Shown piece by piece: positions 1 to 64,000 of a stretch of 64,000 bases of DNA. This DNA comes from Pegea sp. RAD2-039 (lineage: Eukaryota > Chordata > Thaliacea > Salpida > Salpidae), in contig JAQGEQ010000137.1 in NCBI GenBank assembly GCA_034620365.1, positions 186,001 through 250,000 on the forward strand, in the 5' to 3' direction. Under the pieces are notes generated by a model that searched no databases, was not told the origin of the DNA, and saw only the letters and a list, made by a program, of their open reading frames with translations. Each line of letters begins with the position of its first letter. Positions within the stretch are counted from its first letter, which is position 1. The translations under genes were made by a program, and so were the position numbers.

Positions 1-1194
1 ATCTGCGACAAAATGTTGTCGAGGCAATTTGGGCACAATAATTATAATCATTTAAAGAAGATTTTATTTTTAAAAGACGAATCTATTAAAACATTTAGAA
101 AAGTTTATAATTTTATTTTTAGTTATCTCGTATATTTACTTTTTTTATTTAATTTGTTTTTTGATTATTTTTATTCTTGGGTAAAGCAAGTTTATTTAAA
201 TTCAGACTTGACTTGACTTAAAATATTGGTGATTAATTTTTTGAAGAAATGTACAATATTATTTGTATGTTCATCTTTATTTAAATTTCTATCGATTTAA
301 ATTTATTCCATTATATATCAAACTTGTATTTATAAAATATTTACGAAAATACGTTCGAAAAATATTTACTAAAATTTGCTAAAATGAAAGTATTTAAGAA
401 ACCAAGCTAACTAAACAATATTTCAATTAATCAAAAAAGGCTTTTAAAAGTAGTAAAGTTGATTCATCGATTTGACTTTGACTCATATTCAGTAATAAAC
501 ACAAATTTTGAGAAAAAAAAAAACAATAAATAAAGAGACGTTTATAAATTTTGATTTTTAGATCATATTAAATGTAAAAATCTACACTATTACTACTAAC
601 CAAGACTTGCTTTACAAATAAATAATTATATAAATATTCATATATATTTATTTGAAGGATAATTTATCCTCAATTAAACAAAATAATAAAATTAAACGAA
701 AATGGATTTCATAAATAAGTTTACTCCACAATAATGCTAATTTACAAATTTGTTTTGCATTTAGAAAAAAAGAACAGTATCCATTCTCAAAATAAAAATC
801 TTGCAGAAGATTCTATATATGAGATGATCTAGTTCTTAAATCATTAAAAAACAGTGATATCTTCATCCCAGTTATATTCATAATTGCTTTCATAATCATC
901 AGTAGTAAATTCAGAGTCATAATCAGTATCATCTTCGGTGTCATCTTCAGTGTCAACATTATTACTGCAACTTTCATTTTGATCTTTATCTAAAAATGAC
1001 ACATTTTTGATCGTAATATTATCATCATATAATCAATCGTAAATGTTAGTTGTTTTCTCTTTATGTTTTAAAGTCGTTTTATTTTCTTTATGCTTATAAG
1101 TAAATTGAAAATTCATTCGAAATACCAACAATTGTTTTAAAGCTTATATCGACTTTTTTATAAACTTAAGCAGGACGAAAAATTCCAGGGCATC
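1..1194. other. AT-rich flank, no supported gene
   Basis: Mostly A/T runs with frequent stops in all frames. A 67-residue plus-strand ORF at 13-216 is rich in Phe, Leu and Tyr, as expected by chance in such DNA, and resembles no family I know. It could be the tail of a gene lying to the left, but nothing shows this. The only other item is the acidic minus-strand ORF at 844-1143, listed separately. Confidence 0.6.
844..1143 (-). pseudogene. Acidic ORF with internal stop, unrecognised
   Basis: Read on the minus strand, one frame stays open from 1143 to a TAA at 844-846 except for a single TGA at 1033-1035. The first part contains a Met followed by a Lys/His/Thr-rich stretch. The part after the stop is strongly acidic, with repeated EDDT units, and ends in a Trp-Asp-Glu-rich tail. 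I see no splice sites that would remove the TGA. The ORF lies directly against the 5' end of the retrotransposon, so it may be a gene remnant disrupted by the insertion, or a chance ORF. I recognise no family. Confidence 0.2.
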
Positions 1195-1204
1195 AGAGTA
1201 GCAC

Positions 1205-1366
1205 ATGATGTGTGAGGGTGATCGCGTAGAAAATAAGCGTCTTCTAAAAGAGGCGTACAGCCGAAATCAGAAAGAGCAACAAACTGATTTCAAATACAAA
1301 GTTCGAGGTCCACCATGGGCTTTAAAGATTGTGAAGGTCTTTTCAAAAAACGGAAGTGCAAAATAA
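1205..1366 (+). pseudogene. LINE ORF1, C-terminal remnant
   Basis: An open frame running from ATG ATG at 1205 to TAA at 1364-1366 ends in a basic segment with the motif YKVRGPPWALKIVKV. I recognise this as the kind of C-terminus seen in ORF1 proteins of CR1/L2-like elements. A stop lies just upstream of 1205, consistent with 5' truncation or decay. It overlaps the first 52 bases of the endonuclease ORF in another frame, so ORF2 would start within ORF1 as in other elements with overlapping ORFs. Confidence 0.5.
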
Positions 1367-2799
1367 CCACTGGACCCACATCACCCTTATTCAACCTCTC
1401 TTTGCACAAAATTATTAATACTATGCTTCCAGCCCAAGATAACAGTACACAGAAGACTACCACCAAATCTTACAAGTGTCAAAAAGACAATTTTTCTTTT
1501 ATATTAGGTATGTTTTTCAACGCACGGTCAATTGTCAACAAAATTTTCGAATTGAAAGCTCTTTTGCTTTCTCAAGATTTTACATTTGTTTTCATTACCG
1601 AAACTTGGTTGAAACCCTTTTATCCTGACTCCTTTCTGGATGACAGTGATCTTTTTCGTGCTTTGCGCTGTGATAGACTGTTTGATAGAGGCGGCGGTGT
1701 TTGTGTAATCTATAAAACATCACTGGCACCCATGATTTCAAGAATTAAGATAAATACCATTGATTGCCCAGGATTTGAGATTATTACTTTCAATTTTCAT
1801 TACTCAAAGTCTAAGTTTTCCCGCTTTATATGTACCTACCTACCACCGTCTAAAGTTAACGATGAGGTTACTATTAAGGCCTTATTGAAGGTTCTGAAAA
1901 GCCTTGTTTGTCCTGAGATGTATATTCTCGGGGATTTTAATTTTAGTAGAATTGATTGGAATAACCCAAATTTAGCATTCAATGGAAAATTGTTTAATTT
2001 GAATGGAGACAAAACTAATTTAGCCAATATGAGTCATGTCTTTGTAAATTTCCTTGATGCCAATAATCTATCTCAGATGGTTACTTTTCCAACCCAAGTT
2101 AGTGGTAATACTTTGGATCTTCTCATCACATCAAAACCTGATAACGTTATCTACGTTGATCAAAATGAACCTTTTGCTCTGACATGCGATCACAACATGA
2201 TTGAATTCAAGCTCCAACAAACTTTTTCTACGAACGTTAAAACTCCAAGCATACGGAACTTTTATCGTGGAAATTATAACAGTATAAACAAGTTTTTATC
2301 AGGTGTTGACTGCATTTCTGTTTTCAACTCTACCGAAGACATCAATGATATCTACTCGAGGTTTACTAACATTGTTAATGAGTCAATTAAAAAGTTCATA
2401 CCTTTATATAGAGTCAACAAAAAACCACACTTGCCAAGATATTTAAGGAATTTACAGCATTTGAAAAACCTCTTATACAAACAAACTAAAGCAGATCCTT
2501 CCATCAAACCTCTATACAAAGATCTTTGTCTAGTCTACAAGAAATCAGTTTATAGCCTCTATTTAGGAAAAGAAAGTGCAATCTTATCTTCACCTAGCAA
2601 GAAAACGTTTTTTGGCTTCATTAATCACAAGCTTAAGGCGAGATCTCATCTACCTCCCTTGCTTGATAACGCCAATCAGCTGGTGATGGAACCAAAGAAT
2701 AAAGCTGAATTGCTACACAAACAATTTGAAAAGGTTTTTATAACCGATGATGGCAATACTCCTACTCCAATATCCTTTCAAATATCTCTGAGATGGTAG
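1315..2799 (+). pseudogene. LINE ORF2 first part: APE-type endonuclease
   Basis: A 494-residue ORF begins at an ATG in a good context (ccaccATGg). It shows the endonuclease landmarks in order: NARSIVNK near residues 69-76, the catalytic Glu in ITETWL, then GGGVCVIYK, ILGDFNFS with the catalytic Asp/Asn, TLDLLIT, and CDHNMIEF supplying the terminal catalytic His. After the domain comes a Lys-rich linker. The frame ends at TAG 2797-2799, but the sequence just before it reads more naturally in the next frame as part of the reverse-transcriptase ORF. A one-base frame change therefore separates the two halves of what should be a single ORF2. The enzyme would nick target DNA to prime reverse transcription. 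Confidence 0.85.
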
Positions 2800-4352
2800 A
2801 TCTAGACATAACAGTTGATATAGTATCTAAGGCTATTTCTTCTCTAAAATCAACAGTTTCCAACACCCCAGATCAAATCCCAGCTTTGTTTTTAAGAAAA
2901 AGTACTTCTTCTTTAGCGCTACCCTTATCGCTACTCTTTAACATGACTCTTAAGCGGGGAAGACTTCCACAAATTTGGAAGAATGCTATTATTACTCCAA
3001 TTTATAAGAAGGGTCCCAGAAACACTGCACTTAACTACAGACCAGTTTCGCTGACTTCGGTTATCTGCAGAACTCAAGAACATATCATTCACAACCATAT
3101 AACTAGCCATTTGACGGAGCACCATCTAATATCTGATGCCCAGCATGGCTTTGTTAAGCAAAGATCTTCTTTGACTCAACATCTCACTTTTTTCAATGAG
3201 CTTACAGCTCATTACGAAAGTAATACTCCATGTGACATCATATACCTTGATTTTGCTAAAGCGTTTGATTCTGTTCCACACAACAAGCTCATTACTGTAT
3301 TGAAAAACATAAAAATCAGCAACTCTATCTTAAAATGGATTGAAGATTTCTTATCAGGTAGAACCCAACGAACCCGTGTAGAAAGATCTTTATCTACTCC
3401 TAGTAAAGTCACCAGCGGCGTTCCTCAGGGTTCCGTTCTGGGTCCACTTCTCTTTTTGATTTTCATTGAAGACCTCATCAGAAGACTAATAACAGTAGAC
3501 AATGTCAGTGTGTTTGTGTATGCAGATGACATCAAGCTATTATCTGGTTCTCACTCAAAACTCCAAACTGCACTAAACATTGTAGAAAACTGGTCTGCGA
3601 ATTGGCAACTTAAAATCCAGCCAACAAAGTCTGAAGTTATAATATTCTCCCGTAAGCCAGCTGCCAACTTCAGCAACCAATACTACATCAATGGATCTAT
3701 TCTTGAACGAGTATCCTCAGTCATAGATCTCGGCATTACTCTGACATCTGACTTCAAATGGCACAGTTATGTTTCCAGAATCTTGGGAAAATCTATCAAG
3801 CTTGTCCACCTCATCATAAAGACTTTTAATTCTAAAGATCCATGGTTTTTCGTCAACCTTTTCAAACTGTACATACGCCCTATTCTTGAATACAATATCA
3901 GTGCATGGATGCCATATCAAGTTGGTGATATCAGAAAAATCGAATCTGTTCAGGCAACATTTACGAGATTGGTTTGCAGGAAACTTAATATCAAATACGA
4001 GAGTTATAAGCATCGTCTCAGCTTCTTCAATCTAGATACTTTGGAAATCCGAAGAATTAAATACGACCTTATTCTGATTCTTAAAATTATTCACAACCTA
4101 ATTGATCTTCAGTTTGATGACTTTTTCTCCATTAGTCCCTCCCTCAAGTTATATCAACTTAGAAGACATAAATTACATCTTAATAAGCCCACTCCACCAG
4201 CTACGTTAACCAGATTAAGTTTTTTCTCATACCGCACAATCAGTACATGGAACAATCTGCCATCAGAGATTGTCATGTCAAAATCACTTGTGTTGTTGAA
4301 AAAAAAGCTGAATTGTTATAACATCGCCAACATTGCCATTTCTAAATTGTGA
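2793..4352 (+). pseudogene. LINE ORF2 second part: reverse transcriptase
   Basis: A 519-residue ORF holds the core polymerase motifs: the YRPVSLTSV block, motif A in LDFAKAFDSV, motif B in SGVPQGSVLGPLLF, and motif C YADDIKLL with both catalytic Asp residues. It continues with the LGITLTSDFKW and thumb-like regions, and a C-terminal tail typical of non-LTR elements. Homology in this frame extends upstream of its Met to about 2765, so the true ORF2 was continuous before a single-base indel in about 2750-2792. The catalytic residues are intact, which suggests a fairly young copy. Confidence 0.9.
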
Positions 4353-4513
4353 ATTTTTCTCTTTTACAATACTATGATTCTGTGCAATTCTTCATTGTCA
4401 TATGCTTTTTCGTTTACACGTCAAATAGATCTAATTTGTGAGAATGTGTGTCAGCGAGAGGTGCTCTTTTTAGGCACCCTCCTTCACATTTATTGTAATA
4501 AATAAATAAATAA

Positions 4514-5267
4514 CTTTTTAAATTGTATTAAAATGTTTGATTCCCTTAAAGTTTTGCTTTTTGGATTTTTTTAAATCTTCTAAAGTTGCTAAATTTAAAA
4601 TAATATTTACTTCAGTAATATAATATATAAAATTACTACTAATCTCATCTTTAATAAAATCTTTAATGTTCAGTAATCTCCAAGATACTTATAAGGATCA
4701 AATACAGATGAAAAACAAACAATTATGAACAATATATTAATATAAATGTCTGATGATTAATAAACGTCAGATGAAATGTTCTAATATTCATTTATTAAAC
4801 TAATAATCTTTAATAGGTTATTAAGTATTTGGTGGTTATAAACTTCCTGCTAATAAGAAGCCTGTCTTAAATTTGATAAGATTTAACCAAAAATTTAAAC
4901 AAAATTCTCAAAATATGTTGGATTATAAAGTTGAGATATAAGCAACTTTGAAATTATTCTATTTCTTACCAAAATATTTGATTAAATACAAAGTTTTATT
5001 TAATTCGAAGTAAAAATGTTCATTTATATAAAGAAAAGTTGTGAAATTTTTTCAATGTTGGTCACTGAACTTATCTAAATTTCTTTAAAAAATCTTTACT
5101 CACTTGTAAAAGAAGCCCTTTTAATCATTAATATTTAATCTAAACACTAATTATTAACAGAAGCAAAAAAATAGAGATTTTATTGTTCATAAAAATATTA
5201 GAAAATTGTTTTAAACATAATATGAAGAAAGAAAAAAACTTTTTGATTAATTTGAAATGAAAATAAA
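4514..5267. other. AT-rich intergenic, nothing seen
   Basis: Lies between the 3' end of the LINE and the 3' end of the GKUP-like gene. Low-complexity A/T sequence without an ORF or recognisable repeat. Confidence 0.6.
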
Positions 5268-5273
5268 TTTATT
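5268..5273 (-). terminator. Poly(A) signal of GKUP-like gene
   Basis: AATAAA on the minus strand, 56 bases beyond the TAG stop at 5329. Confidence 0.6.
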
Positions 5274-5328
5274 AGAAATAGAAGATTAGTAGTAATTAGA
5301 AAATGAAATTCTTTGAAACGTTAATATT

Positions 5329-8300
5329 CTAATTGACTTGATTTCTACGGGCGACTAGATCAACCACAACAAAACCTAATGACTGTAAAGCTCTCTTTAA
5401 TTCACACTGAAAAGAAAAAAACAGTTTAGAAGACGAAGTGATTTTGAAAAATGTAGAAATTAAACATCTCGCTAAACATGAAGAAATGTTTTTATCATTT
5501 CTCACAGACGTTGATCTGTGAGTCTTAAAAGATGTTCACAGTAAGAGTTGTTAGCAAGACAAGTTATCATTGGTTTAGAGCTGTTGGTGAAGGATCTCTT
5601 TATGATTTATTAGATTATGTGATTGTGATTCAATCTAAGGTTACTTGTTTACAAATGGAAATTTGTTCACGTTGACATAATTATAAATTAATGACAGTTA
5701 CTGAGATGGAAAGATGTTTATGTTAACAACTCACAAGTTTGGTTGGTTCATAACATAATCCAACAATAGCTCCTCCACTACCAGGGAACTTAGATGAGGA
5801 TGAGAACCGTCGAGCAACTTCCACTGCTTCTAGCATCTTTTCACCGATACATTCATCTGTGTAAATTTTTCTTCTTAAATCAAAATTCTTATTCATCAAA
5901 TTACTCAGTTCAATCCAATCTTTATCGAGAATTGCTTTCCTGTAAAAGTTGAAAGTTTTCATGAATTGATAACTTCAAGTTTACTAACTTCGCAAGATCA
6001 GTGTAATCTGCAAACGTCTTCATCGCTTCAACTACAGTGTCTTCTCCCATCTCGAAACGCTTGCGTACATCACTATGAATCCGACCTACAAGACACAAGT
6101 TTCATCATTTCGAATGAAAATCCTTCCTTAAATATTAAATTAAATAATCGTGGAAACCTGAATCACTTGGATTGGATAAGTAAGCTAACCAAAGAGGAGG
6201 CAGTAGATGTACAGGGAGATGTTCATACAAACCATGATGTTTTGATAGCATCATATCTTTGTTAAAATCCATATAAACTAGTCCTTCGTAAACCTAAGTT
6301 GATAATAACTAACTTCAAACTGAAATTTATTCAATAAATCACCTGAACAACTCTATCTTGAAGTCCAGCATTTATATAAAGTTCGTTGGTTTCTACATTC
6401 AGAATAAAACTTGCTCTTAAAGCTTTTGGCATATCCTGAATGACAACAAGTTGGCAAGCTGCTAGATAAACAAATGGAACTTACTGTTTCAGATAAGTTG
6501 TAGAATTTCATGAGACAACCAACAGTTGCTGTCACAATCGCACTACTCCCAGCTAATCCTACTTGACGAGGAATGTTAGTATCATAGAGTAAAGTGAAAT
6601 TACGACGATGTAACGCGATTCTGTTGAACAATTCAATGATTTCCTCGCTAATCAGGAAGTAATTAAAACCCTTTTTTAGCGCAATATTCATAAAATCCTT
6701 TACAGGTTGCTTGAAGAAGTCTCAGACCTCCAAGGTATCCTTCTTTTCTACTGATTCCATGAAGATCTTGTAAACTTCCGAATGTAGTTGGATCATTTAA
6801 AGGATGAGGACACAAAACCTGATTTTATGGATGTTTAATGATATCTAGGATCTTTTTTTCTCACCAATTCTTGAGATTCTTTGATAGAAACTTCAGCCCA
6901 AAAATTCTCAATCGAAAGAGAAATAGTTTTCCCAAAAAATCCGTCACTTGGATTTCCCATCAGTCCAACTCTACTCGAAAAGTCGATGTAAGAAACCAAC
7001 TAAAATGGCTTCCAACCAACCTGGCGTACGCTCGATGTGTATAAACTTCATCTACAGACTGATTTTCTTGTTTATCACGAAAATAATCCAACCATCGAAG
7101 GTAATCCGACAAATTCTTTGAAAAATTTATTAATTAGTTTCAATTTAAATATTTAGAATATTTGAAAATTTTGTGAACTGAAGCAAGATGACTTACAACT
7201 TGACCAATCAGCTGGAACCTTGTTGGAAGCTTCATTCCATATACAATAGAGTTTCTCTCACTAATCAACCAATCCTAAACAAGATATAAAGTTGAAGAAG
7301 TCATTAACTGAAGATAACGAACCATATATCTTCCAAATGTTCTTTCTTCCAGTTTAGAATGATCATTTAAATATTCATGAACAGTTTTCAAAGTTTCTTT
7401 TTTAAAACAATAGAAAACAACACTAGCAAGTCTGGAAGTAGTTTCACCTGCTTCTGGTTTTTCTATAAAACGAGTTATTCTGAAAATAAAAAAAACTGAT
7501 CATATATATTTGAGTGTTTCTGTTAGAGAAGTTGTTCAGAAAAACTACAATTCAATCGAAATGAAAAATCACAAACAAGTTGGTTTCATGGTCTACTTCC
7601 ACTATTCCACGTGTTTTGGCATTTTCAAAGTTTTCCATTTCGTAATAAATAGCCAAATTTCCATTCTAATTAATAGTTACATGAAGTTATAAGATCACAG
7701 AGAAGTTATTATCAAAAGTAAGTTTGAAAAACTAAATTCACTAAAATATCAAACTTCTAAGAACACCAAAACTTGGAATAAATCATACCTTGTGCTGAAA
7801 ATAACGAATAACTTGTAAAATATCAAAATTTTGATCTTCAAATAACATATCACCAGCAACCTAACAGACAAGTTACTTTTCATAAAACATCAAATATTAA
7901 ACTTTCAACTTACCACCATAATATCTTCATTAATATTTTTATGTCTAAGAGCTAATTCAAAATCAGCTACAGCGCCTAGCCGAGTAGAATGTGTTGTTGT
8001 TCCATCATTAATAATATTTTCTACTGGAAAGTCATTAGCGGTAGCCCATCTTTCAAAATGTTTGTATCTGATGCAGAAATGTTTTTATTTCAATAATTAG
8101 AAGGTTTTGTCAATCAAATCTACTTTTTACAGATTTATTGATTTTAAAATGTTTCTTACTTATCAGCGTTTGTCACAAGAAAGACTTCGCTAAACAAATG
8201 CCTCCTGTAAAAAAGCAATATTCTGACAAAATATTTCAACTTTTCTATTGATTCTTACAACTTCAAAACACTCCACCAATAATCCAGAATTCTTTTATTT

Positions 8301-8525
8301 CCTAATCCAGGTAAAAGTGCTTTTGGAATACCAATCAGCTTTTGATGTGCGACATCTTCACTTTTCTATCAAAAAAATATCTAAATATCATTTAATGTTT
8401 AAGATTAGCGGTTTTTTTCAGACTTGTGCTTATCAGTGATTCACTTAAATATTTACTAAGGTGACCTTAATATCGTTTTCTAGTTGGGTTCCTCTACCAG
8501 CTACAAGTATAATGCACAACATCAT
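5329..8525 (-). CDS. GKUP: Bifunctional glucuronokinase / UDP-sugar pyrophosphorylase (GKUP-like)
   Basis: Seventeen exons, in transcript order: 8525-8457, 8365-8259, 8204-8160, 8067-7914, 7860-7789, 7665-7577, 7479-7323, 7274-7197, 7115-7021, 6970-6865, 6818-6670, 6620-6485, 6435-6343, 6293-6158, 6085-5989, 5939-5735, 5406-5329. All phases close to 621 residues. Residues 1 to about 255 are a nucleotidyltransferase starting with LVAGRGTQL (a variant of the GxGTRL nucleotide loop). Residues from about 300 form a GHMP kinase with the ATP loop PRQVGLAGSSAI at 391-402 and the third motif FPGSGGAIVGL from about 579. Proteins of this architecture are named glucuronokinase with putative uridyl pyrophosphorylase in zebrafish. 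The kinase half should phosphorylate D-glucuronate at C1 and the N-terminal half should make the UDP-sugar; this is inferred from family. The start is the first Met after an in-frame stop. Most introns are 46-97 nt and several are exactly 49; the last is 328 nt. Confidence 0.9.
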
Positions 8526-9845
8526 CAATACTTTCTTCAATTACTTTATTTATATCAAAATTGAATTTTAATTAAAATAAAAAGTTTCAAAATGATGAAT
8601 AAAAACTTTAAATAAAACAAAAAAATTTTATATTAGTAATAATTATTTATTATTATCATTATTAAATTATTAAAAAGCAACTGTGCTTTGAGTAAATAAT
8701 CAAAAAAATTACAATTATTTGATGAATAACTGCAGATAACCAACTATAATAACCAATTATTAATATATAAGGAAAGTAATAAGCAAATGTTTTAAAGTAG
8801 AATGAAAAGTTACTTCAATTATTTTGTATTATGTGATTAGTTTAAATTCAATAATTAGATAAAATTATTAGTTTAAATTCAATTAATTGATCATGACTTG
8901 TTTTAAAATAAATCTAGTTTTTGTTTTTTTAGGTAATTTGAATCTTAAGAAAAATGATATAGAATTGAAATATTATATTTCCTGAGCAGTTTCAAAATTT
9001 ATTTCCAGTTTTTCTTTATCGTTGAAAGATTATAAAAATTACAAAATAGAAAATTCTAAGTAAATATCAATGATGTAAAAAGTTTATTAAAAATTTGTTA
9101 AAGTACAAAATAATAAGTTATCTTTATAACAAGAAACTATTCTGCATATTTAGTAAACAATGTGCTTTATCTATCAGTTTGTAAAAATTTAAAATAGATA
9201 ACAAACACAAATTAGGTGATTTCCCTAATAGTTGTTTTGGCCATAATTTTTCTGATTAAAATATAGTGTTTGAAATTTCTATTTAGTTTTATTAATTTAA
9301 TCGAAATAATTAATTAAATAACTAAAATCAAAATTGAATAACTTCAAAGCCAGTATTCTGTGATCTAGTTAAGATATTCAGAAGAACACTCAGGAAAATA
9401 TTTGCTACCAGATAGAAAAATAATTGTTAAATGAGTTGACTTTGAATCATTATCTTATTTCAAACATCACAACTCTTTAAATTAACATTTTTGTGAAACA
9501 AATTACCTGATTATGTTGATTATCTGCATACAAAGATTAGTAATCATGAACGAGTCACAGAAACTCTTTGATTGCAGCAAACTTGTACAACTTCACTATT
9601 AATCACTTGCAGAAATACGTTACAGTAAATACGTTGATTTTAAATCACCAAATCAAAATTAATAAGACAAGGAAGTAATTATCGAGTGATTTCATATAAA
9701 TATCAGCAATTTTGTAAATATTACAACTCATAAGCGGGTTTAGTTGCGCGTTTAAATCTAATGTTGTGACTGACATATATTTGATGAAAGTTTAGTTTCA
9801 AGAACATCTTTTATTTTCACAGTTTCAGGTCACTTACATTTAAAA
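8526..9845. other. AT-rich intergenic between divergent genes
   Basis: Separates the 5' ends of the minus-strand GKUP-like gene and the plus-strand GPCR, so it should hold both promoters. I see no clear TATA or initiator context. It contains no ORF or repeat I can support. Confidence 0.55.
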
Positions 9846-11811
9846 ATGTTGATAAAATCTCTAATCTTCATTCTATGTTACTTTTCTGTTTGTGAAGGAT
9901 TGAATAACTCGGGTAAGTTTTATTTATAAATAAAAGTATTTCAGGTTAAACTATTCTTTTATTTATTGTAGTTTTTAAAAACTTTGTCTAATTTTTGAGC
10001 TTTTCAAACTCTATTTGAAAATAGAATTGTTTTAAAATAGATCTCTGTCAACAAGTTGAGGAAGAATTCAGTGAAAAAGTCTTTCGTCGTTCTTATTATC
10101 TCACAAATTATTTAGAAATGTTAAAAAAACTCGATTGTCGCTATTTCCAGAAAGAGTGTCAACTTCGAACTTATTCTTACACAAAATACGCCGAACTGAT
10201 TTATGATCAGATTTGTAACAGAGATCTTCTTATTAAGAAGTGTTTTCAAAGAGTTAAAGAATCAGTAGAATCCAACAAATCCAGTTGGGACTTGTTACTT
10301 CCAGATCTCGTCAACTTGTCTCAAACTCATCTTAAAGACCCTTGTGTCCAAGTTGCTTTGTATGATGATATCATTATTCAAAGAGGATATAGTTTTGGTG
10401 AGTTTGAAGAAATGAAGGATTTATTTTTACCTTTTTGTGGAGGAATTTGGTGTGGTGTTGATAGATACCATCGAGAACGTCTTTCCCCTGTTTTCTGCGC
10501 CAGTGACAGGTATAAGTAGAATAATTTAATTAACTATCAACAAATCTGATAAACTAAATTGGAATTTTCATTTTTTGTGCAACTCTAAATATCAAATTAG
10601 ATTTGAATAATGTTTTATTTACTTTTTTGTGGATCTATATTTCAATTTATGATTTAATCATCTATTTAAAGTGCTTTTAAGTTATTCATAATTTAGTGTT
10701 TTTAGATTATAAAGTTTTATTTGAAATTATTTTGTAATTATATGAATAATAGAATAATTATTATACAATTTTCAGTTGCTCAACAAGTTACACTATCATG
10801 AATGTGTTTTATGGAATAAGTATATTTGCAATATCTCTACCTAACTTGCTTGTGATTGTTGTGATATTAACATCTACAAAACTCAGAACTATGCAGAATA
10901 TCTACAGAACAAATTTAGCTTTCATGGATTTTCTATCAGGAACTATTATATTTTCAACTGCAATTTGGATATCGTTAAAATATGTTTTTGCAAATCTTCA
11001 GTTTGATGATCTTAATGACGATCTTGCCAAAAACTTCTTTATCAACAATTTTACAAATATTTCAGTTAGTACACTAATCAGCAGGGGCCCGAAATTTCCT
11101 TTTAAACAGGACTTTATGGTTTTCTCAGGATTCATACTCATATTTTGTCTAGTTAATTCCATTTATACATTATTAATGGCAAGTGTTGATCGTCTTGTTG
11201 CTGTTTGTAAACCTTTGAAGTATCACATTTGGTTCAATGTAAAAGTTTCTACTTGTTTGTGTGCATTAGTTTGGATTTGTTCAACTTTGATCTCAGCATA
11301 CCCTATTCTAAGTGATGAAGTAGAATACGAAGTCTTGTACGGCAGTTTTATAGGTTTTTTTGCTCGAAATGCACTTTTAATACCTTTTTTAATGTTGGCT
11401 TTACCTTTTTGTCTTTTATGGATATCAAATATTGCGACATTGGTAAAAATCAAACAACATCAAAAAAAGATGAAAAAGTTAACTCCGAAAAATAGAAGAT
11501 CGGTTGAAACAAAAGCTGCAAAAACTTTAATGATAATGACAGCAACATTTACGTTTTCTTTGATGCCCCTTTCGATTTTTAGTCTTGTGGTGTATTCATC
11601 AAGCAGTTTAGATAGATTTGATAAAGAAAACTTTGATATAAAAGCTGGAAAAAATGCTATAATTATAAGTTACTGTTGCAGTATAATATTTTCATACAAC
11701 AGCTTTTGGAATTTTTTTATTTATCAATTCCGTGACAAGTTGTTTCGGAAACGCGTTAAGGAAGTGTTTCATGGCCTCAGTAGTAGCTTGAGTACTTATG
11801 ATAACAATTAA
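9846..11811 (+). CDS. Rhodopsin-class GPCR with Cys-rich extracellular domain
   Basis: Three exons, 9846-9912, 10041-10509 and 10776-11811, give 523 residues with phases closing. Residues 1 to about 19 are a hydrophobic signal peptide. Residues 20 to about 186 form an extracellular region with about nine Cys and a conserved-looking GGIWCGV segment. Seven membrane segments follow. TM1 holds the conserved Asn (LPNLLVIV), TM2 holds LAFMD, TM4 the Trp, and TM5 the Pro. The TM3 end reads DRL at 317-319 instead of DRY. TM6 lacks CWxP (FSLMP). TM7 has NSFWN where NPxxY is expected. The TM2-TM3 loop is unusually long with N-glycosylation sequons. Ligand and subfamily are unknown. The ectodomain resembles no domain I can name. 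Confidence 0.8.
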
Positions 11812-11989
11812 GAACCATACTCTTTACTTACTCAGTGGCAATTAGAAGACGACAAAAATATTACTAATCAGATTTATAGTTTTAGTTTTATAGTGTTTTG
11901 ATTAAAATCTACAAATTGATTATTTTTGCAATAAAAGTTGTTTGTTGGTAAATTGTTTGGCTTTTAAAGCTTGTGTCTAAATTGAGAAA

Positions 11990-12290
11990 GATGCTATAAT
12001 GTAGCGGTCCGCACTGACGTCCACCCTCATACTTGAAAGATTTCAGGTTCGAGTCCGGGCAGACATCAATTTGCGACCAGGAAAAGTCTATAAGACTCGG
12101 GTACAAGGGCATTGTTAGTGGGTTTAATGACAACACTTCTAGGAGACGCAAAACTCCAAATTTAAAGCCAGAGTTGGAGCCACTGTATTGATCTTTCTGT
12201 CCCGTTGCATAAACTTGTTAGCGTGGAGAGTGGAATTCTGGATATTCATAATTTCTGCCCTCATATCGAAGTAGGCCAAAAATCATTGAA
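11990..12290 (+). mobile_element. tRNA-derived SINE-like element
   Basis: A patch much richer in G/C than its surroundings starts with a tRNA-like head (about 12000-12062). It has a GTAGCGGTCCGCACTG A-box region and a perfect B box GGTTCGAGTCC at 12046-12056, about 45 bases apart as in an RNA polymerase III promoter. About 230 bases of unrelated body follow, without coding potential. The head is typical of animal SINEs. The 3' boundary (about 12270-12290) and any target-site duplication are unclear. I see only this copy in the window, so the call rests on the promoter structure. Confidence 0.65.
12046..12056 (+). promoter_or_regulatory. Pol III B box
   Basis: GGTTCGAGTCC matches the tRNA B-box consensus GGTTCGANTCC exactly. 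It lies inside the SINE-like element. Confidence 0.75.
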
Positions 12291-18630
<6,340 letters not shown>

Positions 18631-21600
18631 CTTTTTACTCAAAATTCAAGTCTTGAAAAAAGGTGACATCAGAATCATTTTTAAGTGTTGATGTATTTAT
18701 GTAAATGATAAAACATCAAGTTTACGAAACAAAAACTAGTTAAAAGTATTTTTAGTTCTAAATAATTTCAATTATCGCTTTTACAGATTATGTGGTTGAC
18801 TTGATATTATTTTTAAAGTTTTTATTTTCATTTTGTTTTCTTATCTTTTGTCTAGATATACAATAGTGCCAAAATGTTAAAACGCCATTTTTGTATCTTT
18901 TGATTAGTTCTCTAACTTTGATAAAGTTCATAAACATCTTAAGTTTTTAAATAATCATTTTAAAAATTGACTCTTTCAATCTTAGTGAGTGAATTAATAA
19001 AAAAATTATTTTTAAGTGGATTTAAAGTGAATATCTATAACAAAATCTATATTTGCAGATACTGTAACTGATCCTTACTTTCATCATTGAATAATGGATT
19101 TTCTCGTTTTTATCTGAAATATATGAGGATATTAGATAAAGGATATATTGATAACTTTCCTTTTACAATTTCAGCTTCTACAATTTTTAATAAGCAATAA
19201 AAACTGTCTAAAAGCTTTCAAAAAATTTGAAATGTTCTTTTCAGAAATAAATACAACAATTTAACGACATCATATATAAACCAAGATAACTGTACTTGTT
19301 TCTATAAATAGCTTGCCAAATCCTAGCAAATGAATAATTGTATGTTTTTGTGTATCAAAATATACATTTAAGCCATTTATATTTGTAGCTTTAAAATACA
19401 TCAATTGACGTTGTTGCTGTCAATAATACTAATTAATTACAGTTTAATTCAATCTTTTATATTTTTTCCTAAAGTTATCTGTCATTTTGTATCAGGTTTT
19501 AATTACCTACATTTTTCACTTGTATGTATTTGCCAAATTTATTCCTTCTTTTTTGACTCTGTCGTTTGAAAGTCACTGAATAGAATTTGATTAAAGAAAT
19601 CAAAACCATGAAGACTTACAACTTTTAAAAATATTTTAAAACTGATCAGATGAAGAAACTACAAAAAGTTATTTTCAAAATATGAAATTTTAATAACTGA
19701 AATTTTTACTAAAAATTTGTTGAGAAGAATTATTTGTTAAAAAAAAAATGAAAAAAGTTTTTTTTAAAGAAAAACTTTAAAAGGATTTCTTTGTGATTAA
19801 GACTTACTGATTTGATGCTAGAGTAATTTTCAATAATTTTTTTACTAGGATCTAAACATAAAAATAAATTTCTAAGAAAATAGCTAACTGACTAAAATCA
19901 CCTTACATTATAAATTACAATTCTATATAATTTAAGTTCAACTTCTAAATCAAACTATCTAATCGACTTGACAGCTAATTACAGTAATTAGATTACAAAT
20001 TAAGAGTTTAAAAAGCTTACATGTTCAGTTTCTGTACTCTTCAATGTGATAATCTTCTTAAAATAGAAATTATTGCTTCCCTCAAACTATTAAAGACTAT
20101 TTGGAATTTATTTTTTTACTTTCTTTTTTGTATTTACTACAGGGGGCTATGTTCGGATAATTTAATTTGTAAAAAATTACAACTATTTAAAGTTTACGTA
20201 ATGACAGTATAAAACTTTCATCTTTTCAATTTGCAACAAAAAATTTACTATAAAAAGTTGCGTAGAAAAGTTATTAAAACTAATTTGTAAAATTGTTTAA
20301 ATTGTAAATTTTTATTGACAGTTTTCATTTGCTTACTCAGCAATAAAACATTGACAAAAAATTGATATAAAACTTTAAAATCTAAAAAAAATGCTGAATT
20401 AAATGAAATAAATTATATTTAAGTTGAAAATGATTGGAAAAGTTCTTTTAAGATTGATTAATTTTGTAAAATTTTCTTAAATATTTTTCAGTAAAATGTA
20501 AGAAATAGAATATAAAAAGTTTTGTATCAGCATCTTTAGTTAAAAAACAGAACATTTAAATTAATTAATTTTAAAGATTGACTAAATTGTATTTTCTTAA
20601 TCATTTCCAGAAAAAATTTTATTAAAAAGAACATCATTAGCAACACGGTGCCACGTGAGATATACTCTAAGTTAAAAGTATATTTAAGTTAAAATTAGAT
20701 GATTAAATAGATCGATTTATATTTAAATGTAAATTTTTTTTTATTTAAATCATAAAGAAAAAAGTTAGTTTCTTTTAATTATATAGTTATAGTTTTACTA
20801 AAATAAAAGCTTAAAGATTTATTTATTTCCTTAAAAAATTGCCATCGTTTAATTAGTTTACATAATTTATAAATTTTCTTTCTAAAGTTTGAAGATTATT
20901 TGTAAAAGATATGTTGAAATACTTTTTCAATAAATTATAAAAGAAAATCTTTAATTACTCTAACTAATAATCTATTTTAACTTGATATTAGATAGTTAAT
21001 AACTTTATATTACGCGAAGAAACTTTTATCTGAATTTAATTGTTGCATTAGCGCTCCCTTGCGGCAAAACAACGTGGTTTTATAAAGCAATTTAGACACC
21101 TAGACATTTACAAGTGACTTTTTTTTAATATTTGTTACTCTTAAAAATTTTATATAATTTGTTGCAATTCAAACTTAACTAGTTTGGTGAATAATAATAT
21201 TTAGTTTTATAAAACTTTGTATAAAGTTTATTTATGATAAGAAAATAGTAAGAAGTAATAATAATAGAGTTTCTTGTTTAATTAGATTTAGTTAACAGAT
21301 AATGTTCTACTTTTAAAAAAATTCTTTTTGTATAAAATGGTTCTGTAATATCTATTTTTTGTATATATATATTATATACTTTATTCCGTTGTGTCTTATA
21401 CTAGTATTTAACCCATAGTTGTTTTAAATTTTAATATTTTTTATAAATCTCAACTTTTAGTTTTTTATTGTTTTGTATAAATTGATTTTATTGAACTTGA
21501 AATTAGAATATTGGATTTTGATACAAATTTATTATTTTTTAATGATGTTTTCTAGTTTTATATAATAATTTTCTAATAAAAATGCAGAATTTTTCTTATT

Positions 21601-21741
21601 TTTAGCTTAATATTTAGTTTTTAATTATTTGTATAAAAAAACATAATTTTTAAACTATTATAAACGTGAATAATTAATAAAAATGTTATATTTTTATTTT
21701 AGTTTATTTTTAGGGTTGTTATTTGGGCTTTTTATCTAAAA
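18631..21741. other. AT-rich intergenic, 3.1 kb
   Basis: Low-complexity A/T sequence with only short chance ORFs. The one notable island is GCGCTCCCTTGCGG at 21051-21064, the reverse complement of a near-perfect CTCF-type core (see findings). Confidence 0.55.
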
Positions 21742-23375
21742 ATGGCTGAAATAAAGAATGAAACTACTGATGAAAAAAGTATAAAACAGTTTTTATTCAT
21801 AAATATATTTCTACTTTTAGCTTGGCTTCAAATAAAAACTTATTTTTGATCTATTATCTTTTATGAAATTATATTTTTTAATTAAAATCTTTTTGTAATC
21901 ATTTTTATAAGCTTTTAGAAAAATCATATTTCTTAAAAATAATAAAATCTTTTAATTGAAGCAAATTTACAAGAAAATTTGAATGTGTTTTATGATTTTA
22001 TGCTTTTTTTGATAAGATTAATTTATTATAAAAATTCTAGAATATTTTTTTCTAAACTTTATGTTGTGTAACTTTCTTGTGTTTGTACTTCCTTAAATTA
22101 GTTATTAGCTTATTTTAAAAGCATTTTTAGTAATAATAACATTTTTTTATACATTCTAAGTATTTTTTGATTAATGTTATTTCATTCATTATATTACAAA
22201 CTTTATTTTTTAGGATTATTTATAAAAACCATTTAGATATTTTCTTTTCTTTATTTGTAGTTCCAGAGCTGCTAGAAACAGATTTAGATTTAACCGTCAA
22301 AAAGAAAAAGAAGAAAAAGAAAATTGAACCAAAATTAGAAGAGTCAGTCTCTGAAGAACAGAATGTTGTTGAAGGTAATTTTTTTTGATTTATATTTTTT
22401 CTGACTTTCTTTACAATTGTTTTTCAGGTGATACAAATTCTCAAGATCTTAAGGTACAAACACCAAGATTTGATGTAAAAATTGTTTCTAATTTGTGAAA
22501 ATATTTAGAATAATGAAGATGATGAAGGTTTACTTGATTTAACCAGAAAAAAGAAGAAGAAGAAAGAGAAGAAACCACTGGAAGATACTGAGTCAGCAGG
22601 TAGAGTTCTAAACCAACGAAACTGGTTTTATATTCATTGAAATAATTTCTTTTTTAGTAAATACTGAGAACTTGCCTGCCGAAGACCATGAGTATACTTA
22701 TGAAGAAGTAAGATCAGAAACTCCGTCTCTCTCAATAACTTCATCACCTTTTTCCAGCTTCTTTCAAGAGCTTTCAGTATGATGCGGCAACTAAACCCTG
22801 ATCTAGTTGCTGGTGAAAGACGTCGCTTTATCATGAAGCCACCACAATGCGCGCGCGTCGGAACCAAGAAAACCTCGTTCGTTAACTTTATGGAGATTTG
22901 TCAAATGTAAGATCACATCTGTGACATCTTCAACATTATTATCAATTGTCTTTCTAGGTTAAGAAGACAACCGAAACACACTCTTGCATTCATATTAGCA
23001 GAACTCGGGGCAAGGTACAATTGTTGTAATTTCTAATCAATCGGATTTAAATGGTTTATTTCAGTGGTTCTGTTGATGGTAACAACCAATTGATTATTAA
23101 GGGCCGTTTCCAACAAAAACAATTGGAAAGTGTTCTTCGTAGATACATCAGTAAGTATCCCTAGCAACCAACATCTCAATAACGTTCTTTCTGCAGAGGA
23201 ATACGTCACGTGTCATACTTGTAGATCGCCTGACACGCTTCTCGAACGTGACGTCAGACTTTATTTTCTTCGCTGTAATGTCTGTCGTTCCAGTTGTTCC
23301 GTAGCAACCATCAAGTCTGGGTTTCAAGCTGTTACTAACAAGCGCGCTCGTATGCGAGCTAAAGCTAACTCCTAA
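21742..23375 (+). CDS. EIF2S2: Translation initiation factor eIF2, beta subunit
   Basis: Exons: 21742-21778, 22261-22374, 22428-22453, 22509-22599, 22658-22707, 22758-22906, 22958-23014, 23065-23150, 23197-23375; 262 residues with phases closing. eIF2-beta is part of the ternary complex that delivers initiator Met-tRNA to the 40S ribosome in the cytosol. Two Lys blocks are visible, K26-K33 and K73-K78, each preceded by an LDLT motif; such blocks bind eIF5 and eIF2B-epsilon. The C-terminal core is highly conserved ([41 protein letters not shown]). It ends in a C2-C2 zinc ribbon with Cys pairs in [11 protein letters not shown] and [10 protein letters not shown]. It is shorter than the vertebrate protein (about 330 residues) in the N-terminal tail. 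The first intron is 482 nt. Confidence 0.96.
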
Positions 23376-23414
23376 CTTTTTTATCTACTTGATTCTATCA
23401 AAACCTTTCAGATA

Positions 23415-23420
23415 AATAAA
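23415..23420 (+). terminator. Poly(A) signal of EIF2S2
   Basis: AATAAA 40 bases after the stop codon. Confidence 0.6.
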
Positions 23421-24242
23421 ATTTTAATTTTTCTGCTGGTAGTTTTCGTGGCGAATATCAAGAAGAGATGCATTTTGTTTAGTTAGTCTTATTTTCAAGT
23501 GTCTGCAGGTACTTTCCTGTAATTACAACATCAATAAACCAATTAGCAAATGCATTTTCTTCTATTGTTGGTTATCTATAATTCTATTTAGTTCAAAAGA
23601 TATAAAAATATCAATTTATTATTTCTAATAAATCTCAACTATTTATTTTCCTACTTTTACATCACTACTAAATCTCAATCTTTAAAGTTCAGAGTTCAGA
23701 AAACATTTTAAATAAAATTTATGAATGTTTATTACAAAAAAGTCCTCTTAAAATACTTTCAAAGTTTTAGATGTTTATAAAGATATATTTATATTTTGTA
23801 AATAATTGTTTAGATAATATCAATATATATTTTAATGTAATATCAATTATTATTATTATAAGAAACATTTTATATTTAAATCTCTCTAACTTACAATTAT
23901 TTTCTTTATTCTGTAATTTCTAATAAATAATTTTAATAATGACAAAAGATGCTAAACTCAGTGAACCCTGTATCTAGAGAACAATTTTGTAGAGCAGTAC
24001 TGAAACAAATTAGTTGCAGCATACCGAACTAACATTATGGCTTTTTATCCAAATTACATTTTGATAAAACTGCGTGAATACATTTTAGTCGAAAAATATT
24101 CCCTAGTTCCTTTGTTACTTGAATCAAACAATTATGACGTCACTATTGACAACTTGATAAATACGAAGTCGAGTAGAAATTAGTAGAAAGCGAATTAAGA
24201 AACAGCATCGTAAGAAAACGCATTTGAAAATAAGGATAAAAG
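23421..24242. other. Intergenic between EIF2S2 and RGS22-like gene
   Basis: AT-rich, with one TGACGTCA palindrome at 24135-24142, about 100 bases upstream of the RGS22-like start, where it could act as a CRE-type promoter element. No ORF. Confidence 0.55.
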
Positions 24243-27200
24243 ATGTCCTTTGTGTCTGTAGAAATGAAAATGCTGTACAAAGAAAATATTACTCTCACAC
24301 AATTTAAAGATTTATTAGAAGAAGATTTATTCCTTGACTATTTTAACAAGTTTCTTTGTTTACCGGTAAACATCAAAATCTTTGATAATCAGAATAATTA
24401 GAAAGATAATTCTTTTCTAGATTTTTCCTCAATGTCTTCTCATCGAAAAATCAAAACCTTGGATATTCAAGATGTATCCAAAGTTGAACGACAAATATGT
24501 CAGTTCGATGACGTCATCTAGTCATATGACATCATTACTTTTCAGAAACTAGACGCAGATGGCGTGTTACAGTATCTATGGGAACGAATGTATCGCGCTT
24601 TCATTGAAACCAAGTTCTATGTCGAATATCTAATCGCAAAAGAATTACTTCTCGCGCCTATGACGCAATCAATCGACAACCGAGTGGCTGGTTAGTGTTG
24701 TGACGTAATACAAGTAGAATTTCAATCGAGATGTTGACAGGATTTGAAGACGATTGTCAAAATCTGGTGAAAAACGCAGTGAGTTGGTTGAAATCGAAAT
24801 GTCTAGGTGGCGCGCTAGCACTTAGGAAGTTTCGGGACTTTATGACGCAATATCCGGAAGCGTATAAACTCTTCCAGTATTGGTTAGATGTAGAATATTT
24901 GTGAGTTGCCCCTGGCAACAAGTCCTAGCAACGAGTCTCATTTAATAACTGATTCAGATACCAAAGTCGTTCTTCGACCTTTTCACGAAGCTTCGAGCTT
25001 CTTAAAAGAAAATATTTCCACTGCAACGGGATCGCCGCCTTTCAACAACAAGTTCTCGACGCCGCCAACGATCCGTCTGAATCGCGAGCCTATGACGTCA
25101 CGTTCGCTTTTCGTTTGCAACATTTATGCTTTCAGAAAATCAGCAGCCATTGGTTGCTTAATTATCTACTAATATCGCGTGTGAACGCCGTGACGTCATG
25201 CGAGCGATCTTATATGTTGCTAGCACATGACTTTCTACGAGGCGAAGCACCTTGCAACGATCGCGTCGAAGAACTTCACAAATGTGGTGACGTCATCAAC
25301 GCGTTATCATTAGTCAGCACTATCCGTAGCAACTCGCCAATACCTAGCAAAATACAGCGAATCGCGGTGAATGACGTCAGCACGATGCAACCGATGACGT
25401 CACACGACGAAGAAAACTCACAAGTGATGACGTCATACATAATCTTCATCGTAACTTAGAGATAACTTCCAGGAAAGAGCAGATCAAATACAGCTGGGAA
25501 CAAATAAGATGAAAAAGATCAGAAGATGGAGCGTTGTCAATGGCAACGAATACAAGCTGCGATTCGCTGATGGAGACGCGATGAATGTACGCTTTGTTGT
25601 TGTCATGGCAACCATCTAACTGTCTTCTGTACAGTTGTATCGAATCGATTATGACGTAAATACTTCCGCTGGAAACAATTTACCGAAGCTCAAAGAAGCA
25701 CCTATGACGTCACAAGATAATGGCGAGATGAGGTTTGTCTGACGTCATCATATGACGTCATATTGATTTTACTGTTGTTAAGTTTGAAGAAATCGAAAGC
25801 TAACGTGAAAAAGTGAGTCTTCTTCGTCATGGCAACGTCACTATGACGTTGATTGGTTGTCAGGATGGATAGTGGCGACTTTGAAGTGGTTTTGTTTGAG
25901 GATTATCGCGATAATGATGAAAATCGACGAATAATCGCGGCGCTACAAACAGATGAAGCTGCTGCTCACCCCTTTCAATCTTATTTGTTCAAATATAAAG
26001 ATTTGGAAAGCTTACATTTATTTCTTTTCTGGCGTGACGTCGAACAACTGAGAAGAAATTTCCGATTTTGTATCAAATCGTTCGACTATTTCCTAATTGC
26101 TGTAAGTTTGTTGTTGATTGTTGTTGTTTGTTGTTGTTTGTTGTTGTTTGTTGCTACTGACAACGCGATCTTTTTCAACAGCTTCGACAAATCGCGGATA
26201 AATATTTAGAGAAGAATGCACCGAAGCAGATCAAAAAAGATCTCGATAAATCGGCGACGATCGCTCAATTGAGGAATTCTGATTACGTCACACTGCCTTC
26301 GAGACTTCGACAATTACACAAAGAAGTATTCCTGCAAATCAAACCTCTGTTTTTTGAATTCTGGCAAAAAGAGTTAAACTTATTCTACGAAAAAGCGGTT
26401 AGTGCTCTCGTGGTTGTGACGTCATCATGATGTGATTTGTTGCAGGTTTACGGGATTTATGACGTCATAGAATTAAAGAAGCATTTTGATCATAGAAATG
26501 AAGAAGATGAAGATTGTGTGAAGAAGATTAAAGAGGTTGAAGCAAATCAGGAAAAAGTTCCGGCAAACGTGAAGAAACTTCCGGTGATTTACCGGAAACA
26601 GGACCGGAAGCAAGATCAAGATAAAAAGGAAGTCGAAGCTAAAATGACGACGAGAAGAATTCAGAAAAAGGATTTAGTGGATGATGAAAAGAGCGCGAAT
26701 ATAGATCTGATGAATAAGTTTAAAAGACTTAAAAATAAACGAGATCACGTCATAAGGGGTGGAATAAAAGTAGATATCATGAATAATGATGATAATGTGA
26801 TAAAGATCAGGAAATGGAAGACAGAGAAATTAGTTGAAGAGAAAAATCAGAGACTTCCAATGATTAGGAACAAGGATTTTATCAGAAGCTCAAAGATGGT
26901 GGATTTAGAAGCTAATGATATAAAGTTACCAAATATCAAAAGTTTTGAACCGAAACAAATTAGAAAAAAGAAAAGTATTCAGATCAAATTAACCAATAAA
27001 CAACCATATACATTCATAACTCCAAAAACCTCAACTGAAACCATGATCCAAAGACTAAAAGATGAAGAGCAACTTCTTCAAGATAAACATCCACTGAAAT
27101 TCAGGTTTAGCAAGATTGAATCAGTAGATAAGATGCCAAAAAACTTTGGTTTTAAAAAAAAGATGAATAAAAAATCGATAAGTCTACCCCAAAAATTTGA

Positions 27201-30200
27201 AAGAAGAAAAATTAATATTGATGATGATGATGAGATATTCGTGTTAGGTGGCGTCCAAAAGAAGTATCAAAGTAAATTTGAAGAGAAAATGCAAGTTATC
27301 AAACGAGAGAATTTAAAAGCTGATAAAAAGATGAGGATGCTTTCGAAGTCTAATTTTATGACTACTCGGGTACATAAACGTTTACCAGAACCATTATATC
27401 CACCAACAGAAACACCACGTGCCGCGCCAAAACCATCTGAATCCACTTTAAGTTTACGCCAAAATCGAAGTGGGAATATCAAGCAAAAAGTAGATTTGCT
27501 ACAAAAAAAACAGATTAGTTCACGGAATGAATTACAATCAGCTGCAAAGCTTAACCATTTATCTGAACAATCAAACCAAATGAAACCACCAAACCAAATG
27601 AACTCTCAAAGTCAGCTTAGAATAGAAAGTCAATTTAAACCCCGAAGCCAATTCAAAATAGAGAATCAATTCAAAATAGAAAGTCATTCCAAATTCCAAA
27701 GTACATCTTCACGAAACGAAAAGAAAACCCTTTTATCCAATGACCCCCAACCTTCAAAAGACAAGTTGTCAAAAGGAGTCACTTCTAACTCCAATATCCA
27801 ACCAAAAAACCTCTCGAAGACAATTAGAGTGAGGTCTCGACGGACACCAAATGTGAAAAGTATTGCAGGTGAGCAGTATCTTTGACTCCTGAAGAAAATA
27901 TGATGTTGAAACAAGTAGAGCGAGTGTTTCTTTGAGTAGAAGTCCTGAAGAAACGTTTGAAAGTAGGAATGATGATGTTGAAACAAGTAGAGAGAGGCTT
28001 ACGGGATTGTTTAATGGATAGTTACTTTACACAAAAAGTCGATAGTAGAAGTAATCACATGATCGATGTACGCGCTTTTTTTACAGCTGCAGATTTGACC
28101 TTTGAAAGTAGGAATGAGCAAAAGAAGCAAGATAGAGACAGTGGAAAGGATGAAGATTTACTGACTAGTAAAGTAACAAGAAAGAAAAACAATAATGACA
28201 AGTTGAAAAATGAGTCAAACATGAAACGTTAGTTTTGATTAGTTAAGTTTGTTCTTTTTATATCTTTTAGGTATGGTTGAAGCTATGATGCAAAATGAAA
28301 TCCCAAATTACCTAAAGAAACTTGAATATAATAAAAAAATACCAAATGGTTTAAACAAGATGGACAAAAGACCACGTGGTTTCTCTTTGAACTTCAATAT
28401 TTCTAAGAGTTTTTTAGCATTTGAATGCTGAGTCTCTTCTTTCTAATTATAATTCAATTCAAAATTTCCAAGAGCTGGAACCTGAACAGAGAGAGATTTT
28501 AGTTGATACTTTGATCTTGAATCATTACCTGAAACCAGATTACATCCCAGCGTGAGTCTTCTTTAACACTTCACTTCTTTCAAACTTGAATTTGTGATGA
28601 TGCAGAAACAAAGATCTTTTAGGTGAATTAGCGAGAATACAAATTGATATTAAAAAGAAAATGAAACATAAATGGTTCCCTCGTTACCAGTCGATTTTTA
28701 AACAAGACTCCATAGCAACGCCAATCACAAAACGCGCGATCGCTCGGAAAGATTACGTCCGTAAATTTGTTCTCGACTTCTTCCGTAGAACAATCAGATT
28801 TGTCGCGAGCATGAGAAACAAAGAAACCGCGTCAGACTTCCGTAACTACCTGCTTCAAATAAGTCAGCATGGAGATGAGGTGGTTGCAGATAAACACGCG
28901 AACACAGAAGCCGGTAGGTGGCGTAGTGATTAGATGAGTATTTAGATGAAGATGTCAACAGGTTTGAAATCGGATATCTTCAGATTTGAATCAGAGAATC
29001 GAACTTTTTATTCCAATATCGCGCGCACGTCGCGTCAACTATCAGCTGTTGCCGAATGATTTCGACTTCTGGATTGAACTTGATTGATGAGTATTTAGAT
29101 GAAGATGTCAACAGGCTTGAAATCGGATATCTTCAGATTTGAATCAGAAAATCGAACTTTTTATTCCAATATCGCGCGACGTCGCGTCAATTATCAGCTG
29201 TTACCGAATGATTTCGACTTCTGGATTGAACTTGATTGGTGAGTGACGTCATCAACGCGATAGATGTTGATTCGAGAATGATGTAGCTACCAGAGGAACT
29301 CTGATATCGCGATTCGAAACGAGTCAAGTATTCGATGGATTTTGAGAAAAGCGCGACTCATCTATTTCAACTTCTTAAACTCATCGCTGCCTCCGCCTCT
29401 GCGAGTGAGTCTTTCGGATGTTGATCTTCGGATGTTGATCTTCTGATGTTTATCTTCTGATGTTGATCTTCTGATATTGATCTTCGGATGTTGATCTTCG
29501 GATGTTGATCTTCTGATGTTGATCTTCGGATGTTGATCTTCTGAAGTTGATCTTCGGATGTTGATCTTCTGATGTTGATCTTCGGATGTTGATCTTCTGA
29601 TGTTGATCTTCTGATGTTGATCTTCTGATGTTGATCTTCGGATGTTGATCTTCTGATGTTTATCTTCTGATGTTGATCTTCTGATGTTGATCTTCTGATG
29701 TTGATCTTCTGATGTTGATCTTCTGATGTTGATCTTCGGATGTTGATCTTCGGATGTTGATCTTCTGATGTTGATCTTCGGAAGTTGATCTTCTGATGTT
29801 GATCTTCGGATGTTGATCTTCTGATGTTGATCTTCGGAAGTTGATCTTCTGATGTTGATCTTCTGATGTTGATCTTCTGATGTTGATCTTCGGATGTTGA
29901 TCTTCGGATGTTGATCTTCTGATGTTGATCTTCGGATGTTGATCTTCTGATGTTGATCTTCGGATGTTGATCTTCGGATGTTGATCTTCGGATGTTTTTT
30001 AGGTGAACATCCCATTTGAAATGAGTGAAAAGGTCAGGAAGTCTCTGAACATCGGGATCATTTGGAGATCGATCTTTCACGCCGCGAAGCTTCATCTGCT
30101 TCCACCTCTTCTCCACTTCTGGAGCAAGTGAGTTTTTAGCGACCACTAGAAGGCGTAAGTGAGCAGCTTCTTCGATTGAAGATTTTGTTGGGAGAAGTAT

Positions 30201-30775
30201 TCTTACAACGCTATAAAGAAGCCATCGCGTTATAGCGTCAAGAAGATCGTCCAATCAAACTTCGCGCTTCCAATATTTCCGGTGGCGAAAAAGAAATGTT
30301 TCAAAACTGGTTTGGTTCATCAACCGGAAGTTGATCCGGTCGAAATCCAGGATCTCAAACTAAAAGATTTAACAAAAATCTGCCCCAACAGAAACCAAGG
30401 TTTGTTTGAATCGATCGCGTTTGTGACGTCATCGCTGAATCGTTGTTTTTTGTGGGCAGATGAATCATCCCTGATCTGCTACTCGTTGAGTCGAGGAGGA
30501 TATCTGATGCGTAATATAAGCATGGCCGAACTGTGAGTCGATTTACAATCCATCGCGCGGTTTTGCAACGTCATATCTTCTTCAGAACGCTGACTTATCA
30601 AAGAGCAAATTTCGATAAAAGAAAAAGAAGAAACCCGGAGGTAGACGACGCGGAAAGCCGGAGTATGTTCGAGGTGGATAAAATCGATGATGACGTCAGC
30701 AAAGAAGAGATGGAAGCGAGATTCATGAAGATCTTCAGAACAGAATCTGAGATGATTAGAAAGGGATTGTATTGA
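24243..30775 (+). CDS. RGS22: RGS22-like multi-RGS-domain protein
   Basis: Exons: 24243-24365, 24421-24498, 24546-24690, 24741-24900, 24958-25423, 25473-25586, 25635-25732, 25783-25812, 25864-26101, 26182-26397, 26446-27868, 27940-28227, 28271-28378, 28473-28551, 28606-28913, a duplicated exon (28984-29086 and 29137-29238), 29287-29404, 30003-30127, 30182-30399, 30460-30532, 30586-30775; about 1566 residues. The N-terminus (LLEEDLFLDYFNKFLCLP) matches the RGS22 N-terminal motif. RGS-type regions lie at about 130-225, 405-556 and 1210-1420; the last includes FPRYQSIF, IELFIPIS, FLNSSLPPPLR and VNIPFEMSEKVR. The 474-residue exon 26446-27868 is a Lys/Gln-rich linker absent from vertebrate RGS22. 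RGS22 is a large G-alpha-interacting protein of testis and ciliated cells. Uncertain parts: exon borders at 27869-28085 and 28379-28472, and the duplicated exon (see findings). Confidence 0.87.
26102..26181 (+). repeat. TTG-rich tandem repeat in RGS22-like intron
   Basis: After the gtaagt donor the intron is largely made of tandem TTGTTGTTTG-type units (about 26108-26152), which account for its length (80 nt) over the usual 50. Confidence 0.7.
27885..27992 (+). repeat. Imperfect tandem duplication across intron/exon border
   Basis: A 21-base word, ATGATGTTGAAACAAGTAGAG, occurs at 27900-27920 and again at 27972-27992, 72 bases apart. Both copies are preceded by CCTGAAGAAA. A further word, TTTGAAAGTAGGAATGA (27956-27972), recurs at about 28101-28117. 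The first copy falls in the predicted intron 27869-27939 and the second in the exon, so the duplication blurs which splice sites are used. Confidence 0.75.
28933..29237 (+). repeat. 153-bp tandem duplication of an RGS22-like exon
   Basis: Copy 1 is 28933-29085 and copy 2 is 29086-29237. They are about 97% identical, differing by four substitutions and one 1-base deletion. Each copy carries the intron end, the acceptor cttcag and the exon encoding DLNQ(R/K)IELFIPIS and LLPNDFDFWIELD. Copy 1 keeps the reading frame but has no GT donor at its end: the junction reads GATTG then ATGAG, giving an in-frame TGA at 29085-29087. Copy 2 has the donor gtgagt but lost one base in the CGCGCGC run, which shifts the frame. 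Confidence 0.93.
29417..29990 (+). repeat. 14-bp minisatellite, 41 copies, filling an intron
   Basis: Unit GATGTTGATCTTC followed by G or T, 14 bases, about 41 copies (574 bases). Point variants recur (GAAGTT, GATATT, GTTTATC). The array lies inside the 598-nt intron 29405-30002 of the RGS22-like gene, between donor gtgagt and acceptor ttttttag. Because 14 is not a multiple of 3, the antisense strand yields the same 14-residue peptide period in every frame. This creates two long overlapping antisense ORFs that are not genes. Confidence 0.96.
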
Positions 30776-30866
30776 TGAAGAAGTCTCGCGTTTGTTCGCG
30801 GTCTGAAAGATGATGAAAGACTCATCTTCTACGAGACATTATTTTTTGGTGTCTATTTTACACAAC

Positions 30867-30872
30867 AATAAA
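30867..30872 (+). terminator. Poly(A) signal of RGS22-like gene
   Basis: AATAAA 91 bases after the stop codon. Confidence 0.6.
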
Positions 30873-30899
30873 TTCAGTGTAAACTTCTGGTCGACTTTT

Positions 30900-31330
30900 G
30901 TTTTGCTGCCATGGTAACCGGCTGTTGTATGAAGCCATTTATCTTCGATGTGTTTTTGGTCGCGCGCGCCGGCTGGCGTTCGAAGTTAATCGGAAAGAGC
31001 TTTAAGTCACGTGACAGACAATTTCAACTTTTTAAAATCTTAAAATGATTTCAGATGAATTTCGAGAAAATCTTTTTTTATATAAAAGTTCACGACCAGC
31101 ACCAGTGGCACAAATTCGCGTCCCCCCGCGCCCCCTTCGCGATCTGTCCGCTTCTAGAACGCATGCTTGATTGTTTTAGTCGCGTCTCAACTCGACAGCG
31201 CGGCGCCATTACTTTTGACTTTGCGCCACTTTCCACCTGCTAGGGAAGCGGCAGGTGCAGCGTCACGCTTCACTGAGCACAGAGTCACGCGTACCACAAG
31301 ATTTGATCTCAAAAATAAGTGTTCAGCTTT
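30900..31330 (+). promoter_or_regulatory. GC/CpG-rich probable promoter region of TOX-like gene
   Basis: An unusually GC-rich island (CGCGCGCGCCGG near 30962; C/G-rich runs at 31110-31260) in otherwise AT-rich DNA. It contains GCGCGGCGCCATT, a YY1-like GCCAT core, CACGTG at about 31010, and an inverted repeat CACCTGC (31234-31240) / GCAGGTG (31251-31257) that places two E-boxes in a hairpin. Its position between the RGS22-like 3' end and the TOX-like start suggests a promoter or 5' UTR. This is inference from composition. Confidence 0.45.
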
Positions 31331-32081
31331 TTAAAATACAATCAACAATCTCCAAAAAAATCTCAATGAAAACTCTCGTCTCTACTCTTTGCTTTCTCTT
31401 CTCACTTCTTCTCGTTCTCTCAAGTTACTTTTTGATAGAAAAAAGGGTTTCAGTGTAGAAGTTAGGTGCTTATTTGCTTGCACCATATGTTACTCGTTCA
31501 CAGTACATCTCGAAAGCTATTTCGTCAAAGTTTTGATGAAATATTCGATATATTAATCATGTGATAGGCAGTTTGCTGCCAGCTTTTTCAAGGTTAAAAA
31601 CTGATTTGTTGTTGTTACTTCATCAGTTGCAAATGAAAACTGTTTGAGAGTTTTTATGAATAAGATGGAAGTATAGTGAAAGTAAGATTTGAAAAAGATG
31701 TTAGATTTGCTGCTAAGAAAGTTGGAGATACTAGGACTGAAAGAAAATTATTGATTTTTTTTCTATTTTTTTTTCATTTCAAATTTTTTTAGTGAAATCG
31801 TTTTATAAATTTTGATGTTTAGTTATGTTTCTTAAAAGTTTAAAAATAATTTTTTTTTTGTTCTGATTCTTTTTTATTAATCGATATCACTTCAATTTAA
31901 TAATGACTTATGTAAATAAAGAAGCAAATCTCGTTTATATTCAATTATTGAAAATATATCCTTTTTTTACAGATACTATAAAAATGAAATTTTTAAAAAG
32001 ATAATTTTGAAATCCAAGGAAATTTACCATCAAATTTTTTGTGTTGAAAATTCGAGTATTTGATTTTTATCAATTTCCACA
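31331..32081. other. Region upstream of TOX-like start
   Basis: Returns to A/T-rich sequence. It may contain a 5' UTR exon or intron of the TOX-like gene, but no coding exon is visible. Confidence 0.45.
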
Positions 32082-33908
32082 ATGGGTGAATATAGTGGAG
32101 TTTTCTCAGATGAAACTATGATTGAATCCGGTTCAATCTCTCTTTCATTGTCGAATAATGACAGAAATGAAATTTGGGGAAATTTTCCAGTTCTTGTTGA
32201 TAGTTCAGTTCAACTTCTACCAGTTGAAGAACAACAATATCAACACCATCAACCAAATACTCTCACATATCAACATTTATTACCATCCAACAACCAACAA
32301 CCATCTTTCCCATCTTCTAGCTTCCCTACATCAACCAGTAATGGTTTCCTAGCAACCAGTTCAAACAGATCAACAATGAATTTCAATAACAACAGTATCA
32401 ATGGTTTCAATGGAGCCAATCAAATAAACGACCATTTTGTACCTAACCATTCTTCGGACAATTTCGAACAAATGCCCGTCAACTCGTCGATGCAGGTTAG
32501 TCAACTTCCGGTCTATCCGCGATTCGAAATTCAATTTGATTCTACAGAAACACACCTTCGATGCACCCTATATGTCCAACCCGCTTCGTATACGAGTCCC
32601 TACTCGACAGGTTAGTGACGTCATTGCTTCTCGAAGTAAGGGTTGTCATGCAAGTGTGTTTTAGGTCGGATACAAGTAAGAAAAGAGCCTGTAGTGACCA
32701 GCACTAGACATAAGGTGAGTGATGACGTCATGAAACGCGATTTAGTGACGCGGTGATTATAGGCGAATGAATCGAAGAAGAAGACGTCGAGAAAACGGAA
32801 GAAACGAAGTGGCGACGAACCACAGAAACCCGTTTCCGCTTACGCCCTTTTCTTCCGGTTAGTTTTCACCCTGAACTTTGACTTTCGCGTTTTCGCGTTT
32901 TCGTTTCTTCAAATCGATTTTTGTTGATATTTAGTGACACTCAAGCGTCCATCAAAGCGGACAACCCGACCGCGAGCTTCGGGTCCATCTCGAAGATAGT
33001 GGCGACGATGTGGGACTCTTTGAGTGACTCCAGGAAGTTGGTGAGTTGCCCCAAGACATCGAGATCTTTGATCAAAAGCTTCGAGAAGCTTCGAGAACAT
33101 CTACTTCCACGACTTGAGATAAATTGGAATTTTTTAGGTTTATAAACAGAAGACAGAAACTGCGAAACGCGACTACTTGAAGTTACTAGCCGCTTATCGC
33201 GCAAATCTCGTTTCCAAGGTAACAAGAAACAAATTAGTAGCATCATAATGAAGTTGTCGTTGTAGGGTTGTCTTGACATCGATTCTGACCACAGTAAACA
33301 GGTCTCTCAACCACAAAATACACAACAGCAAGCTTCGCAAGTGTTTCATGATGGACATAATTACTCTCAAATGGTCCTCAATAACCAACTTCCTTTTGAA
33401 CAAAACTATTCTTCATTTGGTAAATTGAGTAATTTTTCAAAATTAATATTTGATTTGTTGTTATTCACAGCAAACAACTCGACAAACGAGACTTGTGTGT
33501 TTCAATCGTCACCTACGTCACAATGCAACACTTACAACAACCACATGCAAACCACTACCCATAACTACCAGCCTAGCAACCAACAGTCCCAATTCTCCTG
33601 GTTACTGACCAGTACCGGACCACAAGCTTCACCAGGATTTACAGGCTCAGAAACAGAACCACCTTACACACAACAAGTCATCAGCAACCAACAATTTCAT
33701 GAAAATGTGAGTGATGACGTCATCACTACATGTGATGTCATCAATTATGACGTTTCAGAGCCTTCCTCCATTGATAATAAACCAGCAACTTCAAATGCCG
33801 AACCAACAGCAGCAACAGCAACCACCGCCTCAGCAACAGACTGTTTTACCTCAACTAGAAAATCGAATTTATTCTTATAACGAAAACTGTTTTGAGAACT
33901 TGCCTTAA
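32082..33908 (+). CDS. TOX: TOX-family HMG-box transcription factor
   Basis: Exons: 32082-32610, 32665-32714, 32763-32857, 32935-33040, 33138-33218, 33266-33419, 33471-33706, 33759-33908; 466 residues with phases closing. The N-terminal exon is Asn/Gln/Ser-rich with no ordered domain beyond a segment before residue 176. A basic nuclear-localisation cluster (KKKTSRKRKKRSG, about 197-209) precedes the HMG box at about 211-285. The box carries the TOX signature EPQKPVSAYALFFRDTQA, then TMWDSLSDSRKLVYKQKTE and YLKLLAAYRANLVSK. The C-terminus is Gln/Pro-rich (a run of six Gln). TOX proteins bind distorted DNA and regulate transcription in the nucleus. Family assignment is firm; which TOX paralogue (1-4) cannot be said. 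Several introns carry TGACGTCA palindromes. The final intron could be read through in frame, giving an alternative Ala/Thr-rich tail. Confidence 0.9.
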
Positions 33909-36484
33909 AAAGGTTCAAAAACTCGCTGCTTTAAAGTATGCAAACATCTCTTGATCATCTAATCTGAACTTTTTTGCCAACTCTTGACAAATCTATTTGT
34001 TACAAAAGCAGTTTTGTCAGCATCAAATTTACATTGTGCGAATAATACGTCGCTAACATAATATAATTGCCTTTTATCTGGGCTTTTTTAAATCGTGCCT
34101 TAAACCATGAGGTACAAATCAGCTAGTGATAGATCCTCTAAACGCTCATCAATAATCTTTATGTTTAATCTGATTGTCTCTTGGTTTGATTGTGCAACTT
34201 CATGTAAACCACATTTTGTAGATTGTTTGCATGCTTTGATGTAAATAGCTTCCCTTGTCCAGTTTCTGATGCTGCTTTCTTCATTTTATTTCAATTCATA
34301 TTTCGTTTCTTGATGCTTTTTCAAAGCTGTACAAAATTGTGAGTTCAAAAAAGGAATTGTGATTTAATGTTGCTGCTGAAAGCAATTTATTTAAAAATTG
34401 TGACTCTAACTTTTACAATTTTTTTGTTTATTTAAAAAATATACAAATTTTAAAAGGTTTGTAGCAAAAAATAGTAAAATGTAATTTGTATTTGTAGCAA
34501 CTTGTAGTTTTTTGAAAGTATTATAAATTATTTAAACATGAGTTAGAAGTACTGAATTATATAAATAATTTGATGGAGATTTAGTTATTAATTTTTAAAC
34601 TCAACTGATATTTTATCGGCTTTATTAAAACATTTCACATTTATAATTTAAGAAGTTAAGTACATCAGCAAATACCAACCTAAATTTTGTCGAAATCTTC
34701 TGCTAAAAAGTTCAGGATAAATCTTCTTAAAATTAGAATTTATCTGAATATATTTTCAGAAATTTTGTTTGGCATTTCACTTATACAAAGACGTCAACTC
34801 TTCTTGTTTATTCAACACTTATTTTTCATGATTTGTAAATAAAATTATTTGAGAAGTTTACTTTTATGTAGTCCAATAATTTATTAAAACAATTACCGCG
34901 AATAAATGTATGATTTAGTGACCAATTAGTAGATAACTTCCAGGAAATTTTACTGATTGATTTAATCTTTGTAGTTATTTCAAAAAAATCACTTTTATTT
35001 TGCAGCCTAGGTTCAATATATTATCATTTTTTAAAATAACTAATTCTGTAGATTTTCATTTACAAAATAAGTCAGTAAATAAGAAGTATTCAAACACAAG
35101 ATTACATTTTTGAGAACAAACATAAAAAAGACAAAAAAACTCAGAACACAGATTTGAAAATCAAACTAATTGATTGTAATTTAACGATTTATTATCATTT
35201 TTAAAAGTATTTTTAGCTTTTGTAGAAAACAAATAGATTTATCTTCATTTAGTCGTCTTTTTTATGTAACTATTCGATAAGTTTTTTAATTGATTTGACA
35301 TTTTTCTGATTTATAAATTTTTCTGACCCAATCAATTGCTAGAAACATAAAAAATTATTCAAAATTGATTACCAGTAGAAATAGATGTTGAAAATGTTGC
35401 TGAAATTGTGGTTCTTTTGATCTTTTATTAATCTAATCATTGTTGAGAGTATTTGTTGTATTTCTTATCACTTTTTTACAAAGTTATTGATTTATCGACA
35501 AGAACTTTTAGTATAAACAATCAGATTATAATGTTGAAAATATCATTCAGCAAACCTTTAGAAGGTTCTTTAAAAGTGACTCTTTGAAATTAGACATTTT
35601 CTACAACCAACTATGATAATGATGTAGTAATTGATTTCGAAATATTTGCTTTCTAAATTCCTGTCGACTCGTTTGCTCCACCTAGCGGTAAAAACTTGTT
35701 TCAATAAATTGGAATTTTAAGTCAGATAATTTCATATTCGAGTTGTTAATAAAATTCATTTTCTTTAACTTGTTTTAACTTGTTTCAACTTGAACAATTA
35801 AATGATTAGATGAACAAAATTAAAACATTTTTATTAAAAAATATTTTCTGCAGTAATTAAATGAGTTACTAACAACCTTTTAGTCTATTACCAACTTTTC
35901 TAAAGATTATATAAACTGAAACGTCGTTATAATACAGTTTCAGTAAAGTTGAAACTACAAACAACATGATAGTAACGAGTCAACAGCTTTTTAAATCCAC
36001 TTTTAGCTTCACAATCAGTAATTTTTAAGATGATTCTTGCGTAGAATCGTGAGAGTTATAGTGATTAGAGAGTAATTCTAAAAACTTCCAGTTGATAATA
36101 ACTAATAAATATTTCATGATTTGAATCATAAGACTTTTTATTTATTTGATAAAGATGCTACTTGTAGCAAAACTTTTTTATATTTAGTGTTCTTTTCAAC
36201 AGTTATGTCTTTAGAGACTGAGAAGATTTTTGATGAACTAAATATACTCAGAGTCTTCTGAATCTATTTTAATTATCTGCTTGAAGCCAGATAAAGTTTT
36301 TTGTAAAATTTCTTGCAATTTATTCATTAGTTAAATAGTTTTGAGATTTGTAGATTGATGATTTCACAAAAAGTTTATAATCAATATTTAATTCTATCAA
36401 TGGGTCTAGTTGGAACACTTTCAACAAAATCTGATGTAAGTTTAGACGATGAATTAACAGAAAAGCGTTCCGTAAACACATTCT
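33909..36484. other. AT-rich intergenic between convergent genes
   Basis: Separates the 3' ends of the TOX-like and TRIM71-like genes. No ORF supported. A short GC-rich island, TCCACCTAGCGGTAA at about 35679-35693, stands out. The TOX-like 3' UTR presumably extends some way into this stretch, but I found no decisive poly(A) signal. Confidence 0.5.
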
Positions 36485-36490
36485 TTTATT
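36485..36490 (-). terminator. Poly(A) signal of TRIM71-like gene
   Basis: AATAAA on the minus strand. It would give a 3' UTR of about 690 bases and is the first good signal after the stop codon at 37175. Confidence 0.5.
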
Positions 36491-36747
36491 ACAAGATCAA
36501 AACCAGTTGAAAAATTGTTTAAAAACTTTGAAATGTTCATTTGTTTGTAAAAGAGGTTTGTGAAGATATCCTTTCATTCTGAAGGACATGATATCAGCAA
36601 ATCGACGGAGCAATTTGATTCAACGATGTGGATCTGAGGTTTTTGGGGCGCAACGTGGCAAGGGTCTTTGAGATCAAAAAAGATCTTGAATCGATTGCCG
36701 CAGATAGTTTGCAAACTGCACGAGAGTATTGCAGCAAGATATAGATC

Positions 36748-36754
36748 GAGGTAG
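36748..36754 (-). promoter_or_regulatory. let-7-type seed match (7-mer)
   Basis: On the transcript strand this reads CTACCTC, complementary to let-7 positions 2-8. It lies about 420 bases after the TRIM71-like stop codon, inside the predicted 3' UTR. The next base is not A, so it is a 7-mer rather than an 8-mer site. Confidence 0.55.
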
Positions 36755-37061
36755 GAAGTGACGTCACATCATTCGCACGCGCGTTATTCAACTATATGAG
36801 GAAACAGGAACGACAAAGATCGACTAAACATAATATGGAGTACAACGTACAAGACTTGATGACGTAATAGACGCGAAACGTCGCGTGCAGCAGTTATAAT
36901 AAAAGCAGCATAAAACTCAAAAAGTACCAAAAAGTAGAAAATCTCAGCGAATCATGTGATTGGACGCGCGAAATGACATGATCAGCTGATTGAATGGCGA
37001 CAGAAGAAACGTGTGACGTCATCATCTGGATGTCGGGATCTGTTGTGGATGAGAAGGGAAG

Positions 37062-37069
37062 TGAGGTAG
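37062..37069 (-). promoter_or_regulatory. let-7-type seed match (8-mer)
   Basis: On the transcript strand this reads CTACCTCA, a full 8-mer let-7 seed match, about 105 bases after the TRIM71-like stop codon. let-7 repression of LIN-41/TRIM71 through paired 3' UTR sites is a classic conserved circuit in bilaterians. Together with the site at 36748 this is the same arrangement. Confidence 0.65.
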
Positions 37070-37174
37070 ATGCAAAAGAACAAATTGCTTGTTGAGAATG
37101 TAAAAACAAAAACAAAAAGAGGTATTTGATTAAGAATCGAGCGCTTGTGACGTCATCAAAGCTTCGCGATGAGG

Positions 37175-39890
37175 TTAAAAAACGACAATACGATTATTGC
37201 CGAAATCTACAACAGCAATATGGCCACTTGGCTGTACAGTGATACCAGAGGGCCGGTCCATTGTACTTGGATGTGGACCAGAAACTCGATTGAAAACGGC
37301 TTTTATTTCGCCATTTTCAGAAATGACTTGAATTCGTTGATTTTTAGAATCAGCAACCACGATGTTACCATAATCATCAACTGCTACACCCTGTACACTT
37401 GTTTGTCACTAGAGGTGGACAGAGTGGTCCACAACTTACCTGTGGACGTTGAAATTGGATCATTTCATCGCCCTGGCGACCCACAAAATGTGCCGTCAAC
37501 ATGTCCCAACCAATGATGACCAGTCGATGGTTATTAAAGTCAGTGACCACTATTCGACCATTTGGAAGAAAAGCGACACCACGTGGTAACTCAAAGAATC
37601 GCCGCATGTCACCTAGCAACAGAAGGATGTGATGACGTCATCACATCACGTCACTATCACCTTCATATCCATATTTGCTGATGAAGTTTCCTTTATTATC
37701 GAAGAGTTGGACTCGATTGTTTCTGGTGTCACTGACTGCGATACGGGACACTTTGTCCACAGCTACGTCCCAGGGGTAATTGAACTGGCCAGTTTTCGAG
37801 CCCCGTTCACCAAATTTACGGATGAAACGTCCTTCGAAGCTAAATACTTGGATTCGATGATTATCTTTATCAGCTACAATTATTTCGTGTTGTTGGTTAA
37901 CAGCGACACCAGCTGGTCGAAAAAATTGACCAGCAGCTGCACCATGGCTACCAAAAGTATGACAGAAAGCGCCTGTGGACTTGAACACTTGGATACGGTG
38001 GTTGCTACGGTCAGCGACGATTAGATGTCCCTAGAAACGCGATTGTTAGCGATTGAAGACAAATGAGATGTTTGTAACCATGGAATCGGAACAAATTCCC
38101 CAGGGTCGGCTCAACTCTCCTTGTTGACTTCCTTGAACACCGAAGACACAAGCCGTCGCGTTTTGTAGAGCGCGCGTCGCGTAATCAGTTTGTTGCTTAG
38201 CATTGATGATTAGAGGACATCCGGGAAGACGTAGAGATCGACATTTCGCGTCAACGCGATGTTGTCCCTCTCTCATCAATTTAAATTGAAATTTCAGCAC
38301 GCTATCATCGATGTGTGACGTCATCACTGAACAAGGAAATGTAGCGCCATCTGGTGGTGTGACGTAAACAGTGAATTCATCCCGGATTTTACACTGCCGG
38401 TTGCTGAGGTGATCTCTATGACGTAATGATGAGATGAGAAGATGAAGATTTGATGATTACCGGACATGGATGATGAAATGAGCCGAAGTTCCACAAATAC
38501 CAATGTTTCCATCGCTACCTTGTCTTTCTAATTTACAATTTTCAGCGCAAACAGAACTTATTACGTCACCCAATTTCTCGCCAACAACCGACATGCTTCG
38601 ATGCACAAAACTGATGACGTCATCTTCGTGAGGCGCATTCACAGCATCAGCGACTCCAGTAGACACTAAAATACTATTCAGTCTGGCAGGGGCTGAAAAA
38701 ATGGGGCGTTTAGGGGGTTGAAGTCATGAAGGATCAACCTCACCTTGGAGGAGTAGAAAGCGACCCCTAAGTGCCCTCCATTGTTCGATTTCCGCGACAG
38801 TGTTCTCGATTAATCGTTCCCAGAACTGAACATTATCAACTTGTTGTCTCAATGTCTTTGTCTTCATCTGAAATTGAAATATTAATGAAGATCAGTTGGA
38901 GATTGAGATATGAGACCCTGTGGATGTGACGTGTCTCTGAAATTAATTGTTGTTCGTGTTTTCGAGCCCAGTTGATTGTAGCGTTTGTAATATTTTCAAT
39001 TTCAGCAATTATCTTTTTCTCTTTTAGATCTAATGTACATAAAGTCGCGTTGACGCTATTCTTGCATTGTTTCAATGAATTCAATTTGTTCCTAGAAACA
39101 TCCATTTGATTGATGAGCAAAATCACATCATAAACTCACCTAGCACCTTTCAAAAGTAAATCCAACTTTACTTTATTTTGTTCATTGGCATTTTTCAAAT
39201 ATTTCCATTCATGATTGACATGTGAATCCAAAGCACTTTTCATACATAAATGCTATCATAGATACTTTCACTAATTTGTATCTGATCACTAAACACAAGA
39301 TTATTACCTGATTACATGAATGACAAAAGACATCTAAGTCACAATACTGATCTTTACAAGGACACTTTGCTTGGTTACACCAGTTCCGTGATTGAGGTTC
39401 GACTAGAGATTGTGATGATGTCATCATATCTTCACTAATCGGATTAAATGAAGAAATCTACAGAAAAAATATCAGTTTTTGAAGTCGAATAAAAAATTAG
39501 TTTTTACAAATATTTAAAATAATCGATTATTTGTAAGAAATGGAAGCAAATTACTTGAATTAGTGAGTGATCTTTGGTAAGAGTAACTCTAAGATGAGCA
39601 GAAACACATTCGAGACACAAATATTCTTTACAATCAACGCAATAAGCATTTGGTGATAGGCTATCTCTACATTTACAGTCCACCACTTGTAGAGGTACAT
39701 GATTGTCAGGTGAAGATAACAACGAATTATCTTTATCTTCTGAAGTGTCTTGGATCGAAAACTCTCTCCAAAGAGTTCCTAGTAAAAAAGCTGGAGAGAT
39801 TGTAGAAGTATCATGATCCTCAGCAGCTGTTGAAACTTCTAAAGAAGCAACTGATGAAGGTTCTATATGTGTGTGGTTTATTTTATCCAT
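37175..39890 (-). CDS. TRIM71: TRIM-NHL protein, TRIM71/LIN-41-like, no RING seen
   Basis: Ten exons, in transcript order: 39890-39555, 39457-39308, 39252-39140, 39091-38917, 38867-38744, 38692-38461, 38403-38079, 38030-37661, 37612-37440, 37390-37175; 737 residues with phases closing. B-box 1 lies at about 78-112 ([21 protein letters not shown]), B-box 2 at about 141-180 ([18 protein letters not shown]), and a coiled coil at about 185-295. A filamin-type Ig domain follows at about 345-445, then six NHL repeats ([72 protein letters not shown]). This order is that of TRIM71/LIN-41. NHL domains of this group bind mRNA hairpins and repress translation. No RING precedes B-box 1 in the visible exons, as in the fly homologue Wech. 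A RING on an upstream exon cannot be excluded. The minus-strand 3' region carries two let-7-type sites. Confidence 0.93.
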
Positions 39891-41708
39891 AGTAAAGATA
39901 TTTTTATATAAAATAAAGTCATAAAAAGTCCAAAAATGATATTCATTCTAAGAAGTAAATAAAATATTTTATTAATTTTAATTTTGGAAAATAAATTCTA
40001 ATAAAAAAAGATTAAAAAGTCTTTTAAAATCACAGAAAAATCTTCATAAGAAGATTTCAACTAAATATTGATCCAACTTAATAAATAAAATAAAAGTTTT
40101 TGTTATTCAAATAGTTTACTTTAAATTATTAAAAATAGTTTAGAAATTTATTAAAAGTATTTGGCAAATATTTATTTAAAATAATCTTCTTCTAAATCAG
40201 TTCTAAACTTTATCAATTCATTTATAGATTAAAGAAATAATTTCAAACAAAAAATTAACCATCTTTAATGTTATTCTTTACTTGAAAAAAACGAACTTTT
40301 TAAATAATTTTATTGAAAATGAAGAAAAATAAAATTAAAAGATGAACTTTCAGCTAATAAATTTTGATAAATATCTTAAGATTAGAAATATATAATAAAT
40401 GTTTATAGAAATATAAGAAAATCAAAGAATTATTCTAATATTTTTCACAATTTGTTAAATCTAAATCCAATAAGCAGAGATGAATCAAAAACTTTTTATT
40501 AAATATCAATTATTTGATTATTAATTTTAATCATCAAATAAACCAATCAACAAAAATTATTTTTAACAAACTGAAACAATTTCTTAAATTAGAATTTATA
40601 ACTGAAAAGAAGAAATTACAGATTTTTGAAAAATTTAAAAAATAAACTTTTGGAAATTTGTGAATTTTGTAGTAAAAATAGAAACAATAACAAATTTGGG
40701 AAATAAATAAACGCTTTGTATCTCAATTTACTTAATTTATATTAAATAAAAAAACCAATTTATTTCCTCGGGTTATTTTTAACTAAATAAACAAATATTT
40801 AAATATTACATTTTCTACAATAATTTAAATATCAAAAAAATATAAAATTAAAAAGATAAAGAAAAGAAAGTATCGAAAAAAATGTAAGAATAAGTTATTG
40901 AGTGAATGTAAACCACAAAGATTTAGTAAAGTAGTGTATAGTGGAGAGAATGTAGTTGGTTTTATCGTATTTCTTCAAATCTTCGTGAATTACTAAAATA
41001 TTTTTGAATTAAAATTTTACAAATACTACAGATTTTAATCAACAAAATAAAGATATGTAAAAAAATATTTCCTAAAATTACAATAATTTTTATTGGAAAA
41101 AATAACTTTAAAATTAATGTTAATATTGATATATATATTTTATTATCTTGTAAAGTTTGATTAAAAAGTTATAAGTGATTGAATAAATCCATTTATAGAT
41201 AAATGTCAATTCTATTAAATATTATTACTATTAAGCAGTAAGAAGTGATTAGAGACATTTTTAAACTAGCTATTAAACCTATTTTTGCTGAAAATATATC
41301 TGTAACGTGGAATTCGAATAAGAAAAATGAAGATTAAAAATTATGTCGAAATGTTTCTCTTAATATTTTGGTTACTAAAATGTTACTTGTTTATTATGAA
41401 AACAAATTCTTTTGTATTTTACAACTTTTGTTATTTATTATGATAAACAAAGTAGTTTCTGAAAACAAAACCCAATTATTGATTTAATTTACTAAAAACT
41501 TAAACTTCAGAAAGATTATAAATGATTATTTATGAAAGATAAATTATATTTTAGTAAATTTTAATATGATTAAATATTTCAGTTAAGTAAGTGAATGTTA
41601 CTATTTGAAATAGAAATTATCGTAAAGACTAAATAAACAAAAATCTAAAAGTTAAATACAAATACATCTGCTTATACAAATTATTACAGATACTTCACTA
41701 AAATATGT
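39891..41708. other. AT-rich intergenic, nothing seen
   Basis: Very A/T-rich, with no ORF or repeat. It should contain the TRIM71-like promoter next to 39890. Confidence 0.55.
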
Positions 41709-41714
41709 TTTATT
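41709..41714 (-). terminator. Poly(A) signal of NUDT17-like gene
   Basis: AATAAA on the minus strand, about 130 bases after the stop codon. Confidence 0.45.
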
Positions 41715-41844
41715 AAAGCGATGCTGACACTTTACACAGATAAGTTTGATTTTAAACACATTTACACAGCTATAATTTCCTTAAAACTTTTATAAGACTT
41801 TTTTAATTATCAATAAAGTTTACATTAAAAATTTTTAATCTAAT

Positions 41845-42846
41845 TTATCGGCAACATTTTGTGGTCATTTTATTCCACAGTTTTAAAGCATAAATAGTTC
41901 CATCACTAATTCGCTCACCAATTCGACCATTTTGGTCATACACTTGTAGAATATTAGTAACATCAACATTATCAGTAACAACAGTTTTATTTCCTTTTAA
42001 TTCTGCACCATGAGCGAAATGATTATGACAACAGCAATCAACATTACACTTTAAATCAAGATACATTGATTCACAATCAAACTTGGGGTTATGTTTGGTC
42101 TGATGTTTGATAAGAACTTTTTTTATCAATGACGGACAAATCCATGCGGCCTTTTCAACTTCAGCGGGGTTTAAGTGAAGTTCTTGACTAATTTCAGATG
42201 AAGTCTGCCATGTCTTCACTGTGAAATATGCAACTAAATCATGTTTCTTCAGCTTAACTAAAGAATCAAACGACAACGGATAAGAAGATTCAAATAAACC
42301 TAGTAGTTTAGGTCTGCTATGAAGTTGACATTTTTTGAATGAAAGACCAACTTCTTCAAACGTTTCACGGAGAGCAGCTCTTTCTAATCTTTCATCTTTA
42401 TTTACAATCCCACCCGGAGGAACCCAAACATTCGGGAACGCTCTCATGTCTGAACATCTTTTCGTCAAAAGTATTTTCTGATCGATTGACTCTAGTAGTA
42501 AAACAGAAGCAATTCTAATTTGCATATTTCTATCTTCAAGTTGTTTTGGTGTAAGCGGGGAAACACTTAGATATTTAAGAGGACATGTTGGTGGTCGACA
42601 TAAAGTTGTTTTCATAAATTTTCCTTTTTCAGATAAACAAGCGACGTTTTCAGGTAAAATTTCTATTCGATTATTTTCATAAACACAAGAGACTACAACT
42701 TCATCAGTACTATTTTCTAAACTACCACAAGAAGCCAATATTGTGCTGTTTAACAAACTTTCAAAAAATCCAACTTTTCTTGCTTTGTCACATGGTCTCT
42801 TGGGTGTATAGAGAAAGACTTTATGAGAATCTGCCATTAGTAACAT
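41845..42846 (-). CDS. NUDT17: Nudix hydrolase, NUDT17-like
   Basis: A single uninterrupted ORF of 333 residues, the only intronless host gene in the window. It has a perfect Nudix box from Gly146: G146-x5-E152, then R160-E161-x-x-E164-E165-x-G167. The surrounding blocks FPNVWVPPGG and LFESSYPLSFD, and the C-terminal GTIYALKLW, are features of NUDT17. Nudix enzymes cleave nucleoside diphosphates linked to another moiety using a divalent metal bound by the Glu residues. The NUDT17 substrate is not well established. Met4 is an equally possible start. The lack of introns may reflect retroposition or simple loss; no poly(A) tract or flanking repeats support retroposition. Confidence 0.84.
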   Translation of the reverse strand: MLLMADSHKVFLYTPKRPCDKARKVGFFESLLNSTILASCGSLENSTDEVVVSCVYENNRIEILPENVACLSEKGKFMKTTLCRPPTCPLKYLSVSPLTPKQLEDRNMQIRIASVLLLESIDQKILLTKRCSDMRAFPNVWVPPGGIVNKDERLERAALRETFEEVGLSFKKCQLHSRPKLLGLFESSYPLSFDSLVKLKKHDLVAYFTVKTWQTSSEISQELHLNPAEVEKAAWICPSLIKKVLIKHQTKHNPKFDCESMYLDLKCNVDCCCHNHFAHGAELKGNKTVVTDNVDVTNILQVYDQNGRIGERISDGTIYALKLWNKMTTKCCR

Positions 42847-44565
42847 CAGTAGTATCCAAATAGCTTACAACAAGACATTACACAACTTCTGAAATTAATT
42901 TCTTTTTTATTTTCAGTATTATTTTGTAGAAAGTACTTATTAAGTTTTTATATAACTAGATAAATTTTATATGACAATTATTCAACAAAAAGTAATTAGT
43001 TTTATACAAAATATATTTATTAGTAGTTTAAACTTAGTTCATTCAAACTGAATAATTTATTAACTACTTTATAAAATAAATTAAAATCTATAAAATATAA
43101 AAAAGTGTTCAATAAAATTATAGATTAAAAAAATTAAATTAAAATATTCTGTAGTTAACTTAGACTAACAACAGATAAAAGCATATCGGAAAAAAAAATT
43201 TGTTTATTAATAACTTGTTTAAGGAAGTGCAAGAAAATAAAAAACTGTTTATTGCTAATAATTATTGAAAACAAATAAACAACAAACAAATAAAAGTTTA
43301 TTTTTTCTGATAGCGTCTTAAAACATTCTTTGAAAAAATATACTCAGAAATTATTATAATTTAAAGAATCAACTATTAATAAACTAAATAATAGACTAAC
43401 CAAAAAAAAATTAAAATAATTAAATTTGGAAATATAATAATTATTCACTAATATTTTCGTTGAAACAATTAAATAAATTATTTAAAAACAGTTTATTTCC
43501 TTTTTGTAGCATTATCATAATTTAAAAACTTTAATATTTTGGAAAATAATTATTTGAATAAAGTATTATTACAAACTAGAAAATTATTGATATTTTATTT
43601 ACGTTTCTACTCATAGATGATAATACTACAAACTACTAGTCAAGTTAGGGAAAGCCCCATTCCAAAATGTGTTTTGTACAAAATATCCAACTTTTTAGGT
43701 AAATTAGGTGATAAAGTTTTATCAATTAAACACAAAAGATTTAATTAAAGATGAATGAGATCAATTTAATTTTTTTTTTGAATTGCAACAATCGTTAATA
43801 AAAAGAACTTTTTTTCTTTATACTTTATCAACATAACTTGAAAATTTTCAATTATATTTATTTTTTTAAATTTATTTTTTATTTCAGAAAAATCATTTTT
43901 TTTCAGCAAAGCAACATTAAAAATTTTTAAATTAGCTGAATAATGCTTGTTGATATTGATTTAGAGACGAATAAAAATTATTCGATTTCTTAAAATTATA
44001 AAAATTAATTCTAACTTCTTAAAATATTAATTTTTTGTTGTTAATTTAGAAAGCGATTTTATTTAGTATCATGGTTTAATGCAGTTGTTTCCAGCCACTT
44101 TAGATAACGACTCTTTTAAGCTTGCAAGGTTTGAAGACACAATTATCCTGAATTAGAATATCGACTATTTCCAGGTTTTCTATATTTTATTTTTTCGATT
44201 TCTTACTATTTATTTATCCGTTCAACGAGTGATATATTCAACAACTTTTATAACAAACTTATAACAAAGTGTTATGTGCGAAAAGGTTTTAATCGAAAAT
44301 TAATTTAGAAAGAATAGAAAAACCGGAGACAGAAAATATGAATCAACAACTTGATATAAACACATAAGAGAAGAAATAGATTATAAAAATTCAGATTTAT
44401 TGACCGCTTATTGAGGAGCTTATTTAAATCATTTATTTTAAATAATATCTTTATCTGTCGAAAAAGCTTCACTGAGAATTGTTAAAGTTTTTGATTAATT
44501 TTTAAATGAAGAACCTCTGAGGACGTATAGGAGATTACAGGTTTGAAGTATTCTATCAAGTTAAG

Positions 44566-44621
44566 AATATGAAGATCAGAATATGAAGATCAGAATATGA
44601 AGATCAGAATATGAAGATCAG
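44566..44621 (+). repeat. 14-bp tandem repeat, 4 copies
   Basis: Four perfect copies of AATATGAAGATCAG. The reverse complement contains TGATCTTC, which is also in the 14-bp unit of the RGS22-like intron array. Confidence 0.95.
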
Positions 44622-45304
44622 ATGACAAAAACTGATAATAAGTTTAAGTGAGTTTAAGTAGTACAAGGTCAGAAAAATTTGTCAGTTTTGCTTTTTTGGA
44701 TTTTAGTTTGAGCTTACAGATCTTTGTATGAAGAAAAGAGTTTCCTTTTCTGAAGTGAGTTTACATCTGAAGAAAGCTTTCTTGTTATTTTGTGTCGTGT
44801 TCTCTCACATTATGTTTGATGAACTTTAAGAATTTTTCTTTTATTTCTCAATAGTCATAACGGGCTTATGTTTGCTATAAGAACAATAATAAATATCAGA
44901 AATTAGTAGAAAATTAGTAGAAGCTTCAGTTAAAACAGAATGATTTGTCTTTGAATATCTTTTTCTAAAATTATTCATTTTACTGATTATAAATTACCTT
45001 CGATAAAAATGAATCAGTATAAAAAGTAGAATAGTTGAAATGCTAAAAAGTAATTATCTGGATATAATCAATATCTTTAACCAACAATTTATTAGCAAAG
45101 TTGATTGCAACATCTTCTTAGCTTTGTTTAAAGCTGTTTAGTAATAATTTCATTTTCTTATTCTATTTCAGAACTTATTATTCAAGAGAGAAAGTTATAT
45201 TAAAAAAATATTAACTAAATTTTCAAATAGTTGATAAGTTGTGGTAAGATAGAATAAAAGTAATAAAAATTATTATTCAACAATTGATAAGTTAGTAGAA
45301 GTAG

Positions 45305-45328
45305 CAACCCACACAATTATGTGGGTTG
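45305..45328. other. Perfect 9-bp inverted repeat with 6-base loop
   Basis: CAACCCACA, loop CAATTA, TGTGGGTTG. It stands out as G/C-containing structure in A/T-rich DNA about 500 bases upstream of the DRAM-like start. Its function is unknown. Confidence 0.6.
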
Positions 45329-45802
45329 GACACGTCTGATGGAATTTATTTTTACATTAGATGTTTTCCATTAGTCGCAAGTCGAAGTGGTTTTTTTTGT
45401 CAGCTTCTTGATTAGATTCAGTTTGTTGATAAACATTTCTACACTTTTGAAATCAAATTGTAGAATTATAAAGTTTGAAGAGATATGAATTAATAGTTAG
45501 TTTCATGGTACAAAGTTTTATATTTCACCTTTGTGTGTTTTATGAGTTGAATAATTGAATACTTACAAAAAAGTATTAAAATTTTAAATTATTATAAAGA
45601 ATAAAATATTTCGATACAATAAAAACTAATTTGGATTTTTTCAACTTCAACAAAATTTAACAAATTATTAAAAAAGTTGAATTTTCTGTAGAAGTATTTT
45701 TTAATCATCTTTATTTTATATAATTAAAAAAAATTTTTATTTTTCAACAAATATTTTATAAAAATTTCAGTTTTATTGATTTAGAAGTTTTAATTCAACC
45801 AA

Positions 45803-46886
45803 ATGTGTCTATACTGGTCGATTTATTCCTTGGCACCAGCAGTCATCGCTTTACTAGTTGGTGTAGGACTGTTTGCTCTGTAAGTTGAAGTAAATCAACT
45901 AATTTAATATTTTGATAAACTTTCCTCTCAGATATGGCTGGTCTTTATCCAAGAATCATATCGACAAGTTACCATCGTGGGCATTTGTAAGTGAGTTGGA
46001 ATTACATGAGCCAGAGAGAAGTGTCTTTTCTTTCATCTCGATTTGGGGGATTATTCTTTTTTTGTTCACAGTTCTCTTATACTATCTGTAAGTAGCTCCA
46101 AGTTCTAATTCCAGTTTTAATATCAGATCATTTTGAAGGTATGTGAGGCAGATAACAGGAGGAATAAAAACCAATAAAATCGCTTTGATTTTTGGCTTTA
46201 TTTCTTGCATTGGATGTTCCGTAGTTGTATCATTTTCTGTAAGATTTTTTCTACATCTCAAAACCCTCTGATCTTCATTTGATCTTCATCTTCAGGTTGA
46301 GACTATCCCTTTTATGCATTATCTGGGATCAGCTCTTTCATTTGCCGGGATCACCATCTACATCTGGACTATTTGTTCTTTAAATTATAACGTCACAGAA
46401 AGAAGTACTTCTTGCATCGTCATCTTCAGGATAATCATTGCTCTTCTGCAAACTTTCTCTTTTATTTTATGTATCCTTTTTTAACAGATATTTTTTTAAA
46501 TTTAAAAATTCTAATTTTTAACTTCATTTTTCTTAACTTCAATCTCTATTTGAAGTGGTCATCTTTGGAGCGCTCTTTGTGAGTCTTTGAAACAAAATGA
46601 GACTCAAAAAATTGATGATGATTTATTGTAGAAACGAGGAGTAACACCAAAAAGCCTCGCAGCTATTTGTGAATGGTTCACGATTTACTTCATCATCATC
46701 TTCATCGCTTCTCTATCACTTGAACTTTGCAAAATCCGAAAATGTGAAATTGATGTTGATGTTCGTCATGATCCTTTGTTTAGAGCTTCTTCTGATGGTT
46801 CTGATGGTTCTGGGTCTTCTTCTTCTTCATCTTCTCCTAGTGAAGATGATGAAACTACTCGACTATGCGCTGTGACCAGCGAGTAA
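45803..46886 (+). CDS. DRAM/TMEM150-family six-pass membrane protein
   Basis: Exons: 45803-45879, 45932-46087, 46139-46238, 46296-46470, 46556-46578, 46632-46886; 261 residues with phases closing. Six hydrophobic segments are visible, beginning APAVIALLVGVGLF, FISIWGIILFLFTVLL, IALIFGFISCIGCSVV, LGSALSFAGITIYIW, IVIFRIIIALLQTF and AAICEWFTIYFIIIF. The HYLGSALSF and AICEWF patterns are those of the Frag1/DRAM/Sfk1 family. Vertebrate DRAMs are lysosomal or plasma-membrane proteins that modulate autophagy. The cytosolic tail is a Gly/Ser/Asp-rich acidic stretch. Orthology within DRAM1/DRAM2/TMEM150 cannot be settled here. Five introns of 51-85 nt. Confidence 0.8.
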
Positions 46887-46976
46887 CCGCTAGTTGGCGG
46901 TAGCGAGTTAATTTGTAATTGGAAACTTATATTACTCGGTTGTAAAAAAAAAGTCATTTTTTAAGGTTGTTGCCTC

Positions 46977-46982
46977 AATAAA
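46977..46982 (+). terminator. Poly(A) signal of DRAM-like gene
   Basis: AATAAA 91 bases after the stop codon. Confidence 0.6.
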
Positions 46983-47321
46983 GTTTAAAAAAAGAAATTA
47001 ATTTTAGAAATCAGATAAATCATCAGCAGATTTGAAATCTTGAAAATCTTTTTAACTTTTTTTTCCGACTTCTTTTATCTTTCTTCAAATTTTTTTGCTT
47101 TTTAATTTGATATGTTTGTAGCTTGATGACTTCACAGTTTTAGTCAGAAAATAAATAATTGAAAGCAAAAGTTCGGTGTGACGTCATCAGTGACGAGTTT
47201 TCAATCAGATTAATTATTAACAAAAGTCATAAGTTTCAAACAAATAGTTTTTATAAATCAATTTTTCTACTTTTGATTTTAGATTAAATCTTTCAGAAAC
47301 TTGTTTATAAGCTATTAAGTG
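46983..47321. other. Short intergenic, probable Stum-like promoter
   Basis: Only about 340 bases separate the DRAM-like poly(A) signal from the Stum-like ATG. The stretch contains TGACGTCA at 47179-47186, and a second copy overlaps the start codon at 47326-47333. Confidence 0.5.
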
Positions 47322-48977
47322 ATGATGACGTCATCGGCTCCTCCCGCGTACACTGAGAAACAGGTAAACGCGCGATTGATTTTCTAGTTGAAAGAATTTT
47401 TTTACTTTTTTTAATTTTTTGTTCGAAATTATTGAATAATTGAAATTTTTCAAGTAGGGTTTTGATGGTCCAGAGGTGACCCAATATACACCTCAGTATG
47501 CCACTTCTGGGCCTCAACCACCACCCCCCCCACCTCAAATGCAGCCCGTCTTTGTGCCCTACCAGGTACAGCAAGAACAAAGGACCCTGGATAAGATTAA
47601 GGCTTTTATTCCTCAATTACCAGTTTGTGTGGCGGTCACCAGTCTTGTGCTTAATTGTATAATTCCTGGTATAGGTAAGACATTTCGCCCAATTTGTCGA
47701 AATCACTCAAGCGTGACGAATGTTTTCAGGAACAATATTTGCAGCTTTTGGAACTTTGTGTTGTGCGGACACAAAAGGTATTAAAAGAGGACGGTTTGGA
47801 CTATTTTGTATAAACTTTTGGTCTGGAATTGGCCAATTGATTTTAATTCCGTTCGGAATTGGTTGGGTTTGGTCTGTTTGGTGGGGTATGATGATGTTAC
47901 ACGCATCTAGTAAGTTTAAATGATGAGTTTTTTGTATGAAAATATTTGTTGATTGAAAACGTGATTTGTTTCAAATTCAAAAAGTTGAAAATTGCCGAAG
48001 AAAATTGAAGAAATGAAAATATAAATAAATCTATAAAGTAGTAAAAATGTAAGGAGAAAAGCTCCTTTATAAGAAAAATTACTTCGTTTATAAGATTATT
48101 TCAAATATTTCGACAACAATTTTTGTAAAAAACCACAAGATGCTGGGAAAATATGATTTTGACTTCAATTAGCTACTTTTAAAAAACTTTTTAAAAATTT
48201 TCAAACTTCTGATTAAAGACAAAAGTATTGATGTTAAACTTCCTAAGAATTCTTAAATGAAATTATTTTTAGTGAAATTTTTATTAATTTTTTGTTATTA
48301 TCACGTTTTCATAAATTTAAAAACTTTGAAAGTTGTTCTTTTAGTCACATTTAATTATTTATTTCATTTTTATATTTTAAAATCTATTACTAGCTCATTA
48401 TTAGTTGTTTTTGTGTTTGCTGATTCATACAAAGACAGTTTAATGAAATGACTTAATAATAAAATTTATTGATGACCACAAAACTTACATATTTCAACGA
48501 ATATTCAGTTATTTTTATAGAAAATTACAAATATCTTCAAGTTATTATATTCGTGAAATTAGGATTATTTGAGAACAAATCATGATGTTATACAAGATAC
48601 ATTTAAGCTTTTGTTATTTTTTATATTTAATTAATTTCTATTTTCACAAATGTCTTTAAAACTTTAAATTGTCTTTTCTATTTAACATTTTCTAAATTAT
48701 TTTTATTTCCTTCTTTTGAAACACAAATTTTTGGAGTAATAAGAATATTCTTTTCCAGAATTGAGCACCTACAATAATTTGCTTTTAACCACTAAATATG
48801 ATAAATTTAATTTCAAATTAATATCTTTATCTGTTTTGTTTTCTAATTACAAAATTTATTTATACTTTAGAAGCAATTAATTTGGAAGAACAATCTTATG
48901 TGACAACTGTACCAACTGTGGTTTCAACTACTACAGCATACCCGCGGCAACCAACCCAAACACCAACTGCTTATTAA
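47322..48977 (+). CDS. STUM: Stum/SPEC3-family membrane protein
   Basis: Exons: 47322-47363, 47458-47674, 47730-47909, 48871-48977; 181 residues with phases closing. The N-terminus is Pro/Gln/Tyr-rich with a run of six Pro (about residues 34-39). A conserved two-segment hydrophobic region follows: VAVTSLVLNCIIPGIGT, then FAAFGTLCC, and FCINFWSGIGQLILIPFGI with GWVWSVWWGM. The NCIIPGxGT and GWVWS motifs mark the Stum/SPEC3 family. Drosophila Stum is needed for mechanosensation, and sea-urchin SPEC3 is expressed in ciliated ectoderm. The tail is Thr/Pro-rich. The start Met-Met-Thr-Ser-Ser is encoded across a TGACGTCA palindrome. The last intron (961 nt) is the longest I resolved in the window. 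Confidence 0.85.
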
Positions 48978-48987
48978 TATCAACTTC

Positions 48988-48993
48988 AATAAA
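48988..48993 (+). terminator. Poly(A) signal of Stum-like gene
   Basis: AATAAA 11 bases after the stop codon. Confidence 0.6.
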
Positions 48994-50122
48994 AAGTTTA
49001 AATTCCTTTTTGTAAAATTTGAAATTCTCATATCTTATATTGATGGTATTTTTATTGTTTTGTTTATTTACTTTATTTCTTTTATTTAGTTTACAATATT
49101 ACGCTTTTGTAAATTATGTCGCAGTAATCGATTGATGAGAAAATAATAATTATATAAAAAACTTTTACTTTAAACCGAAATATACAACATCAACAAAATC
49201 AGGTCAGAATTATTGTTGAAATATCAGTAATAGTTTCAAATTATTTAGTTAAAAACTATTACTATCAGTTTGTTAAATATTTTAAGTGTGATAATTTACC
49301 AATAAAAAGCTAATTATTAGTTTAATTGTCTTTTTAAAACTCTAATAACCATCTCATCAGACAAACAAGATATTTTGTCGCTTGCTTATTTTAACGGTTT
49401 CACTAATTCTAAAAAACAAACGCCTGGTGGCGTAAGAGAGTTATTAAAATTGTTTTTTCAACCTTTTGAAACTGTTAATAAATAAACACGTGATACTATT
49501 AGAATGAGAAAAGTACTTTTGAGTTCAGTCACATTACAATTGATATTTACAATTGTCAGGAAATAATTGAATAACAAATTGTGTCATCAAAAGTATGATC
49601 AATAAAATACAATCTTTTGTTCCAGAGCTAATGTTTGCCGCAGAATAAAGCTTTGTAAAAGTGTTGCTGTTTTTAAACGTAATTTGCGGTAACCATAAAA
49701 AATAAAAAAGTTATTAAAAGATTGAATAAAGTTGGTTTTGTGAGCTGAGAAAATAAAAGTTTTATTTCACGAGTGTTTTGCTTTGAGGATATTCCAAAGA
49801 AAACTATTTACAGAAGAATTGAAATAAAAAACTGTTTGAAGATTTAATTTCAATCAAAAAATTTTCAAATTTACAAATTCAATTAATTTAATCTGAAAAT
49901 TTGACAATTTTTTTGATCCTTTCAAATAAATCTAAGTTTTGTTGAAAGTACTTCAAATCTAAATTAACAAAATTATTTTCTTTGAATCGCAAATATCCTT
50001 CATTGAACAATTTTGAGAAAATTTACAAATTTGAGAATTCATTTTCAAACTTTCAAATTTGTTTTTAAATCAAAAATTGAATTTCAGTTCCAAATAAAAA
50101 CTCAAATAATAAAAGATTAGAT
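48994..50122. other. AT-rich intergenic between convergent genes
   Basis: No ORF. It contains an isolated GC-rich CTCF-like word, CCTGGTGGCGT, at 49423-49433. Confidence 0.5.
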
Positions 50123-50128
50123 TTTATT
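50123..50128 (-). terminator. Poly(A) signal of GLUT-like gene
   Basis: AATAAA on the minus strand, about 130 bases after the stop codon. Confidence 0.45.
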
Positions 50129-50256
50129 ACGAAAATAAGAACTGCTTCGAGCGTTTAACAGTGAAAAGTGACGTCATCATCGCTAAAGTCACTTCACTAG
50201 TGATGTCATAATCATTGGATGCCAAGGACGTTGTCCTGGTTACTGAGGTAAAAACG

Positions 50257-52697
50257 TCAACAGCGTTTGTTGAAAATCAATTGGATTTCTTCTTCTGAAA
50301 GAAATTTTGTTTCTGGGACTACAAAGTAAATAAACAAAAGCGTTAAAGAAGCGACTGCCAAATAAGGCAACATCGCCCATACGCCCAAGGTTTCCTGCGA
50401 AAGAAAAAGAATAAAATGATTCTGTCATGATGATTATGATGACTCACATAAAAAATAGGAGTCAGAAAAGATACAAGAGTGAATGAACCCCAAAAACAAA
50501 AGACGCAGATAGCAACAGCTGCCGGTCTTGCCTTATAAGGAAATAATTCTGGAATAATCGTGTAACAAACTAACCCTGAACCCATATTGACGCTTGAAAC
50601 AAACCCTGTTCGAAAATGGTCGTTTTTAAATATGGCCTGATGTTTATATTTACGAACCAATCATTGAAGCGATACTGATGTAAGGCATCCAAGCAGTTGT
50701 GTCTTGAAAGATGCAAGAGATCGTGTAGAGAGTATGTGAGATGATGACAAAGAGGTTCCCATACAACAAAAGACTTCGACGACCAAAACGAAGAGCAATG
50801 AAACACTGCAACATCCGGAATCAAGAAAGAGTCCGAAGATGAAGATACACTTACGCCACAAAAACTCGATATAAACTGAACAACGGCGATAATAATTGAA
50901 GCGTAACAAGTCAGTGAATCAGGAATTCCTGCTGCTGAAAACGCGATGTTCAAGTTGTTCTGGACTCCGTTGATGCCACTTAATTGTGATGATGACATCA
51001 CTACGCAACCGGAGAATAATTGTAATCGTAAACGTTTTGAAACCAGTACCTGTGACATCTACAGATTACAATCCAGTAGAGATAAAAGATGAGATACCTG
51101 CCACAGGGAAGCAAACTTAGTGATTGGTTGTTCTTCAATCAGACCTTCATTTGAAGCTATTTTCTTTACACGAGGGTTCAAACATTTCGAATATCTGTTC
51201 GAGAAACGTTGCTAAGTGATTTAAGGTGCTGAGGAACGTTTGTTACTTTCTATTGGTTGCTATGAAGAATGTGAAGATTAGAAAAAGGAAACTTGGAATT
51301 GCTGGAGTTGCAAGGAGCAAGAAGAGTTCTTGTGAACCACCCAGAACCTGTTTGAGTCCAAGAACATTTCCAAAGATTGCTCCAACTGAGATAGCAACTG
51401 TAAACATGGAACCAACAAATCCTCTAATACGATTGGTTGAGAGACTTGAGACGAATATTGGACCAACTCCTGAGCACAAGATGATGACTTGAAGTTTACG
51501 AGGTTCGATTACTAACCGAGTCCAAATCCAGTTAAAATCCCAGATAAAAATCGATCTAACAAGATAGCATTAGATACATTAAAGAATATCAAAGCTGATA
51601 TAATCGTGCTGATGACGACGTTCGCGATCTAAAACAATGACGTCATCATTGACACGTGACATGTGCTTGTGTTTACTTGACAAGTGACAAGGCTTCTTAA
51701 TGACGATACAAATGATAGAGTGAATCGAACTGCTAAAGAACCAATAACTCCACCAATAGGAAAAGCTGTAGAAGTTGTAATGAAGTGAAGACGGCGCTGA
51801 CTCGTTGGCATGTAGTAATCGTAAGTTTTCTGCAAAGTTTTGTGACGTCAGCTGATATAGAAGTCAAATCGCTTTATGACGTAATTTTCATCCAAACTCA
51901 CGTAGTAAGTTTGATTTGCAAATTGCAGAATACTTGCTGCTGCTGCATTGTTTGTTCCAATAGTGTAACCGTAAGAATAATTAATTGATAAAGCACAAAG
52001 TATAGCGAGAAGAATTCTACATTTTGTGAGGTTTACGCCGTGCTGCTGGAACAATTTGAATTATGAAGATATCTTAGTTTCAAAAATTAGCAAATATTTA
52101 ATGTGAGCTTCGATTTTTGACAAAAAGCCAAAACTGTTTTGTTTTATTTGAATAAAACAGCAAATAATCTGATGTAAGTTCTTATATAAATTTTAATTAA
52201 CAAAATTCAGTTTTATATAATCAGCAAATATACTTAATTATCGGTAAATATTATATATTTACAAACTTTTCAAATATTGTCTAGCTTTTGTAACCATGGT
52301 CATTACTGTTTACTTTTTTTTGACACAAACTTTATGACTAAGGTAATGTTTATTATCTGCGGAATGTATTTCTAAATTAAATTAAATTAATAAAACTTTC
52401 AACTAAACCATAATAAAATACAAAAATATCTGTTGTGCATCTTTAAAAAGTGATTTGTTTTTAAATAATTGCTTTAAAGTTCACTTTAGTAAAAGTTACT
52501 AACATTTAACACCGTTTCATGATAAATAAATATTATTAACTGACTTTTAGCAAATAGCGGAAACACAAACGCAACATAATCCTGTTTTTACTATTTGACT
52601 AAATATTAGAATTTCAACTTACTTTGCTATTATATAACTGATCTAATCCTGAGTAAAGTGTCTTGTCTTCATCTTCTGGTCTAATGTTTGTTTCCAT
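50257..52697 (-). CDS. SLC2A/GLUT-family hexose transporter, divergent
   Basis: Ten exons, in transcript order: 52697-52623, 52045-51902, 51829-51710, 51628-51517, 51469-51247, 51194-51098, 51049-50855, 50805-50658, 50605-50448, 50394-50257; 469 residues with phases closing, close to the family length (about 490). About 12 hydrophobic segments are present. Family marks kept are QLSGIN in TM7, RFGRRS after TM8, PELFPYKARPAA after TM10, and the terminal VVPETK. Marks missing are the GRR motif between TM2 and TM3, the Glu of the GE-SP motif after TM4, and PESPR after TM6, where the loop is short. Substrate is unknown. The QLS motif is associated with glucose in class I GLUTs but is weak evidence here. 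Introns are 47-53 nt except introns 1 (577), 2 and 3. Confidence 0.87.
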
Positions 52698-55455
52698 TCT
52701 TTTAGAACAGTCAGTTCAATAAAAATTAATCAACAAAAACATCTGAAATAAACTTGTAAAGTTGTTTAACTTTTAAAAATTCAAAATTCAGAATATTTGG
52801 AAAATACGGAAATGAAATTAGCATTTAACTTTCTCCTTATTTCAAAATAATTTTTGGAATATTTTCTTTCTTCAAACAATTATCTAATCAAGCTTCAGTC
52901 ATCTATAAGTTGTCATTTCCTTAGTTTCTATTTACTATAAAGATTAAATACAATATATTGTCGAAAAAAATACTCACAACTTATATTACAACATCTAATT
53001 AATACTTTAAGTTTTATTCAAGATTAATTAATAAATTTACTAATTAATAATGTTATTACAGCAGTCAGCAAAATATTTCATGAATATAATAATTTAGTAG
53101 AAATACAAAGTAAATTTATTCAATTCATATCTGACAACAGTTTCAAACTAGTAAAAAAAAAAAGAACATTTTGGTCTAAAAATTGAAGCTAATAAAAAAC
53201 AAAAAATAAATCAAACTTTTAAAAATTAAATTTACCAAAATGCTAAGCTGTTGAAAATAATGAGCCTCGAATTGAAGAATATATTTTAAGCTAATTGAGG
53301 TGGAAAAATATTTCATTAATCTTAACAATTTAAAAGTATTTATTGATTTACTTGCGGCTTTAATTAACGTTTAATATTTCACTTATTAAAACTTAATTCT
53401 CCAGAAAAACCTCATCATAATTCAGTATTTACTTTTAATGTAATTTCCTGATTTCATTTAATAATGACACAAGCTGTATAAAGCAGCCTCTTTTAGCTTC
53501 AATCTTATTTCTAAACTTTTGTAAAGCTTAATTTCTAAACATTAGAACACTTCTGGTTGTTTTTTTATAACCACAAACCTCAGTGGCTGTAAGTTTTGTT
53601 TTTCAGCTGGCTGCAAATCGGTTGTCTATTTACTCCAATGTTACATAAAAACAGAAAAACTTTTTTACAAAAACAAAAAACACAACAATTTTTGTAAAAT
53701 TTATTTCTATTTAAACAAATAAGTTGCTGAAACTGAAGAAAGTTAATGAAATAAAATTTTTGGTGATTCATGAATAACAACAACAATATGAATGTTTGTT
53801 TGTTCCACTCTGTAATCAGAGTTATAACTTTTGTTTGTAACTTGTACCTTGTTGCTGCAACAACTGCCTTTCTACCCTGAAATTATCGACTGGTGCTGTC
53901 TACAAAGTCATCAGACAGTTTTGTAAATTGTGAATTTGAATAAATCAAAATAACTATTTAAGCAAATAAATGTTTATTTTAAAAAACAGAAATGCTAATT
54001 GCTGATCAATGTTTTGCTAAAATCTTTTATATATTTATCAAAGTATTTTCTATTCTGTTGTTAAAAAAACTTTAATTTGAAGTAACAAATTTTAGATAAA
54101 AAATAAAAAGTTAAATGATAATCACTAAGTTTTATATTAACATTATCAGCAGTTATTAATACCAACTTAAACTAAAAATAAATTTGCTGATTATTCTTAT
54201 TTTTAAATTATCAGTAAACATATTTGCTCCTCAGCTTAGTAAATTCATTCTGTAATAAAAACTTGATAAAATAACAACTTCCTGATCAATAATAACTTTT
54301 GCTACTAAGTCTTGTAAACATTTTTCATGAATTAAATTGATTTGAAATCGTTATCAGGATATTTTATTGAATAGTTGGTCGATGCACAAATGAAGAAATT
54401 CATTATCCTGTAATTGTTAACTGACGTCATTGTGGCTACATATAGTCAACTCTCGAATTAATCTTTTAAAGTTTCAGCTGATGGAAATCAGTGGTTGAAA
54501 GGGAGTGGACAACAATACCTGCACACATATACCTTCTTTAACCTTCATAACTTCATTTCTCAGCTGATGACAAAGTCAACTGATTGTAGGTTTTCTTTTT
54601 GTATTTACTCTTAAGTTGTTTCTCTCGAAAGTCAGTATTATTAGTAGATGGTGCGAACGAGGTCATTATGGTACTCATGGCTGGCAAGATACTTTTCACG
54701 CTCTTTAGGTTGTGGCTTTTTAAACATATCAGTATTGACCAAACCTTATTGATTTAGAACTTAATAGACAATCAATTATTTTGGTAAATATTTATTGACT
54801 AATTTTTTTAATTTATTGAGAAAAAACCAAAAGACTATCTTAAAAATTCAGCAAATGCTATCTAGTAGTCGACTTTTTTTTATATTTCAATAAAAAGAGT
54901 AAATTAAACAACTCAGTATTTAGTAAGATCTTAAATAAAAGTTTTTTGAGTAATTTAAATAATCGATTGAATGTTTTATTAAAAAGGAAAAATATAGTTC
55001 AGTATATACTCAAAAATTCTGTACAGCTATATAACGGCTTTTAGGGTGATTAATTGAAAAAATAATTAAAAAATAGTTTTAAAAAAACTATATAAACGTT
55101 TTTTATCCAAATGAAGTAGTTATTAGAAATATAAAGGTCATTAATACAATATAAACTACTACATTCAAACTTTTTTAATTATTCCAGATTTCACTTTAGG
55201 GGAATATTTTTAGATCTTCATTCTCGTGGTTGAGTAGATCGCTGGTTATCTGCTAAAAAAAATAATTTTAAAAAGTTCGATTCTATCAATTCGTTTTTAT
55301 TTAACTTTTAAAATTTGTTCGGAAAAAATTGTTAATATATTTTTACATTATAATCTATTATTTTTAGCTTTACTTATTTCAATTTGTAACTTCAGTTTTG
55401 CTACGTGTAATTTTATTAATTTGATTTTTATGAAAATCTAAATTTTCGAAAGAAA
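52698..55455. other. AT-rich intergenic, 2.8 kb
   Basis: Shared upstream region of the GLUT-like (minus) and TEX10-like (plus) genes. One TGACGTCA lies at 54422-54429 in a slightly less AT-rich patch (about 54400-54720). No ORF is supported. Confidence 0.5.
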
Positions 55456-58400
55456 ATGGGTAAAACTAGTCGATTAACGAAAGCAAAGAAGAATGATTTT
55501 AATAAAGTAAAATTTAAAGCTGGAAAAAAGAAACCAAAAGCTAATAATGTTACTTCTATTGGTTTCAAATCACAATCTTTGTATATTACTGAACAATTTC
55601 AATCTAATGAGGTTTGATATTTTGATAAATTTTATTTAATTTATAAAATTATTTGTTAGAAAATCAATAAATGAACTAAATAAATAATTTTTTGCTTTAA
55701 CTTGTAACAACATATATATATTATAAAAGTAAATTTTGCTATAATAATAAATATATAAATAAATAATAAATATATAAATAATAAGCAGATATATATAATA
55801 ATTTGTTTCATATTAAATATCAAATTATAATTGAATGTTTTAATTAATTGATTTTTTTATAGATTGATTCATTACATTCAACTGGTAATAATGTAGATAT
55901 TCAATTTTCTAAATTGAGACATACAACACCAACAATTAGGTATAATGCATTAAAACATATTCATGGATTTCTTTCAACTATTACTGATATTGATTTTGAC
56001 TTTCTAACTTTGTTTGAAAAAGTCAGCAAGTTATTAGATGATGATGACTCTGAAGTCAGGTAAGTTTTAAAAAATTCATATTTAATAACAAATTTCATTT
56101 ATAAATAATTTTATTTTTAATTTAGAAAAATTGGAATAAAAAAATTAAACAAATTATTTTTATGAAACTTATAATTACAATTTTTAAATATTTGTTTAGA
56201 AAAGCTCTATATTCACTTCTTAAGAGTATGTTTGTGTTGGTGGCCCCTAAATTGATGAAGCATCACTTCTCCTTGTTACTAACTCATCTCAGATGTGCAA
56301 TGGACCATTTATCAATGGATGTTAAATATGATTCTCTAAAGGTCGTTGAAAAACAGACATCTGCTCATTGAAACAAATTCTAACTCCATTAATCTGTGAT
56401 TAGGTCTTGGATTTGATTTTAGATCATTATTCTTCACTCATGAACATCACAGAGAGCTTTCAAATCCTTAATATCCTTCTTGAGATGATCTCAACAAAAA
56501 CTGATAATAAAAAAAGACCCAGAATCCTGGCTATGAAGTTTAGAACAAAAGAAACGTCCACCAGATGGTATAATACAGTCTTCAGTCAAATTGAAAGGAT
56601 ACTGACTGCTTCAAAGCCTGTGGTTGAAGAAGATCACCACTTGTCAGTGGAAGCACCTCTGTTGCATTGCACAGATGAATGGATTAACTCGATATCATCT
56701 CCTAAACAAGATCTGTTCGAAGAGAAGACACTGATTAAGTATTAGAGGGTTTTTTGAGTTTTTTAATCTTTTAAAAGCTTTTCTGATCTTTCTTATTTAA
56801 TAGAATTTCAGCTTCAAAACATTTTTAAAAATATTTTTTGAAAATTTTACATTTGATGAAATTTTTTTTAGTTTTAGTTGGGAACTGACTTCTAAAGAGC
56901 CAACAGCAAAAGATATTCAACTTCTGATGACACAATTTGTTCCTCTTTTAATACAAAGTTGGACAGAAGCTACTAATAGTGATGAAAGATGTAAAGATCT
57001 TGAAACCACTCGTAATATGAGATTAGTTGTGAACATTATTCTCAATTTTGTAGATTATCTTATCCAAAATTGTTGTGTTAGTGATGCAGTAAGTTGTTGT
57101 CTGTTATCTTTGATGATTTCATTAAATTCTCGTTTTTAGTTGGATTTTATCTTCATCAATTTCAATGATGTCTTTGATGAATATTTTTATTCCAAATTTC
57201 CTTTTTCAAAATCAGAATTTCTTGAAATTAAAGAAGTTTCAAATTTGAAAGAAAATAAAAAAGAAAAACGAAAAAGAAAAGATAAACAAAACAAGGAAAT
57301 CTCAAAACGAAAAGTAAGAACTTTCAAATATCTTCTGAATCTTCAACAGTTTAATCTTTAAAGGGTGCTCCTTCTGATGTGGATTTTATGCACTTAAATC
57401 TAGCTGTTTGCAACTTGATCACTTTAGTATCAATCAAATCAAAAGTAAATGGTCACGTGGAACTTTTAGAGAAAGTCTCATCTTATATCTTAAGTGTTTT
57501 AACTTCTAAGTTTAATTGTAAAGATGATGAAATATTAAAGAAAGTTTTGATGGTCTCGAGTGAGATTATAAAAACTGGAAATACAGGTGAATGAATTTTT
57601 TGTTGATTCAAATTTGAGTTTCATGGTTTTGAAAATCATTTTTCACAGATTTCAATAAAGAAATTGTTGTAAAAATTATCGAACATTACGAATCATCTGC
57701 TGGCTCCGAAAAATCTCTTATATTTCTTCATTTTATTTATTCCAATTACGCAAAAGACCATTTTCGTAATAGGTAATTAAACCATCAAAATATTTCAAAT
57801 TTTTTAATTTATTATCTTTTTAGTGACTGCTTAGAAGGATTCCATAAACTCATTTTGGATAAATTGATGTTCTCTTTGAAACTAATTCAAGAAACCAACC
57901 AAACTATCTGTAAACTCGATAAAAGTTGGTTTTCTTTACTTTCTATATTTTTATTTATTTTTATTTAATATTTAGAAGATCACATTTATCGTCATTATCA
58001 AATCCTTCTTGAAATTCTTCAATATTCTCACGTCAGAAAAGAATTGAATTATATTAACCAACTATCAAACCAAATAATTGAATTAATCGGGTTTTTAAGT
58101 GAATGTAACAAAACAGGAATATTTTGTAATTTCACTAAACGATGTTTCACTTGTACAAGTTCACAAGTAAGTCAAATCAACATCATTTCATCTTTTAGTG
58201 TCTTGTATCTTCCAGCAAAGGATCTTATGTTCTACTCTTTATCATATCGATGTTATCAGCAACCAACTCACTGAGGCTCTCTGTTCTTATTGTATAAATA
58301 CTCACAGTTCAATTATTCGAACTGTAGTCGATGTATTTGAAGATTTTTTATCAAATAAAACCTTCGAGAAAAATCGATCTTCTTTTAAAGAAATCAAATT

Positions 58401-59292
58401 CTTTATGATTATGATATTAACAGGTTTTTTCAAGATTATTTTCTCAAAGACTTTATTTAAAGTCATCTTGTGCAGCTGGTACTCTCTCAGATCACAACAA
58501 CAAGATCGAAGCGACTACATCTGAAGATCTTAAACGGATTTCAACTAACTGTTCATTTGTTCTTGATACTTGGAATATGTGGTTCACAAGAAAACTTCTC
58601 GCCTTTCCAACACCGATCAAGTTATACTTGAAGAAGTTCCTCAGCTTCGTGAGTATCTCAAAAAGTCTTCAACATCTAACTTTTAGATCTTCGTAGCCGT
58701 CAGCTGCTTATCCGGAATCATGGATTGGTTACCTAGCAACCTTCATCTTTGTTTCAAAGCAACCATTTTTTGAAGGTTTTTAATTTTCACTGATAAATTT
58801 CATTTTTTAAATATCGGATGTTGTAGAGATCATTCAGATTGATTCAATCCCAGAAGATTTTGGGAGGTTTTTAGCGATTAGCTTCACAACTAGCTCCAAT
58901 GATGAAGATTTGAAAGAAATTTACAAATTATCGATCGAAGCTTTCAAGATTTGCCCTCAAATCCGACTTCCATGTCTTCAAGACCTCCTTATTGAAGGTT
59001 TGTCTTCATCTAATCTCACCTCATAACTTCAAATGTTGGTTGTTTTGTAGATGAAGGTGTTGTTGTGCTTGTAGATCTTGTTCAGAATGATTATTTATCT
59101 GATGAGATGAATTTATTAACAGATTACATCAATAAAAATCTTGAAAAGACTTTAAATGTAAGTTTTCAGTGGAATTGAAATCTCATGATTGATTAATTTG
59201 ATCATTTAAAGGTCCAAGACTCCGGTGATGTTGCAAAAGATGAACGATTTGAAAATACTTTGCTGATAAAAACTTATCTGAGAAAAAATTAA
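55456..59292 (+). CDS. TEX10: TEX10/IPI1-like ribosome biogenesis protein
   Basis: Exons: 55456-55611, 55863-56059, 56200-56341, 56404-56738, 56872-57088, 57140-57313, 57364-57586, 57649-57772, 57824-57924, 57976-58166, 58216-58423, 58476-58648, 58697-58775, 58827-58997, 59051-59157, 59212-59292; 892 residues with phases closing, near vertebrate TEX10 (about 930). The Lys-rich start (FNKVKFKAGKKKPKA) is the family's N-terminal signature. HEAT-like helices follow, including LRHTTPTIRYNALKH and the IPI1 region. TEX10 acts in the nucleus/nucleolus with PELP1, WDR18 and SENP3/LAS1L in ITS2 processing and 60S subunit maturation. A basic segment (KEKRKRKDK, about 385-410) may be a second nuclear signal. 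Intron 1 (251 nt) contains ATAAATAT-type microsatellite sequence. Confidence 0.9.
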
Positions 59293-59357
59293 TTAAAAAA
59301 GGAAATTAATTTAAAAACAATTTCCGTTTCTTAAAAACTGCAAAAGATTTATTTTGA

Positions 59358-59363
59358 AATAAA
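59358..59363 (+). terminator. Poly(A) signal of TEX10-like gene
   Basis: AATAAA 66 bases after the stop codon. Confidence 0.55.
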
Positions 59364-62300
59364 TTTTATTCGTTCGTTTATTACTTAGTTAGTTATCAGA
59401 GAATAGTGTTTCCAAACATAAAATTAAATTTTGTGAATTTCAAATCATCAATTTTATCTTTATTATCGAGTCTTCGAGGTTTTATTCGTCAAAATATCTT
59501 TTAAATGTTAGTAAGTTTTGTTTTTGGTGGTTTAAGGTGCTAAGAGGTTTTTGATAAGGTTGTGATAAAAGTTTTGATAAAATTGTTGGTTAAATTGAAC
59601 AGCAAACTTTTAAATTAAGATTTTGTGGTTGTTGGTGTTGCTGTAGAACAAACTGTTGGTTTTGTGGTCTGCTTTTTGGTGAATCTTTTTACTGAAAAGA
59701 AATTATTTTTGGTTTAAAAATAAATTTTATAAAAAATGGAATTTGGAAAAGAATTTTAGAATATTATTTACAAAAATTTCAAAAACTATTTTCTTTTAAC
59801 TTTAAATCAATAACTTGTAAATATTATTCATAAAATAAACCAACATTTTTGCTTTATTCTAAAATTTAAATCACAATCATCAAAAATATCTTTTTCAAAA
59901 TATTAAAGTTTAAAATATAACTTCAACAAATTTCTTAAACTGAGTTAGCCATTTAATTAATCGTTCTTTAAAACAACCAACTAAATTTTCTGTGGAAATA
60001 TCGTTAGGTGGCGTAACCGGGTTAAAACCGTTCAGTTTAAAAATAAATTGATTTTGAAGAAATTTATCGATTTAAGAATAAACAACAACAGATTCAAAAT
60101 AATTCTTGTAAGATGTAAACCTATTGATTGTTCTATGATTTATAGTTTGAAGGAATTATCATAAACTGATGATGATGGCTTATATCAAATCTTATCACAA
60201 AATATTTGAGCTTTATGTTATTTCATCTCTACAAAACTGCTTGAAAAGTACAAACTCTAAATTTTGAAAGTTGTTTAATTACAGCTCAGGAAAAAGTTAT
60301 TTGTAGAAAATTCATTTAAAATGTTTTAAAATAAGAAATGTTTTTCGGTCACAGGAAATAAGTTCTTACCTTCAAAATTACCTTCTTAAAACTGTCGACT
60401 TTGTGTGAACTCAGGAAACTAAATACGTTTTTAACATCATTTATAGTTCAATACGCGATAACTGTTTTTTGTATAATGCTTGCAAAGTTGCTACAAACAG
60501 CAAAAATTCAATCTTCAAGATTTGATTTATTTTCAATAAGGATTTAATTCAGGATTTTGATTATAAAAAGTTTTGATAATTTGTTGAAGATAATCTTAGA
60601 TTGTTAATTAATCAGAACCTATTTATACTGAGACTATTAGTCAACTATTGTTAACTAAATAATTTCAAAAGTTGATTGTTGTGTCAACTTCAAGTCATTT
60701 TGACTTTTATTTACTTTTAGATAAAGCTTTCATAAATATATATTGCTACATATATACAAAGATTAGAACTAAAGATAAATTAATCTATTATAAAGTTTAT
60801 TATTTTAAAAGCTAAATTATTATTAATAAAATAATTATTATTAACGCGAAGTAATAATATATATTTGTCAGGTATTTATTTGCATATTTTTAAATTTTAG
60901 TTTGCAGTTTTTTTTCATATTTTTAATCTAGATAAAAATATTTTGGAACGTTTTTATATTTAATCTTTAAATTAAGACAAACTAATTTCAATAATTAAGT
61001 TCACAGAAACCTAACAGGAAAAGGCTTTTTAATAACTTTATGTATTATCAGCTTCTTTATTTAATTGTTCTTCGTTTGATATTTTTCAGATTCGTCAGAT
61101 ACTTTTTAAAATATTAAATATTTAAAATTTTAAATTAAAATTTAAAAAAACAATTTTTTGATTTATAAGAAAACCGTCTTTTTACAGCTTGACTTATTTA
61201 AGATTTTATTACTAGAAAAGTACATATTTGTTTAAGAACATATTTTTTATTCTAGTTGTAGAAAGCTGAAATAAAACAGAACTAGTGGCTTGAATTTACA
61301 ATCTATTTATACTTTGTTCAAGCTTGTAAAAACTATAATTGATTTTAAGTCAAAATGATGAAAAAAAAAAGCAATTTTTTTTATTTCAATTTGTGAATCC
61401 ATTAATCAACAATCCCAAAATACCTGAAGAATAATTTTAATGATTTGATAAACTCACTTCTACAGGCTTCCTAGGTGTAAATGCAAATGCAGATATTTTA
61501 AAACCAGTATTTTGATGAAAGCGTTAAACCGGTTATAGATGAATGTCAGTCAGTAAGGCGAAGGTTAAGATGTACTCATTTGTAGTTTGGCTTGTGAAAA
61601 AATGTATTTTTAGTTACTATATGATGTGAAAATATTAATTAGATTCAAATATTAATAAATAGCTTTTACTTAAAGCATTTTAAAAGCTTATAAATGAAAT
61701 ATGTTGATTAAATAAAAAAGAAATAAAAAAAAACATTTATCTAAAAGTTTTTTGAAATTTATTCAAACATGTTGAAATTTTATGCTTTTTTCTTGAGACT
61801 ATAACATGACATCTTTATTCTCCTTGAAAATATCTATTTAATTTCTTTAAATGTTAGATGCTGCCCACAATATGCAATTAGTAAAAGTTGTTTTTATAAA
61901 CCCTTGCTATTACAACATACTTAATTAGAAGACTTCGAAAATTAATGTCTTTTTATTATAAGACTTCTTATAAGAACTTATCGATTATAATGTTTAGAAA
62001 AACTAAAAAGTTTCAACAAAATATCAAAGTTTTTGTACTTTTTTGGAATTTTAATTTTAATCAGCTTAAAAACTATAAAATAAACTTTTTAAATAATTCA
62101 AAAAGTTTTCATGACATATTCTTGTAGTCACTGAATATGATGATCGAAAACAAAATAAGATTATTTGATTTGATAACTAATTTTCTGCAACCACACGTTT
62201 AAATGTGAAAAAGTTTCAACTAAATTTTGTTCATTGTATCGACCTTTCAAAAGTTTTTGGATCAGATAAACAGACTGTGTTTTGATGATGTAAAAAACAT

Positions 62301-64000
62301 TTTACAGATTAGTACAAGTTTGATTAAAATAATAAGCCAATAAAAGCTGATGTGATAGAAAACAGAAAACTCAAGAATTAAAAACTTATTTCAGTTTACT
62401 ATCGACTTCTTGATGTTTGCTTCTTTGAAGATTTATTTTATATAAAAGTTTAAAAGAATCTTTGAGTTGAAGTAGGGAACTTGTTTAATAAATAGTTTAC
62501 AAAAATCTTACTTGACAACATTTATTACTCAAAAAATCCACTGTCGAATTATAGTTAGTCAAATACTGAGAGAAACAAGAAAGAAGTCGCGCGTTGTTGG
62601 TTATCGATCGATAAGCACGTGTATAAGGCAAGTCTTGTATATAATCAAGTGGTTACAGGACCGACAGGCTTGTAGTCGAGACGCCGATTCAGTTTATTTT
62701 TCAGTTTGTTGAGCTTATATGCTTTGATAATAAATTAGTTTTTTAGTTTGTTGTTTTTAATTATTTATAGCGATTTAACAAAATGAAAGAGTAATTAAAA
62801 GGTCTTGTTTGAAGTTTTAGTGGAAACCTAATTACTAAAGAAATTTGAAGTGTTTAGAAACTCGAAATAAAAATGAAACTTTAGAAAAACTCAACTTAAC
62901 AAAAAGTAACTTATCATTGAAATTGATAAAAACAAAATTAATCAGTTACAGAAAACTTTCTGCTTTTTTGAAACCTTCAAACTCTGAGCTAAAAGCTGAA
63001 TTAATAAGAAGATATATTTGCAAATTTTTATCAAAAGAATTAAAAAAAAAGTTTACAATTTCAATATTAAAAGAATTACTTTCTTCAAGTAAAATGTGTG
63101 GAAAAGTTTGAGGTCCATTAAAGGTTTCATACTCAAAGGTTGTCAACAACATTTTACTACCAGCCTAGTAAGAACGTACTTAAGAGCTTTTCAACTAGCC
63201 CACATCATATTATAAATTAAAACCTTTCTCTATGTTACTACTAAACCTCGTATTAAAAGTTCAGACGCCAACTCATCGACACAAATATGTTTAATCAAAT
63301 TAAACTTTGCTTTCAATTATACACGTCGTCATTTTTGTCATTATTATGCTTTCTGAAATTAGTACAAGGGTATTTTAATCTTTCAAATACTCATTAAAGT
63401 GTTAACTTGTCAGAAATAGTTCTTCAAAGATGACAAATCCAAATATTTCAATTAATAATTCATATCGAATATATTTGGTCAAAAAAGTCAAAAAATATTT
63501 TTTAAGTTTTAATAATTTGCTTTTAAATAACAACTACATCATAAAAAGCTTCTTCAATAAGAACGTTTGAACCTCAAGTAAATTTACAACTAAATTAGTG
63601 GTTGTGTAAATTTAGCATCTTCAAATACTTATTTCCAAGATTTATTGCTTCCTTAAAAGAACAATTACTTGAAAATTTAATTTCGATTAATAAGTTAATC
63701 TTAAACTAATTTTACGTTTTAACCTTTATCATAATTGTTTAGTTTTTGCAAACATTTTATATTTCATTAAAAGTGATTCTGATGTTGTTTCAGGTGATGC
63801 TATTACCTTTTTAACTAGAGTATTATTGATCAAACCTGACTTGACCAAACGACTAGTAAAGTAATGACATTATCTAACTTTGCAGGTACTTTCAATTATC
63901 TAAGTTTTAAAAATGTTATTCTGTAGTAATTTTATATACAAATGTCTATGTAAGAAATTATTTAATTAGAAAATAATGATGTTACATACATAAAAATACA
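59364..64000. other. AT-rich terminal stretch without a supported gene
   Basis: 4.6 kb of A/T-rich DNA. A CTCF-like word, TAGGTGGCGT, lies at 60005-60014. An octamer-like ATGCAAAT lies in a mildly GC-richer patch at about 61440-61600. A GC-richer patch at about 62570-62700 (CGCGCG, ATCGATCGAT, CACGTG) could be the promoter of a gene further right. Lys/Leu-rich ORFs near 62845-63111 look like chance products of composition. Confidence 0.5.

Follow-up and report, generated by a model that had tools for sequence, protein, structure and literature searches.

The cyclic-AMP response element (CRE), with the core TGACGTCA and a central CpG, is the canonical site of CREB/ATF/JUN proteins, and a purine 5' and a pyrimidine 3' of the core are typical of bZIP sites. 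Canonical CREs are sparse and focused on promoters. In mouse germ cells, CREM sites are reported to cluster near -150 bp (PMC3091680). The same sequence serves in fission yeast as the M26/CRE hotspot of Atf1-Pcr1, which acts inside a gene; M26 is described as a nonsense mutation within ade6, and natural M26 sites supposedly mediate about 20% of meiotic recombination in this yeast (PMC9775316). In budding yeast, three tandem copies of M26 (ATGACGTCAT) in the ADE2 ORF are reported to raise recombination about 4-fold, and a single copy there to be not significantly active but active in the promoter (PMC3534124).

The genome studied here holds 27,792 CREs in 106 Mb, and these, unlike canonical sites, fill gene bodies including coding exons. 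They share with canonical CREs the core, the purine/pyrimidine (R/Y) flanks and the central CpG, and the genome encodes cognate bZIP domains of JUN-like and CREB-like type. The M26 hotspot motif would be expected to erode, whereas the motif has multiplied in the present genome. PATCs, the periodic An/Tn clusters of Caenorhabditis germline genes, resemble the CREs in being spread over the introns and UTRs of a gene class. They are AT-rich, however, whereas in place of periodic AT runs we found a discrete GC-containing site of bZIP type with one preferred spacing, present in exons as well. HIP1, the highly iterated palindrome of cyanobacteria, is likewise a single 8-bp palindrome hugely over-represented genome-wide, coding DNA included, but it is prokaryotic and lacks the gene-body confinement and the bZIP flank rule. 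Among the papers listed by literature searches, none was seen to describe such CRE-filled gene bodies.

Abundance and word specificity

In the window, the whole stretch of 64,000 nucleotides that was analysed, our recount reproduced the 32 copies of TGACGTCA at 23249-54429 given in an earlier note, with none in positions 1-23248 or 54430-64000. The half copy it had expected by chance was also close: dinucleotide shuffles (100) gave a mean of 0.60 and a maximum of 3, and first- and second-order Markov models predicted 0.57 and 0.44. Fourth- and sixth-order models, which already include most of the word itself, predicted 9.0 and 29.5. The flank form RTGACGTCAY was found in 26 of the 32 copies. 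The CREs at 33715 and 37633 form, with their flanks, two previously noted 16-bp palindromes, GTGATGACGTCATCAC, of which the genome holds 154. Gene models in the following list come from a gene finder run with a stiffened intron penalty; introns of this genome are about 50 nt long.

23249..23256, no strand: first CRE, in a coding exon; the gene has an eIF-5_eIF-2B domain and is presumably eIF2-beta; flanks not R..Y
24135..24142, no strand: CRE upstream of the 24243-30775 gene model, at a distance of about 100 bp
24243..30775, + strand: CRE-rich gene with 15 CREs, 1627 aa in 21 predicted exons and no Pfam match of its own, which we take to be RGS22-like
24509, 25428, 25740, 25753, 26417, 29244: intronic CREs of that gene (gene finder)
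25093, 25191, 25288, 25372, 25395, 25705, 26460, 30424, 30691: exonic CREs of that gene (gene finder); 30424 appears intronic by eye
25740..25760, no strand: CRE pair, 13 bp apart, in a single predicted 50-nt intron
32082..33908, + strand: HMG-box gene, presumably TOX-like; CREs 32616, 32723 and 33715, all in predicted 48-54-nt introns
33711..33726, no strand: 16-bp palindrome, predicted 52-nt intron
36594..39890, - strand: NHL-repeat gene (gene finder and Pfam NHL), assumed to be TRIM-NHL-like; six CREs, in exons at 36759, 37014, 38316 and 38615 and in introns at 37148 and 37633; 36759 and 37014 are perhaps 3' untranslated
37629..37644, no strand: 16-bp palindrome, predicted 48-nt intron
45803..47923, + strand: predicted gene, 6 exons, weak score of 28; a predicted intron of 586 nt contains CREs 47179 and 47326
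50169..50176, no strand: CRE about 80 bp past the predicted 3' end of the 50257-52697 gene
50257..52697, - strand: predicted gene, 9 exons, one ORF matching Sugar_tr; CREs 51638 (48-nt intron) and 51843 (exon)
54422..54429, no strand: last, outlying CRE, without a gene model; flanks not R..Y

Pfam support for the RGS22, TOX, eIF2-beta and TRIM names was limited to eIF-5_eIF-2B, HMG_box, NHL and a sub-threshold Filamin match. The window has no copies at its edges, since these consist of intergenic DNA, LINE sequence or genes of a CRE-free class.

The enrichment, taken in the earlier note as regional, is genome-wide. The 27,792 copies (105.7 Mb) compare with 969 of the reversed control, and 23,214 of them have the form RTGACGTCAY (control, 228). 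The equally palindromic TTGACGTCAA occurred 204 times against 160 for its control, near background; the outer base pair is therefore decisive. In a 200-kb sample drawn from contig C1 at fixed steps, the GACGTC core was the most enriched 6-mer relative to a second-order Markov model, and among 8-mers seen at least 20 times the leaders were ATGACGTC (41-fold) and TGACGTCA (39-fold), an excess that counters, as far as this sample goes, the earlier concern that a Markov expectation might already account for the density. A similar rise of all CpG palindromes, the other concern raised there, was not found: in 88 kb of multi-exon gene bodies (window plus 24 sampled stretches), TGACGTCA occurred 63 times against 54 for the other 63 NNNCGNNN palindromes combined. 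Around CRE clusters, for which the CRE was the criterion of selection, exact sites numbered 130 against 0.86 expected, TTACGTCA was raised 14.9-fold, and other one-letter neighbours were at most 3.4-fold enriched.

Flanks of 128 sites oriented by gene were nearly symmetric, so it is duplex DNA that appears to be read. The flank rule points to a CREB/ATF/JUN-type bZIP dimer and not to an effect of CpG, hairpin or palindrome. Chance and base composition were rejected by the shuffles, the Markov models and the expected counts for each sequence class.

Placement in genes and codon choice

All 73 CREs of the window and the 24 stretches were classified, with the LINE and a 14-bp tandem array masked in the density counts. 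Short introns held 20 CREs in 11.0 kb (expected 0.12), coding exons 39 in 76.8 kb (expected 1.10) and intergenic DNA 3 in 151.6 kb (expected 0.58), or 1.8, 0.5 and 0.02 per kb. Without the window, the 24 fixed stretches gave 9 in 6.7 kb (0.05), 24 in 57.3 kb (0.76) and 2 in 132.3 kb (0.50) for the same classes, one stretch holding 20 of their 41 CREs. Intergenic DNA makes up about half of the sample. In the sampled DNA the CREs keep to the transcription unit and become sparse outside it. They occur in introns, in exons and next to genes, which agrees with the earlier note's introns, exons, UTRs and start regions.

A metagene of 22 CRE-bearing genes, excluding models that scored below 28 or had fewer than 3 exons, showed 1.2-2.8 CREs/kb in every fifth of the body; the 7.9 kb lying 300-1000 bp upstream held no CRE. 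There were 4 CREs in 2,648 bp (1.5/kb) at 100-300 bp upstream of the ATG and none in the 1,530 bp nearest it. Measured from the ATG in these 22 genes, there was no promoter-type concentration just upstream of the start, in line with the earlier view that promoter function is no explanation. CREs were over-dispersed among genes under the same exclusion, 14 of 30 lacking one where 5.1 were expected. Within short introns, 13 of 41 CREs begin 4-10 nt past the 5' splice site.

Exonic sites override codon choice. In CRE genes, Asp-Val in a CRE-compatible context was encoded as GAC GTC in 29 of 37 cases, where codon usage predicts 4.7%, and Thr-Ser as ACG TCA in 24 of 32, where it predicts 3.4%. Compatible Asp-Val contexts numbered 37 in CRE genes and 6 in others, an enrichment that costs the protein something, and a regulatory benefit, if mild, would have to exceed this cost; compatible Thr-Ser contexts in CRE-free genes numbered 4, the LINE model being excluded. 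Only 2 of 55 exonic CREs fell in an impossible frame, about 18 being expected at random given that the word was masked, and by arithmetic about 6 of the 55 may therefore be mis-modelled.

Spacing, gene classes and bZIP domains

CRE pairs lying 20-21 bp apart, or two helical turns, numbered 882, more than twice the 378 at 25-26 bp or the 400 at 30-31 bp. A separate gapped-pattern count gave 5,280, a lower bound, as it apparently took one partner per start. There was no second peak at 30-31 bp, and a ten-bp periodicity was rejected on this ground. Some CREs lie inside minisatellites with units of 19 bp (locus L003), 63 bp (C1:5276652-5279007) and 25 bp (C14:874420-874652). In the intronic L003 array, 7 of 17 units carry the CRE intact and the spacer is conserved about as well as the core (0.88 versus 0.91), so those copies look unconstrained. 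No obvious telomere repeat was seen at the four contig ends examined. A search for innexins found none, with controls that were uninformative. A glass-sponge origin was set aside, going by averages, since the mean introns published for O. minuta (341 bp genome-wide, 194 bp on one scaffold) and A. vastus (516 bp on one scaffold) do not match.

CRE density climbed with exon CpG o/e (rho 0.48, p 0.007, n=30; same model cut-off, 36 of 49 multi-exon genes), with exceptions: three CRE-bearing genes had a CpG o/e of 0.54-0.56 and one CRE-free gene 0.88. The CpG gradient around sites is confounded by exon and intergenic composition. CRE-rich genes identified included a cyclase-domain, an FH2 formin, an NHL-repeat, an HMG-box and a kinase gene; CRE-free genes were LARP1, a kinase, a GHMP kinase and a sub-threshold Ipi1. 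As few genes were identified on either side and kinases occur on both, a division into housekeeping and regulated genes is a suggestion only. In Pfam searches of six CRE-dense loci, L001 gave no match, nor did L003, scanned in a single frame.

The genome yielded at least 12 bZIP_1 matches; of two domains fetched, one was JUN-like (JunD chain, 1.4e-20) and one CREB-like (CREB1 chain, 1e-19). Expansion of the bZIP family as the cause was rejected, the 12 matches found being a lower bound.

Explanations for CRE-filled genes

The reading we favour, and believe about as much as we doubt, is that these CREs are maintained by a CREB/ATF/JUN-type bZIP dimer reading double-stranded DNA, as a multi-site platform in the bodies of a subset of genes. 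One gene class, relatively CpG-rich and plausibly unmethylated and regulated, would carry CREs across the whole transcription unit, with several in some introns and with frequent spacings of two helical turns. The platform would most likely keep the gene body accessible and unmethylated and let its transcription respond to cAMP or stress signalling; any one site would add a little and be held by weak selection. CREB1 binding in mouse cells is described as methylation-sensitive (PMC9729108). We infer that the force at work is selection on accessibility or regulation and not conversion drive. The missing promoter peak, unlike the CREM sites of mouse germ cells, sits uneasily with a platform, as do the unconstrained-looking L003 copies, the Asp-Val cost, the exceptions to the CpG link and the missing 30-31 bp peak. 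A bolder form, which we put forward tentatively, is a genome-wide gene-body code in which a bZIP dimer on dense, helically phased CREs, covering whole transcription units with their coding exons, would mark a gene class as self or open. This would be a licensing system of PATC type made from a transcription factor's site or, if drive is at work, such a site propagating itself through the bodies of germline genes.

Binding-dependent conversion drive, in which a bZIP protein bound in germ cells would bias strand repair or meiotic conversion toward the CRE allele and spread the site through germline-open genes without benefit to the animal, seems unlikely. It would suit gene bodies filled at protein cost, coding sequence included, and the state of the L003 copies; the intron excess, about e^5, matches by arithmetic a scaled conversion advantage of near 5. 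A break hotspot normally erodes its own motif through conversion, so the bias would need the opposite direction, for example by shielding the bound allele; nor is the 20-21 bp preference predicted. The sequence ATGACGTCAT is itself a meiotic hotspot motif (M26/CRE) in yeasts, and the three tandem copies active in the ADE2 ORF recall the multi-copy arrangement here, but the single copy lacked significant activity there and worked in the promoter (PMC3534124).

Ordinary CREB/ATF targets in a compact genome, that is, conventional enhancers happening to sit within genes, are a rather improbable account. The identities of the CRE-rich genes would fit, and other factor-type words (TGACGTAA, CCGGAAG, TCACGTGA and GTTGCYA) are likewise denser in those genes, but promoter focus is absent, exons are covered, and the 7.9 kb at 300-1000 bp upstream is empty though intergenic DNA accounts for about half of the sample.

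Mutation bias, whether toward CpG or palindromes or by protection of bound sites without advantage, is very improbable. CRE-rich genes do tend to a higher CpG o/e, but a bias of the first kind is already largely refuted: a general CpG-palindrome excess was rejected because the other 63 words together are rarer, and the palindrome or hairpin as such because TTGACGTCAA is not clearly enriched. Protection would have to cut mutation more than 100-fold to yield 20 short-intron sites against 0.12.

An RNA-level signal, with self-complementary UGACGUCA acting in splicing or hairpins of the pre-mRNA, would match the peak density in short introns and the sites near 5' splice sites, but it is scarcely credible given the near-symmetric flanks of gene-oriented sites, the lack of clear enrichment of UUGACGUCAA, which pairs as well as AUGACGUCAU, and the 207 of 240 short introns without a CRE. 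A relic of a dispersed repeat or transposon, suggested by the minisatellite copies, has an equally slight probability and is refuted for the bulk of the sample, since flank information falls to background more than 3 bases either side of the 73 sites.

Taken as a whole, the earlier note's interpretation is partly supported. Its bZIP-site candidate gains strong support from the flank specificity and fits the spacing; protection from mutation, taken alone, is disfavoured by the size of the short-intron excess, and a replication signal by the confinement of sites to genes.

A well-known regulatory site thus appears in an unexpected role, in some 28,000 perfect copies that are mostly intragenic in the sampled DNA and that bend codon and amino-acid choice. 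This suggests either an unrecognised form of gene marking or control, or a spreading motif. As a natural experiment, the genome would allow one to ask whether weak selection or binding-dependent drive can spread the sites of transcription factors, and how gene bodies stay open and unmethylated.

Abundance of the CRE palindrome

Within positions 23249-54429 of the window, and nowhere else in it, the eight-base palindrome TGACGTCA, the cyclic-AMP response element (CRE; core GACGTC), was counted 32 times. Shuffled sequence gave 0.60 on average, which confirms the excess described in the earlier note. The two 16-base palindromes also lie where that note had placed them, at about 33711 and 37629. 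The window corresponds to C23:186001-250000 of an assembly of 105,744,746 bases in 387 contigs, across which TGACGTCA occurs 27,792 times compared to 969 times for its letters reversed, and the 16-mer GTGATGACGTCATCAC 154 times compared to none for its control.

The earlier note had named a sufficient Markov expectation, or a similar enrichment of all CpG palindromes, as grounds for refuting the excess, and in the DNA sampled neither accounts for the density. Contig C1 was sampled at regular steps for a total of 200 kb (stretches L005-L024). There the both-strand count of TGACGTCA was 80 versus 2.06 under a second-order model, no 6-mer was more enriched than GACGTC, and ATGACGTC and TGACGTCA led the 8-mer ranking. 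The next CpG palindrome was TCACGTGA, with 4,614 copies genome-wide compared to 237 for its control. In multi-exon gene bodies, TGACGTCA was found 63 times versus 54 for the 63 other NNNCGNNN palindromes combined, and every single AT-only palindrome was rarer.

Placement within gene bodies and coding exons

Gene models were built with a purpose-written exon-intron finder, with the CRE masked to keep it from influencing the models; intron lengths had a sharp mode near 50 nt. All 73 CREs in the window and 24 fixed-step stretches (L005-L028), together about 300 kb, were then classified. The window had itself been picked for its CREs, and the same placement was found in the 24 stretches without it, 20 of which are from C1 of this one genome. 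L015 alone supplies 20 of their 41 CREs, and 14 of the 24 have none.

CREs by compartment in the window plus L005-L028 (first-order expectation in brackets), then the same for the 24 fixed-step stretches without the window
Short introns: 20 in 11,037 bp (0.12); 9 in 6,740 bp (0.05)
Coding exons: 39 in 76,756 bp (1.10); 24 in 57,332 bp (0.76)
Long introns: 4 in 23,924 bp (0.11); 1 in 17,601 bp (0.08)
500-bp gene flanks: 7 in 36,818 bp (0.14); 5 in 26,027 bp (0.10)
Intergenic: 3 in 151,645 bp (0.58); 2 in 132,300 bp (0.50)

The excess and the flank rule described below are genome-wide, and confinement to gene bodies is an observation on the sampled DNA only. Density was measured along 22 multi-exon genes with CREs, of which 16 belong to the window or the fixed stretches and the others to CRE-selected loci. 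It was 1.2-2.8/kb in each fifth of the gene body, 4.4/kb in the first 100 bp past the stop, and 0.4/kb at 300-1000 bp downstream. Upstream, it was 1.5/kb at 100-300 bp (4 sites), and no CRE was found in the 7.9 kb at 300-1000 bp. At least one CRE was present in 33 of 240 short introns from all loci then fetched, seven of which hold two or three, and by eye one intron of a cyclase-domain gene in L002 holds four, with further CREs in the 3' flank.

Among 55 exonic CREs, 24 and 29 were in the two possible frames and 2 in the impossible one. As the word was masked, misplaced exons would put about 18 (a third) in the impossible frame, and therefore most exonic calls are probably real, with roughly 6 of the 55 wrong. 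In compatible contexts of CRE-bearing genes, Asp-Val was encoded by GAC GTC in 29 of 37 cases (4.7% by codon usage) and Thr-Ser by ACG TCA in 24 of 32 (3.4%), a bias inflated by defining these genes by the word, the remaining genes giving 0/6 and 0/4 by definition. With all genes pooled and the LINE model excluded, the fractions were still 29/43 and 24/36. Compatible Asp-Val contexts numbered 37 in CRE genes versus 6 in others, and incompatible ones 30 versus 38, so that protein sequence is influenced as well.

Repeats and other features recorded alongside the gene models
Window 1288-4352: open reading frame pair like a non-LTR retrotransposon (Pfam endonuclease and reverse transcriptase matches), without CREs
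Window 29413-29996: tandem array of the 14-bp unit TTCTGATGTTGATC, 41.7 copies, 93% match, within the CRE-rich gene at 24243-30775 (+ strand)
C1:2013000-2052100: CRE pairs at very high density over about 40 kb, perhaps a multi-gene domain
C1:5276652-5279007: satellite with a CRE-containing 63-bp unit
C14:874420-874652: satellite with a CRE-containing 25-bp unit
L003 2340-2700: intronic 19-bp minisatellite from a CRE-containing unit
L007 2-10000, minus strand: single predicted open frame over almost all 10 kb, without a CRE
L015 8520-9080: GC-richer minisatellite, unit about 20 bp (TTGAGGTGGTTGTGGGACAG-like), adjoining and within a CRE-rich gene model

Flanking bases and spacing of the sites

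The informative flank extends about 3 bases per side, with the consensus TGATGACGTCATCA and T at -1 in just 1% of the 73 sites. Genome-wide, 23,214 of the 27,792 copies read RTGACGTCAY, the form preferred by CREB/ATF/JUN bZIP dimers. TTGACGTCAA is present in 204 copies, close to its control (160), where AT-rich flanks would give about 3,500 by chance. Since TTGACGTCAA and ATGACGTCAT are equally palindromic and CpG-bearing, their difference is most simply read as recognition by a protein. When 128 sites were aligned in the direction of their genes, the flanks were nearly symmetric, and therefore it is DNA that is read. In 33 kb around CRE clusters, picked by the word itself so that ratios are overstated, and with three tandem arrays masked, exact TGACGTCA was found 130 times versus 0.86 expected; TTACGTCA was enriched 14.9-fold and the remaining one-letter neighbours at most 3.4-fold. 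A bZIP_1 scan of the assembly gave at least 12 matches, and the two examined were JUN-like (JunD chain, E 1.4e-20) and CREB-like (CREB1 chain, E 1e-19). The repertoire found appears ordinary, and thus the sites, not the proteins, seem unusual.

Across the genome, at least 5,280 CRE pairs lie 8-38 bp apart, compared to about 227 for random placement. Pairs at 20-21 bp number 882, those at 25-26 bp 378 (at least 9 from a single 25-bp array), and those at 30-31 bp 400 (at least 34 from a single 63-bp satellite). By eye, about 13 of 50 listed 20-21 bp pairs are tandem runs; spacers in the rest are unrelated, and tandem duplication thus fails for the bulk of those listed. Dimers two helical turns apart face the same side of the DNA, and the 20-21 bp preference may reflect cooperative binding.

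Candidate forces and the class of genes

Under mutation-selection balance, the natural log of the excess would correspond to a scaled advantage per site of about 5 in short introns (20 versus 0.12) and 3.6 in exons (39 versus 1.10). We favor a many-site regulatory or chromatin platform under weak selection, which would produce such an excess and is supported by the spacing preference and gene-class specificity. Binding-dependent conversion favoring the CRE allele, at equal scaled strength, would do the same and is ranked second. It fits the coverage of coding sequence and the L003 minisatellite, in which CRE cores have degenerated as much as the spacers (identity 0.91 versus 0.88; 7 of 17 units intact), but a hotspot motif is expected to erode rather than multiply. 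M26 of fission yeast is a change within ade6 that gives rise to a CRE-like site, and about 20% of meiotic recombination is supposedly mediated by natural M26 sites (PMC9775316). Placed in the budding yeast ADE2 open reading frame, one M26 (ATGACGTCAT) had no significant effect and three in tandem gave a rise in recombination of about 4-fold; one copy was active in the promoter (PMC3534124). By analogy this precedent is suggestive but mixed, and the weakly selected platform is therefore placed first.

The nearest numerical analogue of CRE abundance is HIP1, the highly iterated palindrome of cyanobacteria. The nearest gene-class-wide signal found was the PATCs of C. elegans, which occur in introns and UTRs (PMC6468775). 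Among the papers listed by the literature searches, which covered few subscription papers, none described an animal genome with gene bodies saturated by CREs; this is weak evidence of novelty.

CREs are very unevenly spread among genes: 14 of 30 multi-exon genes had none versus 5.1 expected, and over-dispersion exceeded that in all 20,000 Poisson simulations. In these genes (window and fixed stretches, CRE masked), both the GC content of exons (rho 0.61) and their CpG o/e (rho 0.48, p 0.007) correlated positively with CRE density. Median CpG o/e was 0.89 in the 13 genes with at least two CREs versus 0.69 in the 14 with none, with exceptions both ways. By distance from a CRE, CpG o/e fell from 1.26 at up to 25 bp to 0.62 at more than 1.6 kb, a gradient confounded by exonic versus intergenic composition. 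Companion words were denser in gene bodies (window and L005-L028) with at least two CREs than in those with none or one: TGACGTAA/TTACGTCA (0.35 versus 0.04/kb), CCGGAAG (0.29 versus 0.04/kb), TCACGTGA (0.20 versus 0.08/kb), and RFX-like GTTGCYA (0.67 versus 0.28/kb). The CRE is therefore the extreme case of a broader trend in CRE-rich genes. Invertebrate gene bodies with high CpG o/e are usually those of unmethylated genes. In mouse cells, CREB1 binds in a methylation-sensitive manner (PMC9729108). Together with the CpG o/e link, these points suggest a self-consistent picture in which CREs would work and accumulate in unmethylated genes only, perhaps keeping them unmethylated.
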